Origin: Micractinium sp. NFX-FRZ
Lineage: Eukaryota > Chlorophyta > Trebouxiophyceae > Chlorellales > Chlorellaceae
Length of the DNA stretch: 64,000 nucleotides
Reading direction: 5' to 3'
Assembly: GCA_029339195.1 (NCBI GenBank)
Contig: JAPTJF010000191.1
Span: forward strand, 43,429-107,428
Each line of letters begins with the position of its first letter. Position 1 is the stretch's first letter. Positions 1 to 64,000 of the stretch are shown here, piece by piece. The position numbers and the translations under genes were made by a program. Under the pieces are notes generated by a model. The model was given only the letters and a program-made list of their open reading frames with translations. It did not search any database and had not been told where the DNA came from.

Positions 1-635
1 AGCTTGCTGGCGGGCGGGGGGCAGGAAGGTGGAATTTGGTGCAGGCTCGGGTGTCTGGGTGGGGCCCGGCTGCAGTGGGGTGGCTGAAGCAGCAGGAGAG
101 AAGCTGACCTCTGCCTGGCCTGCTGGAGGCGTGGGCAGCCGCTGCTCGCCCCACTGCGCAGGGAGCGGATGCCAGGAAGTGGTGGCGAGGCAATGTGTGA
201 CGGGTTGCATGCGCGAGGTGCGCTGCGGCCCTTGGCAGACTTGCACACAGGCGTGGAGGTGGTGGGCAGGTGGACATCTGAGCAGGCAGGGGACACCAAC
301 CGGCGGCCTGTGGAGGGTGCATGCCAACATGCCCCCTAGCTTGCCCTGCAATGCAATACATGGCATGTCTCTAAATTGGTGCCCGGCAACTGAAGCATTA
401 CCTGCTGCACGAAATGTGAGGCATGGGCTGGGTGGGCGCGTGCCAGCTGCACGCCCGTTGGCTTCAGCGGCTCCGGCGCCAGCCAGGCGGGCGGGAGCGG
501 CAGGCGGGAGCGCCGGCGGCCGCTAGCAGTGACGGCGCCGCACTCCTCCTGCCCATGAAAGCTCCAGAACAGTGCGGCGCTTGCTGCGCCAGCTGCACTC
601 GCCAGCCAGCCGCTCGCAAGGGCGCCGCGCAGCAT
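1..635 (-). CDS. Partial unknown protein with organelle-type N-terminus (runs off left edge)
   Basis: I do not recognise this protein. On the minus strand an ATG at 635 opens a frame beginning MLRGALASGWLASAAGAA, an Ala/Arg/Ser-rich stretch without early acids that resembles a mitochondrial or chloroplast transit peptide. Exon 1 (635-402, 78 codons) ends at CAG|gtaatg in phase 0. The best following exon starts at 153 after tgcgcag and stays open in the same phase to base 1, beginning WGEQRLPTPPAGQAE, so the model would continue beyond the window. It is supported only by the phase match, the plausible splice sites and the N-terminal composition; no domain is visible. It would be divergent from the CNNM gene that starts at 1584. 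Another acceptor (near 320) is possible. Confidence 0.3.
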
Positions 636-1583
636 GGCTCGGGACCCTCCGTGTCGCCAGCCGTCTCTTATGGCGGGTCCGTTGTTCCTCTGGCGAAAAT
701 GTGGAATGCGATGGCAAATACGTTAAAGGTGGTGATCTGTGCCAAACCCACTCATGTGTGTCACCATGTGCCAAGGCTGGCCTAGCGGGCGCCAAGTCCA
801 GCACTCCCCCTTGTGCACTGCATGCCTCTCTTCATGTCACAACTCACCAGATTACCAACTAGGTGGTTACGATCAGTATGTTTCAAAAGGTAGGAGTAAA
901 CCGACCTCAGACAGGTCACCTCCAGTGTAGCATGAACTGCGCCCCCCTCGACGCCACCGCCAGCATTGCTTGGTTAATGCAGCGCACAGCAGGGGGTCAA
1001 CGATCGCACAGAGTCGATGGATTGTGAGGGAAGCCGTTGGGGTATAGGAAAGCTGGTGTGCACTGCCCGCGCGACGTGCTGGTGTCTCGTACTTCAATAC
1101 GAGAGCCTGCTGAGCACTGCTGCCTACCCTGCACGCTGGGCGCTTGATGGCAACATACCTGACATGAGTCCACATGTACCAGTTGCATCAGAATGCAGGC
1201 TGACTCCAGGACCAACAAAGATGGTTGGGAGTCAAAAGTGGCGCCCAGCATCCAGCCGGAATGTGCGCGCAAGTGGCGCACACCATGCGAGCGCGCCGAC
1301 CCTTCAGCTCCCGCCGCCAACAGACCCACGTGATCACGCGTGAGCGCCGGCATGTTCGAATATTGAGCTTCCTCTTCCGTCCACACCGCTGCAAACGATT
1401 CCAAGCACAGTCCTCCCGCGTCGTCCGGCTGGTCACTCGCCAAGCCTCGGACTTTTGCTTGGCCGGCACACGTTTTCTGCGACCTTGTTCAGCGCACCAG
1501 CACGCATCGGCAGCCTCAACAAGGGTCTCACCGGTCCCGCCAGCGCAACTAAGCCGCCCAAGTCCCGCGCGCGGCCACTGGTG
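636..1583. other. Intergenic region between divergent genes
   Basis: No gene is supported here. Open frames on both strands are short, overlap each other and show no domain. It probably holds the 5' leaders and promoters of the partial minus-strand gene and of the CNNM-like gene. I see no clear TATA box. Confidence 0.4.
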
Positions 1584-2264
1584 ATGGTCGCCGGCTCTCT
1601 GTTTCGTGCACTGGGTGTGATCGCACCCGCCCTCGAAGCTGCGGCAGTCGGCCTACATGACAATGCCAGCGGCGGCGACTGGGCGACGGGCGCCGGCGCC
1701 GCTGACGCCGCTGACGCAGCCACCCGCCGCCTTCTCATATCGGAGGGCGGCTCCGGGCTGAGCACCGGCACCAAGGTCCTTTACATCATCGTCAGCGTGG
1801 TGCTTGTCATCGTGTCAGGTCTCATGGTGAGCACCCACCTGCCGCTGGTTGAGCACGGCAGGGGTTGCGTTGCGTTGGCGACCTCGGGGCTTTCACGTGA
1901 AGTGGGTGCTGCCCGCTGGCAGCTGCGCAACTCCCGCCTGTGCACCCAGCCCAGTGGCGTGCTGGCAAAGCGGCACACTGAATACAACGGTGTGTTTGTG
2001 GACATGTGGGAGCCTGCGGTGTTCCCAACATGTCACACTCGCATGCCCACGCCCTGCCCCCCCGGTGCAGGCTGGTCTGGTTCTGGGCCTGCTGTCGCTG
2101 GACAAGTAAGCGCATGCTGTGTTGTTTTTCCAGTTTGTTTCTTGTGCTCTGCTACTCTGCAGCTGTTTTACTTTGCAGGCAGCAAGGGGAGGGGACAGGG
2201 AGCTCAAGGAAGGGAGGTTGGGGTGCAGGCTGTGGCCCGGAACTCGGCATGCCGGCATATGACT

Positions 2265-2295
<31 letters not shown>

Positions 2296-5200
2296 CTTGC
2301 CTCCCTGCTGGAAACCCAACCACCCGCCTGCCCCCCATGCCCTCCCTCCCTCCCTGTAGGGTTGACCTGGAGGTTGCCAAGCGCACGGGCAACGACAAGC
2401 AGCGCTGGCTGGTGGCGCGGGTGGAGCCTTTCACAAAAGACCCTCATTACGTGATGTGGGTGCAGTGACGCTCGCAGAGCATGGCCATTGGCTTGCCTGC
2501 CTGGGCATTGGCAGCCTCGTCTCTAGAGTGGTTCTGTCAATGTCAACAGTGCACCGGGCAGCGGCTGCATGTGCCTGCACTGGGTTGACATGCTCCCAAG
2601 CTGGGTGGATGCCCCTTTGCCGCTGCCTGTGGGGCAGCGCTGCCGGCGTGCGAGTGCACGCAGCAGGCGCCCGCTTGGCATTGCTCGCCTGACTGCTGTG
2701 CCTCCTGTCCCACTGCCGCACGTTCAGGTGTGCGCTGGTCGTGGTGAATGCAGCCTGCAACACAGCACTGCCGCTGTTCATTGACAGGTCGGTGTTGTGC
2801 TGCTGTCTGCCTGCTGTGTGTTGAGGGGCTGGGTGTGAAGAGTCCCATGGCGGATGCCGCACGCACACAAAACCAGACATCTGTTCATGGACAGATGACA
2901 AGAGGGGGTGCATGTGACTGTGTTGGCGGGTGTGGTGCTGGTCCCGCCGCCTGCACTACTGCCTGCAGTTCGCTATGCAATTGCCCCTTGCCCTCGATCC
3001 ACAGCCGGATGCTTGTGGCTGTGCGAATGCTCAACAGGACGGAGCGGGTGCCAGCATCAGCACTTGCCGCCCTCCTTGCTGCACTTCCGGTGCCTGTCTG
3101 TCTGCACACATGCCCTGCCCCCCGCCTCGTGCACCCTCCCGTGCCCTTTCTTACCCTTCGCCCTGCATGCCACTGCCTCCCGCAGGCTGCTCAACCCGTT
3201 GGCCGCCATCCTCATTTCGGTCACCGCCGTCCTGCTGTTTGCTGAGATCGCGCCTCAGGTGGGGTGGGGTGGGTGGTGTGTGTGTGTGGGCGAGCAGATG
3301 GGGGTGGAGTTGAGGCAGGGGCAAGCATGTCACTTTCCCGTTGGCTTTGCAACCCCATGTCTTTGGGCTGCAATTTTGTTGCTTGCTTTGTTTTCGTCTG
3401 TGGAGCATTCACACCTGGGAGGCAGGGACAGGTCGGGAATGGGGAGATGAGCGGGCCCGCTGTCCGCCCATGTCGGCGGGGCGCTGTGGCTGCTACCACC
3501 AGCATGGCTGCCACGCTGCTGTGCAGCTGTTGTGCACACACTGCTGCTGCTGCTGCGCCGCTGCCGTGCAGGCGGTGTGCAAGCGGTACGGCCTGGAGAT
3601 TGGTGCGTACTGCTCCTGGCTGGTGCGCGCCCTCATGCTGCTCACCTTCCCCATATCCTGGCCCCTGGGCAAGCTGCTGGACTGGTGAGGCGGGCAGACA
3701 CAGGGTTGTAGTTTCTCATCATGCCTGCATTCTTTCTTGCGGCCATCCGTGTGTGCTTAAGTGTGTGAGTGTGCAACATAGCCCCCAGCCAGCTGCTTGG
3801 CTGGTGCAGGGGCAGGTGGTGTGGGCCGAGGAGAGCGTGCCGCTCATTCCTGTGCCACGCCGTGACAACGCGCCTCATGCTGTGCCCTGCTGTGCTCTGC
3901 TGCTGCGCAGGCTGCTGGGCGAGGAGAGCGTGCTGTTCAGGCGGCAGGAGCTGTCGGCGCTAGTGGGCCTGCATGCGGAGACGCAGCAGGACGGGTCAGG
4001 TGCGGGGGCGGGGCACCCAAGAGCCTGAGGCGGGGGCGGGGGCTGGGTGGATGGGCGCATGGTTGGGGTGTGTGTGTGTCACATTGTGCGCTAGCAACCT
4101 GTGCTGTGCAGTTCCCGATGGTGCAGGGCGCTGTGCTGCCCGCGGTGGCAGCTGCCGGGCCCGCCTACCATGCACTCCCGCTCTGCCACGACGTGCAACC
4201 AACCGCTCGCCGCCCACTTGCCACCCCGACGCATGTATCCGCTCTTCTGCTGTCTGCCCCTGCAGTGGGCGCGCTGACCAGCGACGAAGTGCAGGTGGGG
4301 CCCGGTGCAGAGGGAGGCTGGTTAGGAGGGCCACTCGTGCACCTCACATTGCCCCCCCCTGCGGCAGTGCCCAGCGCGCCAAGCGCAGCACGCTCCTTCT
4401 GCTCTAGATGCCTCGTGGGTCCAGCCGAGTGGTGGCCTGCAGTGCTGGGTTACACACCATTGCAAACCCCAATAAATTCAACTGTGTGTCACGGTCTGCG
4501 TGCGTGTGTGTGTGTGCCCCCTGCTGCTGCATAGGCTGTGACAAACCAGACCAACACCAATTGGAACCGCGTGTTGCTCTGTGTGTGTGTGTGTGCCCCC
4601 TGCTGCCGCAGGTGATCCAGGGCGCCCTAGACATGGCCAGCAAGACGGCGGGCGGGGTGATGACTCCCCTGGGCAAGGTGGGTCCCATTGATTGGACTCA
4701 TGTTTGTGTGTTTCTCTGTGGCTTTGCGGGCCGCACGGGTGGCGGGCGAAGCGGGGACCCTTTGTTGGGGCGGCATGCCGTCGTCCGATGCTGTGACGAT
4801 GAAGCAGCTGCTGGCAGCCTCGCCCTGCCCCTCCCTCCTCCGTGCTGCCCAGCGTTCCCACGCTGCAGCTGGCCATGATGCAGGTCCCCACGCTGTGGTC
4901 ATGACCTCCTGTGACGCCGTCATCACCCGACTTCCAGCCTCACGGCAATGCTTCCGCCCTGTCCCCACCTACCCCCGCCTGCTGCACCGCAGGTGTTTAT
5001 GATCTCCGGCGACGCCGTCATCAGCAAGCAGCTGCTGGCGGAGGTGATCCAGGCGGGGCACAGCCGCGTGCCGGTGTACGAGGGGGACAATCGACAGGTG
5101 GGGACAAACTCCTGCTAGTTTGCTTTTGCCTTTCCCCCGTCGAGCAGCCTGCTTGTCCCGAGGACAAGCGGAACGTTTGTGTGTGTGGGTGTGTGTGGGT

Positions 5201-8200
5201 GTGGAAAAGGGTGCATGCATGGGCGGGTGTCCCGGCAGCTGGCAGCGAGGGTGTTTTGAGCCCACGCCCCACCAGCGCAGGCAACCCCGGCGCCGCCGCG
5301 TGCTCTTGCTTGGCGTGGTGCCCAGCCCAGCCCTCTCCCCTGCTAACTTGTAACTTTCTAAACTTCCTAAGTCGCCTCCCCGCCCCCTGCAGGTCAGCGT
5401 GGCATCGCGTCCTGGTGTGTGCACAGGAGCCCGTCGCGAGCTCAGCCCTCTCCCCTGCTGATTAACATTGCCTTGCACGGAATGTCACCCCCCGCAGGCC
5501 ATCCTTGGCCTGATCATGGTGAAGGAGCTGGTGTCCAGCCCAGCCCCCTCCCCTGCTAAAATTGCCTTTGCATTACCTTTCCATTAAGACACGTGTAATT
5601 TCACCCCGCCCCCCTGCAGGCCATCCTGGGCCTGATCTTGGTGAAAGAGCTGGTGTCCAGCCCAGCCCCCTCCCCTGCTACCATTAACTTTGCAATACCT
5701 TTCCATTAAGACACGTGGAATGTCACCCCGCCCCCCTGCAGGCCATCCTGGGCCTGATCCTGGTGACCGAGCTGGTGCTGGTGTGCACAGGGTTTGCTGG
5801 CTTACCTTCAACTTACATATAAACATAACAATGTACCCCTCCCGCCCCCCGCAGGCCATCCTGGGCCTGGCCCTGGTGACGGAGCCGGTGTCCAGCCCAG
5901 CCCCCTCCCCTGCTAACATTGCCTTCGCATTACCTTTACATTCACACGTGTAACGTCCCCCTCCCCTTCTGCAGGCCATCCTGGGCCTGATCCTGGTAAA
6001 GGAGCTGGTGCTGGTGGACGAGACGGCTGGGGTGCGCGTTAGGGAGCTGCGCCTGCGGGAGATGCCCTTCCTGCGCGCTGACATCCCGCTGTATGACGTG
6101 CTCAAGGTGAGAAGTGGACGCCGGGCTGGGGAGCGGGAGGAGGGATGTCGGCCGGCCGGCAGCAGGCCGCATCACACCCCGCCCCACCCTGGCCTTCTGC
6201 CCTGGCTTGTCCTGCCTTGCCCCAACCACATCCCACATCAACAGGCAGGCTCCCCACATTGCCCACGCCGTCCCACCCCCACCCGCCCACCCGTGCCCGC
6301 AGATCTTCCGCTTTGGCCGGCGCCACATGGCCTGCCTCACCCGCGTGGCGGCGCCCGACGCCTCCACCGGCGGCGGCAGCGTCGGCAAGGGGGCCTCCCC
6401 GCTGCGCCTGAACAACATCTTCAGGCGCCCCTCCCCCGCATTGCAAACCCTGGGAGACCGGCAGGTGGGTGCTGGGGTTGAGCGCCTCGCGCTGCCTGCC
6501 TCCGCCTGGCGGCGCCCTGCATACCTCGCCGTCAGAGCAGCCGGTGTATGTGCGCGCTAGTTTGGCGTGCAGGTGCAGGGGCGGAGGGTATCCTCCCATG
6601 CAGCCTGTCTTACTTGCCTGTGCTTGCTTCCCTTCAATCATAGTGAGTCATTCGCCCTCGACCTGGCCTGTGCAGGTGGAGGAGGTGGTGGGCATCATCA
6701 CGATTGAGGACGTGCTGGAGGAGCTGCTGCAGGTGGGGGCGTGGCTGCCTGGTACTTCCTGGCGTTGCATTGGCGTTGCATTGCATTGCATTGCTGACAT
6801 GTTCGTTGCTTATGGGAGGGCGGGGAAGGGTGAGGCGGGTAAGACGCGCTTGTGCAGCTGCTGCAGGTGGGGTGACCACAGCTGTGCTTCTGCAAAGCAA
6901 GTTAGTTTGCCATTTTTGTTGTGGCGGACGGTGTACGCACGAGGCAGATTGTGTTGACTGCGGCCAGTGCCGCCGTTTGACATGTTGCATGTCTGACCGT
7001 GCACCTACCCCCTGTACCGCAGGCGGAGATTGTTGACGAGACGGACCAGTGGGAGGACAATGAGCAGACGGTGCATGTAGCACCTCAGGTGCGTGTGACT
7101 CTGGGGCGGGAGCCTGGGGTGCGCTCCCAATCGCCGTGTACCACTACCGGAGCATGCCAGGGCATGAGGCTGAAGCAGCCGAACCTCCCCAGGCCAGGAA
7201 GGCAGTGCGGCATCGCTGCTGCGCAGAGCAATGCGCAGCGAGCCTGGGCAGGGCAGCGCTGGCTGGGGTTGCCTGCCTGCCTGCCTGCCTGCCTGCACGT
7301 CACCCTGGGGCCGCCACCCTTGCAACCTCCCTGCGCCTCCCCCGCAGGTGCCGCTCAAGGAGCTGCCCCCCAACCTGCGCCGCTTCCTCTCCCCCCGCCG
7401 CTCCATGCACGGCCTGGCCCTGGATGCCAGCCTGGGCGCACACAGCGTTGTCGAGTTCACCCGACTGTCAGTCGATGGGGACGACGCGGCCGCCGACGCC
7501 GATGCCGCCGCTGCCGCTGGCGGGCAGGCTGTATCGATGGCGGCGGCTGGCCGGCAGCAGCAGCATCCACAACAGCAGCAGCAGCAGCAGCCACAGAACG
7601 GGGCGGGGCAGCTGCAGCCCAACGGGCAGTTGATTGGCCAGCCGAATGGGCAGCTGAACGGCGTCGGGGGCGACAGCGTGGGCAGCGGTGCGGGTGGTGC
7701 CGTGACCTCCCCTCCCCGCCGCGCCCCCTCACCCTCCATGGGAGCCGCTGCGGCTGCCAGCGCCCTCACCGTGGCAGGCGGCCCCTCCAGTGGAGACCCC
7801 ACAGCCATGGCGGCAGCACTGGCTGCCGGGGTGCGGGCGGCCGAGCTCAATCGGTCTGGCAGCCCAGCAGGCACAGCGGGGCCGGGCAGCCCCAGCCCGC
7901 GGCGCCCGCCGCTGCCGCGCGGCCCCTCGGGCGCCGCGATCGCCGCCGCCCCCGCGTCAAACAGCCGGCTGAGCGGGAATGGGGGCGGGAGCACAGGCGC
8001 ACCCAGCCCCGCCCCCAACCCCGCTGCCCCTCCTTACCCCGCTGGTAGCGGCGGCGCCGTGGCCGGCTCCGGGCAGCAGGTGGCGCCAGCGCCAGCGCCA
8101 GCGCCAGGGGCAGTGCCTGATCAGTATGTTACTGTTGAGCTGGGGGAGATGGCCAGCTGGACGACCAGCGAGGATGGGGAGGCGGAGGCGGCGCACGCGC

Positions 8201-8247
8201 AGCGGCCTCTGGTGAGGCCGGGCAGCCGCAACTCGGGGGTGTCCTGA
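1584..8247 (+). CDS. CNNM/CorC-type transporter (DUF21 + CBS pair)
   Basis: Membrane protein of the CNNM (ancient conserved domain) / CorC family, linked to Mg2+ and other divalent cation transport. Fifteen exons fit in phase: 1584-1826, 2071-2105, 2360-2455, 2728-2787, 3186-3258, 3572-3684, 3911-3999, 4266-4294, 4612-4677, 4993-5097, 5975-6106, 6303-6464, 6676-6732, 7023-7088 and 7348-8247, giving 741 aa. DUF21 covers about residues 66-250, with hydrophobic segments [52 protein letters not shown] and [17 protein letters not shown]. The CBS pair follows (about 255-425) with the family signatures [29 protein letters not shown] and [15 protein letters not shown]. The last 300 residues are low-complexity Ala/Gly/Gln/Pro. 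The ATG at 1584 is the first in frame before the membrane segment. Introns before exons 9, 10 and 11 carry decayed copies of those exon edges. Family assignment is firm; transported ion and membrane location are not shown. Confidence 0.9.
4766..4945 (+). pseudogene. Two decayed copies of CNNM exon 10 inside the preceding intron
   Basis: Exon 10 reads ATGATCTCCGGCGACGCC then GTCATCAGCAAGCAGCTGCT. A worn copy at about 4772-4822 keeps the order ATG-CC-TC-GATGC-GT-A-GAAGCAGCTGCTGGC, and a second at about 4898-4945 keeps ATGACCTCCTGTGACGCCGT and CATCACC. Neither has the parent's reading frame or splice sites. Confidence 0.7.
5321..6012 (+). repeat. Tandem array of five intron-end/exon-start units in the CNNM gene
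   Basis: The 3' intron end and first 30-40 bases of exon 11 are repeated head to tail. Acceptors followed by GCCATCCTGGGCCTGATC or a close variant occur at 5498, 5620, 5742, 5855 and 5975, so units are 113-122 bp; a worn partial unit precedes them from about 5321. Between units lies a shared stretch (ccagccccctcccctgcta ... ttccattaagac). Only the last copy continues into the rest of exon 11. Reading through any earlier copy reaches an in-frame stop before the next acceptor. Confidence 0.9.
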
Positions 8248-8717
8248 TGACGGCCGACAGCTGGCGAGCTCGTCTGGGTCAGCCAGCCAGCGACAGCCAG
8301 CCAGTGAGAGGGGGCCCTGCTCCTGAGAAGACGAACATGATTTGACAACAGCCTGCCGCGGGCACTTTCCAACAACAACAGCCTGTTCCCTTTCCTGCCG
8401 TTCTACCACTAATGCAAATTCGCACCGAGTTGACTGGGCGCAATCCCGTACGTCGCCCAACCACGCTGGATGGCTCATGAAGCGGCCTGCCCGCTTGTAC
8501 TTCCCTCATCTCACCTCCCCTCTCTGCGCCGCTTTGGCGCATGCACCTTAGATTGGCACCCCCGCTCTGAGTCATGAAACTTGCCAGCCTCCACTTCACG
8601 AGTCAGTCACAGGGGGAAGTGTGGGTTAACCCTGGGGAGGTGGCAGGGCCATGAAGTGGTCCCCTCAGATATCTCTTCAGAATGTGGCGCTGGCAATAGT
8701 GTAAGGTTATCAACAGC
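8248..8717. other. CNNM 3' UTR and spacer
   Basis: Non-coding stretch after the CNNM stop. It has no supported gene and ends near a TGTAA motif at 8700. Confidence 0.4.
8700..8704 (+). terminator. Candidate polyadenylation signal TGTAA (CNNM gene)
   Basis: TGTAA, the usual chlorophyte polyadenylation signal, lies 453 bases after the CNNM stop codon and is the first one seen there. Confidence 0.4.
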
Positions 8718-9178
8718 ATGGCCAGCCGGGCCGTGGGCAGCCGGGCGCTGGCAGCGCTTTGCCGCCCGCGCCTTGCGGGCGTGGGTTGCTGCCGCTGGTT
8801 GCGTCGCTGTTTAGCAGCGTTACGGGCAGCAACACTCGAGGTTTGGACGATGTGGGCAAGGCGTTGCGGTGCGAGCACTGGCGCAAGGAGCTGATTGAGC
8901 CTCTACGAGCGGAGGCCTTTGCAGTGACGCGCGAGCATCTCCTGGAGCACGCGCAAGAGCAGAGCGGCGGCGGCAGCGGGGGGAGAAGGGGGAGGGTGAG
9001 GAGAGCCGCGGAGACGGGGAGGGGCGGTTGGAGCCGAGGGGACAGCAGCATGAGGAGCAGCAGGCAGAGCAGCAGCAGCAGTTTGAGCAACAGCAGCAGC
9101 AGGCAAAGCAGCACCAGCAGCAGCGGCGGTGGCGGCTCAACAGCAGCAGGCCACAGCTACAGGGGGGTGGCAGGTTGA
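8718..9178 (+). pseudogene. Possible broken gene, Gln/Ser-rich tail
   Basis: I do not recognise this. An ATG at 8718 opens MASRAVGSRALAALCRPRLAG, an organelle-type N-terminus, but that frame stops after about 58 codons. A second frame overlaps from about 8800 with a more protein-like helical stretch (GLDDVGKALRCEHWRKELIE, then AEAFAVTREHLLEHAQEQ) that degrades into Gly/Arg and Ser/Gln repeats and stops at 9178; that frame has no ATG of its own. Joining the two needs either a frameshift or an implausibly short intron of about 34 bases. It may be a degraded gene, or one whose first exon I have missed. Confidence 0.25.
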
Positions 9179-9666
9179 AGGATGCTTGAGAGGCCTCACC
9201 AGCACCCTTGTGCCAAACACACGTGCTTTGCTGCACTGATTTCGCCTCCCTCACTTGTTTCGTGTTTCAACATTGACACACGCTTCACAGGGCAATGGCT
9301 CGGTTGGACAGCGCATGACTCAGGTTGGGTTGCGATTGAGACTGATGGCAGTGTTCGGGTGCGGGTCTGGCAGACAGCATGGGGGTCACACCAGTGCTGC
9401 AGTCGCAGTCACAGTCACAGTCACCAATGATTATCAGGTGCGCCGGTCAGGCAGCGGCAGGCGGTACAGCGGATGACAGCTTTGCACGCTGGCAGCTGCG
9501 CTACAGCATGCCCGGCAGTGGGGTGGGCTGGGTGGGCTGGCGGCTCATTCCGCTGCCAGCTCATTGCCGAGCACCTTGCCTGCCCAGTGCCGGGACCCAG
9601 GTCTTGAGAAGGGATCTCAAGGGACTCGAGGGACGCCTGCAGCCAGGGATGATCGCCGCTTTTAAC
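9179..9666. other. Spacer with no supported gene
   Basis: Short open frames only. The segment 9406-9424 is a small run of tcacag repeats. It probably includes the 3' UTR of the minus-strand gene ending at 9667. Confidence 0.3.
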
Positions 9667-10444
9667 TCACTTGGTCCAAGCCCGTTTTAACACGAATGCA
9701 TGCGTGCGTGCATGCATTATGGCAGGTACCTCTCTGCCTGGAGCGTGGCCACAGCAAGCCCTGAAACGGGTGCATGCACGCACTCCGGCCCTGCTCCCAC
9801 CTCTTGGCATGCTGGGGCCACGCCTGCCGCCCGCTTGCTCGCCCGCCCCAACAACAGTCCCAGCAGCCCCACTCCAGCAGCAGCCCCCGCTGGCTTGCTC
9901 ACTTGCGGGCTCGCAGCGGGCGGAGCAGGTGCAGGGGTCGTCCACGCACCGCTGCTCCATGGGGCACGTGGTGGCGGCACACGGCGAGATGCCGCACACG
10001 ACTGGGATGTCACACACCGCAGCAGGCTCAGCGGCTGGGATGGGAGGAGGGACAGGGAGGGCCTCTGGCTCTGGCCCAGGATCAAGCGCGATCTCAGGGG
10101 AAGGAGTGGGTGGAGGGGGTGGAGGTGGAGGAGGAGGGAGGTACCGCCCCGGCCTGGGCAGCAGCACCGCTGGGCGGCGCCCGCCCACCAGCACGCCGCC
10201 GCCGCCGCCACGCCGGCCGCGGCGCTGCGCGTCGGCCACCCTGAGAGGGAGGGTGCGCGTGCATGCAGTCGTCGCCAGGCGTCCAGAAGCCGCTGTTTGA
10301 GGTGTTGTGGTGTGAATGGGTGCAACTCCTAAGGGAGCTCAGGAGGTTGTGCTGCCCAAGGCACAGGCAACACCAAACTTGGCGCCCTCACCCGGCACTG
10401 CTGCTGAGGGCCAGGATGGCCAGGAGAAGCACGCCTGTCCTCAT
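9667..10444 (-). CDS. Small secreted proline-rich, cysteine-rich protein
   Basis: Two exons (10444-10392 and 10240-9667) join in phase to 208 aa. Exon 1 is a clean signal peptide, MRTGVLLLAILALSSSAG, so the product should be secreted or enter the cell wall. Residues 19-52 are Arg/Gly-rich, residues 53-62 are ten consecutive prolines followed by TPSP, and residues 94-127 hold nine cysteines in a VCDIPVVC...SPC...TTC pattern. A Pro-rich spacer with a Cys-rich module is typical of algal hydroxyproline-rich wall glycoproteins such as pherophorin relatives, but I cannot name a specific family. The last 80 residues are less ordered and may hide a further intron. The gene is divergent from IND1, with 393 bases between the start codons. 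Confidence 0.65.
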
Positions 10445-10837
10445 TTATACGTCCCTGGCGGGTGTGACTTAAAGGTCAGAGGACCTCGGAAGGAAGCATA
10501 AGCGGGCCTGCAGCAGCCACTATGCACCTGCCGCCCCAATGGCCGGCTTCCTAGCGGCTGCCGCCCGGCAGCAGCAGCATGCATACGTGAATGCTGGGGT
10601 GAGAACGGCAGGGGTTGGAAATTTGCAGTGAACGTAAGAGGTCAAAACAACAAAGGTAGACAGTTTTAGTTCTGCCATCAACTTCTTCCACAGACGCCGG
10701 TGGTTCTTCTACAGGCGGCAGACAGGCGGCAGCAGCGGCACACAGCACGCCCGTCATGGGCGAACTCTGTTGCCTTCAAACCTCGCCTCGCGTCTTGAAG
10801 GTTGATCGCTCTCCGACCCGATTTGCAGCAAGTGGCA
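10445..10837. promoter_or_regulatory. Bidirectional promoter region
   Basis: These 393 bases separate the start codons of the divergent secreted-protein gene (-) and IND1 (+) and must hold both leaders and promoters. The only TATA-like string is tataa directly before the minus-strand ATG, too close to be a core promoter for it. No other motif is clear. Confidence 0.4.
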
Positions 10838-13800
10838 ATGGCGGTTGTGGCAGCGCTGCGGCCACTCGGGGAGGGCCTGCCTTCGCTTGTGCAGGGCCTG
10901 GCGCGCGCCTGCGCGGCATCCACAAGCACATGGCTACCTTCTGGAGGACTGCAGGGCAGCGCCACGCCGCAGGCGCGCACGTACGCCGCGGCTGCGGCGG
11001 CGGGCGGCAGGGGAGCAGCAGCAGCAGGCGGCGGCGGAGGGGCCGCCGGCTTGGCCATACCTGGCGTGAACCACATCATTGCTGTTGCCTCTGGCAAGGG
11101 CGGCGTCGGCAAGAGCACCACCGCGGGTAAGGGACTGTCTCAACACATTGTTTAGGTTGGGGCACAGCAGATGCTGGCTAGCAATCACCTCACCCCTTGA
11201 GACGCCGTCGGCGGACCTGCCTTTTGCGTTGGCAGCACCCAGTGCCTCCCTCCCTGCGCTCCTTGCGCTGCAACAGCTCCCCCCCAACCTACCCCACCTC
11301 TATCACTCCTCACATCCCGTCCCTCTCCCCCTCCCCCTCCCCCCATCTCTCCCTCCACCACCCCCCTCCCCCCATCCTTCCCCAGTGAACCTTGCGGTGG
11401 CGCTGTCCCGCCGGCTGGGCCTGCGCGTGGGTCTGATGGATGCCGACGTGTACGGCCCCTCCATCCACAGGATGATGAGCGTGTCGGGCAAGCCGCGGGT
11501 GGACGAGGGTGAGCCGGCGTGGCGTGGGCGCCTTGCTGGCGCAGGTGCCGTGCCCGCGGGGCTGGCGGGTGCTGGTGTCTTGCGTCTGCCAGGTGGCAGC
11601 GTGGTGCGAGCGTGCCGGGCACCCTGCGGGTGGGCCAAGCTGAGGAGCGCACATGCTTTGAGGCAGCAGGGGGGCAAGGACGGGAGGGCGCTCCTGGCTG
11701 TCCCCCCTGTGGCTGTGGCCCAGGCAGCTGCTGAGGATGTGTCGGTGGCGCCTGTGGGTGGGGTGAAGCCTGTGGGGACGGAAGGGTGAGGGCATGGGAG
11801 GGCAGGGGAGGGGAGGGGCCCAAGTCTGCCCCACCACCCTGCCTCTCTGGTCCTGACGCCACGCCGCTCCCCCCTGCGTGCGCCCCCTCACCCGCCCTGC
11901 CCTCATGCAGACGAGAAGATGATCCCGCCGGTCAGCTACGGTGTGTCTTGCATGTCCATGGGGCTGCTGATGGACGAAGACGTGGCTGCTGTGTGGCGGG
12001 GGCCCATGGTGGGTGTGTGTTCCCCCAAATGCAGCGTGCATGCGGCTGCGGTTGAGGGCGGGCTCTCGCGTGTTGCCGCATCTGTCATCCAGCCCATTGC
12101 TGTTGTGTTTGCTTGTGGGCCTGCCGATGAATGGGGACGTGGCGGCGGTGTGGCGGGGGCCCATGGTGAGCGCTCTGCATGCTGTGGTTGACTTGTGGGT
12201 TGGTTTGTTGGTAAGGTAAAGGTAAATTCAGGGGAGATTGGCCTCAGCTATCCCCCGTTGGCCTGCATGGTCGTGCTGTGCACGCTATGCCATCGTCTCA
12301 CGCTGTGCCTGCTGCGCCTCTCCTCCACGCCACTCTCACTCACACAAACGGGTCACGCCTGCGCTGGAGGCCCTCATGCCGCGCATGCTGTGCCCCGTGT
12401 GTTTGACTGTATGGCCTGATGGCGCGTTACAAGTTGGGGGCACTGCCGCCCACTTCATGCTGTGCATGCTGTGCTTCCGCCAGGTCATGTCTGCACTGGA
12501 GACATTCATGCGCCGCGTGCGCTGGGCCCCGCTGGACGTGCTCGTCATCGACATGCCCCCCGGCACAGGCAAGGGGCGGGGCGTTGTAGCGGGGCGTTGT
12601 AGCGGGGCTGGTTGGTTTGCTGTTGAATGGGCGCCGCCAGCACCCCTGGGCCTCCGCTGGATGTGCCGGTCTTTGCCAGGCCGCCAGGCACCTGTGTGAG
12701 GCCTGGTGTGGGCACGGGGGCGGGCGGGAGACGGGCGGCGGGGGGAGGAGCCCGCGGCGCTTGCTGGCGGGCCCCGCCCTGCTGCTGACCGTTGTGCCTA
12801 CCGCTGTCAGGCAAGCCACTCCGGCGGTCCGTGCGTACCGTCCCGCTTGCACCGCGCTACCTCGCTGCTGGGCCAACTGCCGGGCAACGACCAGTCCTGT
12901 GCGCCTGCCTGTGCTGCCCGGCCTGCAGGCGATGCCCAGCTGAGCATCAGCCAGCGGCTGAGCCTGTCGGGAGCCGTGATTGTGACCACGCCCCAGGTGT
13001 GTAACGATTTGCTGGCAAAGCAGCAGCCAACACGCCTGCCTCAGGGCCTGCGGGGCCACGGTGTGTGGTGAGCCTGTTCGGGGGCCGTGGTTGACTGGCT
13101 CCACCCCGGTACAGGTGCGCATATGGTTACCAATTCCCTGCTGTGAAACTGTGGCTGGAGAGGTTGTCTGGGTGCCTGTGGGGTAAGGGTGCGTGAAGAA
13201 CCTGCCAGGGCGCCGCACTTGCGCCCACGTGCTGCAGCTGTGTGGAGCGTGCAGCACAGTGTGCTGGGCTGGCAGGGCGGAGTGCAGTGCAGGCAGCCCC
13301 TGCCATCCGCCTCCCCTTCCCTGCCATCACTGAACAAGAGGTACCCGCTCCCTGTTCCCCATTGGCAATATGTTCACACACGCACACACACACACACGCA
13401 CACACACATAACAAAACAAGTGCTGCCTCCTGCCCCATGCGCTGTGCAGGACATTGCGCTGCTGGATGCGCGGCGCGGGTGCACCATGTTCCGGAAAGTG
13501 AACGTGCCCATCCTGGGTGGGTGGTTCAGTGCCAGCGTGCTTCCGTGTGGTTGGCGTTGGGTGTGTGTTGCCACTCGGATCGCCAGGCGTTTGCGCCATG
13601 TCATGCTGCAGAGCGCACCTCCCCACACTGGGAGCGCGCATGTGGGTGTCTTGCGGTGGGTTACCACACCGTGCGCTTGCCAGCCTCGGCCGAGGGGGCG
13701 CCAGTGCACCGCGCCTGTGCTGCCGTGCCGATGCGCCTCCGGTCGGCCGTAGAAGAAACGAGCCTGGCACGCGGCAGACGAGCAGAGCAAGGGCTTTGGT

Positions 13801-14074
13801 CCCCTGAGCTCACTGCAGCGCACCTCCCAAGGTGGCAGGATCACAGGATCACAGGATCACATGTCGGCTGCATTGAGTTCCATGGGTGCGTAGTCAGTAG
13901 TCGAATGCCTCTGACCTCCCCACCTTTGAATGCATCCCACCCGTCCCTGAGCTGAGCACACAAGCGAGCACAGTTGCCTCCTGGGCCATGCGCTGCAGGC
14001 ATCTGTGAGAACATGAGCTGGTTTGTGTGCGGCAACTGCGGCCACGAGTCGCACATATTTGGGCAGGGTGCGCG

Positions 14075-14110
<36 letters not shown>

Positions 14111-15093
14111 CAACTCACCCTGGCCCCCTTTCTCACTTGCCTGCCTGCCCGCCTGCCTAATTTTCCCGCTTTTGCCTGTGCTGCTGAGAGCCTGCTTGCT
14201 GTCCTTGCCTGCTGTGCTCGTTGACGTATGCCTGGCCCGGCCTGTGCCGTTGCCGCCGTTGCCCTTGTGCCTGCGGGTGCCCTGCCCTGCTTTGGCGCCC
14301 ACCCTGCCCGATGTGCCTGCTGCGCCCCGCTGTGCCCAGGTGGCGCTGAGAAGGCGGCTGCTGACATGGACATGGAACTGTTGGGCAAGGTGAGCTGAGC
14401 TGACCTGGCAGGCTGTTGTCAAGGCCAATTGAGAACCAGGCATTGGTCGGAGAGAGGGAGCAACTTCGGACGGAGGGCAGGCTCCCCCTTGGCAGTAGCC
14501 ATCCCGCCGCGCGCAGGCCATTTGCCGCGTTCATTCCGGGCCTCCCAGCAGCGCCTGCCAAAGCGTGTCTTGGCTGGAAGCCCTTGCTTTCGTCGTTCGC
14601 CCCACCGCCGCTGCCACTGCCTCGGCTGCCGCCAGCCACGCCACGCCCCAGGTGCCCGCTCTCCCTCCTCCCCACTGCCCCCCTGGCCCCTCAGATCCCG
14701 CTTAACATTGCCATCCGGGAGACAGCGGATGCGGGGGCTCCCATCGTGGCCACACAGCCAGACAGTGCGGCGGCGCAGGTGGGAGGGGCGCGCGAGCGGG
14801 GAGGAAGCTAAGCTTAAGGGGCGGAGGCGCGTGTGCTGTGCCGGGGGTGGGGACAAGCGGTGAGCCAGGGGTCACTTGCTCTGCTTACCCTGCCTGCCTG
14901 CCTGGCCTATTTTCTTTCGAAGACTTCCGTCCTCTCACCCGGCCCTGCTGGTAATCTGTTTCTGGTGCAGGCCTATGTGTCGGTGGCGGAACGGATTTGG
15001 GAGAAGCTGCAAGCAGGCGACGGCAGCGGCGGCGGCGGCGCAGAGCAGCGGCGGCAGCCCCGTGGCCCCCCAAAGATCGTATTTGAGAGCTGA
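10838..15093 (+). CDS. IND1: Mitochondrial Fe-S carrier P-loop ATPase, IND1/NUBPL type
   Basis: Mrp/NBP35-family ATPase that delivers 4Fe-4S clusters to respiratory complex I in the mitochondrion. Ten exons fit in phase: 10838-11126, 11386-11508, 11911-12008, 12484-12568, 12929-12996, 13450-13516, 13999-14067, 14340-14389, 14695-14778 and 14971-15093, giving 351 aa. The N-terminus is Ala/Arg-rich like a mitochondrial presequence. The deviant Walker A GKGGVGKS is at residues 86-93. DADVYGPS, SCMSMGLLMDED, VWRGPMVMSAL, VIDMPPGTGD and QDIALLDARRG follow, and the cluster-binding CxxC is C254-G-N-C257. This order and the VWRGPMVMSA stretch match NUBPL rather than cytosolic NBP35 or plastid HCF101. 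The start is the first ATG in frame. The intron after 12568 uses a GC donor (ACAG|gcaagg). Introns 3-5 contain worn copies of exon edges. Confidence 0.93.
12118..12395 (+). pseudogene. Worn copies of IND1 exon 3 end and exon 4 start in intron 3
   Basis: At 12118-12170 the end of exon 3 with its donor is repeated (GGACGTGGCGGCGGTGTGGC then GGGGGCCCATGgtgag). At about 12351-12395 the start of exon 4 is repeated in worn form (GGTCACGCCTGCGCTGGAGG). True exon 3 ends at 12008 and true exon 4 starts at 12484. The exon 3 copy still has a GT donor but no acceptor that I can see. Confidence 0.7.
13067..13118 (+). pseudogene. Worn copy of IND1 exon 5 end in intron 5
   Basis: The string gagcctgttcgggggccgtg followed by gttgactggctccacccc and acaggtgcg mirrors the end of exon 5 (GAGCCTGTCGGGAGCCGTGA, ...ACCACGCCCCAGgtgtg). 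It contains frame-breaking changes, including an extra base. Confidence 0.6.
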
Positions 15094-15445
15094 CGGCGTT
15101 GTGCCTCACGGTTGTTTTTGTGACAACGGAGCGTGTTTGACCCGTTTCAAGCAGTCTAGAAAAAGCACGCCTGCAGCCTACAGCTTTGAGCCCGCTGATA
15201 TCGCTGCAAACAAAGTCCAGAGACAGTTGAAACGCGCTACGCAGCGACGCTGGAAGGCTGGCGCGAATTGGCGACACAACAATCAAACCAGAGCAGGCAC
15301 CGCATGCGCCGGGCTGCAGCAGGGCTGGCCTCGCGCATGAAACTGCAGCCCCTTTCGGGGTGCCCTTTTCGGTTCCCCACCAGGCCAACACACTTTAGAA
15401 GGCCAAGAGGGGGCCAGCCTGCAAGCCCCACGGCTCGCTGCCACC
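15094..15445. other. IND1 3' UTR and upstream region of the alanine-rich gene
   Basis: No gene is supported. I found no TGTAA motif. The segment ends in ccaccATGc, a good initiation context for the next gene. Confidence 0.4.
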
Positions 15446-16218
15446 ATGCTCGCCGGTACCACAAGCGTTGGCCCAGCCTGGCCCCACAAACACGTGCATT
15501 GTCCTCGGCAAGCCTCAAGTGTGACGGTGCCTGGTCGCGGGCGCTGCCGGCTGCGGGTTGCGGCAGCGGCGGGGCCGCCAGGCTGCGGCGACGACGGCGC
15601 GTCGGCAGGCAGGCCGCCACCTTCGGTCCTCGGCCCCGATGATTTCCGACCCGCATACCAAGCGTACGTGGCCGAACAAGCAGCATACGGCAAAGCCAGC
15701 CATGCCACGCGGGAGGCGTGGCTGGCTGAAGTTGAGCAGCAGATCGCCGAGTCAAAGGCCAGGAGCCGGGCATTTGATGACCTCATGGCCCATTACTTTA
15801 AGGTGCTCCTGCCAAGCATTGCGCAGTCACCAGCACCCGCCTCACCTTCCTCCCCAACGCCTGCACAGCTCCCTCCCCTGCCAGTTGAGTGGCCACCGCT
15901 GGCGGCGGGCACAACCCCGACAGCCGCACGCACAGCAGCGGCAGAGACTGCTGCGGCGGCGGCGGTCTCTTTCGCCACCGTGGCCGCAGGGCATGAGGCA
16001 GCGGCCGAAGCAGCGCAGGCAGCTGCGGCCAACCAGCCCATGGTAGCGCTGGCGCGGGCAGGTGAGGAGTTTGTGCGCGCGATGGTGGCGTGGCGCATGG
16101 CGTTTGATGTACTGGAGGCGGCGCGGCAGGCGCAGCCCGGCGCGCCAGCGGTGGTCGAGGCTGAGGCGGCAGTTGAGGCGGCGCGGCGCTTCAGGCACCA
16201 GCGGCAGTCCCTGCGCGA
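15446..16218 (+). CDS. Alanine-rich protein of unknown function, copy A (3' end in assembly gap)
   Basis: I do not recognise this protein. An intronless frame starts at ATG 15446 in a good context (ccaccATG) and runs 257 codons into the N gap; the stop codon is not seen, but copy B ends at the matching codon. The first 40 residues (MLAGTTSVGPAWPHKHVHCP, then Arg-rich CRLRVAAAAG) look like a plastid or mitochondrial transit peptide. The middle has DDFRPAYQAYVAEQAAYGKA and AHYFKVLLPSIAQ, then a Pro-rich linker, then long Ala/Glu-rich helices (AAAETAAAAAVSFATVAAGH, VEAEAAVEAARRFRHQRQ) that may form a coiled coil. A near-identical copy B follows across the gap. Function cannot be assigned. Confidence 0.6.
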
Positions 16219-16523
16219 NNNNNNNNNNNNNNNNNNNNNNNNNNNNNNNNNNNNNNNNNNNNNNNNNNNNNNNNNNNNNNNNNNNNNNNNNNNNNNNNNN
16301 NNNNNNNNNNNNNNNNNNNNNNNNNNNNNNNNNNNNNNNNNNNNNNNNNNNNNNNNNNNNNNNNNNNNNNNNNNNNNNNNNNNNNNNNNNNNNNNNNNNN
16401 NNNNNNNNNNNNNNNNNNNNNNNNNNNNNNNNNNNNNNNNNNNNNNNNNNNNNNNNNNNNNNNNNNNNNNNNNNNNNNNNNNNNNNNNNNNNNNNNNNNN
16501 NNNNNNNNNNNNNNNNNNNNNNN
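16219..16523. other. Assembly gap (305 N)
   Basis: A run of 305 N sits exactly between the last codon of copy A and a base (16524) corresponding to codon 25-26 of copy B. The gap hides the stop of A, the spacer, and the start and N-terminus of B. The true length is unknown, and a collapsed repeat is possible. Confidence 0.98.
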
Positions 16524-17245
16524 GTGTGACGGTGCCTGGTCGCGGGCGCTGCCGGCTGCGGGTTGCGGCAGCGGCTGGGGCGCCAGCAGGCGGCGACGAC
16601 GGCGCGTCGGCAGGCAAGCCGCCACCTTCGGCCCCCGGCCTTGATGATTTCCGACCCGCATACCAAGCATACGTGGCCGAAGAAGCAGCATACGGCAAAG
16701 CCAGCCATGCAGCGTGGGAGGCGTGGATGGATGAAGTTGAGCAGCAGTGCGCCGAGTCAGAGGCCAGTAGCCGGGCACGTGCGGCCACTAACCAGGCATT
16801 TGATGACCTCCTGGCCCATTACGTCAAGGTGCTCCTGCCAAAAATAGCGCAGTCACCAGCACCCGCCTTGCCCTCCTCCCTAGCGCCTGCACAGCTCCCT
16901 CCCCTGCCAGCCGAGTGGCCACCGCTGGCGGCGGGCGAGGCGCCGGCAGCACGCACAGCAGCGGCAGAGACTGCGGCGGCGGCGGCGGTCTCCTTCGCCA
17001 GCGTGGCCGCAGGGCATGAGGCAGCGGCCGAAGCAGCGCAGGCGGCTGCGGCCACCCAGCCGGCAGTAGCGCTGGTGCGGGCAGGTGAGGAGTTTGTGCG
17101 TGCGACGGCAGCGTGGCGCATGGCGTTTGATGCACTGGAGGCGGCGCGGCAGGCGCAGCCGGGGGCACCAGCGGTGGTTGAGGCTGAGGCGGCGGTTGAG
17201 GCGGCGCGGCGCTTCAGGCACCAGCGGCAGTCCCTGCGCGAGTGA
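16524..17245 (+). CDS. Alanine-rich protein of unknown function, copy B (5' end in assembly gap)
   Basis: Tandem paralogue of the preceding gene, seen from the residue matching about codon 25 of copy A to a TGA at 17243-17245 right after HQRQSLRE. It differs from A by scattered substitutions, an eight-residue insertion near SRARAATNQ and a one-residue deletion in the Pro-rich linker, and keeps the frame throughout, which suggests both copies are or were recently functional. No introns. A single 599-residue reading across the N run is an artefact of the gap length. Function unknown. Confidence 0.6.
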
Positions 17246-18060
17246 TGGGCTGGAAAGAGCAGCCTTGGTGGGGCATGCCGGCTCTCCGGTGGCGGCAGCC
17301 TCGGCCCATCATGGTAGGCCCCATGCCGCCTCGCCTGCAACAAGGGCACATGTTGCTCTGCGCTCGCCAACTTTACTCCCTAGCTGAGGCAGCAAGCCAC
17401 CACTCATGCCTGCCCCGCTGTTGCTGCTACTTGACCCACCATGGCTGAATCCACATGTTGCATCGTTGGTTGCACCTCTTGCACATGTGTTGCAATGCAT
17501 TTCGTACAGCTCACTCTCCCCTCTGCCCTTGCATTCCCTCTCCCTGCGCTCCTCCTGATCCCCTGTAGCAAGTTGCTTCCACCCACTTTTTGCCTCTGCC
17601 TTGCAGTCCCTCTCCCCTTGCTCTCTCTTGTTACACCACCTATAGCATTGCGCTTCCGTCCAAGTTTCAGGGCAGAGAGGCTGAGCAGTCGAGAATGAGT
17701 ACGGAGCCGCAGCAGTACAGCACAGCGCGCCAGCTGGGCAGCTCGCTTGGTCGCCCCTTCATCCCTCTGCTGTTGGGCACGCCTGTTGGGTTGCATTGCT
17801 ATTCGAGGTGGCAGGTGAACGCACTGAAGCAATGCCTTTTGCATTCCAGGGGTGTGCATCGATGGGGCATCAATCACATGCATGGCAGGGGTCGCGGCGG
17901 GGAAGCAAGATCGGCACCAGTGGAGGCATCATGGGCGGGGATCCTTGCCGCTGCTGGCAGCGCAGCACATGGGCAGCGCCAGCCTGCCCCATGGCTATCC
18001 AGTTAGGCGTGCATATGAAAGCTGCGGTACCTAAGAACAGCAGCAGCACAGCTGGAGGCG
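17246..18060. other. Spacer, no supported gene
   Basis: This region is pyrimidine-rich (17510-17640) and has no credible coding frame. It should contain the 3' UTR of copy B. Confidence 0.35.
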
Positions 18061-18385
18061 CACGGCGGTGCAGGTGGGAGCGGCGGGCGAGCGGGGACGA
18101 AGCTCAAGGGTGGCGGTGCGCGTGCTGTGCGGGGGGCGGGGACAATCGGGGTGCCAGTGGGTCCACGGCCTCTGCTTGCCCTGCCTGCCTGCCCTGTCTT
18201 CTTTCGGAAGAATCCATCCACTCAACCCTGGTACTCTGTTTACCCAATGCGGGCCTGTCTGTGCCGGTGGCGGAGCGGATTTGGGACAAGCTGCAAGCAG
18301 GCGGCGGCGGCGCGGGGCAGCAGTGGCAACCCCACGGCCCCCCTCAGATCGTGTTTGAGAGCTGACTGAGTTGTGCCTCACACTT
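18061..18385 (+). pseudogene. Dead duplicate of the IND1 3' end
   Basis: This stretch is a diverged copy of 14770-15110, that is the end of IND1 exon 9, all of intron 9, exon 10 with its stop codon and the first bases of the 3' UTR. Shared landmarks are gcaggtgggagcggcgggcg, GGAGCGGATTTGGGACAAGC, TCGTGTTTGAGAGCTGA and gttgtgcctcac. The acceptor (gtgcag in IND1) has become atgcgg here and the Walker and Cys motifs are absent, so it cannot encode a carrier. It lies 3.3 kb from its source, with the copy A/B pair in between. Confidence 0.85.
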
Positions 18386-18597
18386 ATCCGTACCAACGGA
18401 TCCCCATTTCAGCCAGGCTAGCAGTCAGAAGAGCACGGAGGCCACAGGGCATGGGGAGCCGGCGCCTTGAGCTCGGGCGTGCTGGCGCCTGCGCCGCCCA
18501 TGCCCAGCATGCGCTCTCCACCACGCATGTGTCTCCTTCGCTAATCGCATCCTGTCACCCGAATCCTTGCAAGCAATCCAGCTTTCTGGAGCGCAGC

Positions 18598-21500
18598 ATG
18601 GACCCTCTTGTTCTTGGGCGGGACGCCTGCCTGCACGTCCTGCGCTCGCTTGACGCCCCCAGCGTGAGTGCACGGAATTGGCGGTCGGTGCGTGTGATTT
18701 GGTATGGCGAACGCTCTGGATGCAAGGCTCGTGGCCCGCCGAGAGGTCCCGCCCTCAAACACGCAGGCTTGCTTGCCGCTGCGAGCCGCGAGGGCAGGGT
18801 GCAGCCTCTGTGTGCGTCTTCTGGAGGCGCCTGCGGAGGAAGGCGTGGCTTCGGCGCCCCGGCAGGCAGCCTACTCCCCTGCTAGGGTTCTTTGCCACCC
18901 CTGTGCCCATTTCACCGTGCATTGTGAAGGCCACGCCTCTGAGTCTCCATTTGGTCTCCACAAGCTGTCCAAACCACACATTAGAAGAGTCAGTGTAGAT
19001 TGTGAGGGTTGGCCAGTCATGCAAGCGCGTTCACTAACCACTCCCCAAGTGGCCTCCCTGCCTGCCTGCCCGCCTGCCTGCTGCTGCGCAGGTGCTGGCG
19101 CTGGGCTCGTGCAGCCGGGAGTGGCGGCAGCTGACTTCCGACGAAGGCCTGTGGCGGCACCTGTGCCAACGGGACCTGCCCGTCCTTGCCCCCCAGTGGC
19201 GAGGCAGCCGCGCCGCGGGTGCCAGCTGGCAGGCTGCCTACGCGCATGCCTCCCAGCTGCAAGCCCTGAAGCGTGTGGCGTGGCAGCGGGAGGCGCGGGC
19301 CGAGGGGCGGCGGCCGCGGGAGCGCGAGGGGCACGCCGCCTGCGGCTGGGGCCAGCGCAGCATGCTGCTGCACGGTGGCTTTGGGGGAGGCATACTGTCG
19401 GATTTACACATCCTCACCCCAGGTGCCACCGCCTCTACAGCAGGCCCCTCTGCCGGTGGCTCCTCTGCCGGGGCACCCGCCGCCGCCAGAGCACATGCTG
19501 CTGCCGGCGGCACGGCAGCCTGCCGCTGGTTGCAGCCGCGCATGGCGGCGGGGCGCCCGCCCCTGCCACGCTACGGCCACACGCTCAGCCGGTGCCGGGG
19601 CAGCGACGGGCAGGAGGTGGCGGTGCTGTTTGGCGGGATGGCGGCTGGGGGGTACCAGGTGGGGTGGGGGGCGGGGGGCGGCACCCTGCCTCATGCTGCC
19701 GCTGCGGCTGCGCCCTGGTTGCGCCCCCTCTGCCGCTGCCCGCTGCTGCTGCGCCCACCCTGCCGCCGCTTCACTTGTGTGAATGATGAAGGGCGGGAGC
19801 GGGGAGGTCTGTGGATGGCCGGGGATGGGAGCTGCGGTGCTCTTGACGCAAGGGTGCTGCCTCATGCTGGTGCTGCTGCTGCTGCTGCTGTGCCCGATAT
19901 GTGCCCGCCTCACCCATCATCATCATGCCGCTCTGCCGCCAGAGCGCAGGCGCCGGCCCGCCCTGCTCCCCCCTTGCAAACCCTCCCCCGCCCTTTTCCC
20001 TTTTCACCCACCACCCCGCTCCCCTCCCTCTCACCCTGCTTGGCGCCAGGTGCCCCTGGACACCATTGCCGTTCTGCGCCGCCCTCCGCCCGCTGCCCCT
20101 GCCGGCACCGCCGCAACCCGGCGCCGTGAGGAGGAGACGTCGCTCGGGCTGAGGCAGCGGGAGCAGCAGCGGGGCGGCGGCGGGGGCGGCGGCGGGGGGG
20201 GAGACGGGGGGGCACCCGACCCCATGCTGATGTGGTTCCATCCCATGGCGGGCATGGACCTGGGGTTCAGCGATGAATCGGAGGAGGATGAATCGGATGA
20301 GTATGGCTCGGATGGTGAATCGGATGACGCCGGAGATGACGAGGAGGAGGAGGACGGGGAGGGGGAGGAGGGCGAAGACCGCTTTGGTGCAGGTACGAAG
20401 GGGAGGGTGGACGGAGTCTGGGTTCGGCGGCGTGCCGACGTGCTTCTGTCCCTTGATGGGGCTGGGGTGAACAATATTGGTCGAGGTGGAAAAGGGGAGG
20501 ACGGGGGCGAGAAGGAGGGGTATACTGCGGTGCAGGCAGGCAGGTGCGGGGGCGGATTTGTCAGCCAGGGCGGGCGCAGGGGTGGAAGGGCATGCATGAG
20601 TTTCACTGCTGCCTGTAGTGGGGGTAAGCTTGCAGACAGACAAGAGGGAACAGTAGGCTGCTCCTGCTGGGCGGGCGGTGAGTGGCGGCCCACTCCCCCA
20701 CATGTGGGCCCAACTGGTACGCCTGGGCTGCGGCGGAGCCCACCCGGGCGGGACGGTTCTGGCCCCAACCTGCCTGTACCGCAGCTCAAACCGGATGTGT
20801 GGCACCTGCAGGTGCCGCTGGCGACAGCGGCAGCGACGAGGAGTGGGCGCCCGCGCGGTCGGGCGCAGGCAGCGGCGCAGGCAGCGACGGCGCCGTGCCC
20901 TCCACGCTGGCAGCCGCGGCCGCTGCCAGCGCCCCGCCTGCCGGGGCCGAGGGCAGTGCTGCGGCCACGGCCAGGGCGTGCGTGACAGCGCAGCAGGGCG
21001 CAGCAGGCGGGCAGCCACGGCAGGTGCCTGCCCAGCTTCCTCGGGCGGCAGAGGGGCAGGAGGAGGAGGATCATGGGGCGGTGGAGCTAGAGTGGTGGTA
21101 CCCTGAGGTCAAGGGGGAGGCGCCGGGCGCACGCGGCTACCACAGCGCAGCGGTTTCCGAGGATGGGAGCAAGGTGGGCGCTCTGCGCGCTGCGCGTGTG
21201 TGGAACTGCAGTGTGCGGGCATGCGTTCGTTCGGCGTGCGGGCATGTGCTGCTGCGCATGGGAGAGTGTGTGCTGTTGCGGCCGGGGGCGTGCGGAGGGC
21301 CAGGGGTGCCTGCAGGGGCGGTGGAGCGACACGGTGTCAGGCTGGAGGCCAGGTGGGGTGGCCCGCTGGCGCCAGCGCAGGTGGGGCTGGGGGCTGGTGA
21401 AGGGTGGGGGATGTGTCGAGAGAGGCCCTGTCCTCTACCCCTTGCCTCCTCCCCGTTATTTAAACCTTGAAATGCCTCCCGCACCCGTCCTGTGCACCCA

Positions 21501-23505
21501 CCTCTTCCCTGCCTCAATTGCCTGGTGCCCGCTCCATTTTTCCGGCAGCCCCGCGCCGCACGGCCCCTCCTCCTCCTTCCACCGCTTACTTACCCCTGCC
21601 CTTCTCTTCACAAACAACTGCCCGCCAGGTGTACTTCTTTGGTGGCACCGCTCCGCATGGCCCTCCACCTCCAACCGCTCGCTTGCTTACCCCTGCCCTC
21701 CTCCTCACAAACAACTGCCCGCCAGGTCTACTTTTTTGGTGGCATCGCGCTGGGCGGCTCCTGCGCCAGCCTGGCAGTGTTGGACTGCCACACGTGGACC
21801 TTCAGGTGGGCTCAGCCAGCTGGGTGGTGTAAGGGGGTTAACCCTGGTGCATTCTGTTGTTTGTTTTTTTGCTTGCTAGTTGTTGTTCGCAATGCCTGGG
21901 GGTACCCCCGCATGAAACGCCTCCCGGTGTCCAGCCCACCGCCTGCCGCCCAGCCCTCGCCCCACTGCCCCTGCGCCCCGCCCACCGTGCTTGCAGCCGC
22001 CCCGCCACGTCGGGCGAGCCTCCCCCCGCCCGCTGCGGCCACTCGTCGTGCGTCTACGGCGGCCGCCTGTGGGTGGTGGGCGGCGGCAGCGGGCACGACC
22101 TCCTGAGAAGCGGGCGTGACTTGGGGGACGTGTACTGCCTGGACCTGGCCACCCTGGTGAGGCGTACTGCACTGCCTGTACTTCCCTGCGTTGCTGATGT
22201 GTGTGTGTGTGTGTGTGCTGCCTGGACCTGGCCACCCTGGGGAGGCATACTGCACTGCCTGTGCTGCCCTGCTTTGCTGGGGTGTGTGTGCGTGTGTGAG
22301 ACTGGAGGCGGGGGCAGAAGGAGAAGATGTTTGAGCAAGCCTGTGTGTGTGTGTGTATGTTACAGTTGGTATTGGTGTGTGTGTGTTATAGTTGGCATTC
22401 GTGTGTGTACTGCCTGGACCTGGCCACCCTGGGGAGGCTGTACTGCCTGGGTGCTCCCTCGGCAGAGTCAAGGTCCTGCTGTCAAGGGGGTACAGCGTCT
22501 GAACGGCACCCTTGCGCGCAGCTGCCTGGGTTTCACTCGCCCAGGGGGCCTTCCAAACCAACGCGCCTGTACCGCCCCGCCGCCCTGCCCCCCCGCAGGA
22601 GTGGGCGCGCGCGACGGTGCCCGCGGGCCCGCTGTGCGCCGGCAAGTGCCACAGCTCCGCCCTGCTTGGCTCCCGCCTCCTCCTCTTTGCCGGCTCCATG
22701 CCCACCTGCGCTGAGCTGGCATATCTGGACCTGGACAGCATGCGCTGGGGGGCGCCTGCCCGCGTGCTGGGCCCGCCCCCTGACGACCGCATGTCGGCGA
22801 CGGCGGTGCTGGCGGGGGAGGAGGTGCTTGTGTTTGGTGGCTACACCTTCCAAGGAGAGGCAAGTGTGCTGTGGGTGGGCTGGGGTGGGGCGGGGTGGGG
22901 TTTGGGGCAGCTGGCGAGGTGGGGGCACGTGGCAAGGCCCTGCGATGCCTGCGCCCAGCCCAGCGCAGCCCAGCCCACCTCAGGGCCGCGTTGCATACTG
23001 TTATTCTTTCCTCTCCCCCCTCTGCTTGGGTGGGCAACACGGCTTCCATGTTGTCCCGCCTCACGCTGCTGCCCGGAGGCGCGGAGGGGCGCCTGCAACC
23101 CACTGTGCCTGCAACCACCATTGCCATCAAGAGCTATGGCCAAAGCTGCAGCCTCCTATCAACCAACCATGCAGGTGGGCGACTTGCACCGCCTCAAGCT
23201 GCTGCCCTCCCCGGGAGATGAGCAGGCCCGGGCCTATGTGCAGGTGCGCTGCCCCAACCCGTACTGTAGTACTGCCCAACTGCTAGCAGCCCCAGCCACT
23301 GTGTGCACCCTGCTGCCGCGTGCTGTTTCGCCACCTGTTTCTTTTCTCTTTTAGCACATGTGCTGCCACTGCTAAATAGACGGAGCAAGGTGTGCTTGGT
23401 GCTGGTGCCAGCAGCTCACAGCCCTCCCATCACCATCGCCCATCTGGTGCACAGGTGTCGGCAAGCGGCCGCACGGTGCGGCGCTGGAGCTCGTTCTGGG
23501 GGTGA
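18598..23505 (+). CDS. F-box/kelch-repeat protein
   Basis: Probable substrate receptor of an SCF ubiquitin ligase. Nine exons fit in phase: 18598-18663, 19092-19658, 20050-20392, 20812-21173, 21726-21805, 21997-22156, 22599-22859, 23175-23243 and 23455-23505, giving 652 aa. The N-terminus is F-box-like (residues 3-50: LHVLRSLDAPSVLALGSCSR, then EWRQLTSDEGLWRHLC). About six kelch motifs follow, each with the G-G/W pattern: MLLHGGFGGGILSDLHIL, VAVLFGGMAAGGY, KVYFFGGIALGGS, LWVVGGGSGHD with DVYCLDLATLEW, LLLFAGSMPTCAELAYLDLD and VLVFGGYTFQGEVGDLHRLK. A Gly tract and an acidic Ser/Asp/Glu run (about residues 250-325) interrupt the repeats. Exon 4 could start at 20785 instead. The intron after 22859 uses a GC donor (GAG|gcaagt). 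Introns 4 and 6 hold dead copies of exon edges. Target unknown. Confidence 0.82.
21533..21725 (+). repeat. Tandem copies of the kelch-gene exon 5 acceptor region
   Basis: Cccgccag followed by GTGTACTTCTTTGGTGGCAC at 21629 copies the true exon 5 start at 21726 (GTCTACTTTTTTGGTGGCAT), with the same upstream intron sequence (cttcacaaacaactgcccgc). The unit is 97 bp. A third, more worn copy begins near 21533. Confidence 0.85.
22218..22438 (+). pseudogene. Two copies of kelch-gene exon 6 end with inactivated donors
   Basis: The true exon 6 ends TACTGCCTGGACCTGGCCAC, CCTG|gtgagg at 22156. Copies at 22218-22246 and 22409-22438 repeat it almost exactly, but in both the donor GTGAGG reads GGGAGG, which abolishes the GT. 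Confidence 0.88.
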
Positions 23506-24151
23506 AGGCGCTGCCTCCGACTGGCAGCAGGCGGCCAGCGCTCTTTCTGGTGGTGGGGCGCTACGCACGGCTGGCTGGGAGCGGTCCGGCTACAACTGGC
23601 GGCGAGGGCGCTGCGCCCGGCCGGCTTGAGCGGCAGCGAAGCTCGCGTTGTATTGCGTACCTTGTTGCTTTATCGCGCATTGCTTCCTGTATTATATGTA
23701 TGTTGCCCCGCGGTGGGGCAGATGCATGCTTCCCTTTTGCTTCTGGCCCCTGTAATACTGCAAATGTTTGCGTGGCCCGAGGGGGGAAGGAGGGGGCCTG
23801 GGCGGCGGCCGCTCTCTGGCAGCGACAGTACCAAACTAGATACTGCGGCAAGGATGATACGTTCTCCAGAGCCCCTCTGGATGGCATCGCATCCCGCATT
23901 CTGCCTAAACTGCGTGAGGCAAACCGCGAAGAGGGTTCCAGAGTCTCCCCGCGCCTCTGTCCAGAACCGGCTTCTGCCAGGCAAGGGCAACCCAGCGTAC
24001 TCTTCGCAGTTCCCTATATTTTGTGAGTAGCATGTTCTAGTCCCCCGCAAAAACGCGACACCAGCACACTGTTGCCGCAACCCCTTTGCGGCGCTTGGCG
24101 CCTCTGCTGCTGTGGCGCCCTCACCCAACGTCCTCGCGGCGCGCAGCTCTC
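23506..24151. other. Kelch-gene 3' UTR and spacer
   Basis: No supported gene. A TGTAA motif lies at 23751. Confidence 0.4.
23751..23755 (+). terminator. Candidate polyadenylation signal TGTAA (kelch gene)
   Basis: TGTAA 246 bases after the kelch-gene stop codon. Confidence 0.45.
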
Positions 24152-25373
24152 ATGGCAACCATGCAGAAGCAGCAGCAGACGCCTGCGCCACCGGTCTGGC
24201 CTGGGTGGGGCGGGGCGCCGGCGGCAGTGCCCCTCTGGGCCGCCCAGCCGCCACAGCAGCAGCAGCAGCAGCAGCCCAGGCAGTTGAAGCGGCTGCGGCC
24301 AGAGGAGGAGGATCACTTGCTGCAGCAGCACCAGCAACAGCAGCGTGTTACTGCCAGCGAGCAAGCAGACGCGCCGCCAGCCCAGCGCCGGCGATTGGAC
24401 GGCAGCTGCAGCGCCTGGTCCCTGCCACCGCTGGCGGCGCAGCAGCAGCAGCAGCAGCCCTCGGCCCCACTGTCGCATCCACAACCGCTGCCATTGCAGC
24501 AGCAGCAGCAGCAGCCCATACAGCCTGCAGACATTGAGCTTCAAAGTGCAGACAGCTGGAGCCAGGAGGATGCTGACCTGGCATGTGACCTCTCTGACAG
24601 CAGTGCACTTGCTGGCCAGATGGCAGAGCAGGGGCCAGAACGGCAGAGGCGGCGCAGCGGGGGCTCCGAGTATCGTCTGATGCTGCCCACCCCGCTGCCG
24701 CCGGCGCTGCAGCTGGGCCCGCTGCCGCCGCCAGCCTGGCAGGTGCTGCCGCCAGCTCACCCCGCCAGCCTGGCCTACGCTGTGGTCCCCTACTCGCCAC
24801 AGGCCCCGCTGGCTGCGCTGGCGGGGTGCGCAGCTGAGGGCGGCGGCAACAACGGCACGGCGCAGCAGCAGAGAGCGGCGGCGGCGGCGGCGGCAGCGGG
24901 CGGGCAGACTTTTCTTAGCCCGCAAGGGAGGCGCCTGCAGCTGACCTTTGATCACGAGCGCCCCCTGCCAGGTGCGACATGGCCCCAGCAGCTGCCTGAG
25001 GGAGGGCTTGCCCCAATCCTGGCGTGTGCCGGCTGCCCCTAAGGTGGGGTGTGCACCGTCAGGCGCTGCCGGCATGCGTCGGGTTTCCCCTGTGCTGCTG
25101 CAGCCTGTTGTGCTGCACATGCGCAGGGGGGCTGGCTTGCGTGGGCTTGGTGCGCCTAAATTGCTCGCCTCTTGCCCAGTCATTGCCCATGCCTTGCTGT
25201 TGGGTACAGCACATGGTGGTGTTTTTACACCGCCCTTGGTCCCGCCCCCGCCCCTCCCTCTGGCACCGCCCGCAGGCCTGGCCTCACCAGCGCCGTCAAA
25301 CATTGTTGCGGCGCCCACATTTCTCATAGAGGAGTTACCCCGGGTGGGCAGCGCAGAGGCAATGGAGGAGTGA
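24152..25373 (+). CDS. Glutamine-rich low-complexity protein
   Basis: I do not recognise a domain. Two exons (24152-24971 and 25276-25373) join in phase to 305 aa, starting MATMQKQQQTPAPP. The protein has several polyglutamine runs, small basic patches (QLKRLRPEEE, AQRRRLDG) that could serve as nuclear signals, an acidic Ser/Asp stretch (DADLACDLSDSS), a Pro/Ala-rich centre and a polyalanine run. The best-ordered stretch is the end: FLSPQGRRLQLTFDHERPLP, with TFLIEELPRVG from exon 2. Composition suggests a nuclear regulatory or scaffold protein, but that is inference from composition only. An upstream in-frame extension to 24086 lacks an ATG. Confidence 0.6.
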
Positions 25374-26458
25374 GCAGTGTGCCAGCCTGGCCGCCAGGTT
25401 GGCGGTTGGGCTTCTCGCACTGTGCGGGGCCCGTGTGGCCTGCTGGCCGCACCCTGCGCCACCTTGGGGTAACCGTGTGCACCTCCCAGGCCCCTGTTTA
25501 GGCAACCAGAAAGCCCCAGGGCGTTTCTACTGTAGTCCGCACCATGAGCCGCATCCTCGTGTCCTCACATCCCAGGCCCTCACCTTATGATCCCACACCT
25601 GCCTGGCTTCCCCTGCTGTCCCCCTGTTCATGTGCACTCTGTCCCAGAACGCCGCCCCCCAACAAATGCAAACCTCTGAACAACACATTGTCAAAGTCCC
25701 TTCCTCTCCGCCTCTGAAAGCGCTCCTGCTGTCCCAACAATCTTTCCCACCAACCTCTCCCAGTGTCCCGCTGGCCGGGTGTGCTGCCCACTGAAGCCTG
25801 CCAGGTGGTTCCCTGGCAGACCTCCGCTGCTCCTGTGTCCTGGCCCATCTCCCATCGTCCCGGACTGCGCTGTCTGCCCATGATTGCTCACCCTGTGCTG
25901 CGAGTCGCTGCCCTGGCGTACTAGCGGGCTCCTCCCTGGCATGTGAAACGCCCTTTCAACAGGTGCCATTTCGGGCTCGCAGCATGCACGTGTCGTGGGC
26001 TGCGCAGGTGCCGGTGTGAGGTGGCTGGATGGCTGGCATGCTTCAGAAGCACACCCACAGGGTATGTTGGGCCAAAGGATGGCATCACAGCATTTGCATG
26101 CTAAGTAATGGTTTCGAATGAATTTCCAACAGCTCGGTGCTCAGGAATGGTTGCATGCTGCCTGCAGGCCGTGCTGCGCAGGTGCTCCTCGTGGGCCTCC
26201 GCAGGCGCAAGCGCCGTGCTGGCCCCCTGGGCTCCTGAGGGGGGGTGCTACAGGTCGGCAGTGCCCTGCACCACAGGTCTTCCTGCATGCATCCGAATTG
26301 CCATTGGGAGGGGCCAAATGGACACGCCAGGGCATGGTACAGTGCAACGGGCAGTGCGACAGCTGGCCGGCCAAAACCCTAGGCACCAGAGGCGGAGGCC
26401 TGCTTGCGAGCGAAAGCGCGCAGCGCCTCTCTCATTCCCGTCCGCTTCCTGTTCCACC
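25374..26458. other. Intergenic region, about 1.1 kb
   Basis: I see no supported gene. It should contain the 3' UTR of the Gln-rich gene and the promoter of AGXT2. Open frames on the minus strand (25585-25969) overlap one another and have no domain. Confidence 0.4.
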
Positions 26459-29400
26459 ATGCTCAGGCGGCAGGCCGTGCGAGCGCTGCGCCTGGGGGCC
26501 GCGGGCCTTGAGCAGCGGCCCGTCTCAGCGTTCGGGCCCAATCCTGCGATCGGATGCCTGTCGCGCGGTTGGTCCAGCCAGGCAGCAGAGGCACCCGCCG
26601 AGGCCCCCACGCTGCCACCCTTCGACTATGTGCCCCCGATTTACACCGGACCCTCCAAGGAGGAGGTGCTGCACCTGCGCAAGAAATACCTGAGCCCGGG
26701 TGAGCAAATTTTCGCGTCACAGGGACCGTCCGACAGCGCTGGCACTGGGGCGGCGGCGGAGGTTGGCGGCAGCGGGCGCCGCCTGCTGCTTCGCCTCCCA
26801 CGCGCAGCACAGCGCTGCCCGCCGCTGCCTGTGCTGATGCCCGCCCTGGGACAGACTGGGAAGAGCTCAGCAGGGCTGTTGGTTGCCGATTGGCTGCCTT
26901 TCAGGGGGATGATGCTTGCCCTGCTAGGCCCCATGCTCTGCTCAACCCGGTTGGTTGCCTTGCCGCCCCCGACTTGCGGCACACCCTTCCTGTCTGCCTG
27001 CAGCCATCTTCCACCATTTCAAGCACCCAGGTGAGCTGATAAACCCAGCAGCCTGCCTGCTGCACACTCAGCCTGCTTCCGCACTTGCCCAGGGCTCCAG
27101 GGGCCGCGCGTTCAATGCGGCTGCCTGCGTGCCCCTGCGTGTTGCGGGCAACCGGGTGTGTCACTGTTTCCTAGTGCTTTGCTCATCAACCGCCTGAACC
27201 TCCTCCCGACCGACTTTGGAGGTTGATGTTTGCTGCTGCCATGATGATTATAGAGAGCACACCGCAGCCCCTGCAGGAGGCCGATTCACGCAGCCTGCCT
27301 GCCTGCCTGCCTGACGGACAGACGGACAGACAGACTGACTCAGTGGCCTGGCCCTGCCGCGCGACACGCATGCTGTGCTGTGCTGTGCTGTGCTGTGCAG
27401 TGATGATCACCGACGGCAAGATGCAGTACCTGTTTGACGAGACGGGCAAGCGGTACCTGGATGTGAGCACCCTTAAGTTGCTGCTGCCGGGTTTTGATGC
27501 GGAGGGGCGCGGTGCGCAGGGTTGGGCACTAGGTTGGATGTGAGCACCTTGAGTTGCAGCTTCCGGGTTTTGCTGCAGAGCGCCAGGGTGTCGCGGGGCT
27601 GGACATGATATTGGGTGCGAGTGAGCGCGTCCTGCTGCTGCTGGGGTGCTTGGGAGGTCGGAGGCACGCAAGGCGGGAGGCAGGGCTGTGGGGTGCTGCG
27701 GACGGCCGGGTGCTTCCGGGACCTGCGTCCAACCACCACTCACTCTCTACCAGGCACCCATGCCAAGGCCTTTTGACGGCAAATCGTCAGCGTGGGGCGG
27801 TGCCACACCCAGCTCCCGTGCCCTCTCACACTGGCCCCCTGCTGCTCTCACATCCGACGTGCTCTCACCCACACGTGCCAGGCCTTTGGCGGCATCGTCA
27901 CCGTCAGCGTGGGCCACTGCCACCCCGAGGTGAACGCCGCCGTCATCGAGCAGACGCAGCGCCTGCAGGTGCGGGCCCCATGGATGGGCGGGGTAGGGGG
28001 CGGTAGCAGCAGGGAGACAGTCAAACACGGTGGGGTAGGGGGCGGTAGCAGCAGGGAGACAGTCGAACACCCAGAGGGGCATGCAGGCGCCCCTGAGCGG
28101 GCGCAGCGCCTGCATGTGAGGCGCCGCCACGCCTCGCCTGGGTGGGTTAAGGGGGAGGTAGCAGCAGCAGGGAAGCTGTCACCCACCCAGAGGGGAACGC
28201 ACACGCCCCACTGAGCCGACGGTGGGCCTGCAGGTTTCCCTAGGCCTGCCCGCATGCCAGCCTGCTTGCCAGCCTGCCTGCTTGCCTGCTGGCCTGCAGC
28301 GTGGCGGTGCAGCGGTCGTGATTCGTTGGGCGGCCTGCAGCACGCTGGCGAAGCCTGACCCGCCTCCCTGCAGCCAGCCCCACCATTATCACCCCCCCCC
28401 CCCCCCTGCACATGCCCCACCCCACCGTGCATTCGACGCCCTCCCAACCGTTTCTCCCTTGCAGCACACGACCACCATCTACCTGAACCACCGCATCGCC
28501 TAGTGTTCCAAGGAGCTGACCTACACCAGCGCCTCCCCTGTGACCGTCACAGAACCATGCATCACACGCCCTCCCCTCCCTTGCAGCACACGACCACGAT
28601 CTACCTGAACCACCAGATTGCCGAATATGCCAAGGAGCTGACCGACAAGATGCCCGGGGACCTGAAGGTCGCCTACTTTGTCAACAGCGGCAGGTGGGGG
28701 CAGGGGAACGCGCACACGAGGCGGGGGTGGGGAGGGGTGTGCGACACAGTGATGGGCAGGTGCTGTGGTGGGGCAAGGTGCCCTGAGACCCGAAGGCCGA
28801 CGACATGGCGGTGCGCAATGCCCGCCTGGCGTCCAGTTCTGGAGCTGCTCCCTGCCGAGCTACTCTCTGTGTGTGTGTGTGTGTGTGTTGCTCCGTCTTT
28901 ACGCAGCGAGGCCAACAACCGGCAGCGACGACGATGGCTCACCTGGCCAACCGTTTCGGATGCACTCCCACTTTTTTTCACAAAACCGTGCAGCGCTCCC
29001 GCGCTGTGCCACGAGTCCCCTGTTCCAACCAAACCATGTGTGTGCTGCTCCCTCCCTCCCCTCATGTGCAGCGAGGCTAATGACATGGCGATGATGATGG
29101 CCCGCCTGGCCACCGGAAGCCACGACATCATCACGCTGCGCAATGCATACCACGGCCTGTCGGGTGCGCCTGCCCTGCTTGCCTCCCAAGCGCTGCCTGC
29201 TGCTCTTCCCAGCATGCTCTGCCATGTCTCTGTCACCTCCCAGAGGGTCCTCACGCCGCGCAGCGCATGGCGCCACGCTCTCAGGCGTGCCTTCCCTCTT
29301 TCTTGTGTGCTTGTTTGGTTGGCTTTGACACGGCAGCGCGCGCTTGCACCCTCCCTGTCCGGTCGCTTGTGCCCAGCTGCCTCTGCCCCCGCTCGCCCGC

Positions 29401-32400
29401 TCTGCGCCAGAGCCCACCACGCCCACCACGGCTGCCACCGCTGCCCCCCGTTCTCACCGGCCCTGCTGCGCCCCTGCTGCGCTCTGCCTGCCTCACCGCC
29501 CCTTCTGTGCCCCTCCTGTCGCGGCCGCCCTTTGCCCTACCACCCATGCAGAGGCCACAATGGGCCTGCTGGGGCAGCACACGTGGAAGTACCCGGTGCC
29601 GCAGGTGGGCTTCTTATGCAGTGAATTGAACTTCAATGAGATTTCTAGTCGTTCTCATTATGAGGCATGCGCTCAATTGAAGCGGCGGGCTGGCCTCTGC
29701 CGACGGCTTTGCCAGCACATGCTCTGCGCCCGCCCGCCTGCCTGCCCGCCTGCCTGCCCGCCTGCGTGCGTAGTCGGCCCACGTGCATGCCCCGCCCTTG
29801 CCTGCCCTGCCCTCGTCGCCTCACTTGCCCGCCCACGCCTCACCCCGCCTGCCTCCCACCGTGCAGGGCGCCGGGGTGCACCACGCGCTCAACCCCAACC
29901 CGTACCGGGGCGTCTTTGGAAATGACGGCCCGGCCTACGCGCGGGACGTGGCCGACCTCATCCAGGCAGCCACGCCGGGTGGGTGGGCAGGCTAGCTGAC
30001 ACAGGAGGGGGTGGGGGTGGGGCGGCGGGGGACACATGCGCATGTGGCTGGGGACGTGGCTGGCCTCATCCAGGCGGCATGGCAGCAGATGCAGTAGCAG
30101 GAGGGGACAGCAGAATGCTGGAGAGAGCGTGTGTGTGTGGGGGGGGGGGGAGCACAATGTCGCCGATGTCATCGAGGCAGCCAGACCAGGTAGGAGTGCC
30201 CGACAGCAGGCCAGAGGAGCAGGGCAGCGAGGGTGTGGGAATGTACCACAGGCCATGTGGCCGGGGCTGTGGCCGACCTGATCCAAGTAGCCGCTTGTGC
30301 CTGTTGCCGCAAGGAACGCGCGTTCACTGCACGACCGCCTTTTTGGGGCTCGGCACCAACCTCTGGTACCCCTTCCCTGCTGTAGGGCGCGTGGCTGGCT
30401 TCATCCACGAGACGGTGCAGGGCGTGGGCGGCGCGGTGCCGCTGGCGGACGGCTACCTGCCCGAGGTCTACAAGGTCGGTGGCTGGGCTCTGACAAGGGT
30501 TCATTGCGGGTTTGACAAGGGTTCATCGCAAGATTCATTGCGGGTAAAAAGATGTAAAGCAAACAAGAGCAAAAGCAAGGGTCTGCTTATCCCGGGGCGC
30601 TTACCGGGGTTTGAGAGGCAGGTCCCGAAGCACCACTTGCTCACAGATGTTTTTGTAAAGCAAGGCACTTGGTGCTGCGCCCCGACACCCCGCCCACCTG
30701 CCCGCCCACCCCGGCCTGTCCTCTGTCCCCGCCCCTCTGCTCCCCTGCGCAGCTGGTGCGCGCGGCGGGCGGCGTGTGCATCGCTGACGAGGTGCAGACG
30801 GGCTTTGGGCGCACCGGTTCCGCCTACTGGGGCTTCCAGAACCAGGTGGGTGACTAGAGAAGAAAAGGGGAAGAGGAGGACAGGGAATGGAGATGCAGGG
30901 GAAGGGACGGGGAGGGAGAGGGAGGGAAGAGGGCACCGGCTGCATCCATTGCACTGGCTTTTGTAACGGTGCTGTTATAAAGGTGCTTTTATAACGGGGC
31001 GGTGAACAGGAGGGGGGCGGTGAGGGACGCGCGGGGTCCGCCTGCCAGAGCTTGCACAACCGGATTGGCCGGAGTGGTGATTTGAAGGATAGGGAGGGAT
31101 GGAGGGGCTGGGGAAGTGGAGCGGGCCTGCATCACCAGGTGATGCCACCTTTTCAACAACTTACAGCTCTCTGACTCACTGCACACTTCCGCCCGCACCC
31201 CTCTGCTACTACCTCGTCCTGTCAGCGCAGCCGTGACCATCGCCCACGTTCTGTGCATCCCGATCACACCTGCAGGGCGTCGTCCCCGACATTGTCACCA
31301 TGGCCAAGGGCATTGGCAACGGGCTGCCGCTGGCTGCCGTGGTCACCACCCCCGCCATCGCGCAGGTGCTGGCCCAGCGCCTGCACTTCAACACGTTTGG
31401 TGAGCGGGGGTTGGGTGTTTGGGGGCGCTGGGTAGTGGCGGCGGCAGCAGGGGGGCTCAACCCGGTGCTGCTTGCTGTGCTGCCGCGGCATGCTGTTTCC
31501 GTCCCCACACCCAAGCACCGGTGTTGTGCGCTGCTGGGCGCGCTGCGCTGCACCTCCCGCCAAACTCCCCACCATCGGTAACAAGCACCAACTTGGTCCC
31601 TCTGCACCCCACCCCACCCCACCCCACCCCAACTCTGCCCTCTCCCTGCAGGCGGCAACCCGGTGTCGTGCGCTGCCGGGCGTGCTGTGCTGCGCGTGAT
31701 TGACCAGGAAGGCCTGCAGCAGAACTGCGCAGATGTGGGCGGCTACCTGATGCTGAAGCTGAGGTGGGGGCAGGGGCTGGGCAGGTGGGGTGGCTGGGTT
31801 GGGCGGCATCGCATGCGGGTTGCTGCAGATCCGTGCCAACGTGTGCGGCTACATGGTAAGCTGCCCAAGCTGAGGCGGGGCCCGGACAGGGCCAGCCTGG
31901 CAAAAGGTATAATGGAGCAGGCAGGGCCAGCCCGGCGTGCGATCTGGCGTGATTCACAGCCACAGGAGGCGCCCGCTTTTTGGGCAGCAGGCAGCTCAAT
32001 CACACGACTGGCGGCAGCCTGCCACGCTGTCTGACCCTCCACCCGCTGCGCCCACGCTCGCCTGCTGTGTGCGCTGTGCAGGGCGCTGCACAGCAAGCAT
32101 AGCGTGATTGGGGACGTGCGCGGGCTGGGGCTGATGGTGGGGGTGGAACTCGTGAAGGATCGGGAGACAAAGGTGAGGGGGGATGGAGGGAGGGCAGGGG
32201 GGCAGAGGGAGGGAGGGGAGCAGGGCAGGAGGGGAGGCAGGAGGCAGGGAGGGAACGAGGGGAGGAGGGCAGAGGGGAAGAGGACTGAGGGATAAGAAAG
32301 TCAAGGTGTGTGAAGGGAGGCCAGCATGGGCTAACGAGGGGCAAGGTGTGCGTTTGCAAGAGCAAGGGAGGGATGTTGGGGGGAGGGGCCGGGTGTGTGA

Positions 32401-33443
32401 CGGCAGTGGCCAGCCAAGTGACAGGCAAGGAGAGCAGGGTGGGTGGGATGAGGGCAGGAGGGGATGTGTTTGCAAGAGGAGGAGGTTGCAGCGAGCAGGT
32501 GTGGGAATAATATGATGCAGTTAAGGAGTCTGTGATGGTTTTAGGGGGCTGGTGGGGTGGGCAGCTGTGGGGGCAGCGCAGCGCGCCTGGCCCCTGCCCC
32601 GCCCCGACAAATCGGCTTGCCCCGTTTTGCCACCCGCCCCCGCAGGAGCCGGCGACGCACGAGACGGCCCAGGTGTTTGAGCGCTGCAAGGACATGGGAC
32701 TGCTGCTGGGCAAGGGAGGTGAGCAGTGCACAGGGGAGGAATAGGTCTCTGTGACCTGCTCGGCACGTGAGCAGCAACAGGGGAGGGAGGGGTCTGAGTG
32801 ACCTGCCTGCTTTTCAAGGGAAGGGAGGAGGAGTGGGCGCTGTCCAGGCCTGGGCTGCTGCTGCGCAAGGCGGGCTGGTGTGGTCGTTTGCAGCTTTGAG
32901 CTTGTGTGTGTGTTTGGAAGACTCGTGGTCACGTCACTGGTGCGAACGCGGGCATGCGCTTGGTGGCAGCAAGGGCCCGGGGCTGCCTGCAGGCCTGTTG
33001 CTCGGGGCAGCCTGTGGCTCACCCCCCGCGTGTCGAGGCCCAGCCAGCCCTTCCTCATGGCACCTTGCTCTCGTTCCCTGGTGCAGCCCTTGCGTACCAT
33101 CTCCTCCCCTGCCCTCTGGCCGGCACGGGGCAATGCGCTATAACCAATGGGCGTCTGCCGGCTGCCTGGCACCCTGCCCCCTACTCAAAGATGTGTCTGC
33201 CTGCTGGATCCGCCCTGCCTTGCCCCGCAGGCCGGGTCGGCAGCGTTGCGTGCGTCAAGCCCCCCATGCGCTCGCCCCCCTCCACACCCCTCCCTTCACC
33301 CCTCCCTGTGCCCCCAATCACCCTCAATTTCCACCGCAGGCCTGCACGGCAACGTGTTCCGCCTCAAGCCCCCCATGTGCTGGTCCCACGCTGACGTGGA
33401 CTTTGCTGTCGCTGTCATGGACCAGGCGCTGTCGGAGCTCTAG
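26459..33443 (+). CDS. AGXT2: Alanine-glyoxylate aminotransferase 2, mitochondrial (class III, PLP)
   Basis: PLP enzyme that transfers an amino group from alanine to glyoxylate, giving glycine and pyruvate; plant and animal AGT2 are mitochondrial. Fifteen exons fit in phase: 26459-26699, 27004-27030, 27401-27462, 27882-27968, 28587-28693, 29072-29163, 29552-29604, 29867-29978, 30386-30474, 30753-30845, 31276-31399, 31652-31763, 32082-32172, 32646-32718 and 33340-33443, giving 488 aa, the usual length plus a presequence ([16 protein letters not shown]). Class III landmarks are [20 protein letters not shown] (PLP phosphate), [14 protein letters not shown] with Asp302 (PLP ring nitrogen), and TMAKGIGNG with Lys332 as the Schiff-base lysine. 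[13 protein letters not shown] and the C-terminal [13 protein letters not shown] also fit AGT2. The ATG lies in a ccaccATG context. Nearly every intron contains copies of a neighbouring exon edge. Confidence 0.93.
27529..27815 (+). pseudogene. Copies of AGXT2 exon 3 end and exon 4 start in intron 3
   Basis: The exon 3 donor region (ggatgtgagcacc, then cttaagttgctgctgccggg) recurs 76 bases on at about 27535, still with gtgagc. At about 27760-27815, GCCTTTTGACGGC, TCAGCGTGGGGCGGTGCCAC is a worn copy of the exon 4 start (GCCTTTGGCGGC, TCAGCGTGGGCCACTGCCAC). Confidence 0.75.
28465..28545 (+). pseudogene. Dead duplicate of AGXT2 exon 5 with in-frame TAG
   Basis: After a good acceptor (ccttgcag) the sequence CACACGACCACCATCTACCT, GAACCACCGCATCGCC copies exon 5 (28587), 122 bases upstream of it. 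It then reads TAG (28501-28503) where the true exon has GAA, and diverges after AAGGAGCTGACC. Splicing to this acceptor would end the protein at once. Confidence 0.88.
28781..28955 (+). pseudogene. Two worn copies of AGXT2 exon 6 in intron 5
   Basis: At 28790-28840, GCCGACGACATGGCGGTGCG and CCCGCCTGGCG copy part of exon 6. At 28907-28955, after tttacgcag, CGAGGCCAACAACCGG followed by GATGGCTCACCTGGCC copies its start. The true exon 6 starts at 29072 with CGAGGCTAATGACATGGCGA. Confidence 0.75.
30040..30300 (+). pseudogene. Three worn copies of AGXT2 exon 8 end in intron 8
   Basis: The exon 8 end (GGGACGTGGCCGACCTCATC, CAGGCAGCC) recurs as GGGACGTGGCTGGCCTCATC, CAGGCGGC at 30051-30080, as GTCGCCGATGTCATCGAGGC, AGCC at 30158-30182, and as GGCTGTGGCCGACCTGATCC, AAGTAGCC at 30264-30292. 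Confidence 0.8.
31822..31885 (+). pseudogene. Worn copy of AGXT2 exon 12 end
   Basis: CTGCAG...GCCAACGTGTGCGGCTACAT and gctgcccaagctgaggcggg mirror the exon 12 end (GCAGATGTGGGCGGCTACCT, GATGCTGAAGCTGAGgtggg). Frame and donor are lost. Confidence 0.65.
32764..33275 (+). pseudogene. Worn copies of AGXT2 exon 14 end and exon 15 start in intron 14
   Basis: The donor-side sequence of exon 14 (ggtgagcagtgcacaggggagg...gtgacctgc) recurs at about 32765-32812. CTGGGCTGCTGCTGCGCAAG at about 32850 copies the exon 14 end, and GTCAAGCCCCCCATGCGCTC at about 33255 copies the exon 15 start (CTCAAGCCCCCCATGTGCTG), preceded by an acceptor-like ccccgcag. Confidence 0.7.
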
Positions 33444-34201
33444 GGGCGCCAGAACCCTATCCACCCAAGCATACAGTCGAGGCTTGACTGCAATGCGCGC
33501 AGTCTCCGGCATAAGGGGCGCCCCCCGCCAGGCGCGGCGCAATGAGGTGCGGCTGAGCCGTGCCCCCCGCCCCGCATCGTAGGCCACCGCCGGCCTGGGC
33601 ACATGTTGCCCTCCGCTCCGCCCCCACCCCCACCCCCACCCTGCCCGCCCCGCCCCCTTTACACACGACTTCTCTCTTCTTCTCCCCTGTACCATAACGT
33701 AGCATTGAGCTCACTACTCTCCTCTAGGCTGCACCCATCCCTATTCCCCTGTTGAGCCGGCGCCCTGCAAGCACCGCCCCCGCCTCCCCTCCTGTATGTG
33801 TATGTGTATGTGTATTGAGCGGCGGGCCCCCGCCCGCCTGCCTGTCCCACGCCCTGTAAGCATCCCATCCCACGGGCGCACACCAGTACCTGTAGACAGC
33901 AGTACCTACAGCGGCCGACCGGCAGGCAGGCACGCTGAGCGCGCTGGGCACCTGGCCCGTAGGCACGCTCCCCTCACTTTGTTTAGCAAGCATCGAGTGG
34001 AAGCAGCCCACTCCCAGCAGCAGGCATGCAACCACCCTGCACAAGTAGGCAAGGGCTTTAGAGTGGCGCTCCCGCGGCGTGGCAGCAGAGCGCCCTGCAT
34101 TGAGCAGCAGCCAGTTGTCATGTGACTGTGACCGCCCATCTCCCCTCGAGCCCGGCATGGACTATCGTGTCGCATTACAGCGGGTAGCATTGCACGAAGC
34201 G
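33444..34201. other. Convergent 3' regions of AGXT2 and membrane protein A
   Basis: No supported gene. Contains C-rich tracts and TGTAA at 33855 (+). TTACA at 33659 and 34175 would be TGTAA for the minus-strand gene. Confidence 0.4.
33855..33859 (+). terminator. Candidate polyadenylation signal TGTAA (AGXT2)
   Basis: TGTAA 412 bases after the AGXT2 stop codon. Confidence 0.45.
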
Positions 34202-35356
34202 TTATATCCAAAGCACCGCCACCTCCAGCCCCGCCCACACCAGGGCGCCCGAGGGCAGCAGCAGCAGCAGCCAGTGGAGGAGGTGGGACGCAAGGTGGGG
34301 CCAGCGGCTGGGTGGGCCGGGAACGAAGGCTCTCCGATCTATGCCACCAAAGAGGGCAGGGAGCGGGGAGGATGCGCCACTGACGTCAGAGGAAGAGATG
34401 CCAGGTGGCAGCACGCTGTGCAGGCTGCCGCTGCCGCTGCTGCTGCCGCTGCCGCTGCCGCTGCCGCTGCCAGAGCCGCAGCCCTGCTGTGGACTCTCCG
34501 AGACAGCTCTACATGCCGGCCCCTTGACCCGCCCCCGCTCCCGGGCGGCCTGCTTGAGCCGCTTGCTGGCCCTGGCCCTGCGCCCCTGCCCCGCCGCTGC
34601 CTGCTGCTGTTGCTGCTGCCACCACTTGGCGTGCTGTGACAGCGCCGCCAGCACAGCAGTGGGCAGCAAGCAGCCCACAACCACTGCCATCCACATGCTG
34701 ACCATCCAGCAGGTGTGCTCCGGCTGCAGGGCGTGCTGCTGCTGCTCGGGGGCGCCGGGCACGACCGCCAGCAGCGCAAGCCGTGCGCAGCGTGCAAAGC
34801 GTGCGCACGTGGCGGCGTGCAGCGGGAGCGCGGCTTGCAGCGCGGCCAGCTCGTGCATGCGTGCCAGTGCGGAGCGCAGCGCCAGCGCCTGCACCCACAG
34901 GTGGTGCTTGAGGGGCAGCGGCAGCAGCAGCGGCAGCGCCGCCAGGAAGAGGGCCTGCGCAGGGAGGATGGACGTGTACAGGAGGATTCAGCTCCGGGGG
35001 TGGCAGGCATGGTGTATGGTTGTGACGGCTAGCAGTGTGCAGTGAGCAGCATAGCTGCACATCCAGTGAGCTCTCACCTCTGGGCTCAGCCAAGCGTTGA
35101 AGCCGCCGGGTGCCAGCAGGGCCGTGGGCTGCAGCAGGGGCGCCCAGGCGGCGGCCACCGACGCCACCCCCAGGCGCAGCGCAGCCGTCAATGCAGTGCG
35201 ATGATCACTGCTCAGTGTGAGGCCGCTGCGTCGAAAAGTGAGCCACCAGGCCAGGGCCAGAGGCATCAGGGCGATGTGCAAGGCCCGGGCCACATCATAT
35301 GGCTGCGTGGTGTGGGGCGGCGGCGGGACGGCGGCACCGCCGGTCTCGCCGAGCAT
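34202..35356 (-). CDS. Unknown multi-span membrane protein, family member A
   Basis: I do not recognise a described family. Two exons (35356-35078 and 34954-34202) join in phase 0 to 342 aa. Hydrophobic segments suggest about six membrane spans: ALHIALMPLALAWWLTF, LGVASVAAAWAPLLQPTALL, LFLAALPLLLPLPL, ALLAVVPGA, MWMAVVVGCLLPTAVLAAL and HLLHWLLLLLPSGALVWAGL. Between the last two lies a hydrophilic loop of about 100 residues with polyGln and Gly-Ser tracts and GISSSDVSGASSP. Two genes at 54494-55698 and 57969-59239 are paralogues that share KHHLWVQALALRSALARM, a CWM...W motif and an intron at the same codon (after Ser/Asn-x-Glu). The start was taken at the first ATG giving a length like the paralogues; an upstream start is possible. 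Confidence 0.65.
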
Positions 35357-37840
35357 GCCTGCACTGCGGGTGGTGGGGCGCGTGCGCGGCGGTCTGCCCT
35401 CTGCGGCACCAGCAAGAACTGCATAGGCTATCGCACGGCCACTGGCAAGGGAACTGCTGGTGACCAGGCAGGTTACCCCCACGCGGGTGCAAGTTGCAGG
35501 AGGCCTTGTGCGCCCTGAGTCCAGACCAAAGCAGGTTGGAAGGTACTTCAAAGAGGGGCCAGGGAGGGACGCAGGCGGAGCACTCACCTGACAAGTACCC
35601 CGGTTCTTTTCGTTCAGCCGCGCGCATGCAACCTTGCTCAGCCGCCTGCAACTTGGCTTGTGCCTCGTCTTGCGATGTTCGGGCCGGCGCCGTATTCAAC
35701 CCTCGCCACCGCCAGGGAGCATGGGGGGTGAGCCCCCGCCCACTGTAGTTTCACAGGGGCTCCTTCTTCACAAGCTCAGTGCACCACGCACACCATGTGC
35801 ATGCGCAAGACGGGAATCAAGGTGCAGAAATGCCTGTGCCTGTGTGGCCAGCCTCCAGCAGGCTGAGAGGCCCGCTGTGGGGCGGGCAGGGCAGGCCTGT
35901 GTCTGGCGCTCTCCTGCTCGAAGGGGGCGCTGCCAGTACCTCCGGGGCAGCCGGTCCCGCCCACCAGCTGGCACAATGCGTCCGCATGCCAGCTCGGCCC
36001 GCGGTACTTCACATGGTGCATCGACACGTCACGTGCTGCCTTCCAGCAATGCGGGGGCTGGCAGCCGCTGGAGGCTCCCGCATGCCCGGCAGCGCCCGCC
36101 ACTGCTCACAGCCCCCTGCCCTGCAGTACGCGGCACGTCGTCGTGTGCGCAGCAGCCATGTGTTCATGTTGACGACGCACGGCTGCGGGTCTGTAGAACA
36201 GCAGGCTGCCCAGGCAGCACATGGCCAGGCACGTCTCATTTCTTTCAAACATACCTCGCCAGCTGCTGGCAGCTGCTCACGCATCCTCCTACCCAGTCCC
36301 CGACTCAGCTGGACTGCTGGACATCGCCTCCGTGGACTGCACATTTCCCCGGGCCCTGCCCCGCCAGAAAGTGTAGCGCCAAGAGTGTCCCAGCCCACCC
36401 TCGCCCCTGCCGTCGATTCTTTCTGCTGCCAGCGGGACGTGCAGGCACTGCTGGCAGCCCCACAGCGGGAGCTGGCCGCGGCCTTTGGGAAGCAATGGCA
36501 ACCACTTGGACGTAGGCAGCACAAAATTTGCAGGGCGGAGCGCATGCACGGCTGAGCGCGTCCTCACAGCACAACTACAGCTGCCAGCCCCAGGACTGAC
36601 AGATAGGTTGTGAGCACGCCTGCTGGCCAGCCAACGTGACACGCTCAAGGGCTGGATCACACTGAGCTCAAGCTTAGCAGGAGCCTGACAGCCCCGCCGC
36701 ATGGGAGGGAAGCTTCAGCAGGCACAGCATGCTCAGCGCTGGCGTCAGCCCTTCACCGACTTCAGGCACCCACTCCGGCCGTCTCTACCTACGCCTGCCT
36801 CCAGCCATCCTGGCCTATTTCTGCCAACAGCCATGCCGTCGCAGAGCTCTGTCCTTTCCCTGGGGCCAACATAAGACCCAGGACACCCAGCCGCCCACCC
36901 ATGTGCCCCCTCTGCCTCAGCTGTGCAGCCCCTACAACACACACTCCGACCTCCCCCCCGTGCGTCCTCTTCTTTCCGCACTGCGCAGGCAGCAGACATG
37001 CAGGTTGCAAAGACTGAGAGAGCAACCAGGTGGCATGCCCCCCTGTGGGGCAAAACAAGGCGCGCACGCAGAGGCATGTGTCTCCAATTGGTGCATCCAT
37101 CCAAGAGGGCAGGTTGGTGCAGCACCCCCGGGGGTTGTAGTAGGGGCACAAAGCATGCTGGTGGTGAGGCCGGGGATCTGGGGGGGTCGCCGGTACCGGC
37201 CAGCAGCCGGGACGAGGTGCGCTGGGCGGATGGAAGCCAGCCCTGACGCTGCGCTGTGCGGGCGGGCAGCAGGGGTGCCATTCGGTGCCACCTGCCCCGC
37301 CCGCCTGACTGCCAGCTAGCATGTCCTCTGGTGCAGATTGCTGAGCTGCTTTCCACCTGTAAGAGTAAAGCTGGATGCAGGCTGCCCGCGACGCAAGTGG
37401 TGGCCGCAGGTGCCAGACAGTGAGCAAGCAGCTGGCTGGTCGCCGGGCGTCAAGGCAGCACACATGAGGGTGGTGAGCTTTGAGCTCGCTGCCCAGAGCC
37501 CCAGCCCGCATCGGTAGAACCCAGCGCTCGATATCGGTTGCTCTACGCTTTGCCCGGCACTGTGCTTTGCCATCCTCGTAAAAAACCCGGCCTGGCCTCT
37601 CCAAGCTTGTGGCATGTGCAGGGTGCGGCATCGGGGCGGGCGACGCCCTAAACGCTGCAACATGGTGCGCACATCTGAACGGTGGCGACGAGAGCGTAAC
37701 ACGGCGCCTGCAAGCGCAGTTTCAAGTGCCTGGGTCGGCGCCTTCCACCTCGGCATCGGGGTGCCTCAACTGGAGACGGGCGCCTGCAGCGCCCTCTTTG
37801 GCTGCGCCTCTTGGCCCGTAGAGCAAAGCCAGTAGTCAAC
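35357..37840. other. 2.5 kb between divergent genes
   Basis: No gene is supported. The longest frames (35779-36555 on plus, 36789-37631 on minus) overlap other frames, show no domain and have composition expected from high-GC DNA. Promoters of membrane protein A and eL33 should lie at the two ends. Confidence 0.4.
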
Positions 37841-39818
37841 ATGAGCGGGGAGCGTGTCAGGTCCGCCGCCTGTGCAGCCATGCAGCCATCGCGTGCAGCC
37901 GCCTCGCCTGGCGCAATGGCATCGGCAGTTTGGACAGCAGTGACCGCAGCGGGCGCTGGGCCGCAGGATGGCGGGCAGCATGCAGGCGGCAGGCAGGGCA
38001 GGGGCAGGCCCTCCTGGAGCCGCGCCGGCGGCGGCTGGTTGTACAGCACACTGAAAAGCACGCGGCGGTCCGGCGGGCGCAGCAGAGGCGGGCAGCCGAG
38101 CGCCTGCCAGCGGGCGGCAGCGGGAGGCTTGCTCGCCGCCGCCGCCCCTGCCCTGCCGCTCAGTCCGCTTGGCACGTCTCTCATTTCCTGTGCTGTGCAG
38201 GCTCTACGTGACGGGCCAGTTCCTTGGCTACAAGCGGTGAGTGCAGCAGCAGCAGCTCTTGGCTGGCAGCAGCAGCAGGATCAGCAGCAGCTGGGTCAGT
38301 CGCGATCGGCGCATCGCACACGGCGGGGCATGCTGCGGGGCACGCGCGCAGATAGCGGTTCTCTTCATTGCCCATGAACCAAACCGCTCAGCGCCGCCGG
38401 TAGCAGCAGCACCCACAAAGTTGCGAGTCCCATCCACATCCTGCCGCGGCAGGGCGCACGTCAGGCGTCCTCTCCCCCACCGCTCCCACCCTGCCCCCAT
38501 CGTTTGCCCGTTTTGTCACCCTCCCCTCGCCCTCTCTCCCTCCCCCTGTGCCTCCGCGCCCGCCCGCAGGAGCAAGGCCAACCAGTATGCCCACACCGCG
38601 CTGCTGAAGGTGGAGGGCGTGCAGAGCAAGGAGGAGACGCCGTTCTACCTGGGCAAGCGGGTGGCCTATGTGTACAAGGCCAAGACAGAGAAGAAGGGCA
38701 GCAAGTACCGCGTGATCTGGGGCAAGGTGGGCGCTCACAACACACCACCACGCAAGATAACGATGAGATGCAGCGATGCAGCGCTTTGTTGCAGGGGTGG
38801 TGGTGGCTGTGGGGCATGGGCGCAGCTGCGCTGCAGAGCAGCGGCGCAGCGCGGGCGCCGCCGCCGCTCGGAAGCGTGGCAAGGGCATGTGCGTCGCAGC
38901 AGAGTGCAGCGCGCGGAGTGGGTGCACGCTGTGTGGTGCAGCGATAGGCAGCGGGAGGCAACCAGACGCCGGCAATGGAGGGAGGAGCGAGCGGCAGCGG
39001 GCTGGGCAGGGCTGGCTGACGTGTGCTGAGCTGGCAGGCGCGGCATGCAGACCGGGCAGCACTTGAAGGAGCGCAGCCTTGCTGCTGCGACGGGGCACGC
39101 CGCATGTGCATGCTGCCAGCAGCGGCGGCGCGGCAGCGGCGGCATCATCGCAGCAAAAGCAGGGGGCAGTGTCGTGCGCTGGGGCCTCTCCGGCAGCTGG
39201 CAGCCCGCATTCCACTTGTGCATGCATCGCACCTGTGCACGAGGGCTTGCTGTGGCTTTAGTGCTGACCCCCTGGCTTCCCCCCCGCCTCCGCCCTCCCT
39301 CAGGTGACCCGCGCTCACGGCAGCGTGGGCACCCTGCGCGCCAAGTTCCAGAAGAACCTGCCGCCCGCGGCCATTGTGAGCCCCCCTGCCTTTGCTCCTG
39401 CGTGTTGTGCCTGTGCGTTTGGGTGGGGTGCAAAGCCATGGGGGCTGTGCGGCAAGTTCCGTACAAACCCGCGGCTCTCGTGAGTCACGGGGGTGTGAGT
39501 TAGTGGCTGCTGTGTTTGGGGGCGGCAGGCATCGGGCCCTGGGTCCTCTGCCGTGGTTGCGCACCGCAGCGCCCAGGCAATGTGCCCGTTGGGGGGCAGG
39601 GGCTGCAGGCAGCGGTAATTTACTTTGGGACGGGTGCAGCAAAACTGCAGGCAGCACCCGAGGTGCACAGCCTCAAGAATTGGGCCCGGCCGCTTGCCCG
39701 CCCGGCGCCGCCTGCTGAGCCTCCCCTCGGGCACCCCCTCCCCTCCCCTCCCCTCCTTTGTTTTGGGCCCCTGCAGGGCAGCAAGGTGCGCGTGATGCTG
39801 TTCCCCTCCCGCGTGTAA
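37841..39818 (+). CDS. RPL35A: Ribosomal protein eL33 (L35A family), large subunit
   Basis: Cytosolic 60S ribosomal protein eL33. Five exons fit in phase: 37841-37860, 38201-38236, 38570-38726, 39304-39375 and 39777-39818, giving 108 aa, the standard family length. The order of family signatures is complete: [99 protein letters not shown] and the end PSRV. The first exon codes only six and two-thirds codons, typical for ribosomal protein genes; it was found by matching its phase to the exon starting [11 protein letters not shown] worn copy of the exon 4 end lies in the last intron. Confidence 0.93.
39438..39485 (+). pseudogene. Worn copy of eL33 exon 4 end in intron 4
   Basis: The string ctgtgcggcaagttccgtac, aaacccgcggctctcgtgag matches the exon 4 end CTGCGCGCCAAGTTCCAGAA, GAACCTGCCGCCCGCGGCCA, TTgtgag with deletions that break the frame. 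The donor-like gtgag is kept. Confidence 0.7.
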
Positions 39819-40893
39819 AGCGCCCGCCAGCGGCGCCCTTGCAGCGGCATGAGGTAGCGGCAGCAGCAGCAGCAGCAGCGCACTCCCCAGCCCGGCCGCA
39901 GCGCGTCGGCGCGGCGGGGCGGGGCGGCAGGGCGGCCCGCGTGGCCGCCCCCGGGGCGGGCAGCGGGGGCACAGCGTGTGCCACCTCCCTCCCAACTCTT
40001 TTACGGTTGACCCGCTCGCCCGCCCCAGCTGTAACCAGTGGATTCGCAGCCACACAGAGCGTGCAAGTCGTGCCAGGGGGGCGGTGGGCAGGCCGGGGCG
40101 AGGGGTGCTGGGTAGGCTCTTTGGACAGCCTGTGTCCACAGAGCAAGCGTTCTGTGGCATGCACTGCTTTACAGGGCGGGTTCATAGGTCATCATCTTCT
40201 TTAGGAGTTGGTAGCCTTGGGAGAGGCACTGGCATGGTTTGGGCGGCTTTCAAAGTGCCGCGCTGAGGGGCGGGATGGCTGTGCAGCAGGGGCGGCCCGC
40301 CCTGTGCCAACGGTGGGCACGGCGGCGAGGCGCCCTGCGTGTTGTTATGGTTGGGTGGGTGGGTGGGTGGGCATGCGTGCACAAGCCATGATCAGGCATG
40401 GGAATGACCAGTGGGGGGCCAAGGTTCCTTTCCTTAAAAAACTGGGAGGACTGGATCATGACAGATCAGGGGTGCTTCAGGTTAACAACAGGCGGGGTGG
40501 GGTGGGGTGGGGTGGGCACATTAGATGGCGACAGGCAGGGTGGGGTGGTGTTGGGGTACTTACGACGGGCAACAGGCAAGGGGATTTTTGGGCAAAGTTG
40601 GAAAAGGCAGCCTTGGTTGGACTGCGGGCACTGTTGTGTTTTGGCTCAGGCAGCATGCATGCAAGGGCGCCTGCCCTTGCTGTGCGGCGGGCAGCCCAGG
40701 CCTGTTGCAGGCCAGCCAGCAGGGCGCTTTGCTTGGGTGCTGAATGCCTGGGGAAGGCTGTGGCAGGCAGGTGACACCTGCGGGCAGGCAGGTAGGCTCT
40801 AGGCCGGTGCAGGTGCCAGAAGCGCGTGGTGCTTACGACTGGCGACGATGGGTCGGCAGCCTGCCGACAGCTGAGCTCTTTGCTGGGAGTTGC
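39819..40893. other. Convergent 3' regions of eL33 and the secreted repeat protein
   Basis: No supported gene. TGTAA at 40030 (+) and TTACA at 40169 (TGTAA on minus) are candidate signals. There is a (tggg)n run at 40350-40371 and a ggggt run near 40497-40515. Confidence 0.4.
40030..40034 (+). terminator. Candidate polyadenylation signal TGTAA (eL33)
   Basis: TGTAA 212 bases after the eL33 stop codon. Confidence 0.5.
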
Positions 40894-43800
40894 TCAGCCG
40901 CTGCAGGTGGCAGAGGCACTTGCGGAGGCCGAGGCGTCGTCCGCGCCCGCCGCCTTGGCTGAGGCCTGTGCACACAAGGAAGGGGGAAGGGTGCAGAGGT
41001 GGGGAGCGAAGATGAGAGGGAGGGCAGGAGGCATGGTGGGAGGGGAGCGGGCATGTGTGCTGGTTGGTTGGGATCGGAGCCAACATGAGGCATGCACAAG
41101 GGGTGGGCGGGAGTGGAGGCCTTTGTTGCAGGGATGATAAGGTGGGCAGGAGGCCAGGCGAGGCAGCAGCGGGCGGGAGCAGGCATGCGACAAGGCGAGG
41201 CAATGGCAAGGCATGCAGTGGCACGCCGGCGGGGGGGACGTGGTGCTGGAGCCAGCATCGCATTGCCAGCCCCAAGCAGCCCGCCAGGCGGGCACAGGAG
41301 GAGGCGTGCTTGCAGAGCAGAGCTTCACCTTGGCAGCAGCGAAGCATCCACCGTCGGAGCTGTGCTCGCACTCGGCCTGCACGCGCGCAGCACAGCAGGG
41401 CAGGGCACAGCAGGGCACGGCTCACGACGCCCAGTTCACTGAAGCCGGCGGCGTGGGCCCCAGGCAGCAGATCGAAAGTGCTAGAGCCAGCAGCATCAGA
41501 GCAGGGCCCTCGCACTTGGGTGGGTTCCCGGCTGGGGGTGCTGGCCCCGCAAGCCGCCAGAAAGCGCGCTGCCTTTCTGCCACAGCACTGCCCAGCACAG
41601 CACCGCCCCCACCCCGGCTGACGGCGTCCCCCGGCATCAACTAAATCAACTAGCGTCCCTGCGCCCGCCCCCACGGCACCAGCAATGTGCCCACGCGTCC
41701 CTCACCTTGGCGACGGCATCAGCGGAGGGCCAGCACCAGGGCCAGCAACGTACCGCCTCGCACAGCACCGCACCCACCCATCAGCCCACGGCACCCCGCC
41801 CGTGTGCCTGCCTCACCTTGGCGGCGGCGTCAGCGGAGGCCCAGCACCAGGGCCAGGAGCCACATTTGGCCTTGGCCTTGGCCTTGGCCTGCAGGCAGGC
41901 AGTGGATCCATCATGGCAGTGCTCAGCAGGCACAGCAGGCACAGCAGGCACAGCAGGCGCAGCAGGCGCAGCAGCGCAGCAGCGCAGCAGGCACAGCAGG
42001 CACAGCAAGTGCACTTTCAGGAGCGTTGAGTGAGCAGCAGGTCAAGGTGGGGCACGATGCCACGCGTGGCCCAAAGGCAGCATCAAGCCCAGGCACAGCA
42101 CCAAGGGTGATCATGGATCATGGCGGCAGGGGCAGCAGGGGCAGCAGCAGAGGCACGCAGTGTGTGTATGGATGCGTCCGTCCAGTGCCAGCGGGGCATG
42201 CCAAGCATGGTGAGTTGTGCCGCCGGGCAGGCAGCCAGGCAGGCAGCCGGGCAGCTGAGTCAGGCAGCCGAGCAGGCAGCCGGGCAAACCGACCTGGGCG
42301 AAGCAGTCGCCACCGCCACCGCCACCGCCACCACCTGCCGGGTTGGTCAGGAGGGGAAACATGGGCGTAGGCAGCAGGCTGTGAGGGAGGGGTGACGGGG
42401 TTGAAAGCCACCTGCAGAGCTGCGCTGCCCACTGCATGTTCTGCATGGCACACTCAGGCGGTCACGCGTCGCACTGCGGCTGGAAGGCAGGCAGGCAGGC
42501 AGGCAGATGGAAGCCCTCCCTCCTCCCACCTTGCAGCCGCCGGGCCTGCTCCTGCGCCTTGCCTCCCACCTCCCCACCCAGCGTGCCCCCCCCCTTCCCC
42601 GCCCTCTCACCGCTGCACGAAGCCTTGGCCTCAGCGTCAGCCTGCAGGGCGGCAGCACTTGAGAGTGGATTTGAGGGGGGCGCACACTGGTGCTTGGGTG
42701 CGGACACAGGCGAGAGCAAAGCGTGAGGCAGAAGCAGCGGCGCCGCTGGGCGGCATCGGCAGGCCGTGCACGCCGGGGAGGTGGCCGCTGCTGAGGGTCC
42801 CGATTGCGTGTGTGTGAAAGCACTCCTCCCAGGCTCACGGTAAGCTTCACTTGGGGCTCTCAAGCACAGGTGACCGACCCTCACCTTGGCCCAGCACCAG
42901 GAGAATCCGCCGCAGGCGGCAAACGCCTTGGCCTGCAGGAGTGGAGGTACGGGGCTGGGAGAGTTGTTCTGTTCCGGGGCAGCCTGTTTGTGTCCTCACG
43001 TGCACGGCTGGCCCCGCCCCCTGAATGGGGAGCCCAAAGGTGTGGCATCAAGAGGTGCGCAGCACAGTTGCTGGTGGTCTGCACCGCACAGGCGGCACAC
43101 TCAGAACGGCCACCGCCTCATCCCAACATGGGTGCCACCCCCGTCTCACTTTGGCCTTGCTGAAGCAGTCGGTGCCACCGCCGGAGCCGCCGCCGCCACC
43201 GGCTGCGGCGGGGTTTGAGGGGGCAGGGCAATGTGGAGTGGGCTTCAGAGCTGAGCTACTGGCCTAGCAGGCAGGCAGCGTGTGCCCAAGTGACCGCCGG
43301 CAAGCCAGGACTTGGACCCTGCCCCTGCCCCGCCCCGCCGCCCAGAACCCAAAGGTGCCCCCTCGTCTCCTTTGCACCCGGCGCCGACCTTGCCGCTCAG
43401 TGCAGAGTCGGGGGCTGGGCGTTTGCTTGAGGCAGCTGTGGGAGCAAGGACCAACCAACACCCCTCTCCAACAGCCCACTCACTCGGAACACACCCCACC
43501 CACCGCACGAGGACTGTGCATGCGCCTTGGCCCAGGCGTTGCAGAAGCCCCAGTCCCAGGAGGGCTGGCACTGGGCCTTGGCAGAGGCGTAGGCGCTGGA
43601 GTAGCAGTCCAGCAGGGCACGGCCTGGGGGGGGCAAAGAGGGGGCGGGGGGGGGCAGGGGGAGGAATGGGAACGGGGGACGGGTTAGGGGAAGTTTGTCA
43701 CAAGGCGCTGGAGTAGCAGTCCAGCGGGGCACGGCCTGGGGGGGAAAGGGAGGAGGGGCGCGAGGAATGGGAATGGGGGATGAGGGGCGGTGCCACAAGG

Positions 43801-44286
43801 CCGAAGATTGGGCGCTGGAGCAGCAGTCGGTCCAGGAGGGCACGGGCTGGGGGGACGCAGAGGAGGAGGGAAGGGGGGAAGACAGGGAGGGGAGGGGCGG
43901 CTTGGGCGGTCAGTCGGTGAGAGGAGGAGAGGGTTTGTTGTGGCAGCACAGCGGGGTGCGGCCTGGCAGGCAGTGAAGGGGCAGGGGGGAGGGGAGGGTT
44001 GAGCCGGCGCAGTGCAGGACCGGGCGCGGCACACAGGAGTGGCGGGGTGACAGGGCGATGGAGGTGGCAGACAGGCACAACAGGCACAGAACAGGCGTAG
44101 GAAGGTTCCAAGTGGAGTGGGGCAGCGCTGCCGCCGCCTTCCTCTCGTGCTGGCTGTCGCCCCGCCCGCCCCTAAACCCACACTCTGCTCTGCTAGCTCA
44201 CCCTGCCCGGGGGCCTCGCGGGCGAATGCAGGGCCGCTGGCCAGCAGCAGCAGGGCCGCCAGGGCCCAGAGCAGAGGGAAGCGCAT
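40894..44286 (-). CDS. Secreted three-repeat Cys/Trp/Ala-Lys protein
   Basis: I do not recognise a named family. Nine exons join in phase to 189 aa: 44286-44202, 43623-43504, 43202-43150, 42932-42885, 42641-42611, 42334-42294, 41888-41817, 41376-41329 and 40965-40894. A clear signal peptide (MRFPLLWALAALLLLASGPA, then FA) is followed by three repeats of about 40-50 residues. Each has Ala-x-Ala with Lys, a Cys, a W-x-W or F-x-W-C-W patch, another Ala-x-Ala run, a Cys, a Gly-rich linker and a closing D/G-C-F-x-x-A-K. Examples are WDWGFCNAWAKAHA, GGFSWCWAKADAEAKASC, GSWPWCWASADAAAKAEC, and the closers TDCFSKAK, GDCFAQ and GGCFAAAK. The protein ends in an Ala/Ser stretch, ASASASASATCSG. Six or more paired cysteines and secretion suggest a wall, mucilage or extracellular role. 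Exons 7-9 are the least certain. Confidence 0.65.
41701..41755 (-). pseudogene. Copy of exon 7 end of the repeat protein
   Basis: On the minus strand CCCTGGTGCTGGCCCTCCGC, TGATGCCGTCGCCAAG|gtgag copies the end of exon 7 (41817), 111 bases away, with its donor kept but without its acceptor. It could be a real extra exon if an acceptor exists that I missed. Confidence 0.6.
41921..42012. repeat. 9-bp minisatellite (caggcacag)n in an intron
   Basis: About ten units of a 9-base motif, agcaggcac with agcaggcgc and agcagcgc variants, lie in the intron between exons 6 and 7 of the secreted repeat protein. Confidence 0.85.
43690..43860 (-). pseudogene. Two worn copies of exon 2 start of the repeat protein in intron 1
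   Basis: On the minus strand, CCGTGCCCTGCTGGACTGCT, ACTCCAGCGCC (true exon 2, from 43623) recurs at 43702-43740 as CCGTGCCCCGCTGGACTGCT, ACTCCAGCGCC followed by a stop, and at 43811-43850 as CCGTGCCCTCCTGGACCGAC, TGCTGCTCCAGCGCC. Confidence 0.8.
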
Positions 44287-45529
44287 GCCGGCTCGAGATC
44301 ACTTGGGGGGGCAGGACTGGGGGCAGTCGGGTGGGTCCTCCGGAGAGAGACGAGGGCTTGCGGATGAGTGGGAGAGGGGAAAGAGTGGCCAACTCTGCGG
44401 TTTCCTGAGAGCGATTGGTGGGGGGTAAGGGTGTCCAAGGGGCCGAACGTACGTGACACGCAAGCGCACGACTTCACAAGGCTTCATGCACCTGCAATCC
44501 ATTTCGATTGTGTGTCACGGGTGAGCGGGGGCCTGGGCAGGATAGACGGTGGGTGAGGGCACTGGTGCGAAGGCGCACCGGTCGATCCCCTGACGTCAGG
44601 TGCTGCCCGCTACCAGTGGTGGGCTGTTGTGCCTCGTCGGCTCCCGCGCCCGCTGGCGGCAAGCACGGCCGCCCGCAGCTACCGAAACTTCTACCCAGCT
44701 CAGCCGTTAGGTGGCCAGGTGCCTGAACACAACATGGACACCTGTTCCAGGGAAATGCAGTGTGTAGTTTGGCAAGCGCACACAGGCAGGCCAGGAGCAG
44801 AACACAGTCGAGGGGCAAACCTGTGACCGTCCTTGCTCACCACAGAGTGGGGCCAGGGCGCCGGGCTTGCAGGAGGAAGCATGCGAGGATATTAATTGTG
44901 GCAAAGATGGTCCTTGCAATGCCACTGACACCGGCAGGCAGTCAGGCTACAAAGGCGCTATGGCTGAGCCAGCGCCTGCCCGGCAGGCTCCTCCGCCAGC
45001 CCCCTGCCAGCTAAGCGGCGGCGCTGCTCCCAGGGCTCCTTGCCCACCGACGGCTGTTGCCTCACTTCTTCGTTTCGCTTTGGCACGGCCTGTTCAACCC
45101 CAGCTTTCAAGCCCCCGCGGCCCCGCCCGCCACTCGTCCGAGGCACTTCACGCGAGGCGCTATGTGGCCGGCAATGATGGGCGGCGGAAGAAGCTGGCTG
45201 GAGATGGGGCCGTTCCGCACATCCACCATCCCGAAAGGCGCGGGCTGGCGGAGGGGGTCTTGCCGCTGCCTGCGCCTCAACCGCCGCCGCCGCCGCCGTC
45301 CATTCCTCTCCTGCCCTGCACTACGCTGCTGCCTGAGCCGCTGCATGCGCATCTAGGCGCGAGAGACACAGCACATTCACGATTCCAAATGCGCCCATTA
45401 GCCATTCCGCCGGCGCGCCGCCGCCATCGCCGCCGCCGCCGCCGCCCAGTGTCCAGCGCCGCTCCTGCTTTGGGCTTTCCTTGCCCAACTGGCCCTTCCC
45501 TTTGCACATATTGTCCTGTCATCTTCTTC
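44287..45529. promoter_or_regulatory. 1.2 kb between divergent secreted-repeat and MFS genes
   Basis: No supported gene. It should hold two promoters. An open frame runs upstream of the MFS start from 44867 but is low-complexity, with Arg- and Pro-rich stretches and no domain. Confidence 0.35.
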
Positions 45530-48500
45530 ATGGACTGCTCTGCTGCTATTTGCCTGCTTCTGAAGATGAAACGGGCCTCTTTGCCGCCTGCAGTGTGGTT
45601 TGCCGGCTGGTCGGCGGCGACGGTCTTCATCCTGCCCTTCCTCACCATCCTCTGGCGCTCAAACTGTGGCTTCTCTGAAGAGCTCATTGGCCTCATGTGC
45701 GCCCTGCGCCCCTGGGTGGCCGCCGCCGGAGGTGAGAGATCTGCGCCAGCGCCTAGTGCCGGGGGTAGCGCCCAAGTGAACCGCCTGCACTGCGCGCGCC
45801 GCCGCCGCCGCCTGCCTGCCCGCTGCTGACTGGCCCTCCCCGCCGCAGCCGGCCCGCCCTGCCGTGGCTGCCCGCAGCTGTCACCACTCCCGCTCGGCAA
45901 TGCACCCCAACCTCTCCCCCTCGCCGCCGATTGCTCCTCTCCTGCGGCCTGCAGGCTCCCTCATCGTCTCTGCCGCCGACGCCAGCCAGCGGCACATGGC
46001 CTGCCTGCTGTCCGTCTTCCTGGTCGCCTGGCTGGGGCGCTCCCTGATGGCCCTCTTCACTGGCTTTGCCGCCCAGCTGGCCATCTCCCTGGTCACAGAG
46101 GCGGCGGCCTCCCCCATGGTGAGTGGAGGTGATGGGGCGAGGTGGGGGCGGGGCGGGGCAGGGCGGGGCGGCAGCAAACGGCAGGGTCAGGGCAGGGATG
46201 TCTCAAGGGCTGGAGCTGGGGCTGGGATGGTGCGGCATGGCTGTGGCCGTGGCAGCAAGCGGGCGGTTCACATGCCCGGGCGGCGGCTTCCCCCAGGGCG
46301 AGGGAGGCAGGGCCGGGGTGGGATGCGCCTGCCTGCCTGGCCCACACCCGCCGAGTATCGACCGCGCAGGTTGCTCCCCTCCCCACCTGCCCTCCCCACC
46401 TCTGCCTTCCCCACCCCACCCCACCCGCCTGCCTGCCTGGCAGGGTTCGCTGATCGACGCCGCAGTCATGGCCTCCCAGGGCGCCGACGAGGGCGGCTAC
46501 GGCCGCATCCGCATGTGGGCCAGCATCGGCTGGGGTGGCACCGCCCCCATCGCCGGCTGGGTGGTGGGCACCTGCGGCCTGGACGCCGCCTTCATGCTGT
46601 TTGCCGCCCTGGCGGGCCTCATGCTGCTGCCCACGCTGCTGCTTCCCATGGAGGCGCTGGCCAAGAAGAAGCAGGCGGCGGGAGGGGCGCACGGCGCCGA
46701 CGCCGGCAGTGGAAGCAGCGGCAGCGACGGCGGCGGCAGCGGGCAGCGGCTGTCGTGCCTGGGCGGCTCGTTCGACAAGGTGGGTAGCAAGGGGCTGTGC
46801 AGCAGCGAGGCTGGTGAGGCTGCGGTGGGAGGAGGCGGGGAGGACCTGCTCAGCGTGCACGTCAGCCCCGGCAGCCAGCCGCGCCTGCCGGCGCTGCCCG
46901 CGCTGCCCGTGGGGTCGCAAGAGGGCAGCGTGCACGGCGGCAAACGCGCCGCCCCGGCGCCCCTGGCGCGCACCTGGACCATTGGTGCCCGCCCGCCTCC
47001 CGCTGGCGATGCCGCTGCCCCAGTCATCAGCCTGGTCGCCGATGCCAGCTCCGCTGCTCTGGCAGACTCCCCGCTCCCCAGCCCCGAGCGCCCGCTGATC
47101 AGCCCTGCAGCCAGGGGAGGCGCCTGCACCTCCAGCCCTCTTGAGATCTCTGTGGGGGCGGCGCCCGCCAGCGCGGCCGGCAAGTCCCGCCCTGCCAGCG
47201 CCGCTGCGGTCGGCGAGGGCGCCGGCGACGTCAGCGTGTGGCAGGGGGTGAAGGGTCTGCTGGCGGATGTGCACGTGTTGGTCTTCCTGGCGCTGGCGCT
47301 GCTCATGGGCATTGGCAACGGGGCCATGGGGTGAGCTGATGGCTGGTGCTGGCGGCGGTGCTTGGGGGGCAGCTGGGTGTGGGGAGCGGGGCGGGGATGA
47401 GGGAGGGGCGGGGGGCAAAGGTGTGTGCGGTGCCAGCTGGTGGGAGGCAGTTGGTGGGCAGAGTATGGCACCCGCATCACCAATGGGCAAATGGGCAACG
47501 TAGCCCCTGCACAACCTGGGGGCTGTGGAAGGCAGCAGCTCTTTGCTGCTGGCAAACAGAAGCTTGCCGTGCCTCACCCGCTGCCCAGGACCACCATGAC
47601 CCCCTCCCCCTCCCACCCCCCCTCCCCCGATGTGTGTGCAGCTTCCTGTTCCTCTATCTCGATGAGCTGGGTGAGACCCCCGCCTTGCCTGCCTGCCTGC
47701 CCGCCTGCCCCACCTGCCTTCCACCTGCCTGCCTGCCTGCCTGCCTGCCTGCCCCACCTGCCTGCCCCACCTGCCTGCCTGCCCGCCCGCCTGCCCCACC
47801 TGCTCCGTGAAGCGCAGAGGCCGGCTTCCCTGCCTGCTCACCGTGCTCGGCGTGCTTCTCCATGCCCACCATCTCCACGACGCCCCCTGCACGCTCCCAC
47901 CTCCATGCCCCCATTGCCTGACCCAACATCCCCAGCAGCAGCTCGCTTGGCAACCCTCCTCCCGCCCTCACAACTCTCTACCGACGCTGTCTGTCCCAAC
48001 CCCCTTCCCCTGCGCAGGCGCCGGAGGCACCCTCATGGGGCTCTGCCTCTCCTTCAACTGCGCAGCAGAGGTGCCCATGTTCTACTTCAGCGGCGCCATC
48101 CTGCAGGTGGATTGCCAGGGGGAGGGGCGGCTGCATGCTTGGCTGGCTATCATCATCCTGCCCTTGTCTCCCTGCCCACTGATGTCGCCACCGCTCTCCA
48201 GACAGTCCAAACAGCTCCCCTGCTGACCTCCCGCTGCCCTCCCGCCCCGCCCCGCTGCCCCAGAAAATCGGCATCGACCGGGCGCTGCAGCTGGCCATGG
48301 GGGCCTACATCGCCCGCCTGTGCTGCTACCTGGTGAGGGGGTGCCCGCCCGCCTGTGAGAGCGTGTGTGCCTGCCTGCCTGCCTGTGGGAGCGCATGTGC
48401 CTGAAGCCTCACACACAGTGTTTGCCTGCAGCTGCCGGCAGGCCAGCCAGTGCCTGCCCTGGTTCACTCAGACGCCAAACAACACGAAGCTAACTATCCC

Positions 48501-49178
48501 ACCTGCCCCATCCTCCTCTCCCTGCCCACCCGCAGGCGCTGCCCTTCATGCCCAGCCCCTGGTGTGTCCTGCCCGTGGAGCTGCTGCAGGGCCTGACCTT
48601 TGCCCTGGCCTGGTCGGCGGGCACGGTGCACGTGAAGCGCATCGCGCCCCCGCACCTGCGCGGCACCGTGCAGTCGGTGTTTGCGGGGCTGTACACTGGC
48701 ATCGGTGAGCGGGGGCGGGCGGCTGCGTGCAAGCGTGTGTGTTGGCGCCGCGAGGACGGGCACAGCGCGGCGGGACGGGGGGCTGAAGGGGGCGGGGATG
48801 GGGCAGGAAGAGGGTGCAGGCGGGTGGCCCCACATGGAGTGGGCACAGAGTCAGCAGGCATGCCTACATTGCCCACCCTCCCTGCCCGCCCGCGTGCCCC
48901 CTCGTCTCCCCGCAGGCGCCGGGCTGGGCGGCCTGGCGGGCGGCCTGCTGTACGGCTCCTTTGGCGCCGCGGCACTCTTCCGCACCGCTGCTCTCACCCT
49001 GGCTGCGGGCTGGCTGGCTGCCAACGCTGTGCTGCGCCTGTGGGGCGGAGGCTGCATCAGCGGCGGCGCGGCGGCGGGCGCGCACGGCGAGGCGGAGGGG
49101 GCGCAGGGTGCGGCGGTGCGGCGGGATGCGCGAGCGAGCAGTGAGGAGGGCGAGGACGCTGCCCTGCTGGGGGCGTGA
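45530..49178 (+). CDS. Major facilitator superfamily transporter, MFSD6-like
   Basis: Membrane transporter of the MFS, closest in pattern to the MFSD6/MFS_1-like group. Eight exons fit in phase: 45530-45731, 45955-46118, 46444-47330, 47642-47670, 48018-48106, 48264-48332, 48536-48704 and 48916-49178, giving 623 aa. The group signatures are the N-terminal ALRPWVAAAGG and GRIRMWASIGWGGTAPIAGW after span 4. Spans resume after a long hydrophilic loop (about residues 200-390, Ser/Gly/Ala/Pro-rich), with LVFLALALLMGIGNGAMGFL, FYFSGAILQKIG, LQGLTFALAWSAGTVHVKRI, APPHLRGTVQSVFAGLYTGI and GAGLGGLAGGLLYGSFGAAA. The tail is acidic. The start could be ATG 45530 or 45566. Substrate unknown. The gene is convergent with the USP gene. 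Confidence 0.87.
47682..47803 (+). repeat. (CCTG/TGCC)n microsatellite in MFS intron 4
   Basis: A run of cctgcctgcctg units interrupted by ccacc. Similar tetranucleotide runs occur in introns at 2262-2297, 7268-7297, 14078-14111 and 27294-27312, and on the other strand at 62412-62446. Confidence 0.9.
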
Positions 49179-49281
49179 CATCAGCGGCCCGGCTGAGCGC
49201 TTGTAGGAGTGGTGGAGCAAGAGAGGAGTGTCTATTATATATATATATCAGGGCCTGTTGAGTCGGCAGCAGCAGTACACG

Positions 49282-49286
49282 TTACA
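49282..49286 (-). terminator. Candidate polyadenylation signal TGTAA (USP gene, minus strand)
   Basis: TTACA on plus reads TGTAA on minus, 424 bases after the USP stop codon. It lies upstream of the MFS signal, so the two 3' ends would overlap. Confidence 0.4.
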
Positions 49287-49364
49287 TGAACTTGAGCCGA
49301 GTTACTAACGCTTCAACAAATGAGCTTCCCAATTTTGACGATGAACGCAAACACACACTTTTGT

Positions 49365-49369
49365 TGTAA
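49365..49369 (+). terminator. Candidate polyadenylation signal TGTAA (MFS gene)
   Basis: TGTAA 187 bases after the MFS stop codon. Confidence 0.5.
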
Positions 49370-49709
49370 ATTGCTGTGATGAGCACAGCATGTGCGTGTG
49401 CTGGAAGGCGGCGCCGGCCCGACGTAGCGTGCCAAGCGTGGCTGTGTAGTGCGAGCTCAAACCACTTCCAGTTGGGAGAGGGGAGGGTTGCTAGAGCAGC
49501 GCCATTCCACCGTTGGGCGTACCCGCACCAGGGACGCCTCGCAGATGGCACACAGAGAGCATCTGCCTGTAGCTGCGGGCGAATCCACTGCACTGCCGGG
49601 TGCACCGCCACGATGTGTGTCGTGAACAATGGGTTCCCGAGGCACCCGGCAGCGGACAGGGCGGCTTGAACCGTTTCGCCTGCCGGGGCATGACATCAAT
49701 CAGCGCAGC

Positions 49710-51698
49710 TCACTCGGCCGCCGGGCGCACCGCCACGATTCTAGCGGCGGGCAGGTGCTCGCGGCAGTAGCGGCTGGTGCCGCCCCCGCCGCTGATCTTG
49801 GAGAGGAGCTTGCTGCACGAGAGGAGGCCGAGGGAGGTGTTGGCATGCAAGGGTGAGGCGTCAGATCTGAAAGGCTCTGTGTGCAGGCCGTCCGACCACC
49901 CGACCACCCCCTGCTACTGGCACGCTCTGCAAGCACTCGAGTCAGCCTGGCAGCCCCCCACACCCCAGAAGTAACCCTCCGTGACTGCCTCACGGCACCC
50001 AGGCCCGTTGCCCTTGTTGCAACCTGCACTCGATGCGCCATCCACTCACCCCATGCCAGGCAGGCTGCTGTGCCCGTGCTCGTGGCCGTGGCTGTGCCCG
50101 TGGCCCCGGCTGCCCAGCACCAGAATGTCGCACCCTTCCTACATTTCAGTGGGGCGGAAGGATGGGAAAGTCAGCTGTGACGTCACTTTGACTTGAATGC
50201 TCCTCTAACCTCCTGTCAAGGGCTGCATCTGCTTGGACACTCCCGCTGATGCGCCGCAGCACCGGTGGCAGCAGGCTGCATGTGCGCACACCAACCTGCA
50301 GCCCCACAGCTGGCAGGTGCAGACGCAGGGGAACACACCTGGATGCACAGGCTCGCAATTGCCTTCTCCGGGCCCTTGCTTGCCGGCAGCAGCCGCGCTG
50401 TCACCCGTTCTGGCTGCACCCTGCGACATGGGGCGGCAGGGAGCGGGCCGAGTGGGCCGGCAGTGGGGGTTGGCGGGAGGCGGCGACAGGTTGAGGAGCT
50501 TGCAGGGGAGAGAGGTGCACCCTGTTAGCATTGTAGCCCATCTCACACACCTCCCCCACCTGCCCATGATGTACGGCATGACAGGCATGCAAGGCTGAGC
50601 GGGATGGGGATCGGCAGTCAGCCCAGAAGGCGCCAGCCGGGCAGCAGGCAGCCCTCACGCCTGCGCCATGCCTCCAACCTACCGCTTGCTGCCTGTAAGC
50701 AACTGCTGCCGGCAGCGCTCCAACAGCTCCCAGCAGCCCGAATCGTCCTGCCCTGCGCTTCCATGGTCAAGCGTCTGTTGCTCCTGCTGCCTCGGCTGAG
50801 GAGCAGCACTGTTGAACGTGGGGCTGCCGCTCCGCTGAGCTAGACCCTCAGCGGCACTGCTGCTGCCTGCGGCAGCGCCTGTGACGGCGGCGCCGCCGCC
50901 GCTTCCGCTCGGACGGGTGGCCTGGTGCTGCAAGCCGGCTGTGTGGAGGGTGCCTGCAGCCGCTGAGGGGGGTGAACCCTGCAGCTGGGGAGCGCTGCTG
51001 GGCGAGAGGCGCGCCAGGAAAGAGGCGCCCCACCTGTGGCCGCCGCCGCCGGGATGGGGGCTGCTGCTGGCGTGCGGGTGCCCTTTTTGAGGGACGTGCA
51101 CAAGCTGCACACTGTCACCGCTGCTTTTGAGGAGCAGCTGCAGACAGAGAGGGGCGGTAGGGAGGGGAGGTTTGCCGCAGCAGGGAGTGGGGTGAGTGGG
51201 CGGGCAGGGAGGCGAGCGGGCACCCCACGAAGGCTGGCGCTCTCGTGCCTCTGCTGGCCAGCAACAGGCGCCAAGTGCCCTGCTGTAGCCACGCCACGCC
51301 ACATCTGCTGACGTTTGTGTGGCTGCAGGGGTTCACCAGGCAGACTGGCACGGCCCGCTGCTTGCCTTGCAGGCGTAGTGCACAGCGCGCTCGGCGCACC
51401 CATCGTGGTCGACAGCAATGACGAGGCGCCTCCCGCATGGCAGCGCCACTGGGCACCGCAGCGCCGGAGAGCCGGGCTCGCTGCCATGCGGGAAGCCTGC
51501 ACCGGAGAGGAGGGCAGGGGGAACTGGCAGGATCACTGGCAGCCGGAGTGAGGAGGGACTGGCGCGCGGGGTGCCCGCTCGTGAGAGAAGCCGGCGAGGC
51601 ACCCCGCCCCCGAGCGCTGCTGCCGCTGGCCCGCCTGAGCTCTCTGGCCGCTGCCCTGGTAGGAACGGCTGGCGGACCCTTCTCTCACCTTTCTGCAT
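49710..51698 (-). CDS. Universal stress protein (USP) domain protein with His-rich loop
   Basis: USP-family nucleotide-binding fold. Exons on the minus strand: N-terminal exon ending 51366 (GRRLVIAVDHDGCAERAVHY, ACK), 51137-50683 (LLLKSSGDSVQLVHVPQKG), 50420-50339 (EKAIASLCIQ), one from 50295 (VGVRTCSLLPPVLRRISGSV), one ending 50050 (GCDILVLGSRGHG), and 49812-49710 (KLLSKISGGGGTSRYCREHL, PAARIVAVRPAAE). First strand, HV strand, DILVLGSRG and final IVAVRP strand are all in the right order. Two things are odd. A Ser/Pro/Gln-rich insert of about 100 residues sits after LVHVPQKG, and HGHSHGHEHGHSS interrupts the ATP-loop region. The first junction uses a GC donor (AAG|gcaagc). The start (ATG 51698 used here) and the junction between the exons near 50295 and 50138 are unresolved. 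Confidence 0.75.
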
Positions 51699-53143
51699 TT
51701 GACGAGGGTTTGGGGCGCTGCCGGCAGACCTGTCGACGGTGGCGGCGGCGGCGGCAGCGGCGGCGGCGGCGGCGGCGGCGGTGGTGACCACGTCCCCGCC
51801 TGCGGCTCCACAGTTCCCCTTGGCACGATGCAAGCTGCTTACGAGCACGAAGAAACCGACTGCTGATGCAGTAGCATTGCTGAGAGAGCACTCGCAAACT
51901 AACTAGGGGGGCAGCTCAGATCCTCGGGCAGCTCAGATCCTCCTCACGCCTGCTTCGGAGAGCCCTGGCCCTTGGGTTCCTTTCCGAGGATTCTAGCTTC
52001 TAGCACGTTGGGACCGGCGTTTGCTCGTAATGATGAACGTCATGATGGCGTGACTGTGGGCCCATTCTCATTATTCCTTCGATAGAGGCGGTCTAGACGC
52101 TTTGCAGCCCCTTCAACACCTCCTAGCAGGCATGGCAAACCTCGGTATGAGGCCTGCTGATGCCTTCTGGCCTGCAGAGCTTCAGCACCCTCGGGGCAGC
52201 ACTCTAGGCCTTCCACGGAACTACCAAACCGCCCCCGAACGTCACGGTGGTCTTCGCAGCCGGGCTCGACGGCCAGTACAGGTGTAAGGTTGTTGTGCGC
52301 GCCCCGCAGGCAGCTTCATCTCGGGTTGCCACGCCCTCCTCCTGCCCTCCTGGATCTAAATTCATGCACAGTGCGCTTGCTGCACCCGGTGTGATTGCCG
52401 GTGCGTGATGACAGGCATGACTCGTTGGTGGAGGTTTGGAGCCCCACCTGCCCAGCCCTCATTATTCAGCGTGCGGCTCGGTGGCTGTCGGAGAATGCCT
52501 GCCTCACCTGTCGGCGCAGCATCACGAGGCTGTTCAGCCTGCTGCTCCACTCTTTTTAACTGGCTGGCAGTGGAGCTTACTGAGGGCAGACGTTGGAGCA
52601 CAATTGCGCGCCCTGGCGCTGCTGGCAGGTTGGAGGACAGCAGGCGCAGCTTGAGCACAGCGTGCCCACTGGCGGCACCTGCACAACCAAGCAGCCCAGC
52701 TGGCAACGCTTCACAGCCACCCGGTACATTGATCGCCGCGCTGAGCACGTGGAGACCCCAGCTGAGCTTTGCTGAGCGTGTTGGAGATAGGCGAGTGATG
52801 CCTGAGCGGCCCATGCATGCAGCGGCCATTCGCCATGCAGGCAGGCAGGCAGGCTGGCGCTGCACACGGCAGCTGGTGTGCGCTCCGGGAAGCAGCCGCG
52901 TGCGCTTGGTGCGCGCCGCCCGCCGGCGCCGCTCCCTTGTCAGCCCCCACAACGCTGAGCAGTGTGCCTTCCTCTGCCGCAGTGAGTGGCGGCAGATGCG
53001 CGTGCCCCGAGTGAGGGACCTCTTATTTTCCGTGGCTGCCTTGTGGCGGGCGCGCTGGCGCTGCACACGGCAGCAGCAGGGAGCAGCAGCCGCGGGCGCT
53101 TGGTGCGCGCCGCCTGCTGGCGCCGCTCCCTTGTCAGCTGGTT
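51699..53143. other. Spacer with diverged repeat, no supported gene
   Basis: No recognisable gene on either strand. A sequence of about 100 bp (gctggcgctgcacacggcag ... cttggtgcgcgccgccc ... cgccgctcccttgtcag) near 52850-52945 recurs near 53053-53140, about 200 bases apart. Open frames of 250-264 codons here carry no domain and overlap on both strands. Confidence 0.35.
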
Positions 53144-53211
53144 TCTGGAGGCACACGCCGGATTAAGGTGAACCCAAAACCCAAAACCCTAAAACCCTAT
53201 CTGGAGGCACA
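53144..53211 (+). repeat. Interstitial telomere-repeat insertion flanked by a 12-bp direct repeat
   Basis: A C-rich telomere-type tract (53170-53200: cccaaaacccaaaaccctaa, aaccctat) lies between two identical copies of TCTGGAGGCACA at 53144-53155 and 53200-53211. The inserted part is about 44 bases: a 14-base filler and about 30 telomeric bases. Confidence 0.85.
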
Positions 53212-54493
53212 TCACGTGCCTTGCTCCTACCTTGCCAGCAGCAACTGCCAACCCTTGTCCGGTACGCCTGGCGGGGGCGCATGTGGGAGGGTGCTGGCCA
53301 GCCTCCGCCGGGATCAGGGGCAGCTGGATGAGTGATTGCATGCAGCTTCAAGGCACAAACCCAGGGTGATCATGCTGACGTGATGCAAATATCACAGGGC
53401 TGCTGGATGCCTGTACTGGAAGCACTGCTCTGCAGGCTCCCTTCACAGGCTGTTCACGTGGCGTTCACATGGCCCTGCCAGCTGCCAGCCGTCGCCGGCA
53501 CAGCGGCCTGCCTAGGCCTGGCGACCCATGCTGGCGCCTGGATCTCTCCATCCAAAGGTACGTAATCTTTACGTGAGGCATATATCACGTGGGTGCTGGG
53601 TGCTCGTACCGGAGGCGCTGCCAGCTCAGCAGGGGGCTGAGCGCTGCCTGGCAGTCGTGCTCCCTGCAGGGCGCCACTGTCTTCGTCTGCAGCCGTTTTT
53701 AGCTTTCATATTGGCGCAATTAAGGGCGTGGACAGCCTGCTGACAGACAGCAAATACGTGCAACCACGTGGTAGCCTACGTGAGCCCCTGGTGGCAGCCT
53801 TACTGGCGCCTTACGCAGTCGATGTTCAGGCGCCATGGCTTCCGCCCCCCAGGCCCCCCTCCCCGGCACGCTGCCTCGTGCTGCACACCTGAATCCTGCA
53901 CGTGCAGGCAGTCACCAAGGCCACGTTTGGGCCCTGCCTGAGGTGCAGTGGCCGTGGCCCGGCCCTGCTGGGCATGGTGCATGGCCTAGCAGGAGGGTCG
54001 GCAAGGGCCGGTCGGAGGGAGGCGCCATTTCTATTTTCCGGCTCCAGTATTGTTACACTACATGTTCTTTATGATTGCGCGGTGCTCCGATCCTCAATCT
54101 GAAGCAGCGCCGCCGCTGTGCATTTTTTTCCAAGCTGGACTCTGGCCCAATCCCGTATTTCTTCTTGTCTGTGCGCCAGGGCAACAGTAACATACATGTA
54201 TGATGCTCCGAAGGAACTGAGTGGCCACAGAGCAAACTGAGCAGGGAACGGGGCCCTCAAGCCCTGTGCCTGCCTTGGTGCCTGACGCCGAACGCGTTAT
54301 TGCGCATCGAACCTCCGCGTGAGTTCAGCAGACGCTTGACAAAGTCCGGCTCGCCGTTGTGTCGTTCCGCGGCATCAACCTCTTTTGGGACACGTTCTTC
54401 ACCGCTGGCCTCCCTGCAGTGCCGCACCTTTAGTACACGTCTGAAGCCTCTCGTCTGGCACTGCGCCGAGGCAAGCCCAGCAGCAGCAGCAGT
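53212..54493. other. Spacer with a diverged 196-bp-spaced repeat
   Basis: TGACGTGATGCAAATATCAC, ...GCTGGATGCCTGTACTGGAA, GC near 53378-53430 recurs as TTACGTGAGGCATATATCAC, ...GCTGGGTGCTCGTACCGGAG, GC near 53569-53625. No gene is supported. The promoter of membrane protein B should lie at the right end. Confidence 0.4.
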
Positions 54494-55698
54494 ATGCGCC
54501 GCCGCCCAGCTCGCGGCGCCCGGTCAGACCCGCACCCACCGCCGCAGCCTGCTGTGGCCTCGCCGGCGATGCGGCTGCCCTGGCGCCTGCCACGGCTACC
54601 TGTGTGGGCGGCCTGCGCCATGAGGCTTGTCTGCGCGGTAGTAGCTGCTGCGGTTCTGCCCATCAGCACGCCGTTTGGCGGCCAACTGGGGTGCTACTTG
54701 AGCAGCGAGGTGAGGGCATGCGAGGGCCTGCTGTCGACCAGCATGGAGGGACTCCGGCTGCGCCCCTCATATGGTGTGATGGCTTGATGGACATGGCAAA
54801 GTGTGCCTGCAGGCATGCCCCGCTGTCGCCCTCTGGCACCGCAAGCCCACCTTGTCGCCCGCCCGCCCGCCCCCGCCCGCCGCAGGCCCTCCTCCTTCCG
54901 TCCCTGGCGCTCCTGCTGCCGCTGCCGCTCAAGCACCACCTGTGGGTGCAGGCGCTGGCGGTGCGCTCGGCCCTGGCCCGCATGCGCCGCCTGGGCACGC
55001 TGCAGGCAAGCCTGCCGCGGTGCGCCGGCGAGTGCGCACGCTTTGTGCGCGCCGCGCGGCTGGGGCTGCTGGCTGTCGCGCCTGGCAGCTCAGCGCAGCT
55101 GTCCCAGCCGCAGGCCGCAAGCAGGTGCTGGATGATGCACATCTGGGTGGTTGCCATGCTGGGCTACTTCCTTCCAACTGTGGTGCTGGCAGCGTGGACA
55201 CAGTTCAGGCGTCAGCAGGAGCGCCAGCAGGAGCAGCAGCTGGGGCAGCAGCTGGCCGCGCAGGCGCCGCCAGCCGGCCGCTGGACCAGCCTCGGCATGC
55301 AGCCCACCCGCAGCCCCAAACAGCCGCAGCAGCATGGCGAGGAGGCGGCGGCGGCGGGCCAGCGCATGCCGGCGCGTGAATGCCCCACAGCCGCCGATGC
55401 CGCGGAGCAAGGCTGCCACGCTGACGCCGCGCTGCGTGCGCAGCTGCCAGCTGGCATCGATGCATCCGACGTCAGCAGCGCCTCCTCGCCAGCAGATGTC
55501 GCCCAGCTCAGCTTCGGGGCTGGTGGCGCTGCCAAGCCCGGCTGGTACGACCCTGCAGCAGCGTGCCACCTCGCGCCCCTGCAGCTGCTGGCGGCGCTGC
55601 TGCACTGGCTCACGCTGCTGCTGCCTGTGGGCGCGGCGGGGTGGGCAAGCCTCGAGGTGGCCGCTCTTTTCACTGGCGCTGTTGCTGTGCCACCGTAA
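54494..55698 (+). CDS. Unknown multi-span membrane protein, family member B
   Basis: Paralogue of the proteins at 34202-35356 and 57969-59239. Two exons (54494-54709 and 54886-55698) join in phase 0 to 342 aa. The intron sits after LGCYLSSE, the same place as in A and C. Exon 2 opens ALLLPSLALLLPLPLKHHLW and VQALAVRSALARM, followed by CARFVRAARLGLLAVAPG, CWMMHIWVVAMLGYFLPTVV and a long hydrophilic loop with Gln/Ala repeats and GIDASDVSSASSP. It ends with LLHWLTLLLPVGAAGWASLE. The N-terminal part before MRLVCAVVAAAVLPI is basic and Pro-rich and could instead be leader sequence. Function unknown; no enzyme motif is visible. Confidence 0.65.
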
Positions 55699-57968
55699 CA
55701 GCGGAAGCGACGAGCGCACCAGCCCTACCCCACAGCCTGCCACCAGTGGCATGTGCTCCCCCGATGCGACTGCACACCCTTCCGCACAGTGCCGCCCCTC
55801 GTGGCTGCAGCACCTCCTTGCACGCCCTCCCCTCATCCTGGCTCCCTTTGCTGCACCTTCTCTTTGCCCCCCGCCCCTTGCCAAGTGTGGCACCTTGCGC
55901 ATTGGCTTATGCTCCGAATGTGGGCTGCCATCTGCACCCCCCCCCATGTTTGCCAGTTCACCCTGCTCCGCAGCACTGCCCTCACACAGCTGCGGCCTAT
56001 CCTCCCAAGCACTGCCAGTTCACTTGCTTGCACTGCCCTCACACAACTTCCGCCTTTCCTCCCAAGCACTGCTGGCGCTCCGGCAGTGCCTCCATCCTCT
56101 CCCCACCATGTGCTGCTATCCTCTCCCCAACATGCGCCTGTTTTGCCGGCTCGCCTGAGCGCCACGTGGCGGTCGCTGCCCTGCCACCACCCCTTCTTGC
56201 CCTGCCAAGTACAGCCACCTCTCCGAGCAAAGCATTGAACTACATCTGCTCACATGGCAATCATGTCTTCCCCCATGTCTTCCCCCATGTCTTCCCCCAA
56301 TCGCCTTACAATGCCTCTCAATTTTTTTTCCATCCTTGTCTAATGTGCACCACCAAGCCCGCCTCGCTCTCCCCCCCCCTGCCCCCCCTCTCTCCCCCCA
56401 CACACACTTGCCCAAGCTGATCCTGTATGGTGTTCTCTCTCCAGCCGCACTCTTTCCAGCCCCCACAACACCCACAAGCCCGTTGTGCACCTGCGCATCC
56501 GTCGGCTGCGCCCCATTGTGTTTCACAGCACATTTCAGGGTGAGCCCGTGTGGCATCCATCCTCCTTTGGCACTCCGGGTTGTCACCTTTGCACACGCAC
56601 CCAGGCCCACACGCCACTAGGCCGGTGTGCAACCTGATGTGAAGAGTGCACCCTGTTGAACCCGACCCGCCTTGTACCAGTGGTGCTGAGCGCTGGGCCA
56701 GAAGGGGCGCCTGTTGGTGCGTGGGGGGGGGGACAGCTCCTGGGGCAGCCTGCCTGGCGCTGGCATATCGACAGCCGTAGCTCAATTGGGGCATGTGGGG
56801 CCAGGCCCTGCAGCACCTGCAGCAGCAAAGGATGAGCCTGGCTGTGGCCACTCCACTAACATGTTGTTCAAACAGCGGCGGTGCCACCCGTCCGGGAGCC
56901 TGGGGGGATGCTGCGATATTGATTGACCCAGGTGCCCCAGCGCTCCGCCGAATGCTTGATAGCACCTGTGAGGACAGCAGCTGTGGGCCATCCCATGCAT
57001 CACCTGCCTGCAAGACATGACCGTAGCTCTCATGCATTCGCATCATGCAACCAGCAGGGTGCGCTGTGGTTTACTGTGGTCGGCGTGCCCCCCGGTGGGG
57101 AGGTGTGGGCAAGGCTTGGCTTCAAGGCCCACCGGCCCTCCCACACCTCCCTTGTACATCAAAGGTGTGCTGGGCTGCGCCAACTGTTCAAAGGGTTTCA
57201 AGCCGTGCTGTCGCCAGGTCAAACGGCCCTGGCACGGTGCCGTTTCAAGTGACGGACCCACAGTAGCAGATTAGATGACGGGATGCTCAAGTGCGCTGGT
57301 TACAAACCCCGTCACTGGCAGGCAGCTGCAGTTCCTGGGTGTTTGTTGTCCAGGCTGAATCGCCTGGCCACTTGCCGTCGTACATCAGGGCCCACTTTTT
57401 CCACACCAGAGACTTTGCCAGCTCAGGAGTATGATGATGCCTGGCGGCTACTGGCCATACATGCATGCCAGCTCAGCACAAATTCACGCTCAGTTCATGC
57501 CAGACCGAAGTGGCTCCCACGGGTCGGCGGCAACGCAGCTGTGCTTCCTTCACTACGAACTCGCAATCTGACAACACATATGCCGCACGCAGGCCATCTG
57601 AACCACCTCCCGCACTCAGAGGGTCCGCCAGGCAAGTCCCTGGAGGTCCCGTCCTTTTCATAACTGTCCCGTGGCGGTGCCAAAGGGTGTTGTGGCCCAG
57701 CTCATGTTGGACGGTCGCCCGAGCGAGTGCGCTGTTGCACCTTCCTTCCGCGCCACACATCAGTGTTCACAGCCCACCCCGCCATATCCAGTGTTCTGCA
57801 TGCCATGCCACACTGTTTTACCCCCTGCAGTGTCGAGCATTGGCACACCGGTTTGGCGCCACTGACCGATGGACAGGTGGCAAGGTCGGCGGGCCGACGC
57901 TGCGGCGGTGCGGCGCTCCCACTGCGGCGGCCGCCAGTACTACTAGCCTAGAGTTCCTGCCCCATTAG
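55699..57968. other. 2.3 kb between tandem paralogues B and C
   Basis: No gene is supported. Pyrimidine-rich, with a 57-bp tandem duplication at 55981-56090 (ctcacacagctgcggcctat, cctcccaagcactgc) and three cccatgtcttc units at 56271-56305. Confidence 0.4.
55981..56090. repeat. 57-bp tandem duplication
   Basis: CTCACACAGCTGCGGCCTAT, CCTCCCAAGCACTGC at 55981 is repeated at 56038 as CTCACACAACTTCCGCCTTT, CCTCCCAAGCACTGC. Confidence 0.8.
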
Positions 57969-59239
57969 ATGGTGCAGCCCTTGCTGCTGGCAGGGTTGTA
58001 CCTGGCCTGCTGGTCGGCTAGCAGCTGGGTTGGCCACGGCGCGTCCTTTCTGCGCTGTCGAAACACATGGGTGGCGTCTGGTCTCCGGCTGGGCGTGGCG
58101 TCTGCAGCGGCGGCGATGCCCGTGGTGCTGCCCCCCACCCACCCCCGCCTGCCACACCCCCTCGAACTAGCACCCAGCAACCTGGCAGCGTACCTGAATG
58201 CAGAGGTGAGGCCTGAGGCCCTGCACGGCTCACAGGTGCTGCTTCCTACCCTAGGGCCTGCAGCAGCTGTGACGCGTGTGCCGGCGGTTGCGCCCGATGT
58301 GGCGGCTGTTGGGTGCGGACGGCAGCGTGGGTGCTTGCCTACGCCCCCTGCCTGTGTGCTTGGCGCCCCTTCTTTACAAAAATGAAAGCGTGCCCTGCTC
58401 TGTTCTTCCTGGTACCTCTGCCGCCCTTCCGCTGTCCGCCACCTGCTGCTCACACGCTGGCCACCACCCTCCCTGCCCCTCTTCCCATGCAGGCCCTGTT
58501 CCTTGCTGCCGCAGCGGTGGCGCTGCCGCTGCCGCTGCGGCACCACCTGTGGGTGCAGGCGCTGGCGCTGCGCTCCGCGCTGGCCCGCATGCGCCGCCTC
58601 GCGCAGGCGCACGCGGCGCTGCCGCACCGCGCCGCCGACTGCGCCCGCTTTGTGCGCTGCGCCCGGCTGGCGGTGCTGGCAGTCGTGCCCGGCGCACCGG
58701 CGCGGCTGCCCGAGCCGAGGGCACAGCACTGCTGCTGGATGATGCACGTGTGGGTGGCAGTCGTGGTGGGCTACTTTCTCCCAACCGCTGTGCTGGCAGC
58801 GCTGCGGCAGCACCGGCTGCACCGCCCGCCGAGGCCCGGCCAGCGCCCGTGGTCTGCCCTTGACTGGCTGGCAATGGCCAGCCCCGACCTGAGCGGCAAA
58901 GCGCAGCTCAGCTCCTCAGAGGACAGCCCGGCGCACAGCCCGGGGCCGCGGGGCGGGGCGGGGCAGCAGCGCACGGGCGGCCCCCGCACAGAGCGCAGGC
59001 AGCAGCAGCGCCAGAGGACAGCTGCGCAGTTGAGGCAGCCGGCCAGCGCATCTGACTGCCCCTACACGTCGTCAGATTGCGGCAGCGCGTGCAGCCGGGG
59101 CAGGAGCCCAGCGTGCTCAGCGCGCCACCCGCCCGCCCCGCTGCTGCTGGCATCCCACCTCCTCCACTGGCTGCTGCTGCTGCTGCCCAGCGGCGCGCTG
59201 CTGTGGGCAGCCCTTGAACTGCTGTCACACTGGCTGTGA
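57969..59239 (+). CDS. Unknown multi-span membrane protein, family member C
   Basis: Third member of the family, 2.3 kb downstream of B on the same strand. Two exons (57969-58205 and 58493-59239) join in phase 0 to 327 aa; the intron follows NLAAYLNAE, matching A and B. Exon 1 has hydrophobic MVQPLLLAGLYLACW and GLRLGVASAAAAMPVVLP, the latter close to member A. Exon 2 carries LPLRHHLWVQALALRSALAR, CARFVRCARLAVLAVVPGAP, CWMMHVWVAVVVGYFLPTAV and the end HLLHWLLLLLPSGALLWAAL. The loop between the last two spans is Ser/Gln/Arg-rich and little conserved. Across the second exon C resembles A more than B. Function unknown. Confidence 0.68.
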
Positions 59240-59706
59240 TTACCCTAACGCAGGCTGCGACGGCCCCAACAGGCTGCGCCTCCGCTCCTGCTTGCGCCCC
59301 GCCTTCCCGCCCCCCTGAATGTGCTGCTTTCTAGCAGCACCAGCCCCTCGTCCGCTTGTACCCCTGTCCCTCACTCCCTCTCTATCGTTGTCCCTCTCTA
59401 TCCTCGCGCTGCCACCCCCAAGCTCCTGTTCTCCTCCTTCCCTCCCTGTGCCTCCAATCTTAAAAAATGTTTAAAGAAATTTCAGCTGCTACCTGCGGTG
59501 GCATGTGCTGCAGGTGTCCCTGCAGCCAAGCTCTCTCCCCCACCCCCTCCTCCCTTTCCCCTCTACCCTTATGCCGCTGCCTTATGCAGCAGGCGCCCTT
59601 TCCTCCAAAAGCGACCCCTACAGCCCGCTCCTAAGTGATCCCTTCTGTCCTAACAATCGTGCGGCATCACGCCGCTGCCCCTCCTCCCTCATGCACCCTC
59701 CCTGGC

Positions 59707-59711
59707 TGTAA
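59707..59711 (+). terminator. Candidate polyadenylation signal TGTAA (membrane protein C)
   Basis: TGTAA 468 bases after the stop codon of member C. Confidence 0.4.
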
Positions 59712-60650
59712 GATTCTTCTTCTCTTCTTCTCCCTGGGCTGCACTCCTCCTTCCTCCTCATCTCGCCCTCTGCTGGGACCGAAGGGCCCTCCCTCCAACC
59801 ACCCCCCCAGCCTGCCCACCTACCAATGCTTCTAAACTGAGTGCACTGCTGTCTCGATTCGGCATGCCCCCGTGTGCTGCACGCAAGCTTTTGCCGCCAC
59901 CCCACGCATGCCCTGTTTGGTGCCACACCCCAAGCTGACTCCCTACGTGCCAATCATGGCGCCCCTTGCAATCCCCTGTCGCGCCCCTGCCAACGGTGCC
60001 ACACTCACGCCACCTCTCAGTGTGCCCCCCGGGATACTGCACACACGCTGGCCGCCTCTGCGCCCTGCGTCCGACTGTGCCAAAGGCAAGCAGGCCAACA
60101 AGCCTTCCCCCGCCTCAGTCGCTACAGCTGCATTTCATTACCTTCATGGCTGCCCGTTTCCCCCCCCCCATGCCCCTTCGCCTCCTTGGCAGCGCCACTC
60201 GTGCGCCCCCCTGCTGCACTCTTCTGGGCTTTTTCATGGGCGCCCGGCAGTATGGTGCCTCAACCAGGGGTGTTGAGACAGTTCTCCCCTCTCTTTTGCC
60301 TCATAGGCGCACGCTTGATTCAAGGCTGGCACCACGCCTCTCCCGCGGCGTCGCCCCCGCATCATGCATGCGCTCGAGCCTCTTCATCATGCTTCAGTAT
60401 GCCTGCAGGCCGTACGTAGTGACCCATCATTGCAGTCGTTTCCCCCAGAAACCTTTGATACTACGCATCTCTGGACCTAGCCCATGTGCCCAGGAAGCCC
60501 TGCCGCACGGTGCATTGGGCACGGTGCGCCAGCTGATCCGCTGCCAGTTCATTCTGTTGCCAGTTGATCCGACCCTTTCATTACTGTCAGCGCAACACTG
60601 CGTGCCCAAACGTCCCGCTGTTACGTGCATGCCACCCACAATCGACTGCA

Positions 60651-60655
60651 TTACA
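60651..60655 (-). terminator. Candidate polyadenylation signal TGTAA (RSRC2-like gene, minus strand)
   Basis: TTACA on plus, 400 bases after the RSRC2-like stop codon on minus. Confidence 0.4.
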
Positions 60656-61054
60656 TCGCAAGCGTGTAGCAAAATGTCGAGTGCACAGAGCGCGCCATGG
60701 GAAGAGTACAGAGGGAGGGTGCTCCTCTCCCGAGGTGCAGGCGCGCTGCGCTGCGCTGTGCTGCGCTGTGCTGCTGGCCTTTGCTGGCGGGGCGCTCACT
60801 GGTCGGTCAAGATTAGTGCCACACGCGCACCGCTGCGCTGCACTCTGCTGCGACCCAAGGCGGTCGCTTGCAGGATGACCAGTCGTGCGGCGCGGCTGGC
60901 CAGACAGAAGCAGAAGTGGGGCAGGCAGGCCGCCGCCCAGGTCACGGGTGGACTGGACGGGGTTCAAGGGCCTACCCAGCCCCGCGGTGCGGTTTGCCAG
61001 CTGGCGCGCAGCCCAGGACAGGAGGCGCCTCTGTGCGCGTGCGCCAGCCCAGCC

Positions 61055-62414
61055 TCAGAGGCCGCCCAGCCCGGCGGTGCGGTGTGCCAGCTGGCGGCGC
61101 AGGCCCGACTGGAACTCCCGCTCCAGCTGCCCCAGCACCTTTGCCTGCTCCTCCCCTGCAGCAGCGCAGGAGGAAGATGAGGTTGAGTGCTGGGGACAAC
61201 TTTGCAAGGGGGAGTGAATGTCATAAACCAGCAGGGGGTGAGCAAGGGTAGATGAGAAGAGGCCTTGACCTGCTGCCCCCTGCAGCAGCAGCAAGCAGGG
61301 GGGCGAGGGCAGGGGCAGCAGCAGCAGGGAGCACAGATGAGCTGTGGGATGCATGCAGTTCATGGCTCCACCGCCTGTGCCCGCTCCTCCCCTGCAGCAA
61401 AGACAGCAAGTGCAGGAGCAGGGGTAGCAGCGGAGGTGTCGGCGTGGGGCAGCAGCGAAGGTGCCAGGCAGCGACAGGGCGCAAGCAGCTGATGGGCAGC
61501 GGCCAACCTGTGTCGGGAAGACTGGCAGCAGCAGGGGCGGCAGGCAAGCGGGGCAGGCACGGGGCGGCAGGGCAGTGCAGGGCAGGGAGGCAGGGCGCGG
61601 CATGGTGGGGCAGGCAAGCAGGACAGGCCGCAAGCAAACAAGCCAATAAGAAGTTCGACAGGCTTCAGGCAGGCAAGCGGGGCAGGCAGGTGCTCACGCC
61701 TCATAATGTCGGGTCCCTCCGCCGCCGGGCGCCCCTCTGGCCCTGCTGCACCTCCAGGCACCGCCTCCTCCACCCCCATGGCCCCCTCCACCTCCGCTTC
61801 CGCTTCTGCCCCCGGCAGCGCAGGGCCAAGGCCAGGCCTGGCGGGCTCAGCCCCTGCTTGTGGCTCAGGCTCGAAGCCTGGGGCAGGCCCAAAGGCGGGG
61901 CCAAAAGCGGCCGGCTCGGGGCCGGGCGGCCCAAAGGCGGGCGCCCCGTGCTGCGCCAACTCAGCCGCCGCCTTGCCACCCTGCATGCGCAGCGCGGGAC
62001 GGAGGGGTGGGATGGACCGGCCGGTGAGAGCAGGCAAGGGACGTGTGCGGGCGGGCGGATGCTGCGCACGACAAAGGCGCCACCATGGGGGGGTCTGATG
62101 AAAGCCCTCTGCATGGCTTGCGTAAGCTCGCTCGCCAGGACCATGCCACGTCAACGCAATTCCACCCATCTGCCCACACGCTGCTCTGACGCAGCCACCC
62201 ACCACCCTTTCCAAACAAGCAAGCAAGCCAGCCAGCTCACCATGAGTTTGATAAACTTGAGCCGCTCTTGTTCGCTTGTGAATTCGGCACGGTCCCACCG
62301 GTTGTGCCCAAACACGGCCTGAGAGAAAGGGCGCAGGTAGGCTTGAGGCGATGTGGGTGCGGTGGGACAGGTGCAAGCCGGGCGGCAGCGGGGTGGGGTA
62401 GGGTGGGAGAAGAG

Positions 62415-62445
<31 letters not shown>

Positions 62446-64000
62446 TGGCAGCGGCAGAGCGGCAGAGCGGCACCGGGGGAGTGCCACTCGACCCCCGCCA
62501 GCCTGGCACGCTCCCCTCTCCCACTGGCTGGGCAGCCAACAGCCCACAAGATAGGGTTTTAGGGCTTAGGGTTTAGGGTTTTATAAAAAGGCCCACAAGA
62601 CCTGTGGTCACTGTCAGTCCTCCCTGCCCTGCTTCCCCTGTCCTGCCTCCGCTGCCCCTCCCTGCCCTGCGTCCCCCTGCCCTCACCTGCTCCTGCTCCG
62701 CCTCCTTCTTCTTCCCTCCCCACAGCAGCTTCTTCTTCTGATCCACCGACAGCTTGCTGGCAGGAGGTGCACTGCCGGGTGCCGCGCCGCTGGCGGCGAC
62801 CAGGGCGGCAGCCTTGGCCGTGGCAGCCGCTATCATGGCAGCCGTATCCAGCGGGCCGGCGCCTCTGTTGGCTGCAGGGTGGTCAGGGGGCGGGGTGGCC
62901 CAAGGATGTTTGAGATGCAACAAGGGCATGGCCATGCATTAGGTTGACCGCCAGTAGAGACACCTTGACTTTGGAGGTGCCATGGAGGTGCCATGGAAAC
63001 CTGGCGCCAGGCAAACGGGGACCCTAACCGGGGGTTTGCTCCCTGGGCAGGTGATCGATTGGTCGAGCCGCGCGTCTACCTGTTGCGGCGACAGAGGCAT
63101 GTGGCAGGTCAGATGCAAGCCAGCATAAGCTGAGGTGGTGAGGGTGATTGGGTATTCAAGGTGAACGAACGCCGCGCCTGCAACCGCGCTACCCACGCCG
63201 CGGCGTAGGCCCGTGCCGTCCGCCTGCACGAACCTGCGCAGCTGAGCTAGAGGGGTGGCAGAACATGCGTGTGAGGAGGCTGGGGTGTACTTGAGGCGGG
63301 GGGAGGGGCAACCTGTGAGTGTGCCGTCAACCGGTAGGCTGCTGGCCGCGCTGCCCGCCACGTCACCGCCACGGTGCGTCCATACACCACCCAATGAGCG
63401 CGGCGCAGTTGGTCAGCAAATAAATTGAGTGTGGAGGGGTGTATGTGTGTGTGTGTGGTGCTTCCAAATGTAGCTGGCCAGGGTGCAGGGCACCTCGGCT
63501 CAGGCAGCCGCTGCTACGCAGCTCAGACCTGCAGGGAGACAAGGAGGGGGTGGTCACAGAGGAGCAAAAGTGAGGATGGGATCCACAGGAGAGCCACTCA
63601 GCCCTGCATGCTGGGGCGCAGTTGGAGTGATGGCAAACGGCAGGTGAGCAGTGCACGTGCAGGCAAGCGGATGGACCGCTGGGCAGGCAACCGAGGCCAG
63701 GAGTGCAGCGCTTGCAGGCTGCCAGGCAAGCAGACGGGCAGGCAGCAAGCAGACCAAGCTCACGGGAAGCGCGCTCAGAAGCACAAAACCCCCTCCTTGC
63801 CTGCTGGGAAGCCCTGGCGGTGCCGCTCTGGGCTCCTGCTGCGCGGCCGCGGTCGGTCAAAGCCGCGTGGGCCCGGGGGGCCGCCGCCGCCGCCACGCTG
63901 CACGCTGCGAGGCATGAAGGCAGGGCCAGGGCCGTCGCCCCGCCTGCCGCCGCCGCCTCTGTCGTCGCCACGGCCGCCGCGAGGCGGAGGGGAGGGTGCA
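61055..64000 (-). CDS. RSRC2-like protein with SMAP domain (5' end beyond window)
   Basis: Arginine/serine-rich coiled-coil protein 2-type protein with the small acidic protein-like (SMAP) C-terminal domain; such proteins are nuclear and linked to RNA processing. Minus-strand exons: 64000-63801 (partial), 62871-62687, 62318-62241, 61980-61698 and 61155-61055, all joining in phase. The first is Arg/Gly-rich and ends RPRPRSRSPERHRQGFPA. The second has an Ala-rich helix and DQKKKLLWGGKKKEAEQEQ. The third, AVFGHNRWDRAEFTSEQERL, KFIKLM, is the SMAP signature. The fourth is a Pro/Gly/Ala linker, GFEPEPQAGAEPARPG. The last, EEQAKVLGQLEREFQSGLRR, with TAGLGGL, matches the domain end where most members read GLGF. 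The donor at 63801 is GC (CAG|gcaagg). Further exons in the 930-base first intron are possible. Confidence 0.78.
61263..61402 (-). pseudogene. Two worn copies of the RSRC2-like last-exon start
   Basis: On the minus strand, ctgcag|GGGAGGAGCAGGCAAAGG (true, from 61155) recurs as ctgcagGGGAGGAGCGGGCA, CAGGCGGTGGAGCC ending at 61402 and, more worn, as ctgcagGGGGCAGCAGGTCA, AGGCC near 61263-61285. Confidence 0.7.
62542..62600 (+). repeat. Interstitial telomere-repeat insertion flanked by a 10-bp direct repeat
   Basis: A G-rich telomere-type tract (tagggttttagggcttaggg, tttagggtttt, 62552-62582) plus a short filler (ataaaaag) lies between two identical copies of GCCCACAAGA at 62542-62551 and 62591-62600. 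It sits in an intron of the RSRC2-like gene. Confidence 0.85.

What the first reader, a model, noticed from the sequence alone, without database searches (positions are those of the whole stretch)
4480..61402. Introns across the window are littered with decayed copies of the neighbouring exon edge and its splice site
I count more than twenty such copies in at least seven unrelated genes: CNNM (exons 9, 10, 11), IND1 (3, 4, 5), kelch (5, 6), AGXT2 (3, 4, 5, 6, 8, 12, 14, 15), eL33 (4), the secreted repeat protein (2, 7) and the RSRC2-like gene (last). Each copy lies close to its parent, in the same orientation, spans an exon-intron junction, and is broken by lost splice dinucleotides, stops or frame changes. 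This looks like a genome-wide process of frequent short tandem duplication across exon boundaries (about 75-350 bp), followed by decay. Such copies would lengthen introns and could seed new splice sites, alternative exons or new introns. I know of tandem duplication as a proposed route to intron gain, but not of this density in a green alga.
Basis: partly seen in the sequence, partly recalled or inferred. Interest (0 to 1): 0.85.

Follow-up and report, generated by a model that had tools for sequence, protein, structure and literature searches.

The report
Decaying exon-edge duplications inside algal introns
In this green alga, introns often carry decayed leftovers of short (about 110-base) tandem duplications that straddled an exon edge, a mutation that seems harmless, lengthens introns and may supply raw material for new splice sites.

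Summary
In three genes modelled by homology (CNNM, IND1/NUBPL, AGXT2), 15 of 36 introns carry a decayed copy of the neighbouring exon edge. Over 304 kb of this 66-Mb genome, 85 of 1051 splice-junction probes match their own intron, against 0 of 1051 reversed and 2 of 1051 unrelated introns. The copies fall in a 75-140 bp class (median 110), apart from a 14-50 bp repeat class. They differ from their parents almost equally at all codon positions, so they decay without coding constraint. Introns with a copy are about 106 bp longer, one unit. Best explanation: frequent ~110-bp tandem duplication; a unit crossing a splice junction leaves one junction intact, and the spare copy rots in the intron. 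'Spans a junction' is partly built into the search. Even so, 13 of 13 duplication clusters in the verified genes touch an exon, where simulations expect 46-65%; the most alike pairs do not show this excess (8 to 7). Preference for junctions is possible, not shown. Splicing of copies is untested. New variant of a known kind.

The parts
4879..5025 (+). CNNM exon 9 (4993-5097) acceptor edge and its decayed copy at 4879-4927, about 100 bp upstream, 78% identical
   Evidence: annotation-blind pair 4895-4925/4993-5023
5316..6016 (+). CNNM intron 9 (877 bp, longest found in the gene): array of decayed units of about 122 bp, copies of the acceptor and first ~42 bases of exon 10 (5975-6106)
   Evidence: a genome search with one unit matched only here
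6707..6872 (+). CNNM exon at 6682-6732 donor edge and copy at 6841-6872 (offset 134, 84%)
11399..11644 (+). IND1 exon 2 donor edge and copy at 11527-11644 (offset 128, 68%)
11920..12172 (+). IND1 exon 3 donor edge and copy at 12085-12172 (81%)
12349..12691 (+). IND1 exon 4 (12484-12568) with copies on both sides: acceptor-edge copy 12349-12397, donor-edge copy 12631-12691
12932..13110 (+). IND1 exon 5 donor edge and copy at 13043-13110 (offset 111, 72%)
   Evidence: genome search matched only here
27458..27621 (+). AGXT2 exon 3 donor edge (exon ends 27462) duplicated with offset 77
27755..28235 (+). AGXT2 exon 4 (27882-27968): acceptor-edge copy 27755-27814, donor-edge copy 28068-28121, and a further repeat of that stretch at 28141-28235
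28424..28662 (+). AGXT2 exon 5 (28587-28693) acceptor edge and copy at 28454-28545 (offset 122, 85%)
   Evidence: genome search matched only here
28903..29115 (+). AGXT2 exon 6 acceptor edge and copy at 28903-28953 (offset 165, 81%)
29915..30294 (+). AGXT2 exon 8 donor edge with copies at 30051-30078 and 30234-30294
31518..31882 (+). AGXT2 exon 12 (31652-31763): acceptor-edge copy 31518-31551 and donor-edge copy 31778-31882
32648..32874 (+). AGXT2 exon 14 donor edge and copy at 32805-32874 (offset 157, 74%)
33220..33391 (+). AGXT2 exon 15 acceptor edge and copy at 33220-33282 (offset 109, 73%)

Best explanation
The copies are remnants of frequent direct tandem duplications with a characteristic unit of about 75-140 bp. 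When a unit crosses a donor site, the upstream original exon end and donor can go on being used, and the second exon edge plus donor lies inside the intron. When it crosses an acceptor, the downstream acceptor and exon can go on being used, and the first copy lies inside the intron. The mRNA is then unchanged, so the duplication is tolerated, the intron grows by one unit, and the spare copy decays without coding constraint. Duplications wholly inside exons are mostly purged unless short and in frame, and those wholly inside introns lose similarity about twice as fast. SHOWN: the repeats, their direct orientation, the side on which copies lie, the size class, the near-neutral decay, the greater length of host introns, and for three units searched genome-wide (plus one exact 27-base pattern) no match elsewhere. 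INFERRED: that the original splice site is the one used, the purging, and the mutational step. I think the step most likely is a staggered double-strand break (or two nearby opposing nicks) filled in and end-joined.
For: Direct against inverted local repeats 169:2, shuffles 3, 8, 6. Own-intron hits 85 of 1051; reversed 0 of 1051; other introns 2 of 1051. Of 11 of 789 wrong-side hits, 10 are the same near-edge copies seen through an exon of 107 nt or less and 1 (exon 6303-6464) is an exception. In the 85 copies, 64 alignments reach the junction, and the offset has median 110, IQR 98-138. The ungapped offset spectrum is bimodal: 43 loci at 14-53 bp, 6 at 54-73, 55 at 74-133, 16 above, of 120; shuffles 1 and 2 loci. 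Some units are fully contiguous tandem copies: offset 83 with 86 aligned, 97 with 105, 88 with 88. Of 16 high-identity junction copies examined (of 85), the intron side of the unit also aligns at z>=6 in 7 and z>3 in 10. Mismatch by codon position is 0.121, 0.153, 0.167, and N/S is 2.05 against 2.65 for random change. Introns with a copy have median 349.5 bp (n=76), without 243.5 bp (n=468). Junction-class offsets (75-140 bp) are not held to multiples of three (10 of 44), whereas short exon-exon repeats are (10 of 11). Genome searches with three units matched only beside their parents (the tool calls its counts lower bounds), and an exact 27-base pattern of a fourth occurs twice, both in the window. 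Staggered breaks giving small tandem duplications: PMC8355091 (passages read). A tandem duplication crossing an intron-exon boundary in potato: PMC4974935 (passages read).
Against: In 6 of 16 high-identity copies the intron side of the unit does not align (z<2), which simple recent tandem duplication does not predict. The junction share is higher than a random-placement, neutral-decay simulation gives (13 of 13 against 0.46-0.65 expected), and the exon part is shorter than simulated (lenient median 51 against 67-72 nt), so unbiased placement may be incomplete. The scarcity of units of 54-73 bp is not explained. Third-position mismatch is only slightly raised, less than I would expect from a parent exon drifting at synonymous sites. 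Longer introns offer more room for a copy, which confounds the length comparison, though chance hits are rare (2 of 1051). Gene models outside three genes come from a home-made HMM (31 of 33 verified internal exons exact, but started from those genes, and it merges neighbouring genes). No RNA-seq, no relative's genome and no population data were available.
Confidence: 0.8

Rival explanations
1. The duplication process is itself directed to exon-intron junctions (for example by splicing-coupled R-loops, nucleosome phasing at exon edges, or breaks at splice sites), making units of roughly 30-50 nt exon plus 60-80 nt intron.
For: 13 of 13 duplication clusters in the verified genes touch an exon by >=5 nt; expected share 0.46-0.65 in simulations with random placement and decay. 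Genome sample: 56 exon-intron, 17 non-exon, 7 exon-exon of 80 loci; permuted 29.8, 34.3, 15.9. Exon part shorter than with random breakpoints, KS p from 7e-4 to 3e-11 depending on scoring and age.
Against: Among the most alike pairs (>=90%) the split is 8 junction to 7 other; at >=84% it is 26 to 8 where simulations expect 0.50-0.71 junction, so differential decay may make much of the excess. At least one of those 7 (5324 in the window) belongs to a junction array. Selection against longer exon-like decoys could also shorten the exon part.
Confidence: 0.25
2. The copies are functional: alternative or mutually exclusive exons, or decoy splice sites kept by selection.
For: 46 of 59 alignable splice dinucleotides remain canonical. 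In CNNM intron 9 the HMM joins four 21-39 nt copies as extra exons.
Against: Codon-position pattern nearly flat and N/S 2.05 against 2.65 random. 104 of 118 alignable dinucleotide bases are retained (88%), about the same as exon-part bases of the copies (85%). Indels in 31 of 85 copies. The spliced alignments of AGXT2, IND1 and CNNM to homologues did not use the copies as exons.
Confidence: 0.06
3. A dispersed element (introner-like or transposon) inserted in introns.
For: Genome-wide occurrence and a preferred length.
Against: Each copy resembles its own neighbouring exon, not a common consensus: 2 of 1051 probes hit an unrelated intron; three units match only locally in a genome search.
Confidence: 0.02
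4. Assembly artefact (false duplication of reads or haplotypes).
For: One large 88% repeat flanks an N gap at 16219-16523.
Against: Copies diverge from parents by median 21% one-sided, share a size class, and occur in 18 of 21 stretches from other contigs; assembly duplication would give near-identical copies.
Confidence: 0.02

Closest known systems
Tandem duplication of a segment crossing an intron-exon boundary in potato RdRp (PMC4974935; passages read)
   Same: A tandem duplicate holding the 3' part of an intron and the 5' part of the next exon; the same paper notes a second, 83-bp duplication within an intron.
   Different: In potato one duplication created a new spliced intron. Here dozens of old duplicates sit inside existing introns and decay; no new intron is shown.
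[quoted passage not shown] reviewed in PMC3443670, passages read; Drosophila cases in PMC2891723, passages read)
   Same: Internal tandem duplication involving splice-site sequence.
   Different: That model duplicates exon only and makes the segment between copies an intron. Here the unit crosses an existing junction and merely lengthens an existing intron.
Small tandem duplications from fill-in of staggered breaks (CST / Pol alpha-primase, PMC8355091; passages read)
   Same: Direct, contiguous, short duplication not needing long homology.
   Different: Shown in mouse and human cells with induced overhangs as small as 43 bp; nothing ties it to splice junctions or to this alga.
Introner elements (Micromonas; passages of PMC3443670; PMC9860276, start of abstract only)
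   Same: Genome-wide, intron-associated, known from a green alga.
   Different: Introners are dispersed copies of one element; here copies are local and specific to their exon.
Minisatellites (general knowledge)
   Same: Tandem repeats, some multi-copy (CNNM intron 9).
   Different: Mostly two copies; a 75-140 bp class straddling exon edges, separate from the 14-50 bp class.

Membership tests
Small direct tandem duplication | Same-orientation, local copies well above chance and above inverted copies | tested here: met
   169 direct against 2 inverted; shuffles 3, 8, 6
Small direct tandem duplication | Copies contiguous, unit length equals offset | tested here: inconclusive
   Met for well-preserved units (periods 64, 83, 88, 97, 104, 117, 122 bp); in decayed ones only part aligns; intron side aligns at z>3 in 10 of 16 examined
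Intron gain by tandem duplication (AGGT model) | New intron whose ends derive from the two copies, absent in relatives | not testable with these tools
   No relative's genomic DNA is held; the copies seen lie inside introns (192-877 bp in the verified set)
Introner elements | Similar sequence in many unrelated introns | tested here: not met
   2 of 1051 probes match an unrelated intron; three units match only locally
Tandem exon duplication for alternative splicing | Whole exon copied with frame kept under coding constraint | tested here: not met
   No aligned extent equals the whole exon (0 of 85); N/S 2.05 against 2.65 random
Staggered-break fill-in duplication | Dependence on end-joining / CST-Pol alpha genes | not testable with these tools
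   Needs mutants

The most novel reading that the evidence does not exclude
In this chlorellacean lineage a mutational process of nearly fixed size (about 110 bp) preferentially duplicates exon-intron junctions, linking splicing or exon-edge chromatin to DNA breakage, and is a main driver of intron length.
Probability: 0.22. Interest if true: 0.85.

Novelty: new variant of a known kind. Interest (0 to 1): 0.57.

Why it matters
The one junction-crossing tandem duplication that my literature searches turned up is a single potato gene (PMC4974935; searches). A genome in which about 8% of probed junctions (85 of 1051), and 15 of 36 introns in three verified genes, carry a recognisable decayed copy gives a large natural series, from contiguous near-intact units to faint remnants. 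It makes intron lengthening, decoy splice sites and the first step of intron gain directly measurable, and it points to a local source of intron sequence other than dispersed elements. The separate 75-140 bp size class also asks for a mechanistic cause.

Tried and rejected
Early self-trained gene finding and the first spliced alignments were wrong because my code could not use phase-0 introns; replace them (of I use only the counts on verified introns). One search failed on an unsupported BLAST gap cost; one search used a permissive scoring dominated by low-complexity matches (831 direct, 534 inverted, 436 shuffled direct at the lowest threshold) and was dropped. One search failed on an import and was rerun. 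A sharp lower limit of 60 bp in the BLAST offset spectrum I first took as real; I ascribe it to BLAST discarding matches near the self-diagonal (recalled, not tested), so the spectrum comes from an ungapped scan.

Considered and rejected: a 'splice-site only' copying (100% identical 32-bp copies in L012 and L023); by eye their intron sides share further sequence with indels, but in L023 the alignment z is only 1.0, so this is not excluded for a few loci. Preferential loss of the spare splice site: not seen (104 of 118 dinucleotide bases kept against 85% identity in the exon part). Frame-constrained duplication: not seen in the junction class. Donor against acceptor bias: 35 of 527 against 50 of 524, p=0.09. 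My first reading of a tightly fixed exon part weakened when ages were matched and a lenient scoring used. The junction excess is absent in the most alike pairs. Rows dropped before counts: HMM exons under 15 nt or under 25 nt, introns of 60 bp or less, short-period repeats (masked), and in the simulations units wholly exonic or holding an entire intron; also units holding a whole exon.

Literature searches for prior descriptions listed no report of this density in an alga; I saw listings, at most 15 rows each, and the library holds open-licence papers only.
Full report
What was checked. The window is C191:43429-107428 of a 66-Mb, 838-contig genome held without a name. Its best protein relatives include Chlorella, Micractinium and other trebouxiophyte green algae. 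I fetched 24 further 10-kb stretches (3 from the same contig, 21 from other contigs), so that 304 kb were examined in all.

Gene models. The 32 introns counted as verified are 192-877 bp with TGCAG-type acceptors. A small HMM started from these models recovers 31 of 33 of their internal exons exactly, though it merges neighbouring genes; it is used only for the statistics over 304 kb.

Is it more than chance? Yes. Local direct repeats (20-800 bp apart, low complexity masked) number 169 at >=32 bits; inverted ones number 2; three order-2 Markov shuffles gave 3, 8 and 6 direct. A junction probe (up to 70 nt of exon plus the splice site) finds a match of score >=30 in its own intron in 35 of 527 donor and 50 of 524 acceptor cases, against 0 of 1051 in the same introns reversed and 2 of 1051 in unrelated introns. 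Looking on the wrong side of the exon gives 11 of 789; inspection shows that 10 of these are the same near-edge copies seen through a short exon, and 1 (exon 6303-6464) is not. In the window alone, 27 of 192 junctions reach p<=1/300, 21 of them in the three verified genes.

Anatomy. The copy lies on the intron side of its own junction, in the same orientation. The offset between parent and copy has median 110 bp, IQR 98-138. An ungapped scan shows 120 loci in two classes: 43 at 14-53 bp and 55 at 74-133 bp, with 6 between and 16 above; two shuffles gave 1 and 2 loci. The two classes differ in place. The short class is noncoding or in frame inside exons (10 of 11 exon-exon offsets are multiples of three). 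The long class is mostly exon-intron: of 80 loci at 75-300 bp, 56 have just one copy exonic, 17 none, 7 both, where 300 random rotations of the annotation give 29.8, 34.3 and 15.9. Some of the 17 are in fact junction cases (the CNNM array and 27458-27621, shown by the verified models). The best preserved units are contiguous tandem copies: 83 bp at 22130 and 97 bp at 21548, 88 bp in L013. CNNM intron 9 holds an array of 122-bp units with the start of exon 10.

Fate. Comparing each copy with its parent exon, mismatches fall at 12.1, 15.3 and 16.7% of first, second and third codon positions, and the ratio of nonsynonymous to synonymous differences is 2.05 against 2.65 if changes were random. A protein-coding copy would show a strong third-position excess; this is decay. 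The splice dinucleotides decay no faster than the rest: 104 of 118 alignable bases kept, against 85% identity in the exon part. One-sided divergence has median 21%. Introns with a copy are longer, 349.5 against 243.5 bp at the median (76 and 468 introns), a difference of about one unit; in the verified genes 402 against 278 bp (15 and 21 introns). Genome searches with three units matched only beside their parents, and an exact 27-base pattern from a fourth occurs only twice, in the window.

How it most likely works. A tandem duplication that crosses a donor leaves the upstream copy in place to be used, and one that crosses an acceptor leaves the downstream copy; in both cases the spare edge is inside the intron and the message is unchanged (inference from anatomy). 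This alone predicts the side, the orientation, the junction at the edge of each copy, the indifference to frame and the added length. The mutational step is inferred. Breaks with complementary overhangs filled in and end-joined make small tandem duplications in mammalian cells (PMC8355091, passages), and that paper cites analyses of natural insertions in humans and plants as pointing to breaks from nearby opposing nicks.

Is the junction a target? Part of it is built into the search, since only a junction-crossing unit can put exon sequence into the neighbouring intron. To test the rest I simulated random placement, purging of exon-internal units and neutral decay. Expected junction share among detected clusters in the verified genes was 0.50-0.65 with assumed ages and 0.46-0.57 with ages taken from the data; observed 13 of 13. 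Over the 304 kb the simulation gives 0.46-0.50 against 56 of 73 observed. The exon part of the unit is also shorter than with random breakpoints. Against this, pairs with >=90% identity split 8 junction to 7 other, and at >=84% 26 to 8, where simulations allow 0.50-0.71. I therefore leave targeting as a possibility at about one in four to five.

Against my reading. In 6 of 16 high-identity copies the intron side of the unit does not align; fast indel turnover or later deletion would explain it, but a few copies may have arisen otherwise. Longer introns also offer more room for copies. The gene models behind the 304-kb statistics are predictions, and no transcript or relative was available.

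Known and new. Tandem duplication as a source of introns is established, mainly for AGGT-bearing exon segments (PMC3443670, PMC2891723, passages), and one potato case crosses an intron-exon boundary as here (PMC4974935, passages). Seven literature searches listed no account of junction-crossing remnants at this density. It is a new variant of a known kind: the same elementary event, but genome-wide, with its own size class and a full range of decay.

Noticed in passing
15519-17241: Two 700-bp segments, 88% identical and 1005 bp apart, flank the window's only N run (16219-16523): either a real coding tandem duplication or a poorly joined overlap at the gap.
   Followed up: no
14768-15109 and 18063-18381: The last part of IND1 is repeated about 3.3 kb downstream at 76% identity, including part of its last coding exon: a partial gene duplicate.
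   Followed up: no
54882-55194 and 58489-58801 (also 55559/59118): Two similar segments 3.6 kb apart, 78% and 72% identical.
   Followed up: no
12569: IND1 intron 4 appears to use a GC-AG donor (cag|GCAAGG); the only GC donor among the 32 verified introns counted.
   Followed up: partly
5498-5875: Four CNNM copies (21, 33, 33 and 39 nt) keep a reading frame that the HMM joins as extra exons (AILGL...): the best place to look for a copy that is spliced.
   Followed up: partly
L009:5702-7049: A long degenerate tandem array (TRF period 105 bp, about 11 copies, 70% matches), same unit size as the junction class.
   Followed up: no
10838-33440: IND1 and AGXT2 lie near each other here; their Chlorella vulgaris hits carry close locus numbers (D9Q98_002816 and D9Q98_002819), suggesting kept gene order.
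   Followed up: no
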